NCBI RefSeq assembly: GCF_014207235.1
Contig: NZ_JACHDA010000008.1
Span: forward strand, 124,001-188,000
Reading direction: 5' to 3'
DNA: 64,000 bases
DNA from: Sphingopyxis sp. JAI128
Lineage (GTDB): Bacteria > Pseudomonadota > Alphaproteobacteria > Sphingomonadales > Sphingomonadaceae
The position numbers and the translations under genes are program-made. Shown here piece after piece: positions 1 through 64,000 of this stretch. The notes below the pieces were generated by a model. It had not been told where the DNA came from. It ran no database searches and saw only the letters and a list, made by a program, of their open reading frames with translations. Positions within the stretch are counted from its first letter, which is position 1. Each line of letters opens with the position of its first letter.

Positions 1-1868
1 ACGCGCTGGATCAACGCGGGTTCGCGGCGCAAGTTGAACTCGGGATCGTTCGCGCCGCTTTCGGCGAGGATAAAGCTTGTGCCCGCAGACGACAGCATAT
101 GGTAGCTGTAGAAGCGGCTGCCCTGCATCCACGTGAGCCGCGCCTTGCCGGCCTTGGTCCCGATCCCGTCGATCCACAGATGCTGATAGCCGTTCGCCTT
201 CCCCAGTACCGGGCGTTCGGCGAGATTGCGGTCGAACGCGATGTCGCTGTCGATAATATGTCCGGAAAAATGCAGCGGCAGGTCATAGACATGCCTGCCG
301 CTGCCAGTTCCGTGGAGGATATCGAGCGCAAGGGGATAGGCGAGGCCTTCGACCTCGATCAGCAGTAGGGAACGGCGGATCGCGACGTCCTTATAGGCGC
401 TGTCGATTTCGGCGATCGTGTAACGGGTCGGACCTTCGAGCGATACGGCAAGCTGGCGCGTTCCGGATTTTTCTCCATCTTTCCAGTTGCCTGCGAAGTG
501 GCTTTGCTCATCAACGACAAGCGTGTTGTGCGCGATCGTCGCGCTCGCCCAGCTGTCGTTTTCGGGTAGGTAACGCCCGCCGCGCTTTGCCTCGACATTG
601 AGGAAGCGCGCGGCGCCATAGTCGGTCACGACCGCACCGGTTTCGTCATAATAAAGCCAGCCAAGCCGGTCGAAATGACCGTGCCCCATGCCTTGCACCG
701 TATTCTTGGCGACGAGCAGCGGGCCCGCAGGATCGGCGTTGGTGCGCAACATCACGAGCGCGCCGCCCTTTCCGTCGGGGCCGTCGGACAGCAGCCGGGA
801 GCCGAACGGCCAGGGCCTTGCCTTGCCCGCCGCGAGATCGGCAGCCATCGCCTGTCCCGCAGGCGTCAGCACCGTGCGTCCCTGCCAGTCGGCGATCGAC
901 AGAAAGGCCGGGTCTTTCGTCGCGCCATAGGCGATGGCGACCGCATGATAGAGTTCCTCGGTACGCAGGCTCTTATCGGGCATCGCGTCGTTGATCGGCA
1001 GGAAAAAGCCCTCGTGGGTGAGGTCGATCGCGGTGCGGATCGCCTTGAGCACGATGCCGTCGCGATATTCGAAGATCTTGCGGTCTGGATCGTTCGCCGC
1101 AATCGCGGCTGCGAAAACGACGAAAGGTTGCAGCGCATAGCGTTGATAATAGGGGCCTTCAGCATAATATCCGTCGGGCGAAAAAAGCAGATCGAGCTGA
1201 CGCAGGAAGCCCGCCTTGCCGCTCTTGTCGAGCCCGAGCAGCGCCTTGTCGACGAGGTCGCGGTCGCCAAGCAGATAGCCCGACAGGCCGACGCCCGCCG
1301 CCGCCCAGGTCGCGTGGTTGTGAATGCGGTTGATGACCTCGGGCGATTCGTCCGACAGGAAGCGCGCCATCGGGCGGATCACCCGGTCGTCGATCCGCTT
1401 GCGCTCGTCGGCTGAGAGTCCATCGCGGATTTCGGCATAGCCCTGCACCGCGTTGACGAGGAAGACGCTGTCGTTGAGGCTCTGCCAAAACAAGCGTCCC
1501 GCAGTCTGGTTCGCCTTGGCGGGATGCGGCCCGAGTCCCGGATAAAGATCGGCATAGGCGAGCAGCAGATCGCGCACATGATCACGGTAGCGCGCCTCGC
1601 CGGTCAAGCGGAAGAGCTGGCCGCCCTCGAAAATAATGCGGTAATTGCGCTTGTGCTGCTCGTGGGTGAAGCCGCCGCCGGGATCCTTGGGCACGGGCAC
1701 GTTGATGCCCGCCCGGATCGACGCATCGACGTCGCTCCGGGCGCGCTCGACCTCGGCCGCGAAAAGCGGCGCGTAGACCTGCGCTGAAGCGGCGGGCGGC
1801 TCTTGCGCGGCGGCGGGGACGGCCGGCAGCGTGGCGGCGGCGAGCAGGAGCGCGAGCCTGCGGGTCAC
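1..1868 (-). CDS. PL17 oligo-alginate lyase, heparinase II/III fold (3' end outside window)
   Basis: Exo-type oligo-alginate lyase that breaks alginate oligomers into unsaturated uronate monomers, probably in the periplasm. The start is GTG at 1868, overlapping the stop of the PL6 gene by GTGA, so the two are translationally coupled. The first ~22 residues form a signal peptide ending in PAAAQ. An N-terminal alpha-toroid follows, with RIHNHATW around residue 185 (the Asn-His pair of this fold) and YYAEGPYYQRYALQ around 235. The C-terminal heparinase II/III-like sheet domain carries GHGHFDRLGWLYYDETGA and DYGAARF. About 622 codons are visible. PL17 proteins are usually ~700-750 residues, so perhaps 100 residues lie beyond position 1. 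No open reading frame was supplied for it because its stop is missing; I translated it by hand. Family assignment is good; substrate (alginate) is inferred from family and neighbour. Confidence 0.88.
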   Translation of the reverse strand, partial: MTRRLALLLAAATLPAVPAAAQEPPAASAQVYAPLFAAEVERARSDVDASIRAGINVPVPKDPGGGFTHEQHKRNYRIIFEGGQLFRLTGEARYRDHVRDLLLAYADLYPGLGPHPAKANQTAGRLFWQSLNDSVFLVNAVQGYAEIRDGLSADERKRIDDRVIRPMARFLSDESPEVINRIHNHATWAAAGVGLSGYLLGDRDLVDKALLGLDKSGKAGFLRQLDLLFSPDGYYAEGPYYQRYALQPFVVFAAAIAANDPDRKIFEYRDGIVLKAIRTAIDLTHEGFFLPINDAMPDKSLRTEELYHAVAIAYGATKDPAFLSIADWQGRTVLTPAGQAMAADLAAGKARPWPFGSRLLSDGPDGKGGALVMLRTNADPAGPLLVAKNTVQGMGHGHFDRLGWLYYDETGAVVTDYGAARFLNVEAKRGGRYLPENDSWASATIAHNTLVVDEQSHFAGNWKDGEKSGTRQLAVSLEGPTRYTIAEIDSAYKDVAIRRSLLLIEVEGLAYPLALDILHGTGSGRHVYDLPLHFSGHIIDSDIAFDRNLAERPVLGKANGYQHLWIDGIGTKAGKARLTWMQGSRFYSYHMLSSAGTSFILAESGANDPEFNLRREPALIQR

Positions 1869-4078
1869 GGGCGCGCTTCCACGACATTGCCGATCATCTG
1901 CCCGCGCGGCTGGCCCTTCCAAGCCAGTTCCTCGATGCGCGGCGCCGGCGTTGCGGCAAAGGCATTCGACGCAATGCGCGTTTCGGGCGCGCCGACCGAA
2001 TGGATGACGACGATGCCGTCCGACTTGGCGAAGCTGTTCTGCGCGATGTCCGTGTGCTGGGCGCCCGAGATACGCAGCGACGCGCCGCTTGCGCCGCTAT
2101 TGGCGACGCTCGATCCGGTCATCGCGAACCACGGGCCGAAGGTGCTTTCGTCACTGCCCTTGCGCAAGAGGTCGGCGACCATCGCGACGCCTGCGAAGCG
2201 GCTGTTGCTGATCGTCAGCCGTTCCATCGGATACCAACCCTTCGGTTCCTGCTCGCCGGTCGCGGCGACGACGACGCCCATTGCCGAAAAATCGCTGTTC
2301 GTGATCGTCACATCGTCGGCGAAAGTGCCGGGCGCCATGACGATGCCGTCGAAACGGCCCTTGCCCGGACCGCGCACCGATACGCCGTCGAACGCAATGC
2401 TGTAATTGGGCGCGACGCCCGAAGCGACCGCAATCAACGTGTCATCGCCGGGCGATGCGCTTGCGTCGATCACGAGATTTTCAAGCCGCAGCCCGCCGCC
2501 GCCGCCGATCCGCGCGAGGCTCGAGGCGACGCGCAACACGGGCTTAGCATCCTTTGTGCCGGCGATGGTCAGCCGGTGCCGCACAGCCAGCGGCGCAACG
2601 ATGTCAAAGGTGCCAGTGGCGAGCATCAGGACGTCGCCCGCCTTCGTCTCGGCGATCGCTTCTGCAAGCGAGCCCCCCGCCGCGATCGGCCGCGTGACGC
2701 CGGCGCCGAACGCGGCCTCGGGCGCATCGCCGCGATACCAGCTCGCGCCGACCTCTTCGCGGGTGACGGGTTTGAGGTCGCGCGGCGCGCCGACGGCGGC
2801 CAGCGCGGGATCGGTCGGATAGAGCAAGCCATTGGCGGCACGTTCGAGCGCCACGTCGCGCTGCTCGACCCCGGCGGTCAGCAAGGGCTTGGCAACCTTT
2901 GCCTGAATATTGCCCGCGAAGGCGATGCCGCCGATCTCGCCTTCGGCGCGGAAGGGGTCCTGCCCCTTCGCGCCGACGACCAGATTGCGCTCGAACCGGC
3001 TGTCCACCGGCGGCGCCGACCGTTCGGCGTCGGCGCCCGCCGCAAGCGTGATGCGCGCGATATCGATGAGGCTGTTGCGCTCGATCCGCGCATTTGTGAC
3101 CTGATGATAGCGGTTGATCACCGAGTTGGGGACGCCGTTCATCACGGTGATCGCGCTCTTGAACGAACTGCCGGCGAGCCCTTCGAAATAATTGTCGCGC
3201 ACGATCTGGTCACGGTTGATCACGCGCACGCCGCCGGTATCGGGCACGCCCTTGCCGAAGAAGATGTTACGCTCGACGAGGTTGCCGTTGCCGTGGCGCA
3301 GCACGAAGGCGCCCTGCGCTTCGAGCACGAGATTTTCGCGGATAATATTGCCGCCCGATTTGACCGAGACGATCTCGACCTCGCCGCTGGTGCGGTCGAA
3401 AGTGTTGCGCTCGACGATCGTGTGGCTATTGGACAGCGACTCCTCACTGGTGCCGATGCGGATCGTCTCGCCGCCGTTCGATCCCAAGGGCGGGCGCGGA
3501 CCGAAATAATTGTGATCGACGCGATGGCGATTATCGAGCGGGTCGCCCGCGCGGCGGATCACCGCGAGCGTCACGCCGGCATTGGTCTTGCCCTCGAAAT
3601 GCGAATGATCGACACGGTTGCCCGTGCCGTAGAGCGCAACCCAGATATCTTCGGCGCGCCGGTCGGCCTTGCTGAAGCCGTCGATGACGGTCTCGGTAAC
3701 GCGGCTGTCGGTGGCGAGCGTTTTGGAATCGCGGCGGAAGCTGATGACCTCTCGGGTGGGGCTAGCGCCATCTTTGAAGACAAGACCTGAGACAAGCAGA
3801 TGCCTTCCGCCCATGCGCAGGTTCGACTGGCCGGTGATCAGCACCTTGCCTTTGGTCTGTGCGGTTAGCGCGATCGGCTTTTCAGCGGTGCCGGCGCCCG
3901 CGAAGACGATCTCGAAATCGCGCCATTCGCCGTCGGCAAGGACGATCGTGTCACCCGGCCGGGCCAATTTTACCGCAGCCTTATATTGCGCCTGATCAGT
4001 CACGAGCAGGTCGCGCGCCAACGCTGTATGCGCCGTCGAGACCAGCATCGCGACCGTTAGAATAGCCCTTATCTGCAC
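1865..4078 (-). CDS. PL6 alginate lyase (chondroitinase-B-like beta-helix), exported
   Basis: Cleaves alginate by beta-elimination. The 737 residues begin with a signal peptide ending near HTALA-RD, followed by two parallel beta-helix domains (roughly 25-400 and 430-737), as in the long two-domain PL6 enzymes. The candidate catalytic pair is visible: Lys240 in EVEIVSVKS and Arg261 in FVLRHGN, 21 residues apart, the spacing I recall for the Lys/Arg pair of characterised PL6 enzymes. I chose GTG 4078 because GAGGGA lies 3 nt upstream. The in-frame ATG at 4111 sits only ~5 nt past a -10-like TATAGT and has no ribosome site. Upstream of PL17 in one operon, divergent from a TonB receptor. Together they form an alginate uptake and degradation module; the uronate reduction genes must be elsewhere. 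Confidence 0.92.
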   Translation of the reverse strand: MQIRAILTVAMLVSTAHTALARDLLVTDQAQYKAAVKLARPGDTIVLADGEWRDFEIVFAGAGTAEKPIALTAQTKGKVLITGQSNLRMGGRHLLVSGLVFKDGASPTREVISFRRDSKTLATDSRVTETVIDGFSKADRRAEDIWVALYGTGNRVDHSHFEGKTNAGVTLAVIRRAGDPLDNRHRVDHNYFGPRPPLGSNGGETIRIGTSEESLSNSHTIVERNTFDRTSGEVEIVSVKSGGNIIRENLVLEAQGAFVLRHGNGNLVERNIFFGKGVPDTGGVRVINRDQIVRDNYFEGLAGSSFKSAITVMNGVPNSVINRYHQVTNARIERNSLIDIARITLAAGADAERSAPPVDSRFERNLVVGAKGQDPFRAEGEIGGIAFAGNIQAKVAKPLLTAGVEQRDVALERAANGLLYPTDPALAAVGAPRDLKPVTREEVGASWYRGDAPEAAFGAGVTRPIAAGGSLAEAIAETKAGDVLMLATGTFDIVAPLAVRHRLTIAGTKDAKPVLRVASSLARIGGGGGLRLENLVIDASASPGDDTLIAVASGVAPNYSIAFDGVSVRGPGKGRFDGIVMAPGTFADDVTITNSDFSAMGVVVAATGEQEPKGWYPMERLTISNSRFAGVAMVADLLRKGSDESTFGPWFAMTGSSVANSGASGASLRISGAQHTDIAQNSFAKSDGIVVIHSVGAPETRIASNAFAATPAPRIEELAWKGQPRGQMIGNVVEARP

Positions 4079-4128
4079 CGTTCCCTCACCCGTTTTATGA
4101 TTCTTGTCCATTGGACTATACAAGAGGT

Positions 4129-4180
4129 AGGACAATATCAACCCGGTTTTGGTATGAATCATGGGTTGACATATTGGCCT
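4129..4180. promoter_or_regulatory. Divergent promoter/operator between PL6 operon and TonB receptor
   Basis: An imperfect inverted repeat, AGGACAATATCAACCC (4129-4144) and GGGTTGACATATTGGCCT (4163-4180), is separated by 18 bp. Each arm contains a -35-like hexamer pointing outward: TTGATA on minus (4141-4136) and TTGACA on plus (4166-4171). The minus one is followed after 15 nt by TATAGT (4120-4115). No convincing plus -10 was seen. The symmetry could be an operator for an alginate regulator outside the window, or just two facing promoters. Confidence 0.5.
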
Positions 4181-4226
4181 GACAGGAGGAGCCTCACTCC
4201 AAACCAAGTCAAAGAGGGAGAGTGGG

Positions 4227-7200
4227 ATGATTCGGGGCAGCCTCGTGCGCGTTTCGCGCGGCAGGATGAATTTCGTGGCGATTTTGCTGGGCACGACCAC
4301 GCTTTCAATGGGTGCGGTTCCCGCGATGGCGCAGGATGCGGCTGCCGGCCCTGCGGCCGACGAAACGGGCAATGACGCGATTGTCGTCACCGGCATACGC
4401 AGCTCCCTTGCCACCGCGCTGGGCGAAAAGCGCTCCTCCGACAATATCGTCGAAGTCATTCAGGCCGAGGATATCGGCAAACTGCCCGACCAGAACCTCG
4501 CCGAAGTGCTGGAAAATGTCACCGGGGTTCAGATCACCCGCCAGGCCGGCGTCGGTAATGCGGTGCAGATCCGCGGCACCGACGCCAACCGCACCGAAAT
4601 CAACGGCGTATCGACCGTCGAGTCGGGCGCGGGCCGCTCGGGCATCAGCTTCGAGGATCTGCCCGCCGCGCTGATCGCCTCGGTCGAGGTCACGAAGGTT
4701 CCGACCGCGCAGACGATCGAAGGATCGGTCGGCGGGACGATCAACCTGCGCACGATCCGCCCGCTCGACCTGCGCGATCCGCTCATCGCGGCGCGCGCGC
4801 AGGTCGAAAACAGCGACCTGTCCAAATCGACCCTGCCGCGCCTGTCCGCCACGCTCGGCAATCGCTGGGATACCGGCATCGGCGAAATCGGCATCGTGGT
4901 GAGCGGCAGCTATGCCCGGCAGGATGTCGCCGCGTTCAAGCCGCGCGTCGATCGCGATGCCGTCGTCTTGCCGGGATCGGGCCCGAGCGCCGAGGCTTTT
5001 CCCTTCCTGCGCGTCCAGTTCTTCCAGCAGGGATTGGAGAATTACGAATATGAAACCTACAACGGCACCGCCGCGCTCGAATGGAAACCGAACGACGACC
5101 TGAAATTCTATTTCGACGCGACGCTGAACAACCAAACGCGCGGACAGCAGAGCCACCGCGTCCAGATTTCGGGCACAGCGACGCCGTCGGTCGTCGATGC
5201 GACCGACAACACGGCTTTCGAGACCGTCAACTGGGGCACGCTCGACGGACCCGACGGCCCGATCGACCTCGGCAGCGTCGATGCGACCGCAGCGGGAACT
5301 ATCGGCATCGGCGGCGCGACCGGAACGGTGATCGACCCGAACATGCGGACGTCGAGCGACACGGGGGCGCGCGTCACCAAAAGCCGCGTGTTCGATCTCG
5401 GCACCGAATGGCAGGTGACCGACAAGCTCGGGATGCGGGCCGAAGTGTCGCTATCGACCTCGAAATCGGACTTTCCGAACTTCTCGACGACGCTCGATTT
5501 CATCAATCCCAACGGCCCGCAGCCGCAAATCGGGCGCAGCATCGACAATGGCGTGCCGCTGGAATTCGACCTGCGCGGCGGCACGCTGCAATTCGGCATC
5601 GACCGGTCGAGCCCCTTTGCACCGACGACGGCACAATTGCTCGACCCCGCCAATTACCAGCTGCAGCAAGTGGCGCAGGGCGCGAACACGACCGACAATC
5701 AGGAGAAGGCGGCGCGCCTCGATTTTTCCTATGATACGAGCGATCTCAACCCCTTCGTCACTTCGATCGACTTTGGCTATCGCTGGAACCGGACTTCGGC
5801 GGAAAACAACGAATTTTCGCGAAATGTCAGCCTGACCAATACGACGAGCGCGTGGAACCGGCCATCAGGCGATCTGTTTTCCGATATATTGATCCCGGGG
5901 CCCCGCAATTTCGACGCGGCCGACGGGCGTCGGCTTTATTTTTCCGACTTCCTGCTGATCGACGGCGGGCTGGCTTTCGACGATCCCGCGAAGGTGCTCG
6001 ACGCGCTCAACGCCGCGATCGCCGCGAGCAATGCCGCGGCGACCGAGGGGCCGCCCGTCGCGCCGCTGACCACGCCGACCGAATCCTTCGCCGGCTTCTT
6101 CAAGATCAAGGAAACGACGAACGCCGCCTATTTCCAGGCGAATATGGAAGGCGAGGTCGCCGGCATGCCGGTGCGCGGCAACGCCGGCTTGCGCTGGCTG
6201 CACACCAGCCTGTCGTCGGTCGGCAACAATATCGCAAATGGCGAGGTCACGGGACAGACCGTTGCCAAAAGCTCGTATAATTTTCTGCTGCCGCGCTTCA
6301 ATCTCGTGCTCGAACCCGCCGACCGCTTCCTAGTCCGCGCGGGCATCGCGCGCGATATCCGCCGCCCGAATTTCGACACGTTATCAACCTCCTTCTCCTT
6401 CGGGACGGGTGCGAATACACCGGTTGCGGTGGGTAACCCCGACCTTGTCCCCGAAGCTGTGTGGTCGTTCGACCTGTCAGGCGAATATTATTTCGCACCG
6501 TCGAGCCTGATCAGCATCGGCTTTTTCCACAAGAGCCGCACCAACTTGTTCGCGCAGCGACAGGAGGACCCGGCGCCTAATCTCGATGCAAACGGAAATC
6601 TCAATATTTCGATCGATCCAGCATGCCCCGGCGGCGGCATTTACAATCCGATCGCCAACCGCAACATCAACAACCCCATCCAGGGGGTCGGCATCTGCGT
6701 GCCGCGCAGTTCGACCTTCAACGTCCCCGGAACCACCACCCAGACCGGGATAGAGGTCGCGTTCCAGCACGATCTTTCGGCATGGGAGGATAAGCTGGGT
6801 TTTGCCTCGGGTTTCGGCTTTATCGGGAACTTCACCTATCAGAAATCGGGCGGCTCGGCGCGCGAATATCGTACTGCCGACGGCCCGCGCACGATCTTTA
6901 CGCAGCTCGGCTATCCCGGCTCACAGGACCTCATTACGCTGACCAACCTGTCGAAATATGCGTATAACGCGACGCTGTTCTACGACAAATACGGCCTCAA
7001 CGCGCGGCTGCGCTACACATGGCGGTCGAGCTATGTGTCGAACGACCCCTTCTTCTTCGGCCTGCCGCTGATCAACGGGGCGCGGGGACAACTCAACGCG
7101 AGCATCAATTACGACCTCACCGACAATATCAACCTCGGGGTCGAGGGCATCAATCTGCTGCGCGGCGACCAGAACCAATATTGCGTCAACAACACGGCGC

Positions 7201-7262
7201 TGCTCTGCTTCCAGGGTCTCACCGACCGCCGGGTCACCGCCGGCGTGAGTGTCAAGTTCTAG
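4227..7262 (+). CDS. TonB-dependent outer-membrane receptor (alginate module)
   Basis: Outer-membrane beta-barrel importer of 1011 residues, energised by TonB, probably taking up alginate oligosaccharides given the divergent PL6 and PL17 lyases. A long signal peptide ends at PAMA-QDA (~residue 35). The TonB-box region NDAIVVTGIRSSL follows at ~48-60, then a plug domain (~65-180) with VIQAEDIGKLPDQNLAEVL and VQIRGTDANRTEINGV. The rest is a 22-strand-type barrel ending in an aromatic strand, TAGVSVKF. The plug wording is that of the large Caulobacter/Xanthomonas/sphingomonad receptor subfamily used for plant and algal glycans. ATG 4227 has AGAGGGAGAG five nt upstream; ATG 4266 is a less likely alternative. 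Substrate is inferred from context only. Confidence 0.92.
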   Translation: MIRGSLVRVSRGRMNFVAILLGTTTLSMGAVPAMAQDAAAGPAADETGNDAIVVTGIRSSLATALGEKRSSDNIVEVIQAEDIGKLPDQNLAEVLENVTGVQITRQAGVGNAVQIRGTDANRTEINGVSTVESGAGRSGISFEDLPAALIASVEVTKVPTAQTIEGSVGGTINLRTIRPLDLRDPLIAARAQVENSDLSKSTLPRLSATLGNRWDTGIGEIGIVVSGSYARQDVAAFKPRVDRDAVVLPGSGPSAEAFPFLRVQFFQQGLENYEYETYNGTAALEWKPNDDLKFYFDATLNNQTRGQQSHRVQISGTATPSVVDATDNTAFETVNWGTLDGPDGPIDLGSVDATAAGTIGIGGATGTVIDPNMRTSSDTGARVTKSRVFDLGTEWQVTDKLGMRAEVSLSTSKSDFPNFSTTLDFINPNGPQPQIGRSIDNGVPLEFDLRGGTLQFGIDRSSPFAPTTAQLLDPANYQLQQVAQGANTTDNQEKAARLDFSYDTSDLNPFVTSIDFGYRWNRTSAENNEFSRNVSLTNTTSAWNRPSGDLFSDILIPGPRNFDAADGRRLYFSDFLLIDGGLAFDDPAKVLDALNAAIAASNAAATEGPPVAPLTTPTESFAGFFKIKETTNAAYFQANMEGEVAGMPVRGNAGLRWLHTSLSSVGNNIANGEVTGQTVAKSSYNFLLPRFNLVLEPADRFLVRAGIARDIRRPNFDTLSTSFSFGTGANTPVAVGNPDLVPEAVWSFDLSGEYYFAPSSLISIGFFHKSRTNLFAQRQEDPAPNLDANGNLNISIDPACPGGGIYNPIANRNINNPIQGVGICVPRSSTFNVPGTTTQTGIEVAFQHDLSAWEDKLGFASGFGFIGNFTYQKSGGSAREYRTADGPRTIFTQLGYPGSQDLITLTNLSKYAYNATLFYDKYGLNARLRYTWRSSYVSNDPFFFGLPLINGARGQLNASINYDLTDNINLGVEGINLLRGDQNQYCVNNTALLCFQGLTDRRVTAGVSVKF

Positions 7263-7271
7263 AGGTGCGTC

Positions 7272-7308
7272 CATCGTCCTATCCCGCGGCGAGTTGGATA
7301 GGACGATG
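7272..7308 (+). terminator. Perfect 13-bp hairpin after the alginate-module receptor
   Basis: CATCGTCCTATCC (7272-7284) pairs perfectly with GGATAGGACGATG (7296-7308) around an 11-nt loop, 9 nt after the stop codon. There is no T-run, so it is either an RNA-stabilising 3' stem or a weak terminator. Confidence 0.55.
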
Positions 7309-7609
7309 CGATGTCACGGCGAGAAACGGCAAATTGGGGGGCAGCCCCGCGAGCCTGTCTGGCATTTGGGTTCGAGCGGAGCCGGGCGCAAACGTTCGGA
7401 ACGCACATTGGCGTCGAGGATGATCACGAAAGGTCGATCAGATTGCGCGCGGGCTCGCGCGGATCGAAGCGGTATTATTGGCTCGGCGAGGTGCTTCGGT
7501 CGAGAGCGCAGTCCGGAGCATATCGCGCGCGTCCTCTTCCACCGGCCCCGCGCCCCAATGTCGCCTCCTCTCATCAGAACCTGCCGAGATTTCGGCGGAT
7601 GAAATATAT

Positions 7610-7659
7610 GCAGCCGCCCGGATCGCGACGCGGTCCGGGCGGCTGCCCCCCTTTTTTTT
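7610..7659 (+). terminator. Rho-independent terminator, plus direction
   Basis: GCAGCCGCCCGGA (7610-7622) pairs perfectly with TCCGGGCGGCTGC (7634-7646) around an 11-nt loop, followed by six C and eight T (7652-7659). This is a textbook terminator for transcripts coming from the left. On the minus strand the stem follows the second receptor's stop but has only a weak T-rich tail, so it may act both ways. Confidence 0.9.
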
Positions 7660-10290
7660 CTAAAAGTTCACGCGAACACGAAGACCGTAGCTGCGCGCGT
7701 CGTTGAGGAAGCGGATGTTGAGCGACGACCCGACCAGTGCCTTTTGCGAGACTTCCTCGTCGAGAAAATTGTTCGCCCAGGCTTCGAGACGGAAATTGTC
7801 GATCGTATAGCCGATCCCCAGGTTGAGGGTCGCATACCCCTTCTGCCGGTCCGGGAAGCCGGCAGCCGGCGCGGCCTGGCGCGTTCCATCGAGGAAGACG
7901 ATGTCGTCCTCGTTGAACTGGCTAAGATAATAGGACGAGCGATAGTTCAGCAGCGCCTGCCAATCGAGACGGCCCGGTCCTGCATCGAACCATTGCGACA
8001 GCCGAGCACTGATGTTCATCTTCGATGCAAGCGGCAGGCGGTTGCCCACGAGGCTGATCAGCGGCGAGTTCCCGCCGGCGCCGTAGTCCTGCGCCCGCGA
8101 GTCCGCGACAGTGCCCTCGGTGATCTTGGTATCGAGATAGGCAAGATTGAGATCGAGACCGAAATTGCCCGGCAATTTGAACCGCATTTCGGCTTCGGCA
8201 CCATAAATGCGCGAGGCACCGATATTGCGGTTGACCAGCGAGTAGCTATTGCAATTTCCGGGCACATTGGGCGTCGCGGGATCGGGCGCCGCCCGACCGA
8301 TGCAGGTCAGGTCCTGAAAGACCTGGTTCGAATAATCATAATAGAAGCCGGTGAGGTTGAAGATCGCCGGGCGGCCGAACACGTCGAAACTGTTGCGGCT
8401 GCCGATCTCATAGACGAGCAGCTTCTCGGGACTGAAGGTCTCAGGGATCGCCGATCCATTGAAGCTGTCGTTGAAACCGCCGGACTTGTGGCCGGTCGAG
8501 ACCTTCGCATAAAGCATATTGTCGTCGCTTAGGTCGAACTCTATGCCCGCGCGCCAATCGACGAAGTTGAATTTCGAACGGCCGATTTGCTGGCCGGGAA
8601 TCTTGAAATTCGCATAGCTGAAACCGCCATTGGCGCCGGCCGGGCAGTTGACGAAACCATTGTCGATGTCGGGCCGGTCGATGCAGGTGCCGTTGGGATT
8701 GGTGCCGTTCGCGATCGCACCAATCTGGCCGATCAACGTGTCTCGAAGACCAGGGGTTTTGACTCCTTCGATCAGGAACTGCGCCATGCCCTGCGGCGTG
8801 GTAATATTGCTTACGTCGAAGCTGGGCCGGTCGAGCAGCGCAGGCCGGAAGCCCTCGGTCCCGATGCGCGTGGCGAAGCAACACGCGAAATCCTCGCCGC
8901 CGAGCGTCAGCGCCCAGTCGCCGCCGATGCCGTACCGAGACTTCTTCTCGTCGGTGTAGCGGATGCCACCCAAGATTCGCAGCCGGTCGGCGACGTCGAA
9001 GGTGCCATCGGCATAGAAGGCATAGCTCTTGCCCTTGACGTCGGGCATCGTGAATTCGGTTGCCGAATAGCAACAATAGCCGCGATCCGAGAGCGCGAGA
9101 TAGCCGACGGCCTGATCTTCGTTGAAGTAGAACCCGCCCAGGTTCCAGCGGAAACGCTGGTCGTCATTTGCGAAGATTCGCGCTTCGTAAACCTGACTCT
9201 TCGACTTCGTCTGCCAGAAATTGCCCGAATAATTGTCATACTGGACTGCCGCCAGATCGCGGCCCGGATAATCGATGCCGTCGCTGGCAGCGTTCACTTG
9301 ATAGAAGTCGACCGAGCGGTAACTGCCCGTCAACTCGGCGCCGAAGCTCCCGAAATCATAATTGATCTTGCCTTGGACGCCCCAGAGTTCATTCTCCATG
9401 TCGCCCTGGAGACCGCGATAGACGACATGCTTGAGGTTGAGCTTGTCAGGCCGCAGGCCGCTCGCCGCCACGGCGCTGAAAATATTAGCACCCGGATAGC
9501 CGGTGCCGGTTTCCTTACCGTAATCGCCGACGATAGACACACTGAGCCGGTCGCTCGGTTCCCAGAGCAGCGACAGGCGTCCCGCGTAATTTTCTTCGAG
9601 GCCCGCCGGTTTGAGCCCGCTCGCCGGCGCCCCCGTCGAAACATTTTTGAAGCCATAGTCGCGGTTGATATAATAGCCCGCCGCGCGGAGCGCGAAGGTA
9701 TCCCCAAGCGGGACGTTGATGGCGCCCTCAGCGCCATAGGATGAGCGGTTGGCGATCTCGGCCTGCATATAGCCGCCGAACTCGCCGAGCCGCGGCTTGG
9801 CGGTGATGATGTTGAGCGTGCCGGCAAGCGCATTGCGCCCATAGAGCGTGCCTTGCGGTCCCTTGTTCACCTCGACACGATCGAGATCGTAGAACATGAG
9901 CCCAAGCCCGCGCGGACGCGGTATGTAGGTGCCGTTGAGATGCGGCGCCGCGCCGGGGTCGCCCAGCTCGGTGCTGTTCGCCGAACCAACGCCGCGGATG
10001 AAGATTTCGACATTGCCTTCTTGGTTAGCGATGCTGAGCCCCGGAACCGCGACCTGCAGCTGGCGAAGCTCGGTGATGCCGTCCTGGCGCAGCTGGTCGG
10101 CACCGAGCGCCTGAACGACCCCTGAGACATCCTGCGAATTTTGCTCGCGGCGGTTCGCCGTGACGATGATCTCGTCGCGGTCTTCGCTTGCGCCGTCACC
10201 CGCCGTTGCGTCTTGTGCGTGGGCGGGCAAGGCCCCCGCCGTCGATAGCAGCGCCACCAGCGCCACACGCGTCAATTTACCCCTGTCCAT
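7660..10290 (-). CDS. TonB-dependent outer-membrane receptor (GH3 module)
   Basis: Outer-membrane importer of 876 residues. The signal peptide ends at LPAHA-QDA (~26), followed by the TonB-box-like DEIIVTANRREQ (~39-50). The plug domain has VPGLSIANQEGNVEIFIRG and VEVNKGPQGTLYGRNALAG. The barrel ends in a terminal Phe, YGLRVRVNF. It starts at ATG 10290 behind GGGAGGATGAG and lies 16 bp after the GH3 gene, so the two are one transcript. This plug wording belongs to a different receptor subfamily from the 4227 and 58873 genes. The partner hydrolase and the nearby LacI regulator suggest beta-glucan or cello-oligosaccharide uptake, which is an inference. Confidence 0.92.
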   Translation of the reverse strand: MDRGKLTRVALVALLSTAGALPAHAQDATAGDGASEDRDEIIVTANRREQNSQDVSGVVQALGADQLRQDGITELRQLQVAVPGLSIANQEGNVEIFIRGVGSANSTELGDPGAAPHLNGTYIPRPRGLGLMFYDLDRVEVNKGPQGTLYGRNALAGTLNIITAKPRLGEFGGYMQAEIANRSSYGAEGAINVPLGDTFALRAAGYYINRDYGFKNVSTGAPASGLKPAGLEENYAGRLSLLWEPSDRLSVSIVGDYGKETGTGYPGANIFSAVAASGLRPDKLNLKHVVYRGLQGDMENELWGVQGKINYDFGSFGAELTGSYRSVDFYQVNAASDGIDYPGRDLAAVQYDNYSGNFWQTKSKSQVYEARIFANDDQRFRWNLGGFYFNEDQAVGYLALSDRGYCCYSATEFTMPDVKGKSYAFYADGTFDVADRLRILGGIRYTDEKKSRYGIGGDWALTLGGEDFACCFATRIGTEGFRPALLDRPSFDVSNITTPQGMAQFLIEGVKTPGLRDTLIGQIGAIANGTNPNGTCIDRPDIDNGFVNCPAGANGGFSYANFKIPGQQIGRSKFNFVDWRAGIEFDLSDDNMLYAKVSTGHKSGGFNDSFNGSAIPETFSPEKLLVYEIGSRNSFDVFGRPAIFNLTGFYYDYSNQVFQDLTCIGRAAPDPATPNVPGNCNSYSLVNRNIGASRIYGAEAEMRFKLPGNFGLDLNLAYLDTKITEGTVADSRAQDYGAGGNSPLISLVGNRLPLASKMNISARLSQWFDAGPGRLDWQALLNYRSSYYLSQFNEDDIVFLDGTRQAAPAAGFPDRQKGYATLNLGIGYTIDNFRLEAWANNFLDEEVSQKALVGSSLNIRFLNDARSYGLRVRVNF

Positions 10291-10306
10291 CTCATCCTCC
10301 CTTACT

Positions 10307-12829
10307 TCAGTCTTGTTTGCATTGCAGTGCCGTTCCCGTCGGCGACACGATCCGCGCCGACGACAGGACCAGATCGAGCGTTCCCGACGTGGCGATGCTG
10401 AGCGGCGTCTCGACGCGCGTCATATCGACACCCGCCTTCTCGAAGCAGCGCAGCGGTATCGCGATCCGAGTCCATTTCGCGGTCTTCGCCGCCTCGACAA
10501 GCATGGCTCGCAGGGGGAAGCCGCCCGCACACCCCGCACCGCAGCCCATTAGCAGGCTCACCTCGGCCGAAGGCGGTGCATCGACCTTGAGTTCGAGTTC
10601 GAGCGCGAGATCGCCATTCGACTGGCGCGACAGGTCTGCCGGAGCGTCCTGGACGATCGCGGCGACCGCCGGCCCCGCACCGGTCCAGCGAAAACGCACC
10701 GAATCCTCCTGCGCGGCGCGATCGGCGCCCCGCGCCTGGATCAGTTCGGGACCGGGGTTTGTAGAAAGCGCGCCAGGTGCTCCCAGCATCAGTCGCCGCG
10801 CGCTTCCTGGTTTCCCGGCAGCAAACAGCACACCAGGGTCGGCGGCGGCCACGCCAGCGCGGGTTTCAGGCAGCAGGGCAAGATCTCCCTTGTCGGCGAA
10901 GGTCAGGCCAAAGCCATAGGCAAAGAGCGGATCGTAATTCTCGTCGCCCACATTGACCGCAGTCTGGTCGCTCGCTTTCGGCCAGCTATAGGGTAGCTTG
11001 CCGCGGAAATCGGACTTTCCGAAAAGCACGTCGGCGACGCCACCGCCTTCGGAGCCGGGAAGCCACGCCGCCACGAAGGCATCGGAAGCATTGAGGAAGG
11101 GGTTGACCCACATTGCGCGCCCCGACAGAAAAACCGATACGGTGGGGATCCCCGCGGCCTTGAGCGTGTGCAGCAGGGCCAGATTCTTCGCATCGTCATA
11201 GCCGACGTCGGGCCGGTCGCCTTGGAACTCGGCGTAGGGATCTTCGCCGAATATGACGATCGCGACGTCGGGCTTCCTGGTGTAGCGGCCCTCGACCGAC
11301 AGGGTTGCCGATCCGCCCGCGGCTTTCACCTCGGCATCGATGCCTTCCCATATCGATTGCGCATTGGGAAAATCGCTACGCTTCGTGCCGGTTCCCTGCC
11401 AGCTGAGCGTCCAGCCGCCCGTCTGCTTGGTGAGATTGTCGGCGCCATCGCCCGCAACGAGGATATTGGCCCCCGGCTTCAGCGGCAGCAGGCTCCCTGC
11501 ATTCTTCAAGAGTACGAGGGACTCGCGGACCGCCTGGCGCGCCAGCGCGCGATGTTCCGTGCCGCCAAGCAATTCGAAACGCCCGCCATAAGGCCGCGAC
11601 GAGGGCTTGCCGGTCTCGAAGAGCCCGGCCCGAATTTTGACCCGCAATATTCGGCGCACCGCATCGTCCAGCCGCGCGATCGGCAAGGTACCGTCGCGCG
11701 CGTGCGCGAGCGTGGTATGGTACAGCTCTTTCCAGCTGTCGGGTGCCATATACATGTCCAGCCCCGCAATCGCCGATTCCGCACAATCGGTGGCGGTGCA
11801 TCCGGCCACCTGCCCATGGCCGTTCCAGTCGCCGACGAGAAACCCGTCGAAGTTCCAGCGCCCCTTCATCACACCTGTCAGCAGCGACCGGTTGCCGTGC
11901 ATCTTGGCGCCGTTCCAGCTCGAGAAGCTGACCATCACCGACTGGACGCCGGCGTCGATCGCGGGAAGATAGGGCGGGCTGAAAAGGTCGCGCAGCTGCG
12001 CTTCCGGCATCTGCGCGTCGCCCTGATCCTTGCCGCCGAGCGTGCCCCCGTCGCCCAGGAAATGCTTGGCAGTGGCGATGATGTGCGGACCGCGCAGCCA
12101 GTCCTTGTCGCCAACCTTGCCCTGCAGACCCTCGATCAGCGGCGCGGCATAGCTTGTTGCGATCTCGGGCGTTTCGCCGAAACCTTCATAGGTACGTCCC
12201 CAGCGGTCATCGCGCACAACCGCGAGCGTCGGGGCGAAGGTCCAGTCGAGCCCCGTGACGCGCATCTCGATGGCAGTGACTGCGCCGATACGACGGATGA
12301 GATCGGGATTGCGCGCGGCACCGAGGCCTATGTTGTGAGGAAAAAGCGTCGCGCCGACGACATTGTTGTGACCGTGGACGGCGTCGCTGCCCCAGATCAC
12401 CGGGATGCGCGGCAGCTTGCCGTTCGGTCTCATCGAGGCGGCATAAAAGGCGTCCGCGGCGGCGAGCCAATTTTTTGCTGGCGCATTGTAGCGCCCGCCC
12501 GGATCGGAATTGCCGCCGTTGAGTACCGAGCCCAGATGATAGCGGTAAACGTCGTCGGGGGTGACGCTGGCGATATCGGCCTGGATGATCTGACCAACCT
12601 TCTGCTCGAGCGACATCGCCGCGATCAGATCGTCGATGCGCCGCTCGACCGCAGGATCGGAAGACTGAGCCGGGGTGCGGGCGGGCCAGGCGTCGGGAGC
12701 GGCTTCTGCGCTGGCCACCGGGCCGCCAACCGGCGCCAGGCTGGCCGCGTTCGCAATCGAACAGGGAGAGGCCAGCGCCGCAAGCGACGTGACCCCGAGC
12801 GCCATGACAGCCCCACGCGGCAAGTTCAT
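10307..12829 (-). CDS. GH3 beta-glucosidase / exo-beta-glucanase with ExoP-type C-terminal domain
   Basis: Exported family 3 hydrolase of 840 residues releasing glucose from beta-glucan ends. A signal peptide ends near SIANA. The alpha/beta barrel spans about 50-390, with KHFLGDGGT and the nucleophile Asp in FLVGDWNGHG. The alpha/beta sandwich domain (~410-640) ends with WLPGSEGGGVADVLFG and GKLPYSWP. A C-terminal ~150-residue beta-sandwich resembles the ExoP C-domain. I prefer ATG 12829, preceded by GGGGAGGGGAG, because the earlier ATG at 12850 falls inside an operator-like repeat. Leads a two-gene operon with the receptor at 7660 and diverges from the LacI gene. A paralogue lies at 45337. 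Confidence 0.92.
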   Translation of the reverse strand: MNLPRGAVMALGVTSLAALASPCSIANAASLAPVGGPVASAEAAPDAWPARTPAQSSDPAVERRIDDLIAAMSLEQKVGQIIQADIASVTPDDVYRYHLGSVLNGGNSDPGGRYNAPAKNWLAAADAFYAASMRPNGKLPRIPVIWGSDAVHGHNNVVGATLFPHNIGLGAARNPDLIRRIGAVTAIEMRVTGLDWTFAPTLAVVRDDRWGRTYEGFGETPEIATSYAAPLIEGLQGKVGDKDWLRGPHIIATAKHFLGDGGTLGGKDQGDAQMPEAQLRDLFSPPYLPAIDAGVQSVMVSFSSWNGAKMHGNRSLLTGVMKGRWNFDGFLVGDWNGHGQVAGCTATDCAESAIAGLDMYMAPDSWKELYHTTLAHARDGTLPIARLDDAVRRILRVKIRAGLFETGKPSSRPYGGRFELLGGTEHRALARQAVRESLVLLKNAGSLLPLKPGANILVAGDGADNLTKQTGGWTLSWQGTGTKRSDFPNAQSIWEGIDAEVKAAGGSATLSVEGRYTRKPDVAIVIFGEDPYAEFQGDRPDVGYDDAKNLALLHTLKAAGIPTVSVFLSGRAMWVNPFLNASDAFVAAWLPGSEGGGVADVLFGKSDFRGKLPYSWPKASDQTAVNVGDENYDPLFAYGFGLTFADKGDLALLPETRAGVAAADPGVLFAAGKPGSARRLMLGAPGALSTNPGPELIQARGADRAAQEDSVRFRWTGAGPAVAAIVQDAPADLSRQSNGDLALELELKVDAPPSAEVSLLMGCGAGCAGGFPLRAMLVEAAKTAKWTRIAIPLRCFEKAGVDMTRVETPLSIATSGTLDLVLSSARIVSPTGTALQCKQD

Positions 12830-12845
12830 CTCCCCTCCCCATTTT

Positions 12846-12880
12846 GTCAACGTTTACCGATTCTCGGTCAACGTTTACCG
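12846..12880. promoter_or_regulatory. Twin LacI-type operator sites between GH3 and LacI genes
   Basis: GTCAACGTTTACCG occurs twice, at 12846-12859 and 12867-12880, exactly 21 bp apart centre to centre. Each is a near-palindrome around AACGTT, typical of LacI-family operators. The left copy lies 17 bp before the GH3 start and the right copy 97 bp before the LacI start. Confidence 0.8.
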
Positions 12881-12976
12881 CCGCACATCGACAGAAGTCA
12901 AGCGAGCCGCTATGAGGCATGAAATTGCGCGCTATCGCGCCGTATCTAGCGACCGGCACCAGGATAGGAGGGGCAG

Positions 12977-14005
12977 ATTTCCAGGCGAACCACGATCGTC
13001 GATATCGCGCGCGTCGCCGGGGTCACGCCCAAGACCGTTTCACGCGCGCTCAACGACGCCCCGCATGTGAGCGCGGCGGTGCGTAAAAGGGTCAAGGAGG
13101 CAGCGGCGCAGCTCGACTATCATCCCAATCTTGCCGCCCAGAGCTTGATTGCGCGCCGGTCCTTTCTCATCGGCCTCACATATGAACGTCCAAGTCCGAG
13201 TTATGTTGTCGAACTGCAGAATGGCGCGCTCGGACGCCTCGAGGACGGGCGCTACCGTCTCGTCGTCCTCCCCTTCAACCATGTCGCAAGCCGGCCCGAA
13301 GAACTGGGAAGGCTCCTGCTGCGCGCCGGGCTCGACGGCGTCCTGCTCGCGCCGCCGGCCTGCGACCAACCCGAACTGCTCGACGTGCTCGAACGGCAGA
13401 AGCTTCCCTACGCCCGGGTCACTCCGCACCGCGAGCTTGCGCGCGGCATCGTCGTGACGATGGACGAAGTCGCCGCAGGCCATGCCGTCGCAACGCATCT
13501 TCTGTCGCTCGGGCATCGGCGCATCGGCATCATCCTCGGCGACCCCTCCCACGCGGCCAGTCTTGGTCGCATGGAAGGCTATCGGCGCGCCTTCGCCGAA
13601 GCGGGGGGCGCGATCGACGACCGGCTGATTGTCACCGGCGACTTCACCTACGACGTCGGCTACCGCGTAGCGCGAACCCTGCTCGCCCACTCCCCCCGCC
13701 CCACGGCGATCCTTGCCCAGAATGACGATATGGCGGTTGCCGCGATAGCTGCCGCGCGCGATCTTGGCCTGAGCGTGCCTGGCGATCTTTCGGTGGCCGG
13801 GTTCGACAATTCGGAAGTTTCGCGAACCGCCTGGCCGCAGCTCACGACCGTCAACCAGCCGGTTCGAGAAATGGCTTGGGATGCCGCGAACCGGCTGATT
13901 GCCGCGCTCGATGGCGAAAGCAATTCCGCAGCGCCGTCCCGGCATGACCATGCACATGAATTGCTGGTTCGCGCTTCGACGGCTCCACCGCCCCCGATGG
14001 ACTGA
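12977..14005 (+). CDS. LacI-family transcriptional regulator, apparently starting at ATT
   Basis: Sugar-responsive DNA-binding repressor. The helix-turn-helix is intact only if translation starts well before the first ordinary start (GTG 13067): TTIVDIARVAGVTPKTVSRAL lies upstream. In that frame a TAG at 12965 closes the reading frame, and between it and 13067 there is no ATG, GTG, TTG or CTG. A perfect AGGAGG (12966-12971) sits 5 nt before ATT 12977, which gives a 342-residue protein, the normal LacI length. The sugar-binding domain includes ATHLLSLGHRRIGIILGDP, AILAQNDDMAVAAI and SVAGFDNSEVSRTAWPQLTTV. It probably controls the divergent GH3-receptor operon through the twin sites at 12846-12880. 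A sequencing error or a damaged start codon are alternatives. Confidence 0.85.
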   Translation: MSRRTTIVDIARVAGVTPKTVSRALNDAPHVSAAVRKRVKEAAAQLDYHPNLAAQSLIARRSFLIGLTYERPSPSYVVELQNGALGRLEDGRYRLVVLPFNHVASRPEELGRLLLRAGLDGVLLAPPACDQPELLDVLERQKLPYARVTPHRELARGIVVTMDEVAAGHAVATHLLSLGHRRIGIILGDPSHAASLGRMEGYRRAFAEAGGAIDDRLIVTGDFTYDVGYRVARTLLAHSPRPTAILAQNDDMAVAAIAAARDLGLSVPGDLSVAGFDNSEVSRTAWPQLTTVNQPVREMAWDAANRLIAALDGESNSAAPSRHDHAHELLVRASTAPPPPMD

Positions 14006-14422
14006 CCCCGGTCGCGGCAATGGCGCCGCCCATCCTCGGAAACCGGCGGGCTCACAAACTAATTCGCTCGCGCGCCTGCCCGGGAAACCGCTACCCTGCG
14101 GTTGGTGCGACGGCGCAACGCTCGGGATTCGACGGACGCCGGCCTTGATCTGTCAATTTTCCGCTTCACCGGGGGCAGATCAACGGCTGGGTTTCCGGCT
14201 GGCGGAATTCGCACTGTGCTCGACCATCTTCCGCGATACCGGTTCGCTGCCTCTCACTCGGCACTAGGTTTCCGGGTGGCTGGTGACATAGTCCATCACC
14301 GTTGAAAAGGGCGCCAAGCGCCGATGCCAACAGCTCTCAGGGATACGCCGACCGCCCGATGGCCCCTGATCTCGACAGAAAAAAGCGACGCGCCCGGATC
14401 GAGGCACGCGACCATTCGCAAA
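14006..14422. other. Non-coding interval between convergent LacI and GH6 genes
   Basis: About 420 bp with no open frame that has a ribosome site or recognisable protein. The only structure I see is a probable terminator for the GH6 gene at its right end. Confidence 0.5.
14379..14410 (-). terminator. Probable terminator of the GH6 gene
   Basis: On the minus strand a GC-rich stem (CGCGTGCC with GGGCGCG, one bulge and one wobble pair) is followed within 4 nt by six T (14384-14379), starting about 13 nt after the GH6 stop codon. Confidence 0.5.
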
Positions 14423-15649
14423 TTACCATTCCGGTTGCACAGGCGGCTCGGCAAGCTCAATGAGCTCGCGCGCCTGCGCCGGAAACCATTGTCCGGCGGG
14501 CGGCGCAATCACGCCCCTTTCAGGGTCCGCAGGTCCAACTGTCCCGCGAAGGCATTGTCCGTCGGACTCACCCGGGACCTTGATCCACAGGAAGGCGTCG
14601 ACATAAGGATTGTCGCTCTCCAATGTCGGGCGCCTCCCGAGACCTCGACCCGGAGGATTGCACCAGACCTCGGCGTCGCGATACTTGTCCGCGGGCGGTT
14701 TCCATGACCCTTTGCCGTTGCGACTGGTATCGATCACGGCATGTTTTTGCCGGGCCGGATCCCGCTTCAGTCCCTTTCGAACAAACAGCCGATCATAAGC
14801 CGCATCGATCGTCTTCCAGGTCCGATGATCGCCGAAAGTCGCAGAGCTGAACTGGCTTGGGCAATCGCGCGGATCGAGCGCGCTCCGGGTAACAAGCGCG
14901 ATACAGTCGCTGACCCAGCGGGCATAGGGAAGCGCACGCGCGTCGCTTTCGTAGTTGGAGACGTTGAGGAAGAAGCCCGTCACCTTGGCGACATCGGCCC
15001 GGACGAGGCGGCTCGCGATTTCGCCGGGGGCGAGCCAGCTACTTCCGGTGCCGTCGAGATAGATCTGCACCTTGGGCAAGGCGGACAGGATTGCCACGGC
15101 GCCCCGCAATTGCTTGTAACGTTCCTTGGCGGCGGCTTCGCCCAGGACCTCGGGCCGACAGGGTTCAAAATCGCCCTCAAGCGTGCGGTGCCACGGAATC
15201 ACCCCCAGACCGTCGGGCTCGAGTATGATAATTGCCGCCCTATCGCCGACACCAGCCGCAAATCCCCGGATCCAGTCAAGATAGGCGGGGCCGTCCATGG
15301 CGCCACCCGCGGAATAGAGGGCGCAATCGCGATACGGGATATTATAGGCAACGAGGACGGGGAGTTTCCTGTCGTCCGCAGCCCGATCGACGGTATCGCG
15401 TACAAGCCCCTCGACAAGCTGCGGCGTGCCGGATGTAAACCAGGAAGCCGACGGAATGCGCGAAAGCAGGAGGGCATCTTGCTTCGCTGCCCCTTCCAGC
15501 TTTTCGGAAGCCTCGATCGTCGTGCTTCGCGGATCGACGAACAGGCCGCCATCACGCTCGGGCGCGGCGGCGGCGTCCGAGCCGGCAAAGGCTAATCCCA
15601 GCAGGCCAGCGATCAAAAAACGCCGCATTCCGTAATCCTTTGTCGTCAT
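14423..15649 (-). CDS. GH6 cellulase (endoglucanase/cellobiohydrolase), exported
   Basis: Inverting hydrolase of beta-1,4-glucan. Family 6 signatures run in order through the 408 residues: AYNIPYRDCALYSAGGA with the Asp of RDC, IILEPDGLGVIPW with the acid Asp, VQIYLDGTGSSWL, FFLNVSNYE, HAVIDTSRNGKG, WCNPPGRGLG and DAFLWIKVPGESDGQC. A signal peptide ends around GSDAAAA. There is no linker or carbohydrate-binding module, so it is a bare catalytic domain. Starts at ATG 15649 (GAGG six nt upstream) and ATG 15628 (AAGGA) are both plausible. It lies 170 bp after the GH62 gene and is probably co-transcribed with it. Could attack cellulose or the xyloglucan backbone. GH6 is uncommon in Alphaproteobacteria. 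Confidence 0.9.
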   Translation of the reverse strand: MTTKDYGMRRFLIAGLLGLAFAGSDAAAAPERDGGLFVDPRSTTIEASEKLEGAAKQDALLLSRIPSASWFTSGTPQLVEGLVRDTVDRAADDRKLPVLVAYNIPYRDCALYSAGGAMDGPAYLDWIRGFAAGVGDRAAIIILEPDGLGVIPWHRTLEGDFEPCRPEVLGEAAAKERYKQLRGAVAILSALPKVQIYLDGTGSSWLAPGEIASRLVRADVAKVTGFFLNVSNYESDARALPYARWVSDCIALVTRSALDPRDCPSQFSSATFGDHRTWKTIDAAYDRLFVRKGLKRDPARQKHAVIDTSRNGKGSWKPPADKYRDAEVWCNPPGRGLGRRPTLESDNPYVDAFLWIKVPGESDGQCLRGTVGPADPERGVIAPPAGQWFPAQARELIELAEPPVQPEW

Positions 15650-15820
15650 GCAACACCTCACAACAGCGCAAATCGCTAGCCCGCACGGCCCGTCGGCGAG
15701 CGGAACAGACGCGCCTATCGTGCCTGCGGCGCCCCCGCCCGCCACGGCGCGTGATGGGCCGCCGTATCCTGGCGGACACCAAGGTGTGGAGTCGACCGGT
15801 GTCGTACGATGCGGGGGCGA

Positions 15821-16894
15821 TTATTTCCGGCACATTCCGGAGATCGGATTGGCCCCGCTCGCAGTGATGATCCCCAGTCGGTAGGGCAATTCGATATATT
15901 CATATGTCTTACCCTTCCCCATATCGAGCCCCTGGTACAGGAACCGGAGGGGCTTGCACGGATCGATTGCCATGGTCTGATCGCTGGTCGAGCGGATCAT
16001 CTCGCCGTGAGAAACGCCTTCGGACCAGACGCGGCCCTTGAAGCGCACATTGTCCGAGTCCGCGAATATGTTCATGCGGTCCGCGGTCAGCGGCTTCCAC
16101 TCGCCGGCCAGGCTGTCGCTGGTCCACGCGCGGAAATAGCGGCCCTTGGGACCGATCGCTTCGATCAGCGTCAGATAGCTGTTCGTTCCGGCGATCTTAT
16201 AGGTGTTGCTGGCCTCGAATATATCTTCCCTCTTGCCCTCCATGACGCGCGTCGTGTTGCGGAATCCCTTGGGAAACTCTGCCAGCGACGTCTCGGCGCG
16301 GTAGAAACTGCCATTGTCGTTCGTGAAGAATAGGTAGCAGTTGCGGTCGTCGCAGATGTTCCAGAAATCAAGCCATCCCGGCCTTCCGTTCGGCTGTTTC
16401 ACGATCTCGGGCACTGCGCTGTAATAGGGCTTGGGCGCGCTCCACGACCTCGGATCGCTAATATCGCTGCTCGTCGAATAGAGCGGGTCCCCGCCCTGGT
16501 AAACGAGGTACCACAGCTTCTGCGGCGCAAAATAGAAGACCTGCGGCGCGGCACGATAGCCCGGCCCCATCGGCGAATTCTCCAGCCCGATAATCGGTGC
16601 TTTCGACGCGTCTTTCCAGTCCTTGAATGAGGTATAGGCCACTCCCCAGCCCTTGTCCGTCGCCGTTGTCAGAAAGACATGATATTTGCCGTCATGGTAT
16701 ACGATCGAGGGGTCTTTCACGCCATGAAAACCCGGAACGGCGTCCGCCGGGGGCGTGATCAGCGGGGGAGAGGATACCCAGCGAAAGCCGTCGGCTTGCG
16801 AAGCGCCGGTCCATGCCGCCGCCGATACGACGGTGCCCAGCGCAGCAATGGCTGTCAGGATTGATCCGGAATAGGGTCTGTTCTTCAATTTCAT
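15821..16894 (-). CDS. GH62 alpha-L-arabinofuranosidase, exported
   Basis: Removes arabinofuranose side chains from xylan or arabinan. The 357 residues comprise an N-terminal signal segment (to about residue 34) and a five-bladed propeller. Typical GH62 strings are KDPSIVYHDGKYHVF with the general-base Asp, GYRAAPQVFYFAPQKLWYLV, WLDFWNICDDRNCYLFFTND, EDIFEASNTYKI with the likely acid Glu, and WSEGVSHGEMIRS. ATG 16894 follows GAGAGGAAAC. The gene stands between the small ORF at 16974 and the GH6 gene, all on minus. GH62 is best known from fungi and actinobacteria, so this copy may be a transfer. It supplies arabinose to the pathway at 25551-32578. Confidence 0.9.
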   Translation of the reverse strand: MKLKNRPYSGSILTAIAALGTVVSAAAWTGASQADGFRWVSSPPLITPPADAVPGFHGVKDPSIVYHDGKYHVFLTTATDKGWGVAYTSFKDWKDASKAPIIGLENSPMGPGYRAAPQVFYFAPQKLWYLVYQGGDPLYSTSSDISDPRSWSAPKPYYSAVPEIVKQPNGRPGWLDFWNICDDRNCYLFFTNDNGSFYRAETSLAEFPKGFRNTTRVMEGKREDIFEASNTYKIAGTNSYLTLIEAIGPKGRYFRAWTSDSLAGEWKPLTADRMNIFADSDNVRFKGRVWSEGVSHGEMIRSTSDQTMAIDPCKPLRFLYQGLDMGKGKTYEYIELPYRLGIITASGANPISGMCRK

Positions 16895-16973
16895 GTTTCC
16901 TCTCGTTGGTTTTCCGGCTTTGCGGCCGACACTTTGGCGAACCTTTCAGAAAGCCGTAGCTCGCATCGGTCCG

Positions 16974-17177
16974 CTAGTTTGAAAGCATTTTCCTGCCCAC
17001 GACGATCCTGCATTTTCGCAGTTCGACGAGACGAAAATCGCACCAGGGACGCACATCGGCGCCCGCGACGGGGCCGTTTGCGGATAGGCCCGTGACCCGA
17101 TTCCCGGTCGACGCGGCCCCCACCGAAGTGACCGCCAAGCCAGCCAAAGCGACGGAAAAGCGGCGTCGAGCCTTCAT
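16974..17177 (-). CDS. Small exported ORF of unknown function, possibly a gene remnant
   Basis: A 67-residue frame with a very strong ribosome site (AAGGAGGGGAG directly before ATG 17177) and a good N-terminal export signal: KARRR, then a hydrophobic run VALAGLAVTSVGA. After ~25 residues the sequence resembles nothing I know and ends with RKCRIVVGRKMLSN. A motif A site lies 10 nt upstream. It may be a genuine small secreted protein, or the surviving start of a deleted hydrolase that stood at the head of the GH62-GH6 operon. Confidence 0.4.
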   Translation of the reverse strand: MKARRRFSVALAGLAVTSVGAASTGNRVTGLSANGPVAGADVRPWCDFRLVELRKCRIVVGRKMLSN

Positions 17178-17186
17178 CTCCCCTCC

Positions 17187-17204
17187 TTTTGTCTAAGTAT
17201 TATT
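17187..17204 (+). promoter_or_regulatory. Motif A site (small ORF/GH62/GH6 promoter)
   Basis: TTTTGTCTAAGTATTATT; one base (A for G) departs from the core TGTCTGAGTA. It sits just before the ribosome site of the small minus-strand ORF and shares an intergenic region with another motif A site at 17309. Confidence 0.6.
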
Positions 17205-17308
17205 CGGCTGCACATAGCCTTGGTTCCGGAGAAAATTCAAGCTGATCCACACACAACCAGTGATTATTGCGGTAGAAACAGGTGCGATGTTGACCAAAAT
17301 TTCCTCCA

Positions 17309-17326
17309 TATATACTCATACATTTT
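17309..17326 (-). promoter_or_regulatory. Motif A site (esterase-GH2 promoter)
   Basis: TATATACTCATACATTTT; its reverse complement gives TGTATGAGTATATA. The TATACT inside it (17311-17316) lies exactly 15 nt after TTGACC (17290-17295), the same layout as the site at 21383, so the operator probably overlaps the -10 element of the esterase promoter. Confidence 0.75.
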
Positions 17327-17378
17327 CAGCCAGCTCTAGAATCGGCAGCGGCCGCGTTGCAATGGGAGAGGCCAGGAC

Positions 17379-18350
17379 ATGTCGAATTTCAGCCGCCGTG
17401 CGGTGTTGGGTGCGGGAATCGCGCTTGCCTCCACCCCGCATGTAGTCCTGTCGAATTCGGGCGACGAAACCGTCGAACTGTGGCCGGGAACACCGCCGGG
17501 CGCGACGCACGCGTCCATCGCACGCAAGGTCGACGATCAATCGCGCGACCCCGCCAGACCCGACCGCTGGATCAGCGGGATCGACCGGCCCGTGCTGGTG
17601 GTCCGGCGCCCAGCGCAGCCCAATGGTGCAGCGGTCCTGGTCGTTCCGGGAGGAGGCTATTGGTTCCTGTCCTACGACAATGAGGGGATCAGCCAGGCCG
17701 ACTGGCTCAATGCGCGGGGTATCACCGCGTTCATCCTGCTGTATCGCCTGCCCAATGAAGGCTGGCAGCAGCGCGAAAACGTACCTTTGCAGGATGCGCA
17801 GCGGGCGATGCGCCTGATCCGGTCCCGGGCACAGCATTTCGGCATCATGCCGGATCGCGTCGGCGTGCTGGGCTTTTCCGCTGGCGGCCATCTGGCGGGA
17901 TCGCTGGCCACATGCCATGCCGAATCCGTTTATACCCCTGTCGATGAGGCCGACCGCTTTCCGGCACGGCCCGATATTGCCGGCCTCATCTACCCGGTGA
18001 TCAGCCTCGATGCGCCTTTCACCCACGGGGGTTCGCGTGCCGCCTTGCTCGGCCAGAACCCGACAGAAGCGTCTCGCAAAGCGCGTTCGGTAGAGCACCG
18101 CGTCACGGCCGACACGCCCCCGGCATTCCTCATGCACGCCGCCGATGACGGGACAGTGCCTGTCGCCAACAGCCTCGCCCTGTTTCAGGCGATGCAGGCG
18201 AAAGCTCGCCCCGCCGCACTCCATATTTTCGAGCGAGGCGGGCACGGCTTTGGCGTGCGGTTGCCCGCGAGCGAACCCGCGTCGGCCTGGCCGGAGCTGT
18301 TCGCCGCCTTCGCCGCCAGGCAGCGAATTTTCGCGCAACAACAAAATTGA
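17379..18350 (+). CDS. Exported alpha/beta-hydrolase, probable acetyl-xylan-type carbohydrate esterase
   Basis: Likely removes acyl groups from plant polysaccharide fragments. The 323 residues have a Tat-like N-terminus (SRRAVLGAGIALAS), an oxyanion segment VVPGGGYWFLSYDNEG, the nucleophile elbow GVLGFSAGGH (Ser ~165), the acid Asp in MHAADDGTVPV and the His in FERGGHGFG. The fold is that of small esterases and BD-FAE-like acetyl-xylan esterases, often annotated vaguely as endo-xylanase. It leads an operon with the GH2 gene 47 bp downstream and has a motif A site at its promoter. The exact acyl group and glycan cannot be read from sequence. Confidence 0.8.
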   Translation: MSNFSRRAVLGAGIALASTPHVVLSNSGDETVELWPGTPPGATHASIARKVDDQSRDPARPDRWISGIDRPVLVVRRPAQPNGAAVLVVPGGGYWFLSYDNEGISQADWLNARGITAFILLYRLPNEGWQQRENVPLQDAQRAMRLIRSRAQHFGIMPDRVGVLGFSAGGHLAGSLATCHAESVYTPVDEADRFPARPDIAGLIYPVISLDAPFTHGGSRAALLGQNPTEASRKARSVEHRVTADTPPAFLMHAADDGTVPVANSLALFQAMQAKARPAALHIFERGGHGFGVRLPASEPASAWPELFAAFAARQRIFAQQQN

Positions 18351-18397
18351 TTGTCCGCCCTGCCCAGAGGGCAAGAACAGGTTCGAGAGGAGAGGTC

Positions 18398-21322
18398 GTG
18401 TCCAGTCCCAATTCACCGATCGCCATGAAGCGCAGGGAATTTATCGCGTCGGCAGGCTTCGTCGCCGCGCTGGCGCCAGCGGTCGGAGTCGAGGCCGCGA
18501 GTCTTAAGGCCGGGAGGCATCACCACCTGCCCATGCCCGCCCCTCGCACCGTTCTGCCGTCCCGCCAGGAAGCTGATGAGCCGGGCCGTCTGCTGCTGGA
18601 TCGCGCCTGGCAATTTCATCGGGGCGATATCCCTTTCCCGGAAATCAAGGGCCATGGCTGGACCTACTCCAGCGCCAAGGCGGGTCAGGCGCAAGGTCCT
18701 GCTGCGACCAATTTCGACGATTCGGACTGGCAGACCGTCGACCTGCCGCATGACTGGGCGGTCGACACGCCGTTCGACAAGGACGCCAACCCGTCGCAGG
18801 GTTATCGGCGGCGCGGCTATGCCTGGTATCGGCGCACCCTGCGGCTGGAGCCGGAGGACCGCGGCAAATATATTGAACTGCAATTCGGCGCGATCGCCAC
18901 CAATGCGACGATCTGGTTCAACGGATCGGTCATCGCGCATAATTGGAGCGGCTACAATTCCATCAATCTCGACCTGACTCCCACCGCGCGGTTCGGCGAT
19001 CATCTGAACACCATCGTCGTGCGCGTCGATGCCGAAAAGATGGAAGGCTGGTGGTACGAAGGCGCCGGCATCTATCGCCATGCGTGGCTGGCGAAGCGTC
19101 CGCCGGTCTATATCGAGACCGACGGCATCCACGCCGACCCGAGGCTGGGGCCGGACGGCCGCTGGACCGTGCCGGTAACCGCGACGCTGGGCAATATTCT
19201 CGAGGGAGAGGCAAGCGCGACAGTCTCGGTAGAGCTGACCGACGCCGAGGGCCGCCTGATCGCGGGGGGAAGCGCCGAAGCGACGGTGCCGCCGCTCGGC
19301 ACGCAGGAGGCGCGGCTCGACCTCGCGGTCACCGACCCTAAGCTGTGGTCGGTCGATACTCCGAACCTCTACACGCTGCGCGCCCGCCTGACGCGCGAGG
19401 GCCAGCACGACGACCTGCGCACCATGCGCATCGGCTTTCGCACCTTCCGCTTTGACGCCGACCAGGGATTTTTCCTCAACGGCGAGCCGCTCAAGATCAA
19501 GGGCACCTGCAATCACCAGGATCATGCCGGGGTCGGCGTCGCGATGCCCGATACGCTGTGGGAATGGCGCATTCAGCGGCTGAAGGCGATGGGCTCGAAC
19601 GCGATCCGCTGCTCTCACCATGCCCCCGCCACCGAACTGCTCGATGCCTGTGACCGGCTCGGGATGCTCGTGATGGACGAGAACCGCAACTTCAACACCA
19701 GCCCCGATTATATGGCGCAGCTGCGCTGGCTGGTCCGGCGCGACCGCAACCGGCCCAGCGTCTTCATGTGGTCGGTGTTCAACGAAGAGCCAATGCAGGG
19801 AACCGGAGCGGGCTATGAGATGGTCCGCCGCATGGCCGCCGAGGTGAAGGCGCTGGACGACAGCCGACCCGTCACCGCGGCGATGAATGCGGGCCTCTAT
19901 GCGCCGAAGAATGTCAGCCAGGCGGTCGATGTCGTCGGGTTCAACTACCAGCAGGGCGAATATGACCGGTTCCACGCCGCCAATCCGAAGCTACCCTTGA
20001 TCAGTTCGGAGGATACGAGCGCCTTCATGACGCGCGGGGCCTTCGAAAGTGACCCGGAGAAGCACGTCATCGCATCCTATGATGACACACGCTCCGACTG
20101 GGGCAATACGCATCGCCAGGCATGGAAGGCGATCGCCGAACGCCCTTTCGTCGCGGGCGCCTTTGTGTGGACCGGGTTCGATTATCGCGGCGAGCCAACG
20201 CCTTATGAGTGGCCCTCGGCGTCGAGTTTCTTCGGCATCATGGACCTGTGTGGCTTTCCGAAGACCGCCTTCCTGCTGCATCGCGCGCAGTGGGTGGACG
20301 ACCGGCCGCTGATCGACATCGCGCCACACTGGAACTGGGCGGGGCGCGAGGGACAGCCCGTCACGGTGATGGTCCCGACCAATGTGGAGCGCGTCCGGCT
20401 CGTCCTCAACGGCAAGACCGTGGGGGAAGAGGCGGTCGATCGGTTCGATATGCCGCGCTGGCAAGTGCCCTATGAGCCCGGCCGGCTCGAGGCGATCGGC
20501 TATCGCGGCGGACGCGAGGTCGCACGCGCGGTGGTAGAGACCACCGGCGCGCCCGTGGCGCTGCGCCTGACGCCGGACCGGATGCTGATGGCCGGCGATG
20601 GCGAGGATGTTCAGCCGGTCACGATTGACGCGGTCGATGCCAAGGGACGCCACGTCGCCACCGCCCACCTACCGGTCAGCTTCGCGATTTCGGGCGGCGA
20701 TATCATCGGGCACGGTAATGGCGATCCCAACAGCCACGAGCCTGAAAAAGGCAACCACCGCCGCTTGTTCAACGGCCTCGCGCAGTTGATCGTGCGGTCG
20801 GATGCCGCCAAAGGACCGCTGGTGGTGACCGCAAGCGCGGCGGGCCTGCGTTCGGCGCGAGTGAACCTGCACCGGCTGCCGGCCACGCCGCGCGAGCAGG
20901 TTCCGGCAACGCCGTCGGTGCAGGTTTTAGAGGGCTGGCGCCAGTCGCCCCCGTCGCGCGAAAAGCCCGATCCCGACATGAAACCGTCCGATACCGACAT
21001 GAACAGCTGGCTGTGGCTGAACACGGGCGAACTCCATGCGGCGCAGGAAGAGGCGCGCTGGGTCGTCGTGCGAACCAGTTTCACCCCTCGCCACCGCGCC
21101 CAGGCGCGTGGCGGCACGTTGAAGTTCAGCGGGATCGTCGGACGCGCGGAAGTCTGGCTCGATGGCAAGCGAATCGCCGACAAGCAGGGATATGGCGAGG
21201 CCGCACTGGAAGCTCCTCTGCCGCCAGGCAATGCCGAGCGGATCGTGACGCTTCTGGTAGAGAATGAACCCGGCAGGCCCGGCGGATTGGCAAAAGCGGT
21301 CGCAGTGGCGGATCGCCGATAA
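18398..21322 (+). CDS. GH2 beta-galactosidase, Tat-exported
   Basis: Retaining glycosidase of 974 residues. A twin-arginine-like signal (KRREFIASAGF) follows a GTG start at 18398 with AGGAG five nt upstream; TTG 18347 and ATG 18425 lack such a site. Order: sugar-binding jelly roll (WQTVDLPHDWAVD), Ig-like domain, TIM barrel with NHQDHAGVG and acid/base Glu in FMWSVFNEEPM, and candidate nucleophile Glu in LISSEDTSAF. Beyond the barrel are a DUF4982-like domain, an invasin/Ig-like module (ISGGDIIGHGNGDPNSHE, typical of this GH2 clade) and a C-terminal galactose-binding-like domain. The galactose would feed the neighbouring DgoK/DgoA pathway. A second, shorter GH2 is at 41448. Confidence 0.9.
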   Translation: MSSPNSPIAMKRREFIASAGFVAALAPAVGVEAASLKAGRHHHLPMPAPRTVLPSRQEADEPGRLLLDRAWQFHRGDIPFPEIKGHGWTYSSAKAGQAQGPAATNFDDSDWQTVDLPHDWAVDTPFDKDANPSQGYRRRGYAWYRRTLRLEPEDRGKYIELQFGAIATNATIWFNGSVIAHNWSGYNSINLDLTPTARFGDHLNTIVVRVDAEKMEGWWYEGAGIYRHAWLAKRPPVYIETDGIHADPRLGPDGRWTVPVTATLGNILEGEASATVSVELTDAEGRLIAGGSAEATVPPLGTQEARLDLAVTDPKLWSVDTPNLYTLRARLTREGQHDDLRTMRIGFRTFRFDADQGFFLNGEPLKIKGTCNHQDHAGVGVAMPDTLWEWRIQRLKAMGSNAIRCSHHAPATELLDACDRLGMLVMDENRNFNTSPDYMAQLRWLVRRDRNRPSVFMWSVFNEEPMQGTGAGYEMVRRMAAEVKALDDSRPVTAAMNAGLYAPKNVSQAVDVVGFNYQQGEYDRFHAANPKLPLISSEDTSAFMTRGAFESDPEKHVIASYDDTRSDWGNTHRQAWKAIAERPFVAGAFVWTGFDYRGEPTPYEWPSASSFFGIMDLCGFPKTAFLLHRAQWVDDRPLIDIAPHWNWAGREGQPVTVMVPTNVERVRLVLNGKTVGEEAVDRFDMPRWQVPYEPGRLEAIGYRGGREVARAVVETTGAPVALRLTPDRMLMAGDGEDVQPVTIDAVDAKGRHVATAHLPVSFAISGGDIIGHGNGDPNSHEPEKGNHRRLFNGLAQLIVRSDAAKGPLVVTASAAGLRSARVNLHRLPATPREQVPATPSVQVLEGWRQSPPSREKPDPDMKPSDTDMNSWLWLNTGELHAAQEEARWVVVRTSFTPRHRAQARGGTLKFSGIVGRAEVWLDGKRIADKQGYGEAALEAPLPPGNAERIVTLLVENEPGRPGGLAKAVAVADRR

Positions 21323-21382
21323 GCCCGGCGGGCGCGCGACATGGATTGGACGCAATCCGAATATTGACGGACCGGCGTGCCC

Positions 21383-21398
21383 TATATACTCATACAAA
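21383..21398 (-). promoter_or_regulatory. Motif A site (sugar permease-dgoK-dgoA promoter)
   Basis: TATATACTCATACAAA shares its first 14 bases exactly with the site at 17309. TTGACG (21364-21369) lies 15 nt before the embedded TATACT (21385-21390), matching that promoter's geometry. Confidence 0.78.
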
Positions 21399-21424
21399 TA
21401 AGATTCAGGAGAGGATTGAATCGC

Positions 21425-22768
21425 ATGCCTGCCATTCCCCAAGCAACCCATACCCCTGCTCCGCCGCACGAAAAATCGGGCGGCTATGGAAAGCCGCTGG
21501 CGTTGCTCGCCAGTCTTTTCTTCATGTGGGGCTTCATCACGGTCATCAACAACACGCTGCTACCGCACCTGCGCAGCGTGTTCGAACTCGATTATACGCA
21601 GACCACATTGATCGAATCGGTCTGGTTTATCGCCTATGCGGTCGCGTCCATGCCCGCAGCGTTCCTGATCGAGCGCGTCGGCTACAAGAAGGCGATCATC
21701 ATCGGCCTTCTGGTCATGGCCGCGGGGGCGCTCGGCATGGTCCCCGCCGCCCGCCTCCCCTCTTATGAGATAACTTTGCTCGCGCTGTTCGTGATCGCGT
21801 GCGGTATCGCGCTGCTGCAGGTGGCCGCCAATCCCTATGTGGCCGTGATCGGGCCACCGGAATCGTCGGAATCGCGCCTCACGCTGGTGCAGGCATTCAA
21901 CTCGATGGGCACCTTCTTCGCTCCCTATTTCGGCGGCTACCTCATCCTCAGCCGGACGACCGGCGGGACGTCGCTCGAGGGTGCCCAACTCACCCATGCC
22001 GAGCGGCTGGCCGACGCGCAGGCGACCCAACTGCCCTATGTCATGGTCGCGGGGGTGCTTGTCCTGATCGCCCTGGTCTTCTGGCGCGCGAAGCTGCCCG
22101 CCTTGGGAGCGGCCACCCGCCGAGCCCATGCATCCGAGCGGACAACCATCCCGCTGTGGAAGGTCTGGGCGCACCCCATCTACAAGCATCGCAACCTGGC
22201 TTTCGGCATTCCTGCGATCTTCATCTATCTGATCGCCGAAATCGGCGTCGCAAACCTCTTCATCAACTTCGCGATCCTGCCCGAGATCGCCGGGATCACG
22301 CCCGCGCAGGCGGCCAATTATCTGGTGCTACTGTGGGGCGGCATGATGGTCGGCCGCTTCGCCGGCGCCTTCATCATGCGCGCCTTTCCCGCCGACAAGG
22401 TGCTCGCCGTCTATGCGTCCGCCGCTTTCCTGGTGATGATCGGCGCCGCCACACTGCACGGGCCGCTGGCGATGTGGTGCCTGATCCTCGTCGGCCTTTG
22501 TCATTCGATCATGTTTCCTGCAATCTTCGCCATGGGGATAAAGGGTCTGGGGCCGCTGACCGAAGAGGGCTCGGGCCTGCTCATCATGGCGATCGCCGGC
22601 GGCGCGCTGGTCGTGGTGCAGGGCTGGCTGGCCGACACCGTGGGTCTGCAGAACAGCTTCTGGCTCACCGTCGTCTGTGAAGTCTATATCATCTTCTACG
22701 CGCTGTGGGGCAGCAAGCCGACCCACGCCCTGCCGCCGGAACAACTGAGTGATCCGGAACAGGCATAA
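21425..22768 (+). CDS. Sugar:H+ symporter of the FucP/GluP (FHS) major-facilitator family
   Basis: Inner-membrane importer of 447 residues with 12 predicted helices. The first helix LLASLFFMWGFITVINNTLL carries the Gly-Phe-x3-Asn-Asn pattern of the fucose/galactose/glucose permease family. LQVAANPYVAVIGPPESSESRL and LTLVQAFNSMGTFFAPYFGG are also hallmarks of it. The likely start is ATG 21425, 9 nt after GGAGAGG. It heads a tight cluster with dgoK and dgoA and probably brings galactose (or glucose or fucose) released in the periplasm into the cytoplasm. Which hexose it prefers cannot be told. Confidence 0.88.
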   Translation: MPAIPQATHTPAPPHEKSGGYGKPLALLASLFFMWGFITVINNTLLPHLRSVFELDYTQTTLIESVWFIAYAVASMPAAFLIERVGYKKAIIIGLLVMAAGALGMVPAARLPSYEITLLALFVIACGIALLQVAANPYVAVIGPPESSESRLTLVQAFNSMGTFFAPYFGGYLILSRTTGGTSLEGAQLTHAERLADAQATQLPYVMVAGVLVLIALVFWRAKLPALGAATRRAHASERTTIPLWKVWAHPIYKHRNLAFGIPAIFIYLIAEIGVANLFINFAILPEIAGITPAQAANYLVLLWGGMMVGRFAGAFIMRAFPADKVLAVYASAAFLVMIGAATLHGPLAMWCLILVGLCHSIMFPAIFAMGIKGLGPLTEEGSGLLIMAIAGGALVVVQGWLADTVGLQNSFWLTVVCEVYIIFYALWGSKPTHALPPEQLSDPEQA

Positions 22769-22786
22769 CCGGCCGGGTCTCAGGCG

Positions 22787-23680
22787 ATGATCGAACCGCG
22801 CATCGTCGGGGACTGGGGCAGCACGCGCCTCAGGCTCTGGCGCCTGGAGGAAGGCCAGGTCACGGACAGGCGCGAAGGCCCTGGCGTGATCGGCCTCCAA
22901 CTGGCTCCCGCCGATGTGCTGCTGGATGCGATCGCGTCCTGGCGTGCGGATGGCGCCAGGCGCGTCACCCTGTGCGGCATGGCGGGCGCGCGGGGCGGCC
23001 TTTATGAGGCCGGCTACGCCCCCTGCCCTCTCGATGCCCCCCAATGGGCAGAGCGGACGGCTGCCTTCGCGCTTGACGGCCTTGCCGTCCGTATCGCCGC
23101 CGGATGCGCGCACGACCGCGGCGGCGGCTTTCGCGACCTGATGCGCGGCGAGGAAACGCAACTGTTCGGCGCAATGGCGCTGAACCCAGCGCTGACGGTG
23201 GGCCGGCATCTGCTGATATTGCCGGGCACGCACAGCAAATGGGCCGTGGTCGACAATGGCCGCATCGCCAGCTTTCGCAGCTTTCTGACCGGGGAACTGT
23301 TCGCCCGGCTCCGGGGATCCAGCCTTCTGCCCGAGCCCGCGAGTGCGCCGGGCGGCGAAGAGGCGGCTTTCGCCGCTGGCGTTGAGGCGGCACGCGATGG
23401 CGGGCTGCTCGGCAATCTGTTTCTCACCCGCTCCGCGCAGGTGGACGCGGGGGAGTCGCCCGAATGGGCATCGACCTTTCTGTCCGGCCTTCTAATCGGA
23501 AGCGAATGCGTCGAAATGACCGGCACTGCCCCTCCCGCTGCGCTGGTTCGCATCATCGGCGCGCCAGGCTTGGCGGAGCATTATGCAGCGGCACTGGCCC
23601 GGTTCGGAGCCGGTACCGAGCGACTCGATGCGGACGCCTGCACCCTCGCCGGATTAAGGATGATCGATGCCTATGATTGA
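22787..23680 (+). CDS. dgoK: 2-dehydro-3-deoxygalactonokinase
   Basis: Phosphorylates 2-keto-3-deoxygalactonate in the De Ley-Doudoroff galactose pathway. The 297 residues show the DgoK pattern: N-terminal phosphate-binding GDWGSTRLRLWRL, LCGMAGARGGLYEAGY, RGEETQLFGAM, LPGTHSKWAVVDNGRI and FLTGELFARL. It starts 18 bp after the permease and overlaps the aldolase gene by 14 bp, so the three are co-translated. With DgoA it defines galactose catabolism; the preceding galactose oxidation step is probably done by the dehydrogenase at 29063. Confidence 0.93.
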   Translation: MIEPRIVGDWGSTRLRLWRLEEGQVTDRREGPGVIGLQLAPADVLLDAIASWRADGARRVTLCGMAGARGGLYEAGYAPCPLDAPQWAERTAAFALDGLAVRIAAGCAHDRGGGFRDLMRGEETQLFGAMALNPALTVGRHLLILPGTHSKWAVVDNGRIASFRSFLTGELFARLRGSSLLPEPASAPGGEEAAFAAGVEAARDGGLLGNLFLTRSAQVDAGESPEWASTFLSGLLIGSECVEMTGTAPPAALVRIIGAPGLAEHYAAALARFGAGTERLDADACTLAGLRMIDAYD

Positions 23681-24290
23681 TGAACTGCTGGCGGCGGGCG
23701 CTCCGCCCATTGTCGCGATATTGCGCGGTATCCAGCCCGATGAAGCGCTTGGTGTGACGGCGGCGCTGGTCGACGCCGGCATTCGCATGATCGAAGTGCC
23801 GCTGAACTCCCCCGAGCCGCTGGCGAGCATCGCGGCCATGCAGGAACGCTTTGGCGAGCGCGTTTTGATCGGCGCGGGCACGGTGCTGACGGTCGAGGCG
23901 GTGGATGCCGTTGCCGACACGGGCGCGCGCCTGATCGTCACGCCGAATTCCGCCCCCCACGTCATCGCGCACTCCGTGGAGCGCGGTCTGGAGGTCATGC
24001 CGGGCTGCATGACGCCGACCGAAGCCTTCGCCGCCCTCTCCGCAGGAGCGCGGCGGCTCAAGCTCTTTCCGGCCGGATCGCTCGGCATCGGGCATTTCAA
24101 GGCGATGCGCGAAGTCTTGCCGAAAAATGTCGGGGTCTGGGCGGTGGGCGGCGTCGACGCAACCAACGCTGCCACGTGGATGGCCGCCGGTGCCGCCGGG
24201 GTTGCCGCCGGGGGCAGCCTCTATCGTCCGGGCCGGACCGCCGAAGACATTGGCCGGATTGCGCGCGATCTGACCGTGGCGCTCGCCTGA
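23667..24290 (+). CDS. dgoA: 2-dehydro-3-deoxy-6-phosphogalactonate aldolase
   Basis: Splits KDPGal into pyruvate and glyceraldehyde-3-phosphate. The 207 residues form a class I aldolase barrel of the KDPG/KDPGal family: PIVAILRGIQPDEAL with catalytic Glu-equivalent context, IEVPLNSPEPL, LIGAGTVLTVEAVD, IVTPNSAPHVI, and the Schiff-base Lys in LKLFPAGSLG. The LNSP wording favours the galactonate over the gluconate enzyme. AAGGA lies six nt upstream of ATG 23667. It overlaps dgoK and is followed 89 bp later by the mutarotase gene, which has its own motif A site. Confidence 0.93.
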   Translation: MPMIDELLAAGAPPIVAILRGIQPDEALGVTAALVDAGIRMIEVPLNSPEPLASIAAMQERFGERVLIGAGTVLTVEAVDAVADTGARLIVTPNSAPHVIAHSVERGLEVMPGCMTPTEAFAALSAGARRLKLFPAGSLGIGHFKAMREVLPKNVGVWAVGGVDATNAATWMAAGAAGVAAGGSLYRPGRTAEDIGRIARDLTVALA

Positions 24291-24341
24291 TCCGCGGCGC
24301 GCGAAAGATATTCCGCTTGTTTATCGGCGCGTAATCGGTAA

Positions 24342-24357
24342 TTTGTCTGAGTATATT
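24342..24357 (+). promoter_or_regulatory. Motif A site (mutarotase-dehydratase promoter)
   Basis: TTTGTCTGAGTATATT, one of the best matches to the consensus, 22 bp before the mutarotase ATG. Confidence 0.75.
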
Positions 24358-24379
24358 GAAACGATCGGGAGAGACATAT

Positions 24380-25525
24380 ATGGCGTCGACATTTGGCACC
24401 GTTGGAAAGGTAGCAATCGCAATGGCCGTCGGCATCGCTTCGCCCGCATTCGCCGCCACCGCAAGCAAGCAGTCCTTTGGATCGCTCGCGGACGGAACAC
24501 CGGTCGAACGCATCACCCTGACCAACGCGAATGGCGTCTCGGCGAGCGTCATCACGCTCGGCGCAACGCTCCAGTCGCTGATGGCGCCCGACCGCGACGG
24601 CAAACCGGGCGACGTCATCCTCGGCCACGACACGGCGCAGGAATATCTGGTCAAGCCGCAATTTTTCGGCGTCAGCGTCGGCCGCTTTGCCAACCGCATC
24701 GGCGGGGGCCGCTTCACCCTCGACGGCAAGGAATATGTGCTCGAAACCAATGACGGTCCGAACCACCTTCACGGCGGCCTCAACGGCTTCGACAAGCGGA
24801 TGTGGACGGTCGAGTCGCTGAAGAACGGGTCGGAGGCGCGCGTGGTGCTGCGCTATGTCAGCCCCGACGGCGAAGGCGGCTATCCTGGCACGCTGACGTC
24901 CACTGTAACCTACGCGCTGAACGAAAAGAACGAACTTTCGATCGAATATCGCGCGACGACGGACAAGCCGACGATTGTCAATCTGACCAATCACGCCTAT
25001 TTCGACCTGTCGGCCGGCACCGCGCCGGGCGGCGTGATGGATCACAAGCTGACGCTCCAGGCCGACAGCTTCACGCCGGTCGATGCGACGCTGATCCCTA
25101 CCGGCGAACGGCGATCGGTTACCGGGACGCCCTTTGACTTCCGTCGGCCCACACCGGTTGGCGCGCGCGTCCGCGACGGCCGCGACGACCAGATCCGTAT
25201 CGGCACGGGCTATGACCATAATTTCATTATCAACGGGACGGCAGGAACGCTGCGCCCCGCCGCCCGACTGGAAGATCCGCTGTCGGGGCGGGTGATGGAC
25301 ATGTTCGTCACTGCGCCGGGCGTGCAATTCTATTCGGGCAACTTCCTTGATGGCAGCGTCATGGGGCGGAACGGTCGCATATACCGTCAGGGCGACGGAC
25401 TGTGTCTGGAACCGCAAATCTTCCCCGATGCGCCGAACAAGCCCGATTTCCCGTCGGCACGGCTCGATCCCGGACAGACATATGTGAACAAGATGGTTTT
25501 GCGCTTTTCCTCGTCAGGCAAATGA
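24380..25525 (+). CDS. galM: Aldose 1-epimerase (mutarotase), exported
   Basis: Interconverts alpha and beta anomers of free sugars; here in the periplasm, since a signal peptide ends at PAFA-ATA (~residue 25). The 381 residues carry the GalM motifs [39 protein letters not shown] (first catalytic His), [12 protein letters not shown] (second His), [12 protein letters not shown] and the Glu in [22 protein letters not shown] 24380 is supported by GGGAGAG upstream; ATG 24356 has none and lies inside a motif A site. The dehydratase gene follows by 25 bp. Confidence 0.93.
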
Positions 25526-25550
25526 TCACCGCAGAAGGTTTTCGAAGATT

Positions 25551-27356
25551 ATGACAGACAATAATTCCAACGAGCGGCCAAAGCTTCGTTCGCGCGCCTG
25601 GTTCGACGACCCGGCCAACGCCGACATGACCGCGCTCTATCTTGAGCGGTATATGAACTTCGGCCTGTCGCTCGAGGAACTCCAGTCGGGCAAGCCGATC
25701 ATCGGCATCGCGCAGACGGGCAGCGACCTGTCGCCCTGCAACCGTCATCACATCACGCTCGCCGAACGCGTTCGCGAGGGTGTGCGCGAGGCGGGCGGCA
25801 TCGTGATCGAGTTTCCGGTCCACCCGATCCAGGAAACCGGCAAGCGGCCCACCGCCGGGCTCGACCGCAATCTCGCCTATATCGCGCTGGTCGAGGTGCT
25901 GTTCGGCTATCCGCTCGACGGCGTCGTGCTGACCATCGGCTGCGACAAGACGACCCCGGCCTGCCTGATGGCGGCGGCGACGGTCAACATTCCCGCGATC
26001 GCCCTGTCGGTCGGCCCAATGCTCAACGGCTGGCACAAGGGCGAGCGCACGGGATCGGGCACGATCGTGTGGAAGGCGCGCGAACTGCTGGCAGCAGGCG
26101 AGATCGACTATAAGGGTTTCATCAAGCTCGTCGCCTCCTCCGCGCCGTCGACCGGTTATTGCAACACCATGGGCACCGCGACGACGATGAACTCGCTAGC
26201 CGAGGCGCTGGGCATGTCGCTGCCGGGATCGGCGGCGATCCCCGCACCCTATCGCGACCGGCAGGAATGCGCCTATCGCACCGGCCTCCAGATCGTCGAG
26301 ATGGTTGCGGCCGACCGCAAACCGAGCGACGTGATGACGCGCGAGGCCTTCATCAACGCGATCCGCGTCAATTCCGCGATCGGCGGCTCGACCAACGCGC
26401 CCATTCACCTCAACGCCATCGCGCGCCATCTGGGGATCGAATTGTCGGTCGACGACTGGCAGACGTTCGGCCGCGAAGTTCCGTTGCTCGTCAATCTTCA
26501 GCCCGCGGGCGAATATCTGGGCGAGGATTATTACCGCGCGGGCGGCGTGCCCGCCGTTGTCGCCGAACTGATGAAACAGGGATTGATCGAGGAACGCGCA
26601 CTCACCGTCAACGGGCGGACCATCGGCGAGAATTGCCATGAAGCAGAGATCGAGGACGAGCGCGTGATCCGCCGGTTCGATCAGCCGCTGAAGCCCGCTG
26701 CCGGTTTCTCCGTGCTGCGCGGCAACCTGTTTGACAGCGCCATCATGAAGCTATCGGTGATCTCGCCCGAATTCCGTGAGCGTTACCTGTCCAACCCCGA
26801 CGACCCCGATGCGTTCGAAGGGCCGGTGGTCGTGTTCGACGGCCCCGAGGACTATCACGACCGCATCGACGATCCGGCGCTCGGGATCGATGCGAGCACA
26901 TTGTTGATCATGCGCGGGGCGGGACCGGTCGGCTATCCAGGCGCGGCCGAGGTCGTGAACATGCGGCCCCCGGCGTATCTCATCAAGGCAGGCATCCATG
27001 CCCTTCCCTGCATCGGCGACGGGCGGCAGTCCGGCACCTCGGGTAGTCCGTCCATCCTCAATGCCTCCCCCGAAGCGGCAATGAACGGCGGCCTCGCGCT
27101 GCTGAAAACGGGCGACCGGGTTCGCATCGACCTGCGGAAGGGCGAGGCCAATATGCTGATCTCCGACGAAGAACTGGCGCGGCGGCGGGCGGAGCTCGAG
27201 GCCGCGGGCGGCTATTCCTATCCGGCCCACCAGACGCCGTGGCAGGAAATGCAGCGCGCCGTTGTCGGTCAGGTCGAAACCGGCGCGGTGCTCGAAACGG
27301 CGGTCAAATATCAGCGGCTGGCCCAGACCGTCGGCGTACCAAGGCACAATCACTAA
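25551..27356 (+). CDS. IlvD/Edd-family sugar-acid dehydratase (pentonate/galactonate type)
   Basis: Iron-sulfur dehydratase turning an aldonate into 2-keto-3-deoxyaldonate. The 601 residues match the pentonate-dehydratase clade: [51 protein letters not shown] and [20 protein letters not shown]. These provide three Cys for a cluster, plus [16 protein letters not shown]. The N-terminal wording is very close to L-arabonate dehydratases, but xylonate and galactonate enzymes of this family look alike. It is the only aldonate dehydratase in the window, while three oxidative routes (arabinose, xylose, galactose) need one. A promiscuous enzyme is possible. Ends before a strong terminator. Confidence 0.9.
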
Positions 27357-27403
27357 AAGCGAACAGGCTCCCCCGTGCCGCATATGAAGGCGGCGATCAA
27401 ATA

Positions 27404-27435
27404 GGCCCGGCGAACAGATCGCCGGGCCCCCTTTT
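27404..27435 (+). terminator. Rho-independent terminator after the dehydratase gene
   Basis: GGCCCGGCGA (27404-27413) pairs perfectly with TCGCCGGGCC (27419-27428), loop ACAGA, followed by CCC and TTTT. It lies between convergent genes and ends the permease-to-dehydratase transcript. Confidence 0.85.
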
Positions 27436-27507
27436 CTCTTGGGTATATCCGACACCAGCCACCCCGGTCGGGAGCGACACGCCCGGGGGGGCGCGGCTGG
27501 TTCGCGC

Positions 27508-29037
27508 TTATTCCACCATGACAACCGCGATCGACTTGGCAGGCAGGTCGAACGCCAGCTTACCGCCTGCCAGCTTGCCCGAATAGCTCGCCGGCTTGAT
27601 CGCATCGGGCTTTGTAAAGCTGTTGTGCGCGTCGATCGTCGTGCCGCTCAGCACCCTGCCCTTCGCCTTGCCGGTCAGGTTGGTGGTGACACGCGCCGCC
27701 TTGTCGGGATCGACATTCACGAGCGCCAGCCAGAGCTTGCCATCCGTTCCGCGCGCCGCCGACACATCGACCGAAGGAATGCTGACATCGCCCAGCACAT
27801 AATTCGGCCCCGTCGCGCGCGCCGGATACGGCGTCGCACCCTGAAAAGGCACATACATGTCGAACACATGATAGGTCGGGGTGAGGACCATTTTGTCCTT
27901 GTCGGTCAGTATCATCGCCTGAAGAACATTCACCATCTGCGCAATATTGGCGATCCGCACCCGGTCGGTATGGCGGTGGAAGATGTTGAGCGTCAGCGCG
28001 GCGACCTGCGCGTCGCGCAGGCTATTCTGCTGATAGAGGAAGCCTGGCGTCGATCCCGGTTCCTGATCGTACCAGGTGCCCCATTCGTCGACCGCGAGGA
28101 TCACCTTCTTTTCGGGATCATATTTGTCCATGATGACACTATGCCGCGTAACCAACTCATCCATCCGCAGCGCATTTTTGAGCGTGCTGGCCCATTCCGT
28201 TTCGGAAAAACCCGTCGCCTGCCCCTTCTTCGCCCAGTCCTTGGGAATGGTGTAATAATGGAGGCTGATCGCTTCCACCTGCGTCCCCGCGCGCTGCATC
28301 AGCACTTCGGTCCAGTTGTAATCATCGGCGTTCGCGCCGCTCGCGACCCGTACCGTACTTGGCGCATGCAGCCCGGCATAGGAGCTGAAACGGCGCGTCA
28401 GATCCGCCGCATATTCGACGCGCATCTGTCCGCCGCAGCCCCAGCTTTCGTTGCCGACGCCGACATATTTCACGGTCCAGGGCTTCTCGCGGCCATTGGC
28501 GCGGCGCTCCTGCGCCAACGCGGAAGAACCGTCGGCCGTCATATATTCCAGCCACCGCGCCATCTCGCGGGGCGTACCCGATCCCATATTGGCGGCGACA
28601 TAGGCGTCGGCGCCGATCAGTTCGGCAAAATCAAGGAATTCATGGGTGCCAAAGGCATTGCTTTCGGGCACCCCGCCCCAGAATTTGTTCAATCGCACCG
28701 GGCGCTTGTCGCGCGGGCCGATGCCGTCGCGCCAGTCATAATCGTCGGCAAAGCAGCCGCCGGGCCAGCGCACCATCGGCACCTTGATCTTGCGAAGCGC
28801 CTCGACGACGTCGGTGCGATAACCCTTGGTATTGGGAATGCTTGAATCGGGACCGACCCAGATACCTTCGTAGATGCCGCGCCCCAGATGCTCGGCAAAA
28901 TGGCCATAGACGGCGCGCTCGATCTTCGGTCCCGGCTTGCTGGTGTCGATGGTCACGTTCACATCGACCTGCGCCTGCGCGCCGGAAGCCATGAGCATGG
29001 CGGACGCCGCCAACAGCGCGCGATTCAATAGCTTCAC
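27508..29037 (-). CDS. GH51 alpha-L-arabinofuranosidase, exported
   Basis: Retaining enzyme that frees L-arabinose from arabinan or arabino-oligosaccharides. It has 509 residues, with a signal peptide ending at SGAQA-QVD, unusual in that many GH51 enzymes are cytoplasmic. Motifs are [49 protein letters not shown], acid/base Glu in [12 protein letters not shown], and nucleophile Glu in [12 protein letters not shown]-terminal beta-sandwich follows. The GTG start at 29037 follows GGGAGAGGGAAGA. Last gene of the arabinose operon, 25 bp after the dehydrogenase, so release and oxidation of arabinose are co-expressed. Confidence 0.93.
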
Positions 29038-29062
29038 TCTTCCCTCTCCCTCATTATCGTTT

Positions 29063-29986
29063 TCACGTCCATTCGAACGGCTCGACGGCGACACGCCGGC
29101 CCAACAGAAAGGCATCCGCCACCAGGCGGAAGGGGGTCAGATCGATATCGCGACGCCCTTCGGCGATGAGCTGCGCGAAATGGCGATAGATCCGCGGATA
29201 CTCGCCTTCATCGCCGACATCGACCGCTGCGCCGTCGATCGCCATGCGCGACGCGCCGTCGGCCAGGGTGAGCAGGCCGCGATCGGTTTCTATGTCGATC
29301 GTCCAGGTCTGCGGACCGCGCTGGTCGAAATCGAAGGCGACATGAACCGGGACACCGCCGCTGTCGAGGCGCAGGTCGGCGGCGATCGGCGCCTGCCGGT
29401 TCGAGGGGAAGCGCAGTTCCGCCTGCTCGAGCATCAAAGTGTCGGGCAGCAGCCGGGTGATCACCGACAGGGCGTTAATGCCGGGGTCGAACACGCCGAT
29501 GCCCGGTTCCCAGATCCACTCCTGCCCCGGATGCCACACGCGGACGTCTTCCTTCCAGTTGATCGTGACCTTATGGATCGTCCGGTCGCTCAACCATGCG
29601 AGCGCAGGGTCGACCGCAGCGGCGGCACGCGAGTGCCAGGACGCGAAAAACGTCCGGCCAGCCTCGGCCGCCATGCCTGCAAACGCTTCCGCTTCGTTCA
29701 ATGTCGCCGCCGGGGGCTTTTCGATCATGACATGCAGCCCATGTGCCAGCGCCTGCTCGACAAGCGCGAGCCGTCCACGCGGCGGCGTGCAGATCGAAAT
29801 GGCCCTCACTTGCGGCATGGCTGCCATCATCGCGCCAATGGTCCGGAAGGCCGGCACGCCCTGCGGAGGCTCATGGCCCGTCACCGCGGCGACCAGTTCG
29901 AAATCGGTGCTCGCCGCCAGCGTCGGGACATGCTGATCGCGGGCGATCTTGCCGATCCCGGCAAGCGCTATCGGCAGCGCGCTCAT
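29063..29986 (-). CDS. L-arabinose / D-galactose 1-dehydrogenase (Gfo/Idh/MocA family)
   Basis: NAD(P)-dependent oxidation of the sugar to its lactone, first step of the oxidative route. The 307 residues start with the Rossmann segment [70 protein letters not shown] and [18 protein letters not shown] follow. The EKPP and WKEDVRxWHPGQ strings are diagnostic of the arabinose/galactose dehydrogenase group known from Azospirillum and pseudomonads, whose members accept both sugars. ATGA overlap with the AraD1 gene. In this locus it could serve arabinose (with AraD1 and semialdehyde dehydrogenase) and galactose (with DgoK and DgoA). Confidence 0.9.
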
Positions 29987-30978
29987 AGCGGCAAAACGCT
30001 GGTTTGCGCGGGTGCGGCCCGGCCAAGCGGGTTGCGCAGCGGCAGAGAGAAGGGCGCAGCCGAAATCTCGAATATATCGCCGTCGATCAGTGATACATCG
30101 TCACTGAAGGACAGAGTTGCGGTCCCGAAGAAATGGACATGAATGTCGCCGGGGCGACGGAACAGGCCATATTTGAAATGATGATATTCCAGATTGGCGA
30201 TGGAATGGGCCATGTTGAGTTCGCCCGTGACGAAGGGCTTTTCCCATAGCGTATCGCCATTGCGAACAATGCGGCTGACGCCCTGCACATCGTCCGGCAG
30301 CGGGCCGGTCAGCAATTCGGGGCCAATCGCTGCCTGACGCAATTTGGAATGGGCAAGCCACAGATAATTGCCCCGCTCCGTCACATGGTCCGAAAATTCA
30401 TTGGCCAGAGCGAAACCGAGACGTCGCGGCACCCCATCGCCGTCGATCAGATAGATGCCCGCAATCTCCGGCTCCTCGCCTCCGTCGAGCGCGAAGTCGG
30501 GGGAGAGGAGCGGCGCACCGGGTGGCACCAGGCAGCTGCCGTCGCCCTTGTAGAACCATTCGGGCTGGGCTCCGGGTCGGCCGTCGGCCGGTTTGCCACC
30601 CTCGACACCCATCTGGAACATGCGCAGCGAGTCGGTCGTCGCGCCGTCGGCGGCCGCCTTGTGCATCTTGTCGCGCCCCTCGGCTGAGCCCAGATGAGTC
30701 AGGCCGGTGCCGGTGAGGTAGAGGTGGGCCGGATCGGGATGGTCGATCGGCGGCAGGATACGCCCTTCTTCCAACGCCTGGCCGAGGTCCACCGCCACGC
30801 CCTTCCGCGCCAGCGCGGCGTCGGGGAGCGATACACCGTCCGCCAGTGCCAGCCGCGCCAATTCATAGCTGGTGGGCACGCCGTTCACTTCGAATGGCGC
30901 GCCCTGACCATCGCAGGCCGAAAGGGTTCGTCGGCCGTCGGCCATGCGCAGTTGCACCAATCGCAATGCCATCGTCAT
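29983..30978 (-). CDS. L-2-keto-3-deoxyarabinonate dehydratase, GguC/AraD1-type FAH-fold enzyme
   Basis: Converts L-2-keto-3-deoxyarabinonate to 2-oxoglutarate semialdehyde. The 331 residues match the GguC/AraD1 family of the fumarylacetoacetate-hydrolase fold: RLVQLRMADGRRTLS near the start, HLYLTGTGLTHLGSA, KMHKAAAD, QPEWFYKGDG, GEEPEIAGIYLI, LGFALANEFSDHVTERGNYLWLAHSKLR and DIHVHFFGTATLSF. The paired Glu residues in GEEPEIAG are likely metal ligands of this fold. Second gene of a four-gene operon, 22 bp after the semialdehyde dehydrogenase. This enzyme is different from the XylX-like dehydratase at 35028, which belongs to the xylose branch. Confidence 0.87.
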   Translation of the reverse strand: MTMALRLVQLRMADGRRTLSACDGQGAPFEVNGVPTSYELARLALADGVSLPDAALARKGVAVDLGQALEEGRILPPIDHPDPAHLYLTGTGLTHLGSAEGRDKMHKAAADGATTDSLRMFQMGVEGGKPADGRPGAQPEWFYKGDGSCLVPPGAPLLSPDFALDGGEEPEIAGIYLIDGDGVPRRLGFALANEFSDHVTERGNYLWLAHSKLRQAAIGPELLTGPLPDDVQGVSRIVRNGDTLWEKPFVTGELNMAHSIANLEYHHFKYGLFRRPGDIHVHFFGTATLSFSDDVSLIDGDIFEISAAPFSLPLRNPLGRAAPAQTSVLPL

Positions 30979-31000
30979 TATCCCGCGATCCCGTCCTGTT

Positions 31001-32578
31001 TCATTCGGCCATAAGCCGGCCGTCCAGCCGGTGCGGAAGGCCTTGCTGCGCCCCCGGTTTCAGCACATCGGGCAGCAGGCTAGCCGGGAAGTCCTGATAG
31101 CAGACCGGGCGCAGGAACCGCTCGATCGCGCGCGTGCCCACCGAAGTACTGCGGCCGTCGGACGTCGCGGGAAACGGACCACCATGCACCATCGCGTGGC
31201 AAACCTCGACGCCGGTCGGCCAGCCATTTGCGATCAGGCGCCCGGCCTTCTCTTCGAGCAGCGGCACGAGACGAGCGACCAGGGGCTCGTCGGCCGCGGC
31301 GAAATGGACCGTCGCGGTGAGTTGCCCTTCCAGCCCCGCGACGACCCGCGCCAGCGCCGCCTCGTCAGCGCAGCGGACAAGGACGGACGACGCGCCGAAC
31401 ACTTCCTGCGACACATGCTCATCGGTCAGGAAGTCATCGGCCAAGATCGAAAACAGCGCCGCCTGCCCCTGATGCGGGCCCTGCGCGTCCTTGCCGCGCG
31501 CGAGCGCGGCGACACGGGCATTGCCGATCAATTGCCCGACACCCTTTTCATAAGCGGCATGGATCGCCGGCGTCAGCATCGTCGCGGCAGACGCTTCGGT
31601 GACGGCCTGCGTGGCCGCGGCCACGAAACGGTCGAGCGCCGGTCCTTCCAATCCAAGAACGAGGCCGGGGTTGGTGCAGAATTGGCCCGCACCCATCGTA
31701 AGCGACGCCACATAGGCCGCACCGAGCGCCTCGGCCTTCTCCTCCAGCATCGCCGGCATCAGCAGGACGGGGTTGATCGCACTCATTTCCGCATAAACGG
31801 GAATCGGAACGGGACGCCGGGCAGCGATATTCATGAGGGCGAGCCCCCCCGCCCGCGAACCGGTAAAGCCAACCGCGCGAATCCGAGGGTCGGCCACAAG
31901 CGCCGCGCCAACATCGTTCGATACCGCATTCAGCAGCGAGAAAACGCCCTCGGGCAGGCCCGAGGCAGCCACCGCGCCAGCGATGGCGCCCGCCACCAGT
32001 TCCGACGTCCCGGGATGCGCCGGATGCCCCTTCACGACCACCGGACAGCCCGCCGCCAGCGCGGAGGCCGTGTCTCCCCCCGCCACCGAGAAGGCGAGCG
32101 GGAAATTCGACGCGCCGAACACTGCCACCGGGCCGAGCGGGACGTTACGCGAGCGCAGGTCGGATCTCGGCAAGGGCTGCCGGTCGGGTATCGCGGGATC
32201 GACGCGCAGCCCCAGCCAGCCCCCGTCGCGCACCTCTGCGGCGAACAGACGGAGTTGCCCCACCGTCCGGCCGCGTTCGCCGGCAAGCCGGGCGAGCGGC
32301 AGGCCGGTCTCAAGATGTGCACGCTCCAGCAGTTCATCGCCGAGCCGTTCGATATTGTCCGCGATCGCCTCGAGGAAAGCCGCGCGGTCGGAAAGCGGCC
32401 GCGTCGCATAGTCCCTCGACGCCGCCTCGGCGAGCACGCAGGCCCGACTCACATGCTCCGGATTCGCGGCGCCGAACGGGGGCTCCAGCGGATGGCCCGT
32501 TTCGGCCTCTATCCCGCGAAAATGCTCGCCAGCGGCGACGCGCCCCTGTCCGATGAAGAGTTCGCCGGTAAGTGTCAC
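31001..32578 (-). CDS. 2-oxoglutarate semialdehyde dehydrogenase (aldehyde dehydrogenase family)
   Basis: Last step of the Weimberg-type routes, giving 2-oxoglutarate for the citric-acid cycle. The 525 residues show the KGSADH subgroup pattern: N-terminal [60 protein letters not shown] for cofactor binding, [11 protein letters not shown], catalytic Glu in [11 protein letters not shown], catalytic Cys in [10 protein letters not shown], and [15 protein letters not shown] 32578 has GGGAG six nt upstream. First gene of the arabinose operon, with a motif A site 37 bp upstream. It is the only such dehydrogenase in the window, so the xylose branch must share it. Confidence 0.9.
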
Positions 32579-32614
32579 ATTCGTCTCCCAGAGGTGTTTA
32601 CGACCGCCGGGATA

Positions 32615-32630
32615 ATAACTCAGACATTAT
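32615..32630 (-). promoter_or_regulatory. Motif A site (arabinose operon promoter)
   Basis: AATAACTCAGACATTA, reverse complement TAATGTCTGAGTTATT, 37 bp before the GTG start of the semialdehyde dehydrogenase and just downstream of the GntR gene. Confidence 0.75.
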
Positions 32631-32696
32631 AATGCAAGCCGCGACGCGCCCTTATCTGCGCATTCCTGCCACAATCGTAGCCGGTCCAATCCAGGG

Positions 32697-33455
32697 TCAG
32701 GGCGCGGACGCGGCCATCAGCGCGCCGCGCGTGTCGTGGAAAGCCATGTTGACCAGGTCGGTCATTGCGGCACGCGACGCCTCGGAATCGCCCGCCGCCA
32801 CGGCATCGAACACCCGGCGATGGTCGGGAATGGGATCGCGCCGCAGGGGCGCGTGGCGCTGCTTGAACACCGTCGTCCAAGCGACCGCCGCGCCCACGCC
32901 GCTGGTGAGAGTAATCAGGAAAGGATTACCCGACGCCTCGAGTAGCGCGGCGTGAAAATCCTGGTCGGCCTGGCGACCTGCCTCGGTCGCCAGCGTATGT
33001 TCTTTCATGGCTTCCAGCGCCTTGTCCATCCGGGCAACATGATCGTCGGCTCGCCGTTTCGCGGCCAGCGCCGCCGCCTCCGGCTCGACGACGCGGCGCA
33101 ATTCGAAGAGACTTTCCAAAAGGCTGTCGCTGGGTTCCAGTTCGAAAATCCATTGCAGCACATCGGGATCGAGCATGTGCCATTTAAAACGCGCACTGAC
33201 CTTCGTCCCTGTCTTCGGCCGCGATTCCACCAAACCCTTCGCGGACAATATCCGGAGCGCCTCGCGATAGGCCGTGCGCGAGATCTTGAGCCGCTCGCTC
33301 GCCTCGATTTCGCCCAGCAGCAATTCGCCGGGCGAATAACGCCCCGATACGATCGCGATGCCAAGATCGCGGGCCACCGACCCGTGGATGCGCAGACGCT
33401 TGCCATCCGGGGCGGGATGAAAGCCTTTCGATGCAGTCAGATCGTCCATACTCAT
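32697..33455 (-). CDS. GntR-family regulator, FadR/FCD subfamily
   Basis: DNA-binding regulator of 252 residues. The winged helix at ~20-90 has RDLGIAIVSGRYSPGELL, SERLKISRTAYREALRIL and KGLVESRPKTGTKV. The FCD effector domain at ~110-250 has LFELRRVVEPEAAALAAKR, QADQDFHAALLEASGNPFL and HRRVFDAVAAGDSEAS, with Asp/His residues typical of the metal-containing FCD pocket. It lies directly upstream of the arabinose operon on the same strand, and a motif A site lies 77 bp before its start. That makes it the best candidate to bind motif A across the window. The effector could be a sugar acid or lactone of arabinose or galactose; this is inferred. Confidence 0.9.
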   Translation of the reverse strand: MSMDDLTASKGFHPAPDGKRLRIHGSVARDLGIAIVSGRYSPGELLLGEIEASERLKISRTAYREALRILSAKGLVESRPKTGTKVSARFKWHMLDPDVLQWIFELEPSDSLLESLFELRRVVEPEAAALAAKRRADDHVARMDKALEAMKEHTLATEAGRQADQDFHAALLEASGNPFLITLTSGVGAAVAWTTVFKQRHAPLRRDPIPDHRRVFDAVAAGDSEASRAAMTDLVNMAFHDTRGALMAASAP

Positions 33456-33531
33456 AGCTTAACGCCCTTCCATGCCGAGGCAAAGCCCCGCGCCGTCGTA
33501 ACAAAAGGCTTGATACCATCCACCCGATCAA

Positions 33532-33547
33532 TTTTGTATGAGAAATA
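33532..33547 (+). promoter_or_regulatory. Motif A site (GntR / antiporter intergenic region)
   Basis: TTTTGTATGAGAAATA; the core TGTATGAG is kept and GTA is replaced by GAA. It is placed for autoregulation of the GntR gene and possible control of the antiporter. Confidence 0.65.
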
Positions 33548-33642
33548 ACGAGCCGATTCGAAGCCCGGCCGACAGGAGCGACGCCTTCGGCGGCAAGCTA
33601 TCGGCAATGGGTCGAGCGAATGGCTTGAGTAAGGGGGCGCGC

Positions 33643-34857
33643 GTGCACGGGACCATGTCGACAACGGAAGTCTTCCTTATCGCGCTGCTGATCATTTTCT
33701 CTGTCCCTTATCTCGTCTGGCGCCTGACCCGAATCGATTATTACGCGCCACTTGTCGTCATGCAGATCATCGGCGGAGTGGTACTGGGGCCCGGCGTGCT
33801 CGGCGCCGCCTTCCCCGACTATTATGCCTTCGTATTTCACCCCGAGGTCGTGGCGACGCTTAATGGCATCGCTTGGTGGGGGGTGATGATTTTCGTATGG
33901 ATCGCGGGCCTTGAGCTCGACCTGAAAGATGCATGGCAACGCCGGATGGAAACGGGAGTGACCGCCGGGCTGGCGCTGATCGTCCCGCTGATCTTCGGGT
34001 GCATGGCGGCGCTCGCCTTGCTCGCGCTTGACGAAGGTTGGGCCGGGCCGCGCGGCACGCGTTGGCAGGTCGTATTGGGCATCGGCATGGCGTGCGCCGT
34101 GACGGCGCTTCCCATCCTGGTCCTGCTTATGGAAAAGTTCGGAATCTTGAGAGACGCACTGGGGCAGCGCATCCTGCGCTATGCCAGCCTCGACGATATC
34201 GCCATCTGGGGCGTCCTGGCCCTGATCCTGCTGGACTGGGATCGCATCGGCCGGCAGGCCATATTTGTCGCGACCTTCGCTGCGGTGGCCTGGCTGGTCC
34301 GCAAGGTGACCCCGCGCCTGCCCGAGCGCGACCGCTGGTTCGGCGCGCTAATCTGGCTGGCCGCATGCGGTTTCGCCGCGGACTGGTGCGGGCTGCATTT
34401 CATGGTCGGCGCCTTCCTCGCGGGTGCCGTACTCGAAGCGGAGTGGTTCCATCAGGAGCGGATGGATCTTTTTCGCGACCATATCCTGCTTGCGATCATG
34501 CCGGTCTTTTTCCTCAGCACCGGGTTGAAGACGCAGTGGGACGTGGGCGGTGCCGCGGTATTCGGGGCCGCCACGCTGCTCCTGCTGGCCTCGGTCGGCG
34601 GCAAATTGCTCGGCCTGTGGTTCGCGGGCCGGATACTGAAATGGCCGAAGGGCGAAGCAAGCCTCATCGGCTGGCTGTTACAGACGAAGGCGCTCATCAT
34701 GATCATCTTTGCCAATATCCTGCTGGACCGGCAGATCATTTCGCCAGAAACCTTTACCGCCCTGCTCTTGATGGCAATCGCCAGCACCATGCTCACCATT
34801 CCGTTGGCAGCGCCTAAACTCCAACGATTGATCGCCGGGCAGACACGTACGTCCTGA
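33643..34857 (+). CDS. Kef/CPA2-type cation:proton antiporter, membrane domain only
   Basis: Integral membrane protein of ~404 residues with about 12 helices. QIIGGVVLGPGVLGAAFPDYY near the N-terminus and WWGVMIFVWIAGLELDLKDAW are standard for the Na+/H+ exchanger fold. GIGMACAVTALPIL and RYASLDDIAIWGVLALILL provide the conserved paired Asp. HFMVGAFLAGAVLE and ILLAIMPVFFLSTGLKTQW follow. The soluble nucleotide-binding (TrkA-N) domain of KefB/C is absent. The start is uncertain: GTG 33643 has AAGGGGG five nt upstream, ATG 33655 is close, ATG 33538 overlaps the motif A site. Its role among sugar genes is unclear; perhaps it balances pH or ions during acid-sugar production. Confidence 0.82.
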   Translation: MHGTMSTTEVFLIALLIIFSVPYLVWRLTRIDYYAPLVVMQIIGGVVLGPGVLGAAFPDYYAFVFHPEVVATLNGIAWWGVMIFVWIAGLELDLKDAWQRRMETGVTAGLALIVPLIFGCMAALALLALDEGWAGPRGTRWQVVLGIGMACAVTALPILVLLMEKFGILRDALGQRILRYASLDDIAIWGVLALILLDWDRIGRQAIFVATFAAVAWLVRKVTPRLPERDRWFGALIWLAACGFAADWCGLHFMVGAFLAGAVLEAEWFHQERMDLFRDHILLAIMPVFFLSTGLKTQWDVGGAAVFGAATLLLLASVGGKLLGLWFAGRILKWPKGEASLIGWLLQTKALIMIIFANILLDRQIISPETFTALLLMAIASTMLTIPLAAPKLQRLIAGQTRTS

Positions 34858-34961
34858 CCGTGCGTCGGATACGGAGGGCGCCGCAAGACGGGGCTCTAAC
34901 GTTCGCCCTCGGCCGCTAGCGCAGAGGGCAGAACCGCACCGGCGATACGGTCGAAATTCTC

Positions 34962-35001
34962 TTGACAAGCGCAACCTACGCGCGGAATGGTAGCGGTATC
35001 A
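34962..35001 (+). promoter_or_regulatory. Promoter and motif B operator of the xylose operon
   Basis: TTGACA at 34962-34967 is a good -35. The LacI-type palindrome TGGTAGCGGTATCA (34988-35001) covers the -10 region, a repressor position, and ends 26 bp before the XylX start. Confidence 0.75.
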
Positions 35002-35027
35002 TAACGTGCATTGAGAGAGGATTGCAG

Positions 35028-36179
35028 GTGAGCGACGCTTCCACAGCGGCAGATTTGCTGTGCGCCGACTGGCGGTCGGCAACATTTGTCGGACGAATTG
35101 CAACGCCGGAGGGTCCCTCGCCGATCCTGATCCGCGACGGCATGGTCTATGACGTGGCGGCAACGGCGCCGACCGTGTCCGCGCTTTTGGCTATGGATGA
35201 CCCCACGGCAGCCGCCGGAGAATGCCTCGGCGCGCTTGACGGGCTGCTGTCCGACCTGCCCCTCCTGTCGCCGGTCGATTTGCAATGCGTCAAGGCCGCA
35301 GGGGTAACCTTTGCGGTGTCGGCGGTAGAGCGCGTGATCGAGGAACGCGCGCGCGGTGACGCCAACGCCGCAGCCAGCGTGCGCGCGAAACTGGAAGACC
35401 GGATCGGCGGCAGCATCCGCTCCGTCGTTCCGGGCACTGCAGAAGCCGCGACGCTCAAAGCGGCGCTCGCCGACGAGGGACTCTGGTCGCAATATCTGGA
35501 AGTGGCGATCGGCCCGGACGCCGAGATTTTCACCAAAGCCCCGGTGCTTTCGACCGTCGGCTGGGGCGCGGAAATCGGCGTGCGTTCGGATTCGTCGTGG
35601 AACAATCCCGAACCCGAAATCGTCCTGGTTGTCGACCCGCGCGGACGGATCATGGGCGCGACGCTGGGCAACGACGTGAACCTGCGCGACTTCGAGGGGC
35701 GCAGCGCCCTTTTGCTGGGCAAGGCAAAGGACAATAACGCGTCCTGCGCGCTCGGCCCCTTCATCCGCCTGTTCGACCAGGGCTTCGCGATGGACGATGT
35801 GCGCGAGGCGGTGGTCGAGCTGACCATCGCGGGCGGCGACGGTTATCACCTGGCCGGCCTGTCCTCGATGCGCGAGATCAGCCGCGATCCCGAGGAACTC
35901 GTCCGTCAGGCGCTCAGCGAGCATCAATATCCCGACGGCTTCGCGCTCATGCTCGGCACGCTTTTCGCGCCGACGCAGGATCGCGACGCACCTGGCCGCG
36001 GCTTTACCCACAAGGCGGGCGATGTCGTGCGAATTTCCTCGCGGCGCCTCGGCACCTTGGTCAATCGCGTCACGACGTCGAAGGCCGCGCCGCCGTGGAC
36101 GGAGGGCATTACCGCGCTGATGGCAAACCTCGCCGGCCGCGGGCTGCTGCAACCGCAAACCGTGCGGGAATATAACTGA
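35028..36179 (+). CDS. xylX: 2-keto-3-deoxy-D-xylonate dehydratase, XylX-type FAH-fold enzyme
   Basis: Turns 2-keto-3-deoxyxylonate into 2-oxoglutarate semialdehyde in the Weimberg xylose pathway. It has 383 residues from GTG 35028 (GAGAGG upstream). It fits the Caulobacter XylX type in length and pattern: ADWRSATFVGRIATPEGPSPILI, CVKAAGVTFAVSAVERVIEER, EIFTKAPVLSTVGWGAEIGV, WNNPEPEIVLVVDPRGRI with metal-ligand Glu residues, TLGNDVNLRDFEGRSALLLGKAKDNNASCALGPF and FTHKAGDVVRISS. First gene of a xylX-xylB-xylC-transporter operon. Unlike Caulobacter, no xylD or xylA follow in this operon; the dehydratase at 25551 and dehydrogenase at 31001 probably fill in. Confidence 0.88.
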   Translation: MSDASTAADLLCADWRSATFVGRIATPEGPSPILIRDGMVYDVAATAPTVSALLAMDDPTAAAGECLGALDGLLSDLPLLSPVDLQCVKAAGVTFAVSAVERVIEERARGDANAAASVRAKLEDRIGGSIRSVVPGTAEAATLKAALADEGLWSQYLEVAIGPDAEIFTKAPVLSTVGWGAEIGVRSDSSWNNPEPEIVLVVDPRGRIMGATLGNDVNLRDFEGRSALLLGKAKDNNASCALGPFIRLFDQGFAMDDVREAVVELTIAGGDGYHLAGLSSMREISRDPEELVRQALSEHQYPDGFALMLGTLFAPTQDRDAPGRGFTHKAGDVVRISSRRLGTLVNRVTTSKAAPPWTEGITALMANLAGRGLLQPQTVREYN

Positions 36180-36230
36180 CATGGGCGCGATCCGACGATT
36201 CCCCCTCCCCGTTTTTGCCGGAGACCATCA

Positions 36231-37016
36231 TTGCTGAAGCTGAAGACCCCAACCACGGCACGCGCCGTATATCCCAGCCTGGAGGATAAGCATGTGCTCA
36301 TCACCGGCGGCGGCGCGGGCATCGGAGAGGCGCTCGTCGAGGCCTTTGCCCGTCAGGGCGCGCGCGTCCTGTTCGTCGACATTGTGGACGACCCCTCGCG
36401 CGATCTTGTCGAACGGCTCAGCGCCGAAACGGCCCATGCTCCCCTTTACCGTCACTGCGACCTGCGCGACATCGACGCGGTCCGGCGCACGATCGCCGAG
36501 TTTGAGCAGCAGAGCGGCGGAATCGACATTCTGGTCAACAACGCCGCCAATGACGACCGCCACAGCATCGAAGACATCACACCCGAATATTGGGACGAGC
36601 GCATTGCCGTGAACCTGCGCCATCTGTTCTTCGCCGCGCAGGCGGTCCTTCCGGCAATGCGGCGGGCCGGCGGCGGCGCCATCATCAACCTTGGGTCGAT
36701 CAGCTGGCATCTCGCGCTTGCCGACCTCGTCCTCTATCAGACGGCCAAGGCGGGGATCGAGGGGTTGACCCGTGCGCTGGCGCGCGACCTCGGTCCGGAC
36801 AATATTCGCGTCAACACGATCGTTCCCGGTAACGTCCAGACCCCGCGCCAGATGCGATGGTACACGCCGGAGGGCGAGGATGAGATCGTCTCGGCCCAAT
36901 GCCTCAAGGCCCGAATCCAGCCCGACGACGTCGCCGCGCTTGCCCTGTTCCTCGCCTCCGACGATGCACGTATGTGCACCGGCCATGAATATTTCGTCGA
37001 CGCGGGCTGGCGGTGA
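36231..37016 (+). CDS. xylB: D-xylose 1-dehydrogenase (short-chain dehydrogenase)
   Basis: NAD-dependent oxidation of xylose (and probably arabinose) to the lactone. The 261 residues follow Caulobacter XylB closely: YPSLEDKHVLITGGGAGIGEAL, DIVDDPSRDL, CDLRDIDAV, LVNNAANDDRH, YWDERIAVNLRHLFF, the catalytic Ser in INLGSISWHL, YxxxK in LVLYQTAKAGIEGLTRALAR, RVNTIVPGNVQTPRQ, WYTPEGEDEIVSAQCLK and CTGHEYFVDAGWR. The start is TTG 36231, with GGAG seven nt before it; no ATG or GTG is available in frame. The lactonase gene overlaps its end by 4 bp. Confidence 0.95.
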   Translation: MLKLKTPTTARAVYPSLEDKHVLITGGGAGIGEALVEAFARQGARVLFVDIVDDPSRDLVERLSAETAHAPLYRHCDLRDIDAVRRTIAEFEQQSGGIDILVNNAANDDRHSIEDITPEYWDERIAVNLRHLFFAAQAVLPAMRRAGGGAIINLGSISWHLALADLVLYQTAKAGIEGLTRALARDLGPDNIRVNTIVPGNVQTPRQMRWYTPEGEDEIVSAQCLKARIQPDDVAALALFLASDDARMCTGHEYFVDAGWR

Positions 37017-37897
37017 TGGCGGGACCGGCCGAACGCGCTTGCAAGGTGGGCGCCGAGCTTGGCGAAGGACCGTGCTGGTCCGCCCCCGAACAGCAACTCT
37101 GGTTCGTCGATATCAAGGGATTGAAGATTCATCGCTTCGACCCGGGGGCCGATAAGCTCGACAGCTGGGACGCGCCCGCGCAGCCCGGCTGGATATTCCC
37201 GACCGAATGCGGCCGGATGGTGGCGGGCCTGCAAAGCGGCCTTCACCTGTTCGATCCAGCAAGCGGCGGCTTTGACCTGCTCGCGACGCCCGAGCCGTCG
37301 GAACCCTGCAACCGCCTCAACGACGCCATCACCGACCGGTCGGGCGCCATCTGGTTCGGCAGCATGGACGATGGCGAAACGCGGGCGACGGGCCGTATCT
37401 ATCGGTTCGCCAACGGCGAGGTCGTCGCCACCGCCATTCCGCCATGTGCGATTACGAATGGGCCCGCGCTGTCGCCCGACGGCGGCACGCTCTATCATGT
37501 CGATACGCTGGGCGGCTCGATCGACGCCTATACGCTCGATGAGAGCGGTCTGCCCGTTTCGAGCCGCCGCCTCGTCACCATCGACACGCGGCAGGGCTAT
37601 CCCGACGGGCCGTCCGTCGACGCCGAAGGCTGCATCTGGATCGGCCTTTTCGGCGGCTGGAAAGCCCATCGTTATACGCCGACGGGCCAGTTGCTCGAAG
37701 AAGTGAGCTTCCCTGTGGCCAACATCACCAAGATCGCATTCGGGGGCGCGGATCTTTGCTCTGCCTATGCGACAACGGCGCACAAGGGCCTGTCGCCGGC
37801 CGAACGCGGGCAGCAACCCGATGCGGGCGATATTTTTACTTTTCGTGTCGACGTGCCGGGCCTTCCGGCACCGAAAGCGTCGCTGACCACCAGTTAG
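37013..37897 (+). CDS. xylC: Sugar lactone lactonase (SMP-30/gluconolactonase family), xylonolactonase
   Basis: Opens the lactone produced by XylB. The 294-residue six-bladed propeller has GAELGEGPCWSAPEQQLWFVDI with the metal-ligand Glu, GWIFPTECGRMVAGLQSGLHLFD, PCNRLNDAITDRSGAIWFGSM with the Asn ligand, TNGPALSPDGGTLYHVDT with the second Asn, and PDGPSVDAEGCIWIGLFGGW with the Asp ligand. It overlaps the xylB stop codon; GTG 37013 or ATG 37016 can start it. Position in the operon fits xylonolactonase, but arabino- and galactonolactone could also be used, as no other lactonase is present in the window. Confidence 0.92.
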   Translation: MMAGPAERACKVGAELGEGPCWSAPEQQLWFVDIKGLKIHRFDPGADKLDSWDAPAQPGWIFPTECGRMVAGLQSGLHLFDPASGGFDLLATPEPSEPCNRLNDAITDRSGAIWFGSMDDGETRATGRIYRFANGEVVATAIPPCAITNGPALSPDGGTLYHVDTLGGSIDAYTLDESGLPVSSRRLVTIDTRQGYPDGPSVDAEGCIWIGLFGGWKAHRYTPTGQLLEEVSFPVANITKIAFGGADLCSAYATTAHKGLSPAERGQQPDAGDIFTFRVDVPGLPAPKASLTTS

Positions 37898-37957
37898 ATC
37901 AGAATCGTTGCGCGACGTCCGGACAGAATGGCGCGCGCACAAGGGAGAGGGAATGAC

Positions 37958-39367
37958 ATGCGCGAAGACGCATCAGCACAAGTCAACATGGCCTTTATCG
38001 CCGCCATCGTTTCGGTGGCGACGATCGGCGGTTTCATGTTCGGATACGATAGCGGCGTCATCAACGGGACGCAGGACGGGCTCGAACATGCTTTCGATCT
38101 GAGCAAGCTCGGAACGGGGTTCAATGTCGGGGCCATTCTGGTCGGCTGCGCTTTCGGGGCGTTTGGCGCCGGCCGCCTCGCCGACCGGATCGGGCGGCGA
38201 AGCGTCATGATGATCGCGGCGATCCTGTTCCTGATCAGCGCCCTCGCTGCGGGCGCTGCGCCATCATCATCGATTTTCATCCTTGCCCGTCTGATCGGCG
38301 GGCTCGGCGTCGGCGCGGCGAGCGTCCTCTCCCCGGTCTATATCAGCGAGGTGACGCCGGCCTCGATCCGCGGACGCCTGTCCAGCATCCAGCAGATCAT
38401 GATTATCACTGGCCTTACGGGTGCCTTTGTCGCCAACTATGCCTTGGCCGCATCGGCGGGAGGATCGCAGGCAGAATTCTGGCTGGGCTATCCCGCATGG
38501 CGCTGGATGTTCTGGATGCAGGGCATTCCGGCCGTGATCTATTTCATCGCGCTGCTCTTCATCCCCGAAAGCCCGCGCTACCTTGTTGCGCGCGGACAAC
38601 AGGATCGCGCCCGCGCCGTCCTGACGCGCTTGTTCGGCGCCGCCGAAGCCGACCGCAAGATCAAGGAAATCGACGCGTCGCTGGCGGTCGATCATCACCG
38701 GCCGAAACTGTCCGATCTGATCGACCGGTCGACGGGCAAGGTTCGCAGGATCGTCTGGACGGGTATCGGCCTCGCCGTCTTCCAGCAACTCGTCGGCATC
38801 AACGTCGTCTTCTATTATGGCGCAGTGCTGTGGCAATCGGTCGGCTTCAGCGAGAATGACGCGCTGCAGATCAACATCGTTTCGGGCACGGTGTCGATCC
38901 TTGCCTGTATTGCAACCATCTTCCTCATCGACCGGATCGGCCGCAAGCCGCTTTTGCTCATCGGCTCGGCGGGCATGGCAGTGACCCTGTCGGTCGTTGC
39001 GCTGTGCTTTTCCAGCGGAACGCTCGAAAACGGCACGCTGCATCTTTCTGACAATGTCGGCATGATCGCGCTGATCGCCGCCAGTCTCTATGTCATCTTC
39101 TTCAATCTCAGCTGGGGGCCCGTCATGTGGGTGATGCTCGGCGAAATGTTCCCCAACCAGATCCGGGGATCGGGACTTGCCGTGGCGGGCTTCGCGCAGT
39201 GGATCGCCAATTTCGGGATCAGCGTCAGCTTTCCCGCGCTGGCAGCCTCGATCGGGCTCGTCGTAACCTACGGCTTCTATGCCGTATCGGCGCTGATCTC
39301 CTTCTTCTTCGTGCGGGCGATGGTCCACGAAACGCGGGGACTGGAACTCGAGGAGATGCAAGGCTGA
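37958..39367 (+). CDS. Sugar:H+ symporter of the XylE/sugar-porter family
   Basis: Inner-membrane importer, 469 residues, 12 helices. Sugar-porter signatures are GGFMFGYDSGVINGTQDGL, GRLADRIGRRSVMMI, ARLIGGLGVGAASVLSPVYISE, IPESPRYLVARGQ, QQLVGINVVFYYGAVLW, LIDRIGRKPLLLIGS and PVMWVMLGEMFPNQIRG. ATG 37958 is preceded by GGGAGAGGGAATG. Last gene of the xylX operon, so xylose is the likely substrate, though members also carry arabinose, galactose or glucose. Confidence 0.9.
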   Translation: MREDASAQVNMAFIAAIVSVATIGGFMFGYDSGVINGTQDGLEHAFDLSKLGTGFNVGAILVGCAFGAFGAGRLADRIGRRSVMMIAAILFLISALAAGAAPSSSIFILARLIGGLGVGAASVLSPVYISEVTPASIRGRLSSIQQIMIITGLTGAFVANYALAASAGGSQAEFWLGYPAWRWMFWMQGIPAVIYFIALLFIPESPRYLVARGQQDRARAVLTRLFGAAEADRKIKEIDASLAVDHHRPKLSDLIDRSTGKVRRIVWTGIGLAVFQQLVGINVVFYYGAVLWQSVGFSENDALQINIVSGTVSILACIATIFLIDRIGRKPLLLIGSAGMAVTLSVVALCFSSGTLENGTLHLSDNVGMIALIAASLYVIFFNLSWGPVMWVMLGEMFPNQIRGSGLAVAGFAQWIANFGISVSFPALAASIGLVVTYGFYAVSALISFFFVRAMVHETRGLELEEMQG

Positions 39368-39454
39368 GGAGCCGTCCGGCAGCCCTCCAGATCGCGGAAA
39401 CCGACAACCAATCGCCGTCACAATCGGTGACCGCATCATCAAGGAAGATGAAAA

Positions 39455-41338
39455 ATGATCCCGATCCTTCTCGCGGCGGCAGCGCCGCTGGCAGTCGCGT
39501 CACCCGATCAAAGCATCGTCATCAGCATCGCGGCCGACGGCAATACATATTCCGTGACCCGTAAGGGAGAAGATATCGTCCGCGACGCGCCATTGGGCCT
39601 GGTCATGGCGAATGCCCCGGAATTTTCCGGGCGGGAACAAACCGGTGCCCAAAAGCGATCGATCGACCGCACCATCCCCTTGACCGCCACGAAGGCGAAC
39701 GAGGCCAGGGATCATTATAACGGCGCCGTCATCCACTTTCGCGAAAGGGGGACGAACGGGCGAACGATGGCGATAGAAGCGCGCGCCTATAACGATGGCG
39801 TTGCGTTCCGTTACGTGCTGCCGGGCGGCAAGCCGGTTGCCGTCGCGGGAGAGAAAACCGGATTTCGCATGACCGGCGACACACGCTGCGAGGTGACCGA
39901 ATTCAGCAGTTCGCACGAATTGGCGTGGAATTCGGTGACGATCGCCACGCTCGACCGGGCCAAGCTTTACGACCTGCCCATGCTCTGCGCGACGTCCTCC
40001 GGGCGGACCAGTTTCGCCTTCGCCCAGGCAGGGATCGACGGCTATGCAAGCTCCGCGCTGAAGCCGGTCGACGGCGGTTTACAGGTTCAACTGTTGTCGC
40101 CCCGCGACAACCCCGGTCTGGCGGTCCAGTCCCCCGACGGCCTGCGCAGCGCCTGGCGCGTCATCATGGCCGGCGATCGCGCGGGCGACCTGATTGCTTC
40201 ACCCCTCATCGGCAATCTGTCGCGGCAGGCCAGCGGTGATTTCTCCTGGGTGAAGCCGGGTAAAGCCGCATGGGACTGGTGGTCCGGCCCGTCGACTTCC
40301 GAAAAACCGAGCATGGAGCGTTATCGCCGCTTCATCGATTTTGCGGCGCAATCGGGCTTTCGCTATTTCATGGTCGACGCGGGCTGGGCGTATAATTCTG
40401 GCGAGTGCTGCGGTGTCGAACCGAACCCGGATACCGACATCACCCGCGCCGAACCCGGCATCGATATTCCCGCCCTCGTGCAATATGCGAAGGGCAAGGG
40501 TGTGGACCTGCTGCTCTGGACGCATTGGGCCCATCTCGATGCCCGCATGGACGAGGCGCTCGACCTTTACCGGCGCTGGGGCATCAAGGGCGTGAAGGTC
40601 GATTTCATGGAACGCGACGATCAGCAGATGATCGATTTCTATGTGCGCGCTGCGGAAGCGACGGCAAAACGGCACTTGCTGCTCAACATGCACGGTGCCT
40701 TCCCGCCTTCGGGTCTTCAACGCACCTATCCCAACTACATCACGCAGGAAGGTGTGTTGGGCGCCGAATGGAACAAGTTCGGCTGGGGCCGGGTAACCCC
40801 CACGCACAATGTGAAGCTGGCCTATACGCGGATGCTGCTGGGGCCGATGGACTATACGCCGGGCGGCTTCCGCAATGGCGCGAAGGCGGCCGGTCCGGGC
40901 GACGGCTCTATGCCGACCACTCGACATACGCGCGGTCAGGCGCTGGCCCAGTACGTGGTCTACGACAGCCCGTTGCAAATGGTGTCCGACAAGCCCGAAG
41001 CCTATGCGAACGCCAGCGGCTTCGATTTCATCAAGCAGGTGCCGACCGCGTGGGACGAAACCCGCTTCATCGAAGGCACGCCGCAAAGCCATGTCGTCCT
41101 TGCCCGTCGCGAGGGGCAGGACTGGTATATCGGCGCCATGACAAACGAAGCGGCGCGCCGGGTAGATATCCCGCTTTCGCTGCTCGGATCGGGACGCTTT
41201 GAAGCAACCATATGGCAGGACGGCGCCTCCCCAAACGACGTGGAACGCACGACGCGACAGGTCACAAGCCGGGATACGCTGTCCATCCAGATGAGCGCAG
41301 GCGGCGGTACCGCCATCCATATCAAACCCGCATCCTGA
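39455..41338 (+). CDS. GH97 glycoside hydrolase, likely retaining alpha-galactosidase type, exported
   Basis: The 627 residues have a short signal peptide (ILLAAAAPLAVAS). An N-terminal beta-super-sandwich (to ~260) contains IVISIAADGNTYSVTRKGEDI, VAFRYVLPG and HELAWNS. The TIM barrel starts at KAAWDWWSGPST and includes YFMVDAGWAYN, VDLLLWTHWAHLD and GIKGVKVDFMERDDQQMIDFY. A C-terminal sandwich follows. The Asp in VKVDFMERDD sits where retaining GH97 enzymes have their nucleophile, favouring alpha-galactosidase over the inverting SusB-type alpha-glucosidase. That call is moderate. It lies 88 bp after the symporter; no motif A or B site was seen directly upstream, so it may read through from the xylose operon. 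Confidence 0.85.
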   Translation: MIPILLAAAAPLAVASPDQSIVISIAADGNTYSVTRKGEDIVRDAPLGLVMANAPEFSGREQTGAQKRSIDRTIPLTATKANEARDHYNGAVIHFRERGTNGRTMAIEARAYNDGVAFRYVLPGGKPVAVAGEKTGFRMTGDTRCEVTEFSSSHELAWNSVTIATLDRAKLYDLPMLCATSSGRTSFAFAQAGIDGYASSALKPVDGGLQVQLLSPRDNPGLAVQSPDGLRSAWRVIMAGDRAGDLIASPLIGNLSRQASGDFSWVKPGKAAWDWWSGPSTSEKPSMERYRRFIDFAAQSGFRYFMVDAGWAYNSGECCGVEPNPDTDITRAEPGIDIPALVQYAKGKGVDLLLWTHWAHLDARMDEALDLYRRWGIKGVKVDFMERDDQQMIDFYVRAAEATAKRHLLLNMHGAFPPSGLQRTYPNYITQEGVLGAEWNKFGWGRVTPTHNVKLAYTRMLLGPMDYTPGGFRNGAKAAGPGDGSMPTTRHTRGQALAQYVVYDSPLQMVSDKPEAYANASGFDFIKQVPTAWDETRFIEGTPQSHVVLARREGQDWYIGAMTNEAARRVDIPLSLLGSGRFEATIWQDGASPNDVERTTRQVTSRDTLSIQMSAGGGTAIHIKPAS

Positions 41339-41447
41339 CATAAATTCGGGGCAACGAGAAAGGCCGCCGCGCTCGGTAAGCACGACCGCCTTCATTTCGT
41401 CCCTTGCAATCATCTGCCGGGACGCGGCGACGCGGCAGCGCCGCTGA

Positions 41448-43565
41448 TCATTCCCCCGCTATCCCGGCCGGCCGGTCGGGAAGCGGAGCGTTGGGGTCGT
41501 AGGTCCAGACGGCCTCGTCCCGCAGATCCCCCGAAGACAACTCCATCCGGTTGCTTCCCGGCGTCAGGGCCACATCGGTCCAGGTCGCGACATGGTCGAT
41601 CACCGGCACTTCGGGATGGGTGCGTCCGTTCACCGTCAGGCGAACCGACGGCTGATTGCTGAAGGCCCGGACCGTCACCCGATCCTGCGTGCGGTACGTA
41701 TGGCGGCGCTCGGTCAGGTGCAGCATCGGCCGATCGGACCAGTTGGCCTGATACCAATAATAGGCATCCTTCCGCACCGCGCGATCATAAGTCACAAGGC
41801 CCTTGTCGTTCATGCCATTATGATCCCCTTCGCTCCGCCCGTCGGAGGCGAGGTCGAAGCCGACCCAGATGAAGGAACCCCACAGATAGGGCAGGTCCCG
41901 GATCCCCCGCCAATTCTCTTCATGATAGGCCGTCTGATATTGTTCGGGATGCCAGGCACTCGTCGTCACCGGCGGTGCCGGGTTGCTCTCCTGCGCGCGG
42001 ATGCCCGCGCCCGCGCCATATTCGCCCACCGCGAAGGCGCGCTCGGGAAAGCGCTCACGAAATTTCCGCGCCCATTCGCCCAGCGAACCCTTCTGATCGG
42101 GATACCAGCCGAAATAGCGGTTGAAGGCGCTTAGATCGGCAACCAACGCCTTGGGGTTGTCGTCATTCTGGCAGCAATGCGCGTAACTGGTCGGACGCGA
42201 CGGATCGGCGGCGCGCGCCGTCGCCTGCGCGGTGCGTAGCACGCGTAGCACATCGTCGCTCACCTCATAGACCTCATTGCCGAGTCCCCAGACGACGACC
42301 GACGGATGGTGCGCATTTTGCGCGATCAATTCCCGCATCTGCCCGGCGACATTGCGCTCGAACGCCTCACCCGCGTCGATCGCGCCGTTGAGCGGGATTT
42401 CCGTCCACACCAGCAGGCCCAGACGGTCCGCTTCGTCATAGGCGTGCTGCGGATGCTGATAATGCACGAAGCGAACGCCCGTCGCGCCCATGTCGGCGAT
42501 GATCCGCATATCCTCCGATATTTCCTCGTCGGAAACGGCGGTTCCCTTGCCGGGCCGCTGAGCATGGAAATAATTCACGCCATACATTCGATAGGGCTTG
42601 CCGTTCAGCAACAGCCCCTTGTCAGCCGTCACTTCGATCGAACGGATGCCGAGCGGAAGCTCGACGCGGTCGCGCACTCTCCCCTTCGCATCGGACAGCG
42701 TCGCGACCACCTTGTAGAGATAGGGATCGACGATGCCGTTCCACAGGCGCGGGTTCGACAGGGCCAGTTCGGCGGTTACTTCGCTTGTACGAGCGGACGG
42801 CAGGCTGGCCCGATCTTCGGCCCGGGCGACTTCCCGGCCCGCCGCATCCTGCAGGCTGATCCGATAGCGCACGCGCATATTGGCCTTCGTATCGTTCGAA
42901 AGCCGCAGACGCGCACGAATCTGCGCGGCGTCAGCCGTCGCCTTGGGCGTCGAGACATAGACGCCCGGGCCACCATTATCTTTCATGTCGAAATGCAGCG
43001 CGTCCGCCGATACCAGCCAGACGCGGCGGTACAGGCCCCCGAATACGGTGAAATCGCCGCCCAGCGGCGCTATGTCCGGCAGGCGGCTGTTATCGACGCG
43101 GACGGCGATGCTGTTGCTGCCCGCTTGCAGGGCGTCGGTGATATCGAAGCGGAAACGGGCATAGCCGCCTTCGTGCCGGCCGATGCTGCGTCCGTTGACC
43201 CAGAGATCGGTTGCCAGCGCGGCTCCGTCAAATTCCAGGAAGTAGCGGCGATCGGGCGCCTTCGCGGGCATCGTCACATGGGTTCGATACCAGGCAGGCC
43301 CGCGATAATAGTCCCCGCCATCATCGCCATCGCTGCCGTTGAACGTGTGCGGCAATGTGACGCGGGACCAGCTTTTATCGTCATAATCGGGCGATCCGGC
43401 GTCTGCCGCATCCGCGCGATGGAAGGTCCAGACGCCGTCGATCGGTGTCCTGCCGCGCTCCGCTGCCTGGGCCGGGCCTGCAGCCAAAAAGCCGAGAATG
43501 AACAGAAAGGTCCATAGCGGAGCCGTGAGCCGCCGGACCGTGAAATTGGCAATGCTGCTGAACAT
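41448..43565 (-). CDS. GH2 beta-galactosidase, exported
   Basis: Retaining glycosidase of 705 residues with a signal peptide ending at GPAQA-AE. Domains are the sugar-binding jelly roll (LPHTFNGSDGDDGGDYYRGPAWY), an Ig-like domain, and a TIM barrel. The barrel has YGVNYFHAQRPGKG, VRFVHYQHPQHAYDEADRLGLLVWTEIP, acid/base Glu in VVVWGLGNEVYEV and nucleophile Glu in FAVGEYGAGAG. A DUF4982-like C-terminal segment follows. It is shorter than the GH2 at 18398 and only loosely related. Divergent from the GH5 remnant, with adjacent motif B and motif A sites in the promoter. Likely acts on galactose side chains of xyloglucan or galactan. Confidence 0.9.
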   Translation of the reverse strand: MFSSIANFTVRRLTAPLWTFLFILGFLAAGPAQAAERGRTPIDGVWTFHRADAADAGSPDYDDKSWSRVTLPHTFNGSDGDDGGDYYRGPAWYRTHVTMPAKAPDRRYFLEFDGAALATDLWVNGRSIGRHEGGYARFRFDITDALQAGSNSIAVRVDNSRLPDIAPLGGDFTVFGGLYRRVWLVSADALHFDMKDNGGPGVYVSTPKATADAAQIRARLRLSNDTKANMRVRYRISLQDAAGREVARAEDRASLPSARTSEVTAELALSNPRLWNGIVDPYLYKVVATLSDAKGRVRDRVELPLGIRSIEVTADKGLLLNGKPYRMYGVNYFHAQRPGKGTAVSDEEISEDMRIIADMGATGVRFVHYQHPQHAYDEADRLGLLVWTEIPLNGAIDAGEAFERNVAGQMRELIAQNAHHPSVVVWGLGNEVYEVSDDVLRVLRTAQATARAADPSRPTSYAHCCQNDDNPKALVADLSAFNRYFGWYPDQKGSLGEWARKFRERFPERAFAVGEYGAGAGIRAQESNPAPPVTTSAWHPEQYQTAYHEENWRGIRDLPYLWGSFIWVGFDLASDGRSEGDHNGMNDKGLVTYDRAVRKDAYYWYQANWSDRPMLHLTERRHTYRTQDRVTVRAFSNQPSVRLTVNGRTHPEVPVIDHVATWTDVALTPGSNRMELSSGDLRDEAVWTYDPNAPLPDRPAGIAGE

Positions 43566-43677
43566 AGCGATTATTTATCTCCCGAGACCCTTCTGCGGGC
43601 TTTTTTGTCGCTCTCGATATGGCGCCGGCGAATGGAAGGATGCCGCTCCCAACACAGGCGTGACCGCAACCTCATTT

Positions 43678-43691
43678 TGTTATCGCTATCA
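43678..43691. promoter_or_regulatory. Motif B operator (GH2 / GH5-remnant promoter)
   Basis: TGTTATCGCTATCA, palindromic around the central CG, immediately next to a motif A core. Confidence 0.72.
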
Positions 43692-43706
43692 TCAGACAAA
43701 TATAAT
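43692..43706 (-). promoter_or_regulatory. Motif A site adjoining motif B (GH2 promoter)
   Basis: TCAGACAAATATAAT; the reverse complement has TTTGTCTGA, but the following bases are TGATAG rather than GTAWW because motif B begins there. Confidence 0.6.
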
Positions 43707-43770
43707 GTCCATCAGTCCAAACGGTCGGACCGCCGGCCGATAACGCGGACCAGGGAGAGGGAAAGAGCAG

Positions 43771-44065
43771 ATGGCTGACGCGGGTCGCGACCTGCCTACC
43801 AGAAAGCTTGCCATGCGCGGATTGGCGCTGCCGGTTCCGGCGGGGGGCGACCACCCGAAAATTGCCCCATCCATCGCAGCTATAACCAGACTTTTATCGA
43901 CGCCGTGGATCCGGACCGGCTTTACTGGATTCAATATGTCACCCAGTCGGCGTTCCAGCACGGCCTGGTACCGATGTATCGGGACACGGGCGACTTTCTG
44001 GCCGAAACACCGGGGCGGTGAAAGACGCCGAAGCGATCGAACGGATAATGGCGGTTACGAAGTAA
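43771..44065 (+). pseudogene. Decayed remnant of a GH5-type glycoside hydrolase
   Basis: GGGAGAGGGAAAGAGCAG precedes ATG 43771, yet the frame soon loses sense. Another frame (43851-44020) reads YNQTFIDAVDPDRLYWIQYV, then TQSAFQHGLVPMYRDTGDFL. After a further frame change (44009-44065) it gives TGAVKDAEAIERIMAVTK and a stop. This is the C-terminal pattern of GH5 cellulases (…GLVPxYWDTG…TGAVxDAEA…), with the Trp of YWD replaced by Arg. The bulk of the barrel between FIDAV and LYWIQYV is gone. So: internal deletion plus at least one frameshift, leaving an intact promoter and ribosome site. Identification as GH5 is from memory of the family's C-terminus. Confidence 0.65.
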
Positions 44066-44120
44066 AGGACGGAGCGCGGCGGGGGCTACCACGGATTGGG
44101 CAATGTCCCCGCAATGCCTT

Positions 44121-45176
44121 CTATTGTAGCGGCGCGGTCGTCTCACGCGGGATCAGCGTGAAGTCCACGATTTCACACCGCTCGAGCGGCTCGTCGCCGT
44201 TGCGCGAAGCGATATCCGCCATCAGGATTTGCAGCGCCGCGCACGACATGTCCGAAATCGGCTGGCGGACGGTCGTCAACTCCGGCCATATGGTGGTTGC
44301 CAGGGCCGTATCGTCGAAACCGCAAACGGTGAGTTGGCGCGGAACATCGATGGCCCTGCGATGTGCCGCGGCGACGGTTGCGGCTGCCATATCATCGTTG
44401 CTTGCAAAGATCGCCGTGGGGCGTTCGGGTAGGTCGAGCAGACGCTCGGCGGCGGCGAGACCGGACCGATAGGTAAACAGGCCCGGTGCAATCAACGCGG
44501 GATCCACGTCGATCCCCGCTTCGGTCAGAGCCGCGACATAGCCTTCGCGTCGACGGCCGCTCGCGGCCTGATCCGGACTGCCCTCGATAAAGCCGATCCG
44601 CCTGTGGCCAAGCGATAGAATATAATCGGTCATGGCGCGTGCCGCATCGAAGTCGTCGATATTCACTGACGATATACCCTTGATCGGCAGACCCGAAGCG
44701 ACGGCGACCGCCGGGATTTTCTCCCTGCGCACCAGATCGGCCAGTTCCGGCGAGTTACACAAGGGCGGCGGCAGGATCAGGCCGTCGATCCGGCTGTCGA
44801 GCAGATGTCGGGCGGCAGCGATCTCGCCCCCGGCATCGCATTTCTCTACGATCAACTGGACATCGTTCCGGCGCGCCTCGTCAAGACTTCCGACGAGAAA
44901 TTCGCTCAGATAGGCAGCACTGGGGTTGCTGTAGAGCAAGCCGATCCGCACCCCCCCGCCAGCCGCCAGCCGCCGCGCAGCAATATTGGGAGAATAGTCG
45001 AGTTCAGCGATCGCTCGCTCTACGGATTCACGCGTCGCCGACCGGACATTCTTGCCGCCATTGATGACGCGCGATACCGTCATTGGGGAAACGCCAGCCT
45101 TTGCAGCGACTTCGCTGATCGTCACCTCGCCGCGACCGCGCCTCGACCCGCGCACCGATCCATTGCCATTCGTCAT
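44121..45176 (-). CDS. LacI-family transcriptional regulator, candidate xylose/xyloglucan repressor
   Basis: The 351-residue protein has an N-terminal helix-turn-helix, VTISEVAAKAGVSPMTVSRV, and a hinge LDYSPNIAARRLAAGG. The sugar-binding domain contains RIGLLYSNPSAAYLSEFLVG, LILPPPLCNSPELADLV, YILSLGHRRIGFIEGSPDQ, AIFASNDDMAAATVAAAHRR and VCGFDDTALATTIWPELTTVRQP. Start chosen at ATG 45176, which gives the normal length; the longer frame from 45302 would run through the operators. Divergent from the GH3-GH35-GH31 operon; a motif B site at 45265 lies between them. It is the natural candidate to bind motif B and repress both sides. XylR-like function is an inference. Confidence 0.9.
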   Translation of the reverse strand: MTNGNGSVRGSRRGRGEVTISEVAAKAGVSPMTVSRVINGGKNVRSATRESVERAIAELDYSPNIAARRLAAGGGVRIGLLYSNPSAAYLSEFLVGSLDEARRNDVQLIVEKCDAGGEIAAARHLLDSRIDGLILPPPLCNSPELADLVRREKIPAVAVASGLPIKGISSVNIDDFDAARAMTDYILSLGHRRIGFIEGSPDQAASGRRREGYVAALTEAGIDVDPALIAPGLFTYRSGLAAAERLLDLPERPTAIFASNDDMAAATVAAAHRRAIDVPRQLTVCGFDDTALATTIWPELTTVRQPISDMSCAALQILMADIASRNGDEPLERCEIVDFTLIPRETTAPLQ

Positions 45177-45264
45177 GCGCGATCTTCTATCGTTCGCAGC
45201 CGCTTTTGGCCAGCACCCTACCCCCGAAGAGCGATAAACGCGGATCGATCCAGATTTTTGGGGT

Positions 45265-45278
45265 TGATAGCGCTCCCA
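45265..45278. promoter_or_regulatory. Motif B operator (LacI / GH3 divergent promoter)
   Basis: TGATAGCGCTCCCA, with the central GCGC and outer TG..CA kept; 72 bp before the GH3 ATG and 89 bp before the LacI ATG, and 5 bp from a motif A site. Confidence 0.7.
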
Positions 45279-45282
45279 TTTA

Positions 45283-45298
45283 ATATGTATGAGTAATG
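45283..45298 (+). promoter_or_regulatory. Motif A site (GH3-GH35-GH31 promoter)
   Basis: ATATGTATGAGTAATG, a strong match to TGTATGAGTA, 39 bp before the GH3 start codon. Confidence 0.78.
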
Positions 45299-45336
45299 GC
45301 AATTGAACAGAAGACGCTCAAGGGAGAGTGAGTGAA

Positions 45337-47796
45337 ATGTTGTTGAATCGAGCGCAAACCGCTTTTTTGGGGACCTCTTTGTCCGCGGTGACTCTGGCAC
45401 TTTTCGCGACTCCTACCGGCGCGCAGCCGTCGCAACCGGGCACTGCCCATCCGGAACTCTGGCCTGTGGCGAAAAGCCAGGGCCTGATCGACGCAAAAAC
45501 CGAAGCGCGCATCACGACCCTGATGAAGCGCATGTCGCTCGAGGAAAAAGTTGGGCAGATGATCCAGGCCGACACGGCGTCGGTCAAACCGGAGGATCTG
45601 CTCAAATATCCGCTGGGGTCGATTCTGGCGGGCGGCAGTTCGCCGCCGCTGAATGCGCCCGACCGCTCGCCCGCCGGGCCGTGGATCGAAACCGTCCGCG
45701 CCTTCAACGCCATCGCGATGGAAAAGCGGCCAGGCCATGTGCCCATTCCGATCATGTTCGGGATTGACGCGGTGCACGGCAACAACAATGTCGTCGGCGC
45801 GACCCTGTTTCCGCATAACAGCGCTCTTGGCGCGACCCATGATCCCGGCCTGATCCGCCGGATCGGCGAAGCCACCGCACGGGAAACCGCCGCGGCCGGC
45901 ATGGACTGGGCCTTTGCGCCGACACTTGCGGTGCCCCGGAACGATCGCTGGGGCCGGACCTATGAAGGCTATTCCGAGGACCCGGAACTCGTGCGTTCCT
46001 ATTCCGCGCAGATGATCGAAGGGCTTCAGGGTGCGCCGGGCAAGGGCACGCTGCAGCACGGCTATGTGTCCGCGAGCGCGAAGCATTTTCTAGGCGACGG
46101 AGGCACCCTGAACGGCGTCGATCAGGGCAATGCCGACATCCCGGAAAACGAGTTGATCGCCCTTCATTCCGCCGGTTATCCGCCCGCCATCGAGGCCGGC
46201 ACCCGCACCATCATGGCGAGCTTCAACAGCTGGCAAGGCGTCAAGATGCACGGCAACAAGAGCCTGCTGACCGGCGTGCTCAAGGAACGCATGGGCTTTG
46301 ACGGCTTTATCATCGGAGACTGGAACGGTCATGCGCAAATCCCCGGCTGCACCTCCACCAACTGTCCGCAGTCCTTCAATGCGGGTCTCGACATGGCGAT
46401 GGCGCCAGACAGCTGGAAGGGGCTGTTCGAAAACACGGTGAAGCAGGTCCGCGAGGGCGTGATCCCGATGGCGCGGGTGGACGATGCCGTGCGCCGCATA
46501 TTGCGCGTGAAGTTCAAGGCCGGCCTGTTCGATCCTGCCCGCCCCTTTGAAGCCCGCACCGACGTCATCGGGTCGCCCGAACACCGGGCGCTAGCGCGCG
46601 AGGCAGTGCGCAAGTCGCTGGTCCTGCTGAAGAACAACGGCGTGTTGCCGGTGAAAGGTTCGGCGCGCATTCTGGTCGCGGGCGATGCGGCGGACAATAT
46701 TTCGCAGCAGTCGGGCGGCTGGACCCTGTCCTGGCAGGGCGACCGCAATACGAACGCCGACTTCCCCAACGCCCAGTCGATCTATGCGGGCATTGCCGAG
46801 ACGATGAAGGCTGGCGGCGGCAGCGCGACGCTGAGCGTTGACGGCAGCTTCACGGAAAAGCCCGACCTCGCCATCGTCGTATTCGGCGAACAGCCCTATG
46901 CAGAGGGCTTGGGGGACCTTCACACGCTTGAGTTCGAGGCGGGCGACAAGAAATCGCTGACGCTGCTGAAGAAACTGAAATCGGCAGGCATTCCGGTGGT
47001 GTCCGTGTTCCTGTCGGGCCGCCCGATGTGGGTCAATCCCGAACTCAACCAGTCGGACGCATTCGTCGCGGCCTGGCTTCCCGGGAGCGAGGGCGGCGGC
47101 ATTGCCGACGTGCTGATTGGCGATGCGCAGGGCAAGCCTCGCAACGACTTCACCGGCCGCCTTTCCTTCAGTTGGCCCAAAACAGCGGCGCAATTCACGC
47201 TGAACAAGGGCGGTCCCGGTTACGATCCGCTGTTCGCGCTCGATTACGGGCTGAGCTATGCCAACCCCGGCGCCCTCGGACGGCTGAGCGAAGTGGCCGG
47301 CATCGATGCCACGCCCGCCAACAAGAGCCGCTATTTCGCAGACGGACGGGTGCACACCCCCTTCTCGCTGACCCTCGGCACCGGCGTTACCCAGCGTCCG
47401 GTCGATTCGCCAAGCAGGCAGGAAGGTGCGATGCAGCTTGGGTGGAAGGCGGGGGCGACCGCCAAGGCGAGCATCGCGGACGAGGCCGTCGATCTGCGCT
47501 TCGAATCCAGCGCCGAAATGATGCTGCAGATGACCTATCGCGTCGATGCGCCAGCCACCGGCCGGGTAGGCCTGACGATGGGGAGCGGCACAGTCGACGT
47601 CACCGACATCTTCAAGGGCGGTGAAGGCTGGCGAACGGTGCGTATTCCGCTGAAATGCTTTGCCGAAAGCGGCGCGGATATGGCGCATCTGCGTCCGGTG
47701 TGGGCGCTGTCCGCAACGGGGCCGTTGACGGTCTCCTTCTCGGAGATCGGCCTCGCGACGCAGGCGCCGGGTGGCCTCTGTCCGGCAAAGCTGTAA
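45337..47796 (+). CDS. GH3 beta-glucosidase with ExoP-type C-terminal domain (xyloglucan locus)
   Basis: Exported family 3 enzyme of 819 residues, trimming glucose from the non-reducing ends of gluco-oligosaccharides once side chains are gone. Signal peptide ends near PTGA-QPS. The barrel domain has IMFGIDAVHGNNNVVGATLF, KHFLGDGGTLNGVDQGNAD and nucleophile Asp in FIIGDWNGHAQ. The sandwich domain has WLPGSEGGGIADVLIGD and LSFSWPKTAAQF, and an ExoP-like C-domain follows. Same architecture as the GH3 at 10307 and clearly paralogous. ATG 45337 is 8 nt after GGGAGAG; GTG 45328 overlaps that site. First gene of GH3-GH35-GH31. Confidence 0.93.
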   Translation: MLLNRAQTAFLGTSLSAVTLALFATPTGAQPSQPGTAHPELWPVAKSQGLIDAKTEARITTLMKRMSLEEKVGQMIQADTASVKPEDLLKYPLGSILAGGSSPPLNAPDRSPAGPWIETVRAFNAIAMEKRPGHVPIPIMFGIDAVHGNNNVVGATLFPHNSALGATHDPGLIRRIGEATARETAAAGMDWAFAPTLAVPRNDRWGRTYEGYSEDPELVRSYSAQMIEGLQGAPGKGTLQHGYVSASAKHFLGDGGTLNGVDQGNADIPENELIALHSAGYPPAIEAGTRTIMASFNSWQGVKMHGNKSLLTGVLKERMGFDGFIIGDWNGHAQIPGCTSTNCPQSFNAGLDMAMAPDSWKGLFENTVKQVREGVIPMARVDDAVRRILRVKFKAGLFDPARPFEARTDVIGSPEHRALAREAVRKSLVLLKNNGVLPVKGSARILVAGDAADNISQQSGGWTLSWQGDRNTNADFPNAQSIYAGIAETMKAGGGSATLSVDGSFTEKPDLAIVVFGEQPYAEGLGDLHTLEFEAGDKKSLTLLKKLKSAGIPVVSVFLSGRPMWVNPELNQSDAFVAAWLPGSEGGGIADVLIGDAQGKPRNDFTGRLSFSWPKTAAQFTLNKGGPGYDPLFALDYGLSYANPGALGRLSEVAGIDATPANKSRYFADGRVHTPFSLTLGTGVTQRPVDSPSRQEGAMQLGWKAGATAKASIADEAVDLRFESSAEMMLQMTYRVDAPATGRVGLTMGSGTVDVTDIFKGGEGWRTVRIPLKCFAESGADMAHLRPVWALSATGPLTVSFSEIGLATQAPGGLCPAKL

Positions 47797-47817
47797 AATC
47801 AGCAAGGGAGGTTTCCT

Positions 47818-49467
47818 GTGCACCGACTGACCCGCTGGCTGCTGCCGTTTGCCGCCCTGTCCATGGCGGCTGCTCCCGCAGCGGCCCAAGGCAATGCGCT
47901 TCCCCGCCTTGAGAGCCGCAACGGCCAACATGCCCTGATCGTCGATGGCAAACCCTTTCTGATGCTGGGGGCGCAGGTCAACAACAGCGCCAACTATCCG
48001 GCCATACTGCCAGAGGTCTGGCCGGCGATCGAAAAGATGCACGCCAACACGGTCGAAGTGCCTGTCGGCTGGGAACAGGTCGAGCCGGAAGAGGGAAAGT
48101 TCGACTTCTCCTTTCTCGACGCGCTGCTGCCCCAGGCGCGCGAACATGATGTACGCTTGGTGCTGCTGTGGTTCGGTACCTGGAAGAACACGGCGCCCGG
48201 CTACACGCCCGCATGGGTAAAGCTCGACCAGAAGCGCTTTCCGCGCATGATCAATGCCAAGGGTGAAGTGCATTATGCGCTTTCGCCGCACCATCGCGCG
48301 ACGCTGGAGGCGGACAAGCGCGCCTTCGTCAAGCTGATGGAGTATCTCAGGAAAAACGATCCCCAGAATACCGTGATCATGGTTCAACCGCAGAATGAGC
48401 CGGGCAGCTACGGAAGCGTCCGCGACTTCTCGCCCGTCGCGCAAAAGCTGTTCGATGGTCAGGTTCCCGCGCGCCTGCTGAGGCAGATGAAGAAGAAGCC
48501 TGGCACATGGCGCCAGGTGTTCGGGTCCGACGCCGACGAATATTTCCACGCTTGGTCGATCGCCAGCTACACCAGCGAAATCGCGGCCGCCGGCAAGGCG
48601 GTAAAACCCCTCCCCATGTATATGAACGCCGCGCTCGCCGCCGCCTTCGGCCGCCAGCCGGCGACCACCTATGCCAGCGGCGGCCCCGTGCACCATGTGA
48701 TCGACGTCTACAAGGCGGCCGCCCCGGCGATCGATATCGTCGCGCCGGACATCTACGCGCGCGATCACGCGGCCTATATGGCCTATCTCGACTATTACGA
48801 CCGGCCCGACAACGCGCTTTTCGTGCCCGAAACCGGGAATGACAAGGACTTCGCCCGATATTTCTTCCCCGCCGTCGGCAAGGGGGCGATCGGCTGGGCG
48901 CCGTTCGGCATGGATTATACCGGCTATCAGAACTTCCCGCTCGGCGCGAAGACGCTCGATGACGAGACGATGGAACCCTTCGCGCGCAATTACCGCCTGT
49001 TCGCGCCCATGCAGCGCGAATGGGCAGGCTGGGCGGCACAGGGCAAGACCTGGGGCGTCGCCGAGCCGACCGACCCGAAGGCCGAGCACACCCAGCGCAT
49101 CGACATGGGCAAGTATAATATGACCGTTACCTTCGGTCAGTGGCAGTTCGGGACCGACAAGCCCACCGGCAACCCGGAGCCGTCGGGCGGCGTGGCGGTC
49201 GCTCAGTTAGGCGAAAACGAGTTCCTCGTCACCGGTTTCCATTCCCGCGTCTATTTCGGCCTCAGCAAGCCCGCGCCGTTTGAATCGATGATGATGCTGC
49301 GGGTGGAGGAAGGCTATTTCGACAAGGGGAAATGGGTCTTCCGCCGCGTGTGGAACGGTGATTCCATCGATTATGGCCTGAATTTCACCGACCGCGAGCA
49401 GATCCTGCGGGTCACGCTCGCGACCTACAAGGGCACGCCGCCCATCCCCGTCGGGAACCCCAATTGA
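47818..49467 (+). CDS. GH35-type beta-galactosidase with DUF5597 C-terminal domain, exported
   Basis: Removes terminal beta-galactose, in this context from xyloglucan oligosaccharides. It has 549 residues, with signal peptide MHRLTRWLLPFAALSMAAAP. The TIM barrel shows FLMLGAQVNNSANYPAILPE, VEVPVGWEQVEPEEGKFDF, acid/base Glu in MVQPQNEPGSYG and nucleophile Glu in ALFVPETGND. The DUF5597-like beta domain ends with LRVEEGYFDKGKWVFRRVWNGD. The same kind of short GH35 is, as I recall, the xyloglucan-specific beta-galactosidase of Cellvibrio. GTG 47818 is preceded by AAGGGAGG. Co-transcribed with GH3 upstream (21 bp) and GH31 downstream (17 bp). Confidence 0.9.
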   Translation: MHRLTRWLLPFAALSMAAAPAAAQGNALPRLESRNGQHALIVDGKPFLMLGAQVNNSANYPAILPEVWPAIEKMHANTVEVPVGWEQVEPEEGKFDFSFLDALLPQAREHDVRLVLLWFGTWKNTAPGYTPAWVKLDQKRFPRMINAKGEVHYALSPHHRATLEADKRAFVKLMEYLRKNDPQNTVIMVQPQNEPGSYGSVRDFSPVAQKLFDGQVPARLLRQMKKKPGTWRQVFGSDADEYFHAWSIASYTSEIAAAGKAVKPLPMYMNAALAAAFGRQPATTYASGGPVHHVIDVYKAAAPAIDIVAPDIYARDHAAYMAYLDYYDRPDNALFVPETGNDKDFARYFFPAVGKGAIGWAPFGMDYTGYQNFPLGAKTLDDETMEPFARNYRLFAPMQREWAGWAAQGKTWGVAEPTDPKAEHTQRIDMGKYNMTVTFGQWQFGTDKPTGNPEPSGGVAVAQLGENEFLVTGFHSRVYFGLSKPAPFESMMMLRVEEGYFDKGKWVFRRVWNGDSIDYGLNFTDREQILRVTLATYKGTPPIPVGNPN

Positions 49468-49484
49468 ATAACCGGAGCAAGATC

Positions 49485-52394
49485 ATGAAGACTTTTTCCC
49501 GCCTTGCCTTTTGTGCGCTGCTGGCAACCTCCAGCACCGCCGCGCTTGCAGGCAGTTTCCAGAAGGTCGACAACGGGATCATCGTCTCGCCCGATGAAGG
49601 TCCGGCGAAACGCGTCCGCATCCTCGCCTTTGGCGACGAAGCCTTCCGCGTCACCGCCATTCCGGGCGAAAATTTCGAGGCCGTGCCGGACAGCCTCATG
49701 GTCACGGCAGTACCGGACGGCAACCCGGTCATCAGCGAGAGCAAGGGCATGGTCACGCTGAAGCTGCCTGCCGTAACGGCGCGGGTCAATCTGACCAGCG
49801 GCCAAGTCAGCTTTCTGGACGCCAGCGGCAAGGCCATTCTCAGCGAATCGTCCCGCGCCGCGTTCGAACCGAAGACGGTCGAAGGACATAACTTTCTCGG
49901 CGTTCGCCAACAGTTCAACCGTAATACCGACGAGGGCTTCTACGGTCTCGGCCAGCATCAGAATGGGCAGATGAACTATAATGGCGAGGACGTAGAACTC
50001 GCCCAGCATAATATGGACATTGGCGTCCCATTCGTCGTTTCAACGCGCAATTACGGGCTGCTCTGGGACAATAATTCGATCACCCGCTTCGGCAACCCCA
50101 AGCCCTATGCCTTTGCAGGCGGCGATGGCGATGGCCTGAAGATCACCGGGACCGATGGCAAGCCGGGCTGGACCGCGCAATATTATCTGGGCGACAGGCT
50201 TGCCGTCACGCAGAACGAACAGGTCATCAACTACCAATATATCCGCGACAATATGCGCTGGCCGGAGGAAGCCAAGGCACAGACCGTCGCCTCGACCGCC
50301 GGGCAGAACACCGCCGGCAACGCCGTCCAGACGCAGCGCGTGATCTGGACTGGCAAGGTGACGCCAGGCACGAGCGGTCTCCACCGGTTCCGGCTCTATT
50401 CGTCGAGCTATGCCAAGGTGTTCGTCGACGGGAAAGAGGTACTGGAGCGCTGGCGCCAGAACTGGAACCCTTGGTATCATAACTTCGACGTGCCGATGAA
50501 GGCCGGCAAGGCCGCCGACATTCGCATCGAATGGGAACCCAACGCGGGCTATATCGCGCTCGTCCACAATGATCCCATCCCCGACGCGGACCGCCATTCG
50601 CTCGCCTTTGCGTCCGATCTGGGCCACGCCGTCGATTATTATGTGACGGCCGGCAAGGATATGGACGGCGCGATCGCCGGTTATCGCAAGCTGACCGGCA
50701 AGTCGGCGATGCTGCCGCAATGGGCCTATGGCTTCTGGCAGAGCCGCCAGCGCTACGACACGCAGGACGAACTTCTCGGCGTCGTGCGCGAGTATCGCCG
50801 CCGTAACCTGCCGCTCGACAATATCGTGCTCGACTGGCGTTATTGGGAAGACGACAAGTGGGGATGCCACTGTTTCGATGCCAAGCGTTTTCCCGATCCC
50901 AAGGGCATGGTGGACGAAGTCCATGCCCTCAACGCGCGGATCATGGTCTCGGTCTGGCCAAAATTCTATCCGGCCACGGACAATTACAAGGAACTCGACA
51001 AGATCGGCGGCATCTATCGCCGCATGGTCGAACAGCGCCCCGATGAGCCGACCGATCCGAAATATATTGCGAAGATGTACCGCGACTGGGTGGGTCCGGG
51101 CTATGCCAACGCCTTTTACGACCCTTATAATCCCAAGGCGCAGGACATTTATTGGCGGCAGATCCGCGAAAATCTGGGCGATCTGGGCTTCGATGCCTGG
51201 TGGCTCGACGCGGACGAGCCCGATGCCCACTCGAATCTTTCGGTCGAGGAGCGCGCCTATCGCATGGGTCCGACGGCGAAAGGCCCCGGCGCAGCCTTCT
51301 TCAACAGCTATCCGCTCGTGCATAGCGAAGGCGTCTATCAGCGCCAGTTGATGTCGAAGCCCGACGTGCGCCCGTTCATCCTTTCGCGCTCCGGCTTCGG
51401 CGGCATCCAGCGCGCGGGAACGGCGCTGTGGTCCGGCGACGTCGTATCCCGCTGGGACGACCTCAAGGACCAGGTCTCGGCGGGCGTCAACCTTTCCATG
51501 TCGGGCATACCCAACTGGACACACGATATCGGCGGCTTCGCGCTCGAAGATCGCTATACCAGGCAGGATCCCGCGCATATCGATGAGTGGCGCGAGCTCA
51601 ACCTGCGCTGGTTCCAGTTCGGCGCCTTCTCGCCGTTGTTCCGCAGCCATGGCGAAACCCCCAAGCGCGAAATCTACGAGATCGCGCCCGAAGGGTCGCC
51701 CATGTATTCCTCAATGGAATGGTATCTGAAGCTACGCTACCGGCTGATGCCCTATATCTACACGCTGGCGGGCGATACGTGGCAGAAGGACGGCACGATG
51801 ATGCGCGGCCTGGTCATGGACTTCCCGACCGATCTCAAGGCGCGGAACATCAACGATCAGTATATGTTCGGCAGCGCCTTCCTGGTGGCGCCCGTCACCG
51901 AGTTCAAGGCCCGCAGCCGCAAGGTATATCTGCCCGCCGGCGCCGGCTGGTATGATTTCAGCAGCGGCGCCTATTACAAGGGCGGGCAGGAGATCGTCGC
52001 TGATGCGCCCTATGAACGCATGCCTCTGTTCGTGCGCTCCGGTGCGATCGTACCGACGGGACCGGAGATCGAGTACACGCGCGAGGAACCCGATGGCCCC
52101 ATCGTGCTGCACGTGTTTACCGGCGCTGACGGCAGTTTCTCGCTCTATGAGGATGACGGCACCAGCGAGGGCTATAAGCGCGGCGAATTTACCCGAATTC
52201 CCATCCGGTGGAACCAAGCCAAGGGCGAGCTGACCATCGGCAAGCGCGAAGGCGGCCACGCCGGCATGATCTTCAAACGCGGCATTTCCGTCCGCTTCTA
52301 TGACAGCGCTACCGCGCGGCCGATCGACTTCGCGGAGAATGGGAAAACCTCGATCGTCTACGACGGAACCGCCGTCACGGTGCGCAAGCCCTGA
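49485..52394 (+). CDS. GH31 alpha-xylosidase with inserted PA14 domain, exported
   Basis: Frees alpha-1,6-xylose from xyloglucan oligosaccharides. The 969 residues begin with a signal peptide (KTFSRLAFCALLATSSTAALA). The N-terminal beta-sandwich (DEGFYGLGQHQNGQMNYNGE) is interrupted at ~230-370 by a PA14-like module (VIWTGKVTPGTSGLHRFRLY, YAKVFVDGKEVLERW, ADIRIEWEPNAGYIALVHND). In the barrel are QWAYGFWQSRQRYDTQDELL, VLDWRYWEDDKWG, nucleophile Asp in AWWLDADEPDAHSN, and the acid/base region in FGGIQRAGTALWSGDVVSRW. Cellvibrio Xyl31A has this same PA14 insertion, where it helps bind long oligosaccharides; that is from memory. ATG 49485 has GGAG seven nt upstream. Ends before tandem hairpins. 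Confidence 0.93.
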   Translation: MKTFSRLAFCALLATSSTAALAGSFQKVDNGIIVSPDEGPAKRVRILAFGDEAFRVTAIPGENFEAVPDSLMVTAVPDGNPVISESKGMVTLKLPAVTARVNLTSGQVSFLDASGKAILSESSRAAFEPKTVEGHNFLGVRQQFNRNTDEGFYGLGQHQNGQMNYNGEDVELAQHNMDIGVPFVVSTRNYGLLWDNNSITRFGNPKPYAFAGGDGDGLKITGTDGKPGWTAQYYLGDRLAVTQNEQVINYQYIRDNMRWPEEAKAQTVASTAGQNTAGNAVQTQRVIWTGKVTPGTSGLHRFRLYSSSYAKVFVDGKEVLERWRQNWNPWYHNFDVPMKAGKAADIRIEWEPNAGYIALVHNDPIPDADRHSLAFASDLGHAVDYYVTAGKDMDGAIAGYRKLTGKSAMLPQWAYGFWQSRQRYDTQDELLGVVREYRRRNLPLDNIVLDWRYWEDDKWGCHCFDAKRFPDPKGMVDEVHALNARIMVSVWPKFYPATDNYKELDKIGGIYRRMVEQRPDEPTDPKYIAKMYRDWVGPGYANAFYDPYNPKAQDIYWRQIRENLGDLGFDAWWLDADEPDAHSNLSVEERAYRMGPTAKGPGAAFFNSYPLVHSEGVYQRQLMSKPDVRPFILSRSGFGGIQRAGTALWSGDVVSRWDDLKDQVSAGVNLSMSGIPNWTHDIGGFALEDRYTRQDPAHIDEWRELNLRWFQFGAFSPLFRSHGETPKREIYEIAPEGSPMYSSMEWYLKLRYRLMPYIYTLAGDTWQKDGTMMRGLVMDFPTDLKARNINDQYMFGSAFLVAPVTEFKARSRKVYLPAGAGWYDFSSGAYYKGGQEIVADAPYERMPLFVRSGAIVPTGPEIEYTREEPDGPIVLHVFTGADGSFSLYEDDGTSEGYKRGEFTRIPIRWNQAKGELTIGKREGGHAGMIFKRGISVRFYDSATARPIDFAENGKTSIVYDGTAVTVRKP

Positions 52395-52405
52395 GACGGG
52401 CAAAC

Positions 52406-52435
52406 GGCGGGATGTCGCGCCGGCGACGTCCCGCC
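52406..52435 (+). terminator. First hairpin after the GH31 gene
   Basis: GGCGGGATGTCGC (52406-52418) pairs with GCGACGTCCCGCC (52423-52435) apart from one T-G wobble, loop of 4 nt. No T-run; probably acts with the next hairpin. Confidence 0.65.
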
Positions 52436-52463
52436 AGCCTCCTGCAACTCATATGCAGTGAAA

Positions 52464-52510
52464 GAGCCGGGTGCGAGGCTGTCGCGCCCGGCTCCTTCAT
52501 TTTCATTTGA
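52464..52510 (+). terminator. Terminator between convergent GH31 and GH29 genes
   Basis: GAGCCGGGTGCGA (52464-52476) pairs with TCGCGCCCGGCTC (52482-52494), one wobble, 5-nt loop, followed by a T-rich tail CTTCATTTTCATTTG. The minus strand also has A/T-rich sequence before the stem, so it may serve both genes. Confidence 0.8.
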
Positions 52511-52526
52511 TCCTGAAGACCTGAAT

Positions 52527-54149
52527 TCAGGCCTGGCCGACCAGCCCCTCCCCACGCAGCCGGACAACCGGAACCATCTGGCCCGGCTTGGCGGGGGGCA
52601 GCGTCAGTACCAGCGCATCGTCCAGCTGTTTCCAGGAAAGTTTGCCGCCGCCGACAATTTCGGCCTTCACGATCTTCGCGCCGGAGAGCGCACGGAGCCC
52701 CAGCGACGCGATACGCAGCGTGCTCTTGGGCCATAGCATCAGAACCGCATACAGCGCCCCCTTGTTGACGGTATAGCGCACATCCTGCTCGGTAAAATCG
52801 CTGGCCTTGTCCTCCTCCATCTTGCCCCCGGGCAGGTCGGTCGGCCCTTCGCCGAATATCCGCCATGGGCGGCTGCCGAAAATGGCGGCATCCCCGTTGA
52901 CCCGCAACCAGGCCGCGATGCCGTCGAGGATCTTTTCCTCCTCGCTGTCGAGCGTGCCGTCGCCCCGGAGCGGGACAGAAAGAAGGAGATTGCCGTTCTT
53001 CGACACAATGTCGCACAGGCGCTGAACGACCTTCTGCGCCGGGACATAATATTTATGGTCATAGCGCCCCCGATTATAATGCCAGTCGCCGATACAGGTG
53101 CAGGTTTGCCACGGTTGTGCGCGCATCACGGGCGAGAAGCCGCGCTCCACGTCGTTCATCAGCCCACGCTGCATATAATCGGTCAGAAGTTTCGACGTCA
53201 GCACGACATTGGGGCTGCCGTGCCATTCGACGGCGCGATTGTAATAATGGGAGATGGCCTCCAGTCCCACGGTTCCGAACGGTATCTGGGTGTCGTCGAA
53301 ATAGACCATGTCCGGCCGATATTTATCGACCAGGTCATTCTGGCGGAGGAGCCACTTCTGGATGAACGCCGGGTTCCGTGAAGCGGCATGTTCCAGCCAG
53401 CGCCCGTCATGCACCTGGTGCCACGCCTCCATGGACGCGTTGCTGGCGATCCCGTCGGGCGCCACGAAGCTGGGGCCGGTGTAGAGCTCCTGCGGGTCGA
53501 GCCCGTCCCACCATTTGCCGTGGCCCTGCTCGCGGCGCAGCTTGAATGCGTCATAGCGCTGCCCCGACCTGGCACCTTCGGGATCATAGCCATAGGCCGT
53601 CTGGTACCAGTGCCAAGCATGGCTGACGTGGTTGCTGACGCCAAAGGGCAGCCCTTCGGCCCGGGTCGCCTTTTCCCAACCCGCCACGATGTCGCGCTTC
53701 GGGCCAACCCGGGTCGAATTCCACGCGTGATATTTGCTATCGTACAGGTCGAAATTGTCGTGATGGCCGGCCATCGCCATGAAGTATTTTGCGCCGACCT
53801 GCTTGTAGCGGCGCAGCAGCGCGGCGGGGTCCCACGCCTCGGCCTTCCACTTGCCGATGATCTCCATAAAGCCGGTATCGGCGGGATGCCCGTAATTGGC
53901 GAGATGATGCTTGTAGGCGTCGCTTCCGGGCACATACATCAAGCGCCCATACCAGTCGCCCGCCTCGGGCTGGCATTGCGGTCCCCAGTGCGCCCAGATG
54001 CCGAACTTGGCGTCGCGAAACCATTCCGGGGTTTCCCAGCCCGCGACAATGGAGGACCAGTTTGGTTTGAACACCGAGGCGTTCGCGGACGCCGCGCCGC
54101 GCATCGCCAGAGCGCCCGCCATCATACCACGGCGACCAATCTTCAACAT
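52527..54149 (-). CDS. GH29 alpha-L-fucosidase, Tat-exported
   Basis: Removes terminal L-fucose, as found on xyloglucan side chains. The 540 residues begin LKIGRRGMMAGALAMRG, a twin-arginine-like signal. The GH29 barrel follows with WFRDAKFGIWAHWGPQCQPE, GDWYGRLMY, LLRRYKQVGAKYFMAMAGHHDNFDLYDSKYHAWNST, and nucleophile Asp in PDMVYFDDTQIPFG. SKNGNLLLSVPLRGDGTLD and a C-terminal beta domain come after. AAGGAGAGG stands before ATG 54149. Convergent with GH31 and divergent from the CE20 gene, sharing a composite motif A/motif B region. No L-fucose catabolic genes were recognised in the window. Confidence 0.92.
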   Translation of the reverse strand: MLKIGRRGMMAGALAMRGAASANASVFKPNWSSIVAGWETPEWFRDAKFGIWAHWGPQCQPEAGDWYGRLMYVPGSDAYKHHLANYGHPADTGFMEIIGKWKAEAWDPAALLRRYKQVGAKYFMAMAGHHDNFDLYDSKYHAWNSTRVGPKRDIVAGWEKATRAEGLPFGVSNHVSHAWHWYQTAYGYDPEGARSGQRYDAFKLRREQGHGKWWDGLDPQELYTGPSFVAPDGIASNASMEAWHQVHDGRWLEHAASRNPAFIQKWLLRQNDLVDKYRPDMVYFDDTQIPFGTVGLEAISHYYNRAVEWHGSPNVVLTSKLLTDYMQRGLMNDVERGFSPVMRAQPWQTCTCIGDWHYNRGRYDHKYYVPAQKVVQRLCDIVSKNGNLLLSVPLRGDGTLDSEEEKILDGIAAWLRVNGDAAIFGSRPWRIFGEGPTDLPGGKMEEDKASDFTEQDVRYTVNKGALYAVLMLWPKSTLRIASLGLRALSGAKIVKAEIVGGGKLSWKQLDDALVLTLPPAKPGQMVPVVRLRGEGLVGQA

Positions 54150-54195
54150 TTAATCCTCTCCTTCGAATTTCCGCTTGCGTGCGGATGAGCGTTTT

Positions 54196-54215
54196 TGGTA
54201 ACGCTACCATACAAG
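54196..54215. promoter_or_regulatory. Composite motif B and motif A site (GH29 / CE20 divergent promoter)
   Basis: TGGTAACGCTACCA (54196-54209) is the most symmetrical motif B copy. A motif A core, TTGTATGGTA on the minus strand, occupies 54206-54215 and overlaps its last four bases, so the two proteins could not easily bind at once. Confidence 0.7.
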
Positions 54216-54296
54216 ATTAAGAAGAGGAAGAGGATTGGGACGCGTGCAGGCCGCGATCGAATGGCCAGGCCGCGCTCCCATATGGAAAGGCGCAAC

Positions 54297-56186
54297 ATGA
54301 AGATCATTCCGGCACTTGTTCTGGCGGCGCTGCCGGCTGCCGCCAATGCGGCACCGCTTGTTCTGGACCCGGCCTATACCTCCCACGCAGTGTTTCAGCG
54401 CGGCCGCGAGATTCCGATCAGCGGCGCTGCGGAGCCAGGTAGTGTCGTCAACGTCACTTTCGACGGCGAATCGCACAGCGCCAAAGCCGGCAACGACGGG
54501 CGCTGGCAGGTGAATCTGCCCAGCCGCGCAGCGGGCGGCCCCTATGTCCTTACGATCAGCAGCGGCGGCGAGGAGAAGCGGCTCGACGATATCATGGTGG
54601 GCGATGTCTGGCTCTGTTCGGGCCAGTCGAACATGGAATTCACGCTGCGCTATGCCACTAACGCCGCCTTTGAGGTGCCTTACTCCACCCACCCGATGCT
54701 GCGGCTTCTGAACGTGCCGCGCCAGTCGACCCCGGCGCCCCAGCAGCGTTTTTCGGCCGAGACCGAATGGCAGCGTTCCGGACCGGAAAGCGCGGTAGAC
54801 TTCTCGGCCGCCTGCTACATCATGGGCCGCGAGCTTCAGGCGAAGCAGAAGATACCGATCGGTCTGATCGCGGCAAGCTGGGGCGGGTCGCCGATCGAAG
54901 AATGGATCAGCCGCGACGCGTTGCAGACGCTGCCGCGCTATCGGACCGACCTTGCGCTGATGGACCAATATGCCCGCGATCCAGGTAACGCCGCGAACAG
55001 CTGGGCAAAGCTGTTGCAGCAGTGGCTGGGCGGCGACGCCACTGCGTCCGCCAAGGCGGTCTGGCGCGCGGTCCCGAACAAGCAGATGTGGGAACAATGG
55101 GGGGACGGCGCGCTCGCGACCTTCGACGGAGTCGGTTATTACCGCGCCCGTGTGAAGCTGACTACGACACAGGCCGGAAAGCCCGCGCGCATCGCGATCG
55201 GAGCGGTCGACGACATCGATGTCACGCGGATCAACGGCAAGATCGTGGGTGCCGACCAGGGCTGGCAAAAAAAGCGGGATTATGAGGTGCCCGCAGGCGT
55301 GCTGAAGGCCGGTGACAATTTCATCGACGTGACGGTCGTCGACACGGGCGGTGGCGGTGGCCTGGTGGGTGAAGCTGCGCGTACGCTCACCCTCGGCGAC
55401 GGCACGATTCTGCCGCTTTCCGACTGGACCTTCGCCAAAGGGCGGCCGCTCGAAAACGGTGAGATGCCGCCCAGCGTGCCGTGGGCCGGCGGCGCTGGCC
55501 GCACAACGCTCTACAACGGCATGATCGCGCCGCTGCACGGCTATCCCCTGACGGGCTTCGCCTGGTATCAGGGCGAGGCCAATGCGGGCGACGCCAAGGG
55601 ATATGCCGAATTGATGCCCTTGCTGATCGCCGATTGGCGCAAGCGATTTGGCGCCGCCCCGTTCCTGATGGTGCAGCTTGCCAATTTCGGGCCGCTTGCC
55701 TCTACCCCGTCGGACGCTTCCTGGGGGCAATTGCGCGATGTCCAACGCCGTGTCGCCGATGCCGATCCGCAGGTCGGCATGGCAAGCGCCGTCGACATCG
55801 GGCAGGTCACCGATATCCATCCGACCAACAAGCAGGACGTCGGCAAGCGCCTTGCCCTTGCGGCCCGGCACATCGCCCTCGGCGAGGACGTCGAAGACCG
55901 CGGACCGGCCCCGGTTTCCATTGGACGCACGGCAAAAGGTATCGCGATTCGCTTCACCCATGGCCCGCTCAAGCTGGTGGGCGGCGCGTCGGCAATCGGA
56001 TTTGAGCTGTGCGATGCTGCGGCAAACTGCCGATTTGTGGACGGCGAGCTGGAGGGCGAAACCATTCTGTTGCCGGCGGATTCCAGCGCTCGCGAGGTCC
56101 GCTATCTCTGGCAGGCTAGCCCGATCGTGAATCTTTACAACGAGGCCGAACTGCCGGCGACCGGCTTTTCAATGCCGATTGAGTGA
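54297..56186 (+). CDS. CE20-like SGNH acetylesterase (sialate O-acetylesterase family), probable xyloglucan acetylesterase
   Basis: Deacetylates glycan side chains. The 629 residues have a signal peptide ending at AAANA-AP, an N-terminal beta domain, then the split SGNH hydrolase. Catalytic Ser is in DVWLCSGQSNMEFTLR, and LIAASWGGSPIEEWISRDAL follows. An inserted beta-sandwich (~280-400, YYRARVKLTTTQAGKPARIA, DDIDVTRINGKIVG) interrupts the fold, then FAWYQGEANAG and the Asp/His pair in DIGQVTDIHPTNKQDVGKRL. This architecture matches, as I recall, the Xanthomonas xyloglucan acetylesterase that founded CE20. ATG 54297 has GGAAAGG six nt upstream. The GH74 gene follows at ~200 bp. Confidence 0.85.
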   Translation: MKIIPALVLAALPAAANAAPLVLDPAYTSHAVFQRGREIPISGAAEPGSVVNVTFDGESHSAKAGNDGRWQVNLPSRAAGGPYVLTISSGGEEKRLDDIMVGDVWLCSGQSNMEFTLRYATNAAFEVPYSTHPMLRLLNVPRQSTPAPQQRFSAETEWQRSGPESAVDFSAACYIMGRELQAKQKIPIGLIAASWGGSPIEEWISRDALQTLPRYRTDLALMDQYARDPGNAANSWAKLLQQWLGGDATASAKAVWRAVPNKQMWEQWGDGALATFDGVGYYRARVKLTTTQAGKPARIAIGAVDDIDVTRINGKIVGADQGWQKKRDYEVPAGVLKAGDNFIDVTVVDTGGGGGLVGEAARTLTLGDGTILPLSDWTFAKGRPLENGEMPPSVPWAGGAGRTTLYNGMIAPLHGYPLTGFAWYQGEANAGDAKGYAELMPLLIADWRKRFGAAPFLMVQLANFGPLASTPSDASWGQLRDVQRRVADADPQVGMASAVDIGQVTDIHPTNKQDVGKRLALAARHIALGEDVEDRGPAPVSIGRTAKGIAIRFTHGPLKLVGGASAIGFELCDAAANCRFVDGELEGETILLPADSSAREVRYLWQASPIVNLYNEAELPATGFSMPIE

Positions 56187-56384
56187 ACGGAGCAACAGCC
56201 ATCCAGAGCTTCCGGCGTCATTGACCTGCTGATGAACGCAGGGGCGAAGTCTTGCCCGCCCCGATGACGCCGAACTCCTTCCCGGTATTTCGAGAAATCA
56301 AACCCAATGGCAGCAATTCGACTGCCCGCCGAAAACGATACGGAACGAGCCGAACGATCAAATAATATAAGGGGAGAGCATGTG

Positions 56385-58589
56385 ATGAATATTCGACGTA
56401 CCGGCCGCTGGTCAGCCACGGCTTTGCTGGGCTGTTGTCTCTTATTCTCCGGCACACTCTTTACGCCCTCCCCTTCCGCGGCGCAGCAGGCGGCGCCTTA
56501 TGTGTGGCAGACGGTGCCCTTTGGCGGCGGCGGTTATGTCGATGGTTTCGTCTATCACCCGCGCGAGAAGGGTCTTCTCTATACGCGAACCGACATCGGC
56601 GGGCTTTATCGTTATGATTATTCGGCGAAGCGCTGGATCCCCCTCACCGATCATCTGGACCGACAGGATGGCGACCTTATGGGCGTCCTCAGCATCGCGC
56701 TCGATCCCGCCAATCCCGATAAAGTCTATGCGGCGACCGGCCTCTATCTCGGCCAATGGTCGCGCAAGGGCGCGATCCTCCGGTCCAATGACCGGGGTCA
56801 AAGCTGGCAAAAGGTCGATCTTCCCATTCATGTGGGCGGCAATTCCGACGGGCGCGGCAGCGGCGAACGCCTCATCGTCGATCCGCACAATTCCGACATA
56901 GTCTATTATGGCTCCAACGAGGACGGCCTGTGGAAGAGCGCGGACGGCGGGCAGAGTTTCGCGCGCACATCCGCCTCCACCCGCACCTTCAGCCTCGTCG
57001 CAGCCGATCCTTCGAAAAGCGGCACGCTGTGGGCCGGTACAGCCGATGGCGAAGGCGCCCTCTTGCTGAGCACGGACGGCGGCCAATCCTTCGCGCCGGT
57101 TCAGGGGCCCCCCGCAATGGTGCCCCAGCGCCTGGCCTTCGCTCCCGACGGGTCGCTCTATGTCGCTTTCGCCAAGGGCGAAGGAAAAGTCGTCGTCAAC
57201 CCCAGCCATGCCAGGACCGGCGCCGTTTGGAAGCGGGACGGCAACTCCGGCAAATGGCGCGACGTCACGCCGAAAGGCCCCTTCCCCAACGTCGGCGGCG
57301 GCTACTCTGGCATCGATGTCTCGCGCGACGGAACCGTCGCCGTGTCGACGCTGAACCGCTGGCATCCGGGCGATGAAGTCTACATGTCCCGCGATGGCGG
57401 CGAGAGCTGGACCGGCTTGCAGGAAAAGTCGCGCCATCTGTCGACAGCCTATCCCTGGCTGGTCGATTACCTCAAGGGTGAGGACAAGATGGGGCACTGG
57501 ATTTCGGACCTGAAGTTCAACCCGTTCAATCCCGACGAGATGGTCTACGGCACCGGTTACGGCGTATGGATGAGCCGTAATCTTGCGTCGGTGCAGGCCG
57601 ATCAGAAGGTTGAATTCGACTTTGCGGTCAACAACCTCGAGGAGACGGCAACCTTGCAGCTGGTGTCGCCGACCCGCGGCGCCAGGGTTATGGCGGCAAT
57701 GGGCGATATCGGTGGCGCCACCTGGGACGATCTGACCCGCACACCGCGTATAGGCCTCCTCACCCCGAACAACGAGAATAATTTCAGCATCGACTATGCC
57801 GGCCTCAAGCCCGGAATGGTCGTGCGCACTACCGCGAATTCACCGACCAACGGCTTCACGTCGCAGGACGGAGGCGAGAACTGGGAACCCTTCGTATCGA
57901 CGCCTTACAGGCGGCCTGCGCAGGGCGAAGGCTGGCGCAGCGCAGGCACGATCGCGATCTCTGCTGCAGGATCCTCGCTCGTTTGGGCTCCCGAAAAGGA
58001 CGGTGCCTATTATTCGAAGGATGGCGGCACGAGCTGGCAGCGTTCCGCCGGATGGCCGACCGACCAGTCGCTGCGGCCCATCGCCGACAAAGTCGCCGAC
58101 GGCATCTTCTATGTCTTCGACCGGTCCACTTCGCGCATCCTGGCGAGCGGCGACGGCGGCGCGCAGTTCAATGTCCTCGTCGAAGGGCTTCCCACGTTCG
58201 AACCATGGCAAAATGTCCAGCTCGCCGTCGTGCCGACCCGCGTCCGCGACCTGTGGCTGGCGACCTCGACCGGCCTGTTCCATTCACCCGACAGCAAGTC
58301 GAAGATGGTCCAGATACGCAATGTGGACGAGCCTTGGCTCATTTCGTTCGGGGCCCCGACGGTCAAAGGCAACTATCCCGCCATTTTCCTGTGGGGCAAG
58401 GTCAAGGGGGTCGAGGGATTGTGGCGGTCGGACGACAAGGCCGCAAGCTGGGTGCGGATCAACGACGATGCCCATCGTTACGGCGAACTGCGCGCGATCG
58501 CAGGCGACTGGATCGAGCCCGGCACGCTCTATATCGCACCGCACGGCCGCGGCGTGATTGCGGGGCGGCCGGCCGCGCCGGGATCCTGA
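56385..58589 (+). CDS. GH74 endo-xyloglucanase, exported
   Basis: Inverting endo-hydrolase that cuts the xyloglucan backbone, the enzyme that defines this locus. The 734 residues form two seven-bladed propellers after a signal peptide (WSATALLGCCLLFSG…SAAQ). Blade signatures are GGGGYVDGFVYHPREKGLLY, the catalytic Asp in TRTDIGGLYRYD, RSNDRGQSWQKVDLP, GRGSGERLIVDPHNSDIVYY and STDGGQSFAPV. The second catalytic region is at AAMGDIGGATWDDLTRTP, and SKDGGTSWQRSAGWP follows. No carbohydrate-binding module. ATG 56385 follows GGGGAGAG; the longer frame from 56307 is not needed. Probably co-transcribed with CE20, as no motif A or B site precedes it. Confidence 0.94.
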   Translation: MNIRRTGRWSATALLGCCLLFSGTLFTPSPSAAQQAAPYVWQTVPFGGGGYVDGFVYHPREKGLLYTRTDIGGLYRYDYSAKRWIPLTDHLDRQDGDLMGVLSIALDPANPDKVYAATGLYLGQWSRKGAILRSNDRGQSWQKVDLPIHVGGNSDGRGSGERLIVDPHNSDIVYYGSNEDGLWKSADGGQSFARTSASTRTFSLVAADPSKSGTLWAGTADGEGALLLSTDGGQSFAPVQGPPAMVPQRLAFAPDGSLYVAFAKGEGKVVVNPSHARTGAVWKRDGNSGKWRDVTPKGPFPNVGGGYSGIDVSRDGTVAVSTLNRWHPGDEVYMSRDGGESWTGLQEKSRHLSTAYPWLVDYLKGEDKMGHWISDLKFNPFNPDEMVYGTGYGVWMSRNLASVQADQKVEFDFAVNNLEETATLQLVSPTRGARVMAAMGDIGGATWDDLTRTPRIGLLTPNNENNFSIDYAGLKPGMVVRTTANSPTNGFTSQDGGENWEPFVSTPYRRPAQGEGWRSAGTIAISAAGSSLVWAPEKDGAYYSKDGGTSWQRSAGWPTDQSLRPIADKVADGIFYVFDRSTSRILASGDGGAQFNVLVEGLPTFEPWQNVQLAVVPTRVRDLWLATSTGLFHSPDSKSKMVQIRNVDEPWLISFGAPTVKGNYPAIFLWGKVKGVEGLWRSDDKAASWVRINDDAHRYGELRAIAGDWIEPGTLYIAPHGRGVIAGRPAAPGS

Positions 58590-58762
58590 CCCGGCATTTG
58601 GTCCACGACCGCCGGGGGCAAGGGCTTCGCCCGGATATGCCCCGACACTATCGCCGCTGGTCGAGTCGCGCAGGTGCCGAGACGGCCGCCACAGTAGTCG
58701 ACAGACCAAACCCCGCGATATGCCCGCCAAAACCGGGGATTGTTCAGTCGTTTAGGGACCAT

Positions 58763-58776
58763 TGTTACCGCTATCA
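58763..58776. promoter_or_regulatory. Motif B operator (xyloglucan receptor promoter)
   Basis: TGTTACCGCTATCA, 97 bp before the receptor ATG, followed by TTGACT (58786-58791) as a possible -35 and by a motif A site. Confidence 0.7.
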
Positions 58777-58790
58777 GATTTCATCTTGAC

Positions 58791-58805
58791 TAGTCAGACA
58801 AATAG
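58791..58805 (-). promoter_or_regulatory. Motif A site (xyloglucan receptor promoter)
   Basis: TAGTCAGACAAATAG, reverse complement CTATTTGTCTGACTA; the core TTTGTCTGA is exact and the tail is C-TA instead of G-TA. It lies just downstream of TTGACT. Confidence 0.65.
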
Positions 58806-58872
58806 CAGGATGACAAGTTTGTTCCGCATCAAGACGGAACTGCAAATTAACATTCTGGGAGAGGCGGACGGC

Positions 58873-61800
58873 ATGTTTGCAAAGAAATTTTCCGTGGGAG
58901 TCAGCGGCGTTGCGCTCGCGGTGTGTGGCGCAGGACTGGCGGTGCCCGCTTATGCGCAAGACGCCGATCCCGCCGCCACGCCCGAAGCAGAAAGCATCGA
59001 CGACGCTATCATCGTTACGGCGCGGCGGCAGGCGCTGAAAGACGCGATCAGCATCAAGAGAGACTCCGATACGATCGTCGATTCGGTGACTGCGGACGAG
59101 GCTGGCAGGCTTCCCGACAATTCGATTACCGAAGTTCTTCAGCGCGTGTCGGGTGTTTCGATCTCGCGCTTCACTGGTGGAAACGGCGGCAGTACCGCAT
59201 TCCAGATCGAGGGTACGGGGATCACCGTGCGCGGCCTTCCCTTCAATTCGAGCATGCTCAACGGGCGGCAGTTGTTTAGCGCCAACGGCGCAAGTTCATT
59301 CGGCTGGAACGAAATCACGCCAGAGTTGATGGCCGGGGTCGATGTTTACAAGGCGTCGCGTGCCGACATGATCGAGGGCGGCGCGTCCATGGTCAATCTT
59401 CGCACCCATGTACCGTTCAATTTCAACGATACCCAGTTCAACGTCAGTCTTGGCAACAGTTATGGCGATCAGGCGAAGAAGAGTTCGCCCCGCGTTTCCG
59501 CCCTGTTCTCCAAGCGTTTCGATACCGGCATTGGCGAAATTGGCGTGTTGTGGGATGTGGCCTATAGCAGTCTGCACCAACAGAGCAGCAATATGCAGGT
59601 TGGCGCCATGTTTGGCGAATATGTGCCGACGTCCACGCGTGACGATGGTCTTGCCCTTGTTCCCAGCTCGTTCAGGTGGGGCACCAGCAAGAGCAAGCGC
59701 GATCGGTACGGTGCCTATCAGGCCATCCAGTGGAAGCCGGCTTCGAACCTTACGCTGACCAACACCCTATTCTTCTCGCAATATGTCGAGGATAGAGAGT
59801 CGAACACCGGTGCTTTGGGCACGAACCCATCCGCGGCAGCCGCGGTCATGCCCGCTGTCGGCAGTCCGGTTGAATATGACGCCAATGGCGCCTTCCGGAA
59901 GGGAACGCTCGCGGTCGGATCTACCGGCAAGGCAGTGGATTTTACGAACACCACCAAGAATGTCAGCTGGTTACGCCCCTGGTATCAGCTTGATTGCGGT
60001 GCCAGCTATGGCGCTCCCGCCTCGACAATTCAGTGGGACTGGTCGGCGGACGGCAATATAGATCCATCGAATCCTCCTGTCGGTTGGAATGGTCGCCGGC
60101 TGGCGCAGTGCGGCCCTGCGGCCACGTTAAACCCCACCGGCTCGGCGGGGGTATCGCACAGTAAGAATTCCACGCTGGATATTTCGCAGAGCTTCGTCTG
60201 GACCCCGGGTGACCGGGTGGCGGTGCGTGGCGCCGCGCAATATGTATCTTCCCGCATGAGCGGGCAAGATATGTATGTCGGCCTCAATCAGTCCAGTCCG
60301 CAGGTCAATTCGATGCATGTCGACCTGACCGGGCCGCTGCCCGTCTTGTCCGGCTTGTCCAATGCCGGCATGCTCGATCCGAGTAAGGCGTATCTCGCCA
60401 ATTTTGCCTATCACGCACCCCGGAACCGCGGGAAGATGCTGGCAGGCAATATCGACCTCGAATATAGGGTCAGCGATGAGGGATTCCTGCGCAAGATCGC
60501 CGTTGGTGCCCGTGCCGCAAGGCGCACCGAGAACGATAATTTTGTGGGGACCTATTTCGCTCCGCTTGGTCAGCCGTGGGCGGCGAATAAGTGGGGAAAT
60601 AGCCCGAATGACCCGAATTATGGGCCAGGCAATATTCAATATCTCACCAACCCGAATGTGCCGGCATCGGACTATCAAGTTGCCCAAATGCGGAATTTCT
60701 TTGGAGGCAAAGCGTCCGTTCCGGGGCAGCTTCTCGTGCCCAGCTCGTCGCTTATGCATAGCTATGACTGGTACCGTTTGCTTACGACATATAATGGTCA
60801 ATTGCGCCAAACCGCAGCTGGCAGCAATGTGCCCATCAGGGACAGCAACGGGGTCATCATTGATGGAACGCGGGACCAGTATTGGACGGCAAATATCGAT
60901 CAGGGCCTGAACAAGACAGAGAGCCGCATCAAGAATATAGCTGCTTATGTCCAGGCCAGCTTCGCGCACGACCGTGTCGGAATCCTTCCAGCCTTTTCGG
61001 GCAATATCGGCGTCCGTATATTCCGCGATTCCCTGCATGCGACCGGTCTGCTGAGAACGCCGGACTCGGGAGCCCTGGCGCTGACCCAAGAGGACAGCAC
61101 GGCATATTTCAACGCGCAACAGGCCGACCCGGGCACATCGCCGGCATATCCGACGCTCTACAAGTTCGTTCAGGCGTATACTCCGCAGACCCGCGAATAT
61201 GAATACACCCGGGTTCTACCCTCGATGAACATCAAGTTTGATGTCACGAACAAGTTCATCATTCGTGGTGCGGCATCGAAGTCAACCGCTCCGCCGAATC
61301 TTAATGACATTCGCGCGGGCGGTTACATCGACGCTCGTTCGCTTGCCAACCCCACCAATTCGCAAGCGCCCGGGATTCTTACGGGGGTTGTTGCCAGAGA
61401 CAGCGGTGCAAACCTGAAGCCGACCATGATCACCAGCGAGGATCTGGCGTTCGAATATTACCCCTCGTCGTCCAGCTTTATCGCCCTCAATCTGTTCGCC
61501 AAGCAGATCAAGGACCATCCGCTGTTCAGCTCGTTCGTTGCCAATAATCTTCCTATTCCGGCGTTGGCATTTCCCGATGGCGTGTCCACGGCCACGCAGC
61601 CGGACGGGTCCTCGCTCGGGACGCCGACAACGCTGGATTTGCCGTGGCTCTTTTTGCAGAACAAATCTTCGACGAGAAAAGCCTATATCAAGGGCTTTGA
61701 GATCAGTGGTCGCAAGTTCTTTGACAAGCTGCCGGGATTGTTTCGCGGGCTGGGTATCGAGGGCAATTTGACCTTCATCGACAGCAGTAACCCCGCGCAG

Positions 61801-62307
61801 CAGGCCAACCATGTGTTGAGCCCGGCCACGGCCAATGGTGGTCTTAATCCGGACGGCACGGTGCCGCAAACATATCCGAATCTTCCTTATTCGGGATTGT
61901 CGAAATGGGCTTACAACGTCCAGTTGCTGTACAGTCGCGACAGGCTCAATGTCCGTCTGGCGTACAACTGGCGCGACAAGGCATTGCTCTCGACCAACGT
62001 CAACCCGCTGTCATATGCGACGAGCGGCGGCAATCCTTACACGCTCAACACCAGCCCGACCAACTTTGACGCGGATCATTCCTGGCCCGTTTACAACATG
62101 GTTCCGGCGTGGATGGCAGCGGCCGGTTATCTGGATCTGGGCGTTGACTTCAAGGTGACCGACAGCCTTTCCTTCTCGTTCAACGCGAACAACCTGCTCA
62201 ACACGATTTCGCGAACCTATCAGGAGCCTATTCCTGGTGTGTTCCAGCCCTATGACTATAACGTCAGCGATCAGCGCTTCGACCTGTCCGTAAGGATGCG
62301 TTTCTGA
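58873..62307 (+). CDS. TonB-dependent outer-membrane receptor (xyloglucan locus)
   Basis: Outer-membrane importer of 1144 residues, presumably for xyloglucan oligosaccharides made by GH74. The signal peptide ends at VPAYA-QDA, followed by TonB-box-like DDAIIVTARRQAL. The plug has DSVTADEAGRLPDNSITEVL, QIEGTGITVRGLPFNSSMLNG and MIEGGASMVNLRTHVPFNF. The barrel ends in DLSVRMRF. ATG 58873 follows GGGAGAGG; the earlier ATG 58762 lies inside the operator. Base composition in the barrel is slightly less GC-rich than in neighbouring genes. It is followed by a terminator and then the halogenase gene, a pairing common in sphingomonads. Confidence 0.92.
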   Translation: MFAKKFSVGVSGVALAVCGAGLAVPAYAQDADPAATPEAESIDDAIIVTARRQALKDAISIKRDSDTIVDSVTADEAGRLPDNSITEVLQRVSGVSISRFTGGNGGSTAFQIEGTGITVRGLPFNSSMLNGRQLFSANGASSFGWNEITPELMAGVDVYKASRADMIEGGASMVNLRTHVPFNFNDTQFNVSLGNSYGDQAKKSSPRVSALFSKRFDTGIGEIGVLWDVAYSSLHQQSSNMQVGAMFGEYVPTSTRDDGLALVPSSFRWGTSKSKRDRYGAYQAIQWKPASNLTLTNTLFFSQYVEDRESNTGALGTNPSAAAAVMPAVGSPVEYDANGAFRKGTLAVGSTGKAVDFTNTTKNVSWLRPWYQLDCGASYGAPASTIQWDWSADGNIDPSNPPVGWNGRRLAQCGPAATLNPTGSAGVSHSKNSTLDISQSFVWTPGDRVAVRGAAQYVSSRMSGQDMYVGLNQSSPQVNSMHVDLTGPLPVLSGLSNAGMLDPSKAYLANFAYHAPRNRGKMLAGNIDLEYRVSDEGFLRKIAVGARAARRTENDNFVGTYFAPLGQPWAANKWGNSPNDPNYGPGNIQYLTNPNVPASDYQVAQMRNFFGGKASVPGQLLVPSSSLMHSYDWYRLLTTYNGQLRQTAAGSNVPIRDSNGVIIDGTRDQYWTANIDQGLNKTESRIKNIAAYVQASFAHDRVGILPAFSGNIGVRIFRDSLHATGLLRTPDSGALALTQEDSTAYFNAQQADPGTSPAYPTLYKFVQAYTPQTREYEYTRVLPSMNIKFDVTNKFIIRGAASKSTAPPNLNDIRAGGYIDARSLANPTNSQAPGILTGVVARDSGANLKPTMITSEDLAFEYYPSSSSFIALNLFAKQIKDHPLFSSFVANNLPIPALAFPDGVSTATQPDGSSLGTPTTLDLPWLFLQNKSSTRKAYIKGFEISGRKFFDKLPGLFRGLGIEGNLTFIDSSNPAQQANHVLSPATANGGLNPDGTVPQTYPNLPYSGLSKWAYNVQLLYSRDRLNVRLAYNWRDKALLSTNVNPLSYATSGGNPYTLNTSPTNFDADHSWPVYNMVPAWMAAAGYLDLGVDFKVTDSLSFSFNANNLLNTISRTYQEPIPGVFQPYDYNVSDQRFDLSVRMRF

Positions 62308-62313
62308 CTAGCT

Positions 62314-62357
62314 GAAAAGAGGAAGGCCTTTCTTGATGAAGAGCCCTTCCTCTTTTC
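62314..62357 (+). terminator. Rho-independent-type terminator after the xyloglucan receptor
   Basis: GAAAAGAGGAAGG (62314-62326) pairs perfectly with CCTTCCTCTTTTC (62345-62357) around an 18-nt loop, 6 nt after the stop codon; the stem's own 3' end supplies the T-run. Confidence 0.8.
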
Positions 62358-62504
62358 GAATACTATGTTGCGGCCGGCTCATGCCGGTCGCATGTCACGG
62401 ACACGGCCGCTTGGCGCGTGCGTTAACCGGCATCCCTCCGCCGCATCCGCCTGAAGCCCGTTAGGCAGACACGGCGCCGGGTGCATTCATGACGAGGCAT
62501 GTTT

Positions 62505-64000
62505 ATGAACAGTGGCCGTCAACAGGATATCGTCATTCTGGGCGGCGGCGCTGCGGGTTGGATAGCCGCTGCGCTGCTGGCCAAGAGGCTTGACCCTCAT
62601 CAAGCGCGCATCACGCTGGTTGAATCGGAGGAAATCGGCATCATCGGCGTCGGGGAGGCAACGATCCCGATATTGGCACAGTGCAACGCCTTGCTCGGCA
62701 TCGATGAATTCGACTTTGTTCGCAGCACCCAGGGCACCTTCAAGCTGGGCATTGAATTCTGCGACTGGGGCGTTTCTGGAAACCGGCATTTCCATGCCTT
62801 CAGCGATTATGGTCACCCGGTCGAAGGTGTATCGACCCATCATTATTGGCTGAGAATGCGGCAATCTGGTGACGATATTCCCATCGACGATTATTCGTTC
62901 GCCTATACCGTCGCGAAGAACAACAATTTCGCCCCGAGCGATCCGCTGAACTCACGCTATCACCATGCCTATCATTTCGATGCCGCACTATACGCCCGCT
63001 ATTTGCGTGACGTCGCAACCGAATTTGGGGTGCAGCGTATCGAAGGAAAGATGACGCACTTTGATCTGGATGGCGAGTCCGGCAATATTACCGCTATTCA
63101 TCTTGCCAATGGCGATAGCGTTTCCGGCGACTTTTTTTTGGACTGCACCGGTTTCGCGTCCGAGTTACTGGGAAAGGCGTTGGACACGCCTTTTGTCGAC
63201 TGGTCGCATTGGCTGCTTTGCAACAGCGCCCTTGCCGTGCCGTCCGCTGGCGCCGGCGCGCCCATGCCGTTCACGCGGTCCACCGCGCACGCCGGGGGCT
63301 GGCGATGGACGATCCCGCTGCAACATCGCAGCGGTAATGGCATGGTCTATAGTTCGGATTTATGGAGCGACGACGCGGCGCGCGAAGCCCTGCTAGGCAG
63401 CATCGACGGCGAACCGCTGGCCGATCCACGGCTGTTCCGCTTTACCTCCGGGCATCGCAAGCAGTTCTGGAACCGCAATTGTGTGGGGATTGGTTTTGCT
63501 TCCAGCTTTCTCGAGCCTTTGGAATCGACCGGGATACAGTTGATTGTCCTGGGGGTTTTGAAGCTGCTGAAATTTTTCCCCCAAAAGACCATCGATCCCG
63601 TTTTACGCGATGAATATAATCGGCTCTCCACATGCGAGATCGAACGCATCCGCGACTTCATTATCGCGCATTATTACCTGTCGCGCCGTCCCGAGCCATT
63701 ATGGTCGGCGTGCCGCGAGATGGAGATACCAGACAGCCTTCAGCACAAGCTTGATGTCTGGAAAGCCAGCGGTCAGATCGCGCTTGGGGAATCCGAATCC
63801 TATATGGAGCCGAGCTGGGTAGCCATCCTGTTGGGCAACAATCTCATACCATCTCGTTACGCGGTGTCGGCCGACATACATCCGCTAGAGCAGATCCGTA
63901 CCGGCATGAAACTGCGTCGCGAGGAGATCATGCGTTCGGCGCAAGCGGTCACGTCGCATCGGGATTTCATTGAAGGCCACTGCAAGGCGCCTCAATTGAC
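62505..64000 (+). CDS. Flavin-dependent tryptophan-halogenase family protein (3' end outside window)
   Basis: FAD enzyme of the tryptophan-halogenase family. About 498 codons are visible and the family is ~500-540 residues, so little is missing. Seen: Rossmann FAD motif IVILGGGAAGWIAAALLAKR, GVGEATIP, the Lys of TFKLGIEF at the position of the catalytic Lys of halogenases, YHHAYHFDAALYARYLRDVA, FFLDCTGFASELL, and GWRWTIPLQHR, the family's WxWxIP signature. ASSFLEPLESTGIQLIV follows. ATG 62505 has GAGG seven nt upstream; ATG 62499 overlaps it. I translated it by hand. Such genes often sit beside TonB receptors in glycan loci of this group, with unknown substrates; true tryptophan halogenation is not implied. 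Confidence 0.9.
   Translation, partial: MNSGRQQDIVILGGGAAGWIAAALLAKRLDPHQARITLVESEEIGIIGVGEATIPILAQCNALLGIDEFDFVRSTQGTFKLGIEFCDWGVSGNRHFHAFSDYGHPVEGVSTHHYWLRMRQSGDDIPIDDYSFAYTVAKNNNFAPSDPLNSRYHHAYHFDAALYARYLRDVATEFGVQRIEGKMTHFDLDGESGNITAIHLANGDSVSGDFFLDCTGFASELLGKALDTPFVDWSHWLLCNSALAVPSAGAGAPMPFTRSTAHAGGWRWTIPLQHRSGNGMVYSSDLWSDDAAREALLGSIDGEPLADPRLFRFTSGHRKQFWNRNCVGIGFASSFLEPLESTGIQLIVLGVLKLLKFFPQKTIDPVLRDEYNRLSTCEIERIRDFIIAHYYLSRRPEPLWSACREMEIPDSLQHKLDVWKASGQIALGESESYMEPSWVAILLGNNLIPSRYAVSADIHPLEQIRTGMKLRREEIMRSAQAVTSHRDFIEGHCKAPQL

Follow-up and report, generated by a model that had tools for sequence, protein, structure and literature searches.

A candidate GntR/FCD regulon for oxidative arabinose and galactose use in a Sphingopyxis gene cluster, interlaced with LacI-type operators

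Among the closest described systems is DgoR of E. coli, reported as a GntR/FadR repressor of D-galactonate use (PMC12288454). For the FadR subfamily, the operator consensus is given as NyGTM-N0-1-KACNy (Suvorova et al. 2015, PMC4494728), and the same source lists FarR, NagQ, BioR and NanR as having sites whose symmetry is different or absent, so that an asymmetric operator such as the one discussed below has precedents. In Halomonas, the GntR-family protein AraR2 is predicted to control genes for oxidative use of L-arabinose and L-arabinonate (Leyn et al. 2017, PMC5507952). Searches of one paper library found no such arabinose/galactose regulon for the sphingomonad family, and among the matches listed for the exact word none concerns bacterial regulation.

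The window analyzed here is a stretch of 64,000 nucleotides from Sphingopyxis sp. JAI128, in which a short word, motif A, recurs before sugar genes around a GntR/FCD regulator gene. We think that motif A is very probably the operator of this protein, a DgoR-like dimeric repressor of sugar-acid catabolism. The regulon appears to be new, though of a well-known type, and intertwined here with a second sugar repressor.

32697–33455, minus strand: GntR/FCD regulator gene, 252 amino acids, DgoR-like, proposed reader of motif A (Pfam, PDB match, co-occurrence)

The protein scores 42.7 bits for the Pfam GntR domain (cut-off 27) and 89.5 bits for FCD (cut-off 24.3), which is the two-domain composition of the FCD subfamily (a winged helix-turn-helix at the N-terminus, FCD at the C-terminus), and its best PDB match is 7c7e (E. 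coli DgoR). As judged by alignment, the DgoR metal ligands D146 and H150 correspond to D164 and H168, and H195 to a histidine, so the metal ligands of the FCD pocket appear to be in place. Since these ligands of the nearest solved relative align, a sugar acid is the likely effector; its identity is a guess, because the alignment is unclear for most of the residues that dock D-galactonate in DgoR. The protein has no equivalog-level match to a named regulator: it falls far below the cut-offs of the NCBIfam models for NanR, LldR, GlcC, PdhR, UxuR and others, the 11 models listed including none for DgoR.

Motif A and LacI-type sites in the window

The original prediction had placed motif A at ten promoters, with coordinates that differ from ours by 0–5 bases. 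Nine of them carry the word, one doubtfully (43687); the tenth, 54206, has no match at up to three mismatches and is a LacI-type operator. The sites and their immediate surroundings, compared with the nearest relative OAS761, are the following:

17188–17201, plus strand: motif A, TTTGTCTAAGTATT, with 11 bp to the start of a 67-aa frame and 294 bp to GH62
16974–17177, minus strand: remnant-like frame of 67 aa, starting 11 bp from site 17188
17311–17324, minus strand: motif A, AATGTATGAGTATA, in front of an esterase-GH2 pair, 55 bp from the esterase gene, with a TTGAC box at fixed spacing
21385–21398, minus strand: motif A, TTTGTATGAGTATA, in front of the gluP/fucP-type permease-dgoK-dgoA operon, conserved in OAS761
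24342–24355, plus strand: motif A, TTTGTCTGAGTATA, ahead of the genes for aldose 1-epimerase and an IlvD/EDD dehydratase, conserved in OAS761
32615–32628, minus strand: motif A, AATGTCTGAGTTAT, in front of the aldehyde dehydrogenase-AraD1-oxidoreductase-arabinofuranosidase operon, conserved in OAS761
33533–33546, plus strand: variant of motif A, TTTGTATGAGAAAT, in the interval that separates the regulator gene from a divergent CPA2-type antiporter gene
43687–43700, minus strand: doubtful motif A, TTTGTCTGATGATA, before GH2
45284–45297, plus strand: motif A, TATGTATGAGTAAT, in the interval that separates lacI from the GH3-(GH35-like)-GH31 genes
58789–58802, minus strand: motif A, TTTGTCTGACTAGT, before a TonB-dependent receptor gene

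The sites at 17188, 17311, 21385, 24342, 32615, 33533, 45284 and 58789 are good. For the first, OAS761 carries TTTGTCTGAGTATT at L127:5788, a possible counterpart. Site 17311 has its counterpart at L127:8812, before the esterase homologue, and site 21385 overlaps TATACT, with TTGAC at fixed spacing; the claim that two copies share 14 bases and an equal distance to TTGAC is true of these two. Site 32615 has three mismatches to the word first proposed and matches WWTGTMTGAGTWWW exactly. OAS761 has TTTGTACGAGAAAT at the counterpart of 33533, is identical over more than 30 bases at 45284, and keeps 58789 with GAT replacing GAC in the core. Site 43687 is doubtful because OAS761 keeps the adjoining LacI-type operator there and not motif A.

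The genes proposed to be controlled by three of these sites are:

21425–24290, plus strand: permease gene with dgoK and dgoA, together a proposed operon controlled from site 21385 (Pfam; NCBIfam gluP above cut-off)
24380–27356, plus strand: aldose 1-epimerase and IlvD/EDD dehydratase genes, with an arabonate/galactonate dehydratase role assigned by context
27508–32578, minus strand: arabinofuranosidase, GFO/IDH oxidoreductase, AraD1/GguC and aldehyde dehydrogenase genes, an oxidative arabinose operon in which the roles of both dehydrogenases are assigned by context

The predicted target list needs trimming. GH29/CE20 leaves it, its site being LacI-type, GH2 (41448–43565) is doubtful, and GH62/GH6 is uncertain because site 17188 lies so close to the 67-aa frame and so far from GH62.

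The second word consists of TGKTAMCGCTAYCA palindromes, located beside lacI within the same cluster:

44121–45176, minus strand: LacI-family regulator gene (Pfam LacI and periplasmic binding domains), with an uncertain start at ATG 45176, GTG 45155 or GTG 45125
34988–35001, plus strand: LacI-type operator, TGGTAGCGGTATCA, before a FAA-hydrolase-like gene (word search, OAS761 comparison)
43678–43691, plus strand: LacI-type operator, TGTTATCGCTATCA (word search), kept in OAS761
45265–45278, minus strand: LacI-type operator, TGGGAGCGCTATCA, two mismatches, 5 bp from motif A 45284, kept in OAS761
54196–54209, plus strand: LacI-type operator, TGGTAACGCTACCA, the place first read as 54206 (word search, OAS761 comparison)
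58763–58776, plus strand: LacI-type operator, TGTTACCGCTATCA, with 12 bp between it and motif A 58789 (word search, OAS761 comparison)

The LacI protein encoded nearby probably acts at two or three of the motif A promoters as well.

Counts of the word in the genome and the family

With up to three mismatches, motif A has 14 matches in the window, nine of the ten places first listed among them, against 4.85 ± 1.90 in shuffled sequence, and none of 100 shuffles reaches 14; the consensus scored in these shuffle and genome counts was derived from the same window sites. All five matches with at most one mismatch in the 4.1-Mb genome fall inside the window. At two mismatches, nine of 14 do, a count that is weak as proof because the reversed word is as common (20 matches). 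A weight matrix was also built from 90 sites of other genomes, chosen with the general pattern and thus held out by genome, not by motif. Nine listed places are among its ten best window matches, all nine outside genes by our own reading of start codons, which also set the gene starts in the window; the remaining match, 35085, is inside a gene. Shuffles reach the score of 33533 (ninth) 0.055 times per 64 kb and that of 43687 (tenth) 0.5 times. The general pattern with one mismatch is unable to name members beyond the cluster, because in its own genome it is rarer than its reversed control (50 vs 76).

The scan of relatives that had been proposed was clearly positive: the word gathers in front of sugar genes and goes together with the 32697 regulator. 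This supports the reading as a candidate GntR/FCD regulon. In 298 family genomes, 34 hold regulator and word, 26 the regulator only, 25 the word only and 213 neither (p = 2.4e-13). In regulator-bearing genomes, 56 of 83 motif copies are no more than 20 kb away from a regulator, where 1.4% would be expected; four exact sites probably enter the copy counts twice, as contig G052:C2 repeats its ends. By comparison, the 238 genomes without an FCD relative show motif A at background level (27 copies). The reversed control has 36 matches across the 298 genomes and none in the 60 regulator genomes, 26 of which do not have the exact T-centre word.

The set of regulator regions leaves out four of 75 regulator matches (G083:C35, both of G156, and G275) and holds duplicates (L016 is the L139 locus and L019 overlaps L141), which affect one of 78 regulator rows and five of 141 sites. 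Within it, 64 of the 78 rows have a site in their region and 14 have none of the general pattern; the region of a relative in another family (G633, L222) has none either. In relatives, 103 of 125 sites sit at the start of a window-gene homologue. A promoter search in 40 regulator regions selected on other grounds than the motif gave as its top two over-represented words TGTCnGACT (26 observed, 0.49 expected) and TGTCnGAGT (23 observed, 0.37 expected); searched whole, the same regions placed the motif word at rank 4, a rank that stays without the three regions known to hold the exact word.

One conserved word, of the general form WWTGTMnGASTWWW, is found in promoters of oxidative L-arabinose/galactose genes, both of the window and of many Sphingomonadaceae-family genomes, together with this regulator. 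Motif A precedes permease, epimerase, dehydrogenase, dehydratase, receptor and regulator genes of such clusters; directly before polysaccharide genes (esterase-GH2, GH3-GH35-like-GH31) it occurs here and in one close relative. The asymmetric word is real, and it is not free-standing: it is the FadR/FCD-type core GTM-n-KAC with a changed right half, where G usually replaces C (109 of 141 sites, C being kept in 32; 136 sites without duplicates). The centre letter is T in 63 of 69 sites near R68 proteins and another letter in 49 of 57 near Q68 proteins, a link that counts as one event because the R68 and Q68 proteins separate at a single point of the tree. Two genomes with two regulators fit it (G057, G217), G147 does so partly and G262 does not; in G091, T-centre sites lie near a Q protein. 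Residue 68 as the base-reading residue was set aside, being inseparable from clade history. Direct-repeat and other palindrome readings were weighed by eye; the centre-variant sites favoured GT-n3-A[C/G].

Proposed action and competing readings

We think that an FCD dimer would cover the promoter and block RNA polymerase. At transporter-type sites a TATACT box resembling a -10 element would lie inside the operator, 15 bp from a TTGAC box; TTGAC stands at the fixed spacing in 38 of 47 TATA-type sites, with the same offsets in 4 of 89 others, and this frequent fixed spacing makes promoter repression likely. Oxidation of L-arabinose or D-galactose would provide the effector, perhaps L-arabinonate, D-galactonate or a 2-keto-3-deoxy product, which would enter the metal-containing FCD pocket and release the protein from DNA. 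Permease, epimerase, dehydratase, dehydrogenases, receptor and the regulator itself would then be induced. Where motif A adjoins a LacI-type operator, at the GH3 and receptor promoters, transcription probably depends on two signals.

GntR proteins may be either activators or repressors, which leaves room for an FCD protein that acts at motif A as an activator, or in both ways. We consider this unlikely, as the TATA-type sites overlap a box resembling a -10 element, a position typical of repression, and as the nearest relative, DgoR, is described as a repressor (PMC12288454). Motif A could also have another reader, for instance the LacI protein encoded at 44121 or some regulator not linked to the cluster, the FCD protein then being a mere passenger of the arabinose genes; three window sites whose starts are no more than 26 bp from those of LacI-type words could raise this suspicion. 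However, the LacI protein has a distinct word of its own and its homologues occur in few regulator regions (three counted), where motif A is common; the FadR-type core and the background level in genomes without an FCD relative add to making this reading improbable. The TATACT at a fixed distance from TTGAC and the many sites near start codons could instead mark a promoter element, such as an extended -10 or a special sigma factor site. We give this very little credit, since the fixed spacing hardly extends beyond the TATA-type sites, motif A occurs in both orientations relative to the gene, the word depends on the presence of one regulator, and its centre letter tracks the regulator clade. 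Chance or composition, for which the two-mismatch genome count might speak, has a negligible probability given the held-out matrix, the promoter word search in other genomes and the conserved islands in OAS761, and it is rejected for eight sites, 43687 remaining doubtful.

With motif A read as the operator of the FCD repressor, a broader idea may be put forward tentatively, as possible rather than probable: one FCD lineage could be the common sugar-acid switch of the sphingomonad family, with a lastingly asymmetric operator, GTM-n-GAGT, of unlike half-sites and partly fused to the -10 element, a centre letter that shifted at the lineage split, and composite promoters with LacI, under two repressors, here, so that polysaccharide genes would open only when sugar-acid and oligosaccharide signals coincide. 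Regulator, operator and gene list are now testable for arabinose and galactose use in a large bacterial family. The natural regulator/operator sets with an altered centre letter should help in working out how FCD proteins recognize DNA, and the cluster offers a compact case of two sugar repressors on common promoters.

Comparison with known systems

Inside the cluster itself, the LacI-type sugar operators accompany motif A but form a separate word with, presumably, a separate regulator. DgoR (7c7e) is the nearest solved sequence to the 32697 protein; its residues D146, H150, H195 and R102 align, and dgoK and dgoA homologues stand behind site 21385; the TTGT left half of the IR1 operator, given as CTAAATTGTAGTACAACAATAT (PMC12288454), is also that of motif A. 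The right half of the operator is different, pocket residues such as W181 and T191 have no clear alignment, and the gene set here is centred on oxidative arabinose use, plus carbohydrate-active enzymes and a receptor. Compared with the FadR-subfamily consensus as published, motif A fits GTM-n-GA and departs from it by G for C in the right half of most sites. The likeness to AraR2 lies in the regulator family and the predicted gene set; Halomonas belongs to a different class of bacteria, and the AraR2 regulon is itself a prediction.

Motif A in the window and in its own genome

The original prediction, that motif A, an operator-like word placed at ten promoters, marks a GntR/FCD regulon, is correct in substance, and the regulon is broader than that first reading could see. 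Two genes of the window are central, and sites are named by their start coordinates.

32697-33455, minus strand: the regulator, 252 aa with GntR and FCD domains
44121 to about 45176: a LacI protein

Scanning the window with TTTGTMTGAGTAWW at up to three mismatches gave 14 matches, where 4.85 are expected, and nine of the ten predicted places are among them. The genome scanned comprises 4,100,189 bases in 15 contigs, the window being 1.6% of it; all five genome-wide matches with at most one mismatch fall inside the window, as do nine of the 14 with two mismatches, although the latter count is no evidence alone because the reversed word is commoner (20). Since the consensus was derived from the same sites, independent evidence was sought. 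A weight matrix made from 90 sites of other genomes has nine of the ten places within its ten best window matches.

In Sphingobium sp. OAS761, the nearest relative, sites 21385, 24342, 32615 and 45284 are kept against weaker flanks, 58789 is kept with one core change, and 33533 and 17311 have counterparts as judged by eye; the comparison is ambiguous for 17188, and by eye no counterpart was seen for 43687. Eight of the ten sites are good and 43687 is doubtful, while 54206 had been misassigned: the place is the LacI-type operator 54196, which is conserved in OAS761, the motif A-like part not being kept there.

A 67-aa frame with a signal-peptide-like beginning (16974-17177, minus strand) lies 11 bp behind motif A 17188 and may be what remains of a secreted enzyme since lost; the comparable site in OAS761 has a GH31-like homologue behind it.

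A family-wide word and its co-occurrence with the regulator

The motif, first spotted by eye in a single stretch of DNA, is a regulatory word shared across the family. Among 79 regions surrounding relatives of the regulator, many of them picked for holding the word and with the window and its nearest relative left out, the most over-represented 9-mer is TGTCTGAGT (43 against 0.43 expected). The repeat set consisted of 40 regions fetched for the remaining regulators; in three of these regions the exact word was known to occur. Over the 40 whole regions TGTCnGAGT ranks 4 of 18,538 words, and it keeps this rank without those three. When only promoters of the 40 regions are searched (127 stretches, 24,856 bases), the top two words are TGTCnGACT, found in 26 stretches against 0.49 expected, and TGTCnGAGT, in 23 against 0.37. 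Other words, such as ACAGnTAGT, GGTTnTACA and TCAGnTAGA, are over-represented like the motif over the whole regions (L147-L186) and are not leading in promoters; they are probably coding words.

Motif A had been expected to accompany orthologues of the regulator, which is borne out. A contig search gave seven loci, and in six of them identity to the regulator is 69-88%. When two mismatches are allowed, TTTGTMTGAGTAWW is present in two or more copies in four of these six and once in L020, and no such copy was found in L018. Among 298 genomes of the family, 60 have a regulator relative at E <= 1e-60, and the exact word WWTGTMTGAGTWWW is present in 59: 34 have both, 26 the regulator only, 25 the word only and 213 neither (p 2.4e-13). 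The 60 regulator genomes hold 83 of the 110 copies of WWTGTMTGAGTWWW, and 56 of these 83 are no farther than 20 kb from a regulator, against an expectation of 1.4%. Four of the copies are probably double-counted, at the ends of contig C2 of genome G052. The reversed-word control has 36 matches in the 298 genomes and none in the 60 (summed by hand). The 238 genomes without the regulator contain 27 copies of WWTGTMTGAGTWWW, which is a background level.

Contig C2 of G052 carries the same four motif A copies near both ends and equally far from them, which suggests an assembly that repeats the ends of a circular replicon.

Across 385 genomes of the class, a regulator relative at E <= 1e-50 is found in four, three in the family (the window's own included) and one outside it. 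In the latter, homologues of dgoK, dgoA, the oxidoreductase and the aldehyde dehydrogenase are near the regulator relative, and no site of WWTGTMnGASTWWW, the widened form of motif A, was found in that region.

Probable target genes and putative composite promoters

In relatives, 103 of 125 sites are at the start of a window-gene homologue, in the stretch between 350 bp ahead of the gene and 30 bp into it.

Homologues of window genes with a site at their start, regions of relatives
Permease: 36 of 50
Epimerase: 32 of 45
Aldehyde dehydrogenase: 26 of 33
Regulator: 26 of 76
IlvD/EDD dehydratase: 16 of 48
AraD1: 10 of 46
Receptor: 8 of 23
Lactonase-like: 5 of 21
Oxidoreductase: 2 of 49
GH51-type: 2 of 39
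dgoK: 1 of 8
Others: none

Taken as a whole, these genes resemble a set for the oxidative use of L-arabinose. Both AraD1/GguC and the gluP-type permease exceed their NCBIfam cut-offs; the window proteins fall below those of the arabonate-dehydratase and KGSA-dehydrogenase models, so that these two roles rest on context. Galactose use is probably included, since dgoK and dgoA come after the permease gene in the window. In the regions read, homologues of the esterase, GH3, GH35-like and GH31 genes stand directly behind a site only in the window and OAS761; in L161, L171 and L145, regions of relatives, sites stand some 500 bp away from homologues of GH2 or GH29.

When two mismatches are allowed, the LacI-type word TGKTAMCGCTAYCA is matched at seven window places against 0.76 expected, five near gene starts (34988, 43678, 45265, 54196, 58763) and two inside genes (12537, 59991). 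A related pattern with at most one mismatch has five genome places, four in the window; its reversed control has 44 genome matches, and therefore the telling point is the concentration, not the number. The paired operators 45265/45284 and 58763/58789 are 5 and 12 bp apart, and at 43678/43687 the LacI-type word and the doubtful motif A would overlap. A LacI-like word lies within 60 bp of motif A at eight of 140 sites (0.57 expected); these include three in the window, one in its relative and two in region L116 with one common operator, and two of the three window cases belong to four hand-added sites, among them 43687. Judging from the sequence, joint control of shared promoters by the LacI protein and the regulator is plausible.

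At L116:15222-15278, a perfect LacI-type palindrome, TGATAGCGCTATCA, lies between two motif A copies near a TonB-dependent receptor homologue, a putative composite promoter in another genome. At L158:3455, the LacI-type word TGGTAGCGCTACCG adjoins motif A ahead of a receptor homologue.

Form of the proposed operator, regulator lineage and known systems

WWTGTMnGASTWWW occurs 141 times in 1.67 Mb of regions (136 once duplicates are dropped), and its reversed form is absent there. Of the 141, 109 have GAG as their right half and 32 have GAC, and the centre letter, n, is T in 83. Of 47 TATA-type sites, 38 have GTCAA (TTGAC on the other strand) at a distance of 30 or 31 bases from their start; the TTGAC spacing noted earlier as shared by two copies, 17311 and 21385, is an instance of it. 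By our reading, the TATA-type operator shares bases with a TATACT box, which stands 15 bp away from the TTGAC box.

The regulator tree, of 78 rows, has two sides, R68 and Q68 (named by residue 68), parted by one change. The centre is T in 63 of 69 sites near R68 proteins and another letter in 49 of 57 near Q68 proteins; this ties the form of the operator to the lineage of the regulator, through a single event in its history. Among genomes that contain both kinds the picture is mixed: G057 and G217 follow the rule, G147 follows it partly and G262 does not; the T-centre sites of G091 are found near a Q68 protein.

A CPA2-type cation/proton antiporter-like gene (33538-34857, plus strand) is divergent from the regulator gene and adjoins the regulator also in OAS761.

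The closest solved sequence is 7c7e, which is E. coli DgoR (PMC12288454). The metal-binding residues D146, H150 and H195 of DgoR (PMC7674646) align with D164, H168 and a histidine of the regulator, and DgoR R102 aligns with an arginine, whereas the remaining docking residues have no clear alignment. The effector is likely a sugar acid; L-arabinonate is our guess from the gene content.

No sphingomonad regulon of this kind was found described in the literature searched, most subscription papers and RegPrecise being outside reach. Closest as a precedent comes AraR2 of Halomonas, which belongs to the GntR family and is predicted to control oxidative L-arabinose genes (PMC5507952); the likeness is one of regulator family and predicted targets. 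In motif A the architecture of the FadR-subfamily consensus, NyGTM-N0-1-KACNy (PMC4494728), can be recognised, the left half being firm and the centre free; in its right half, G mostly replaces the C of a palindrome. Because that paper also lists FadR/HutC-subfamily proteins for which the symmetry is of another kind or absent, motif A appears as a variant with precedents.
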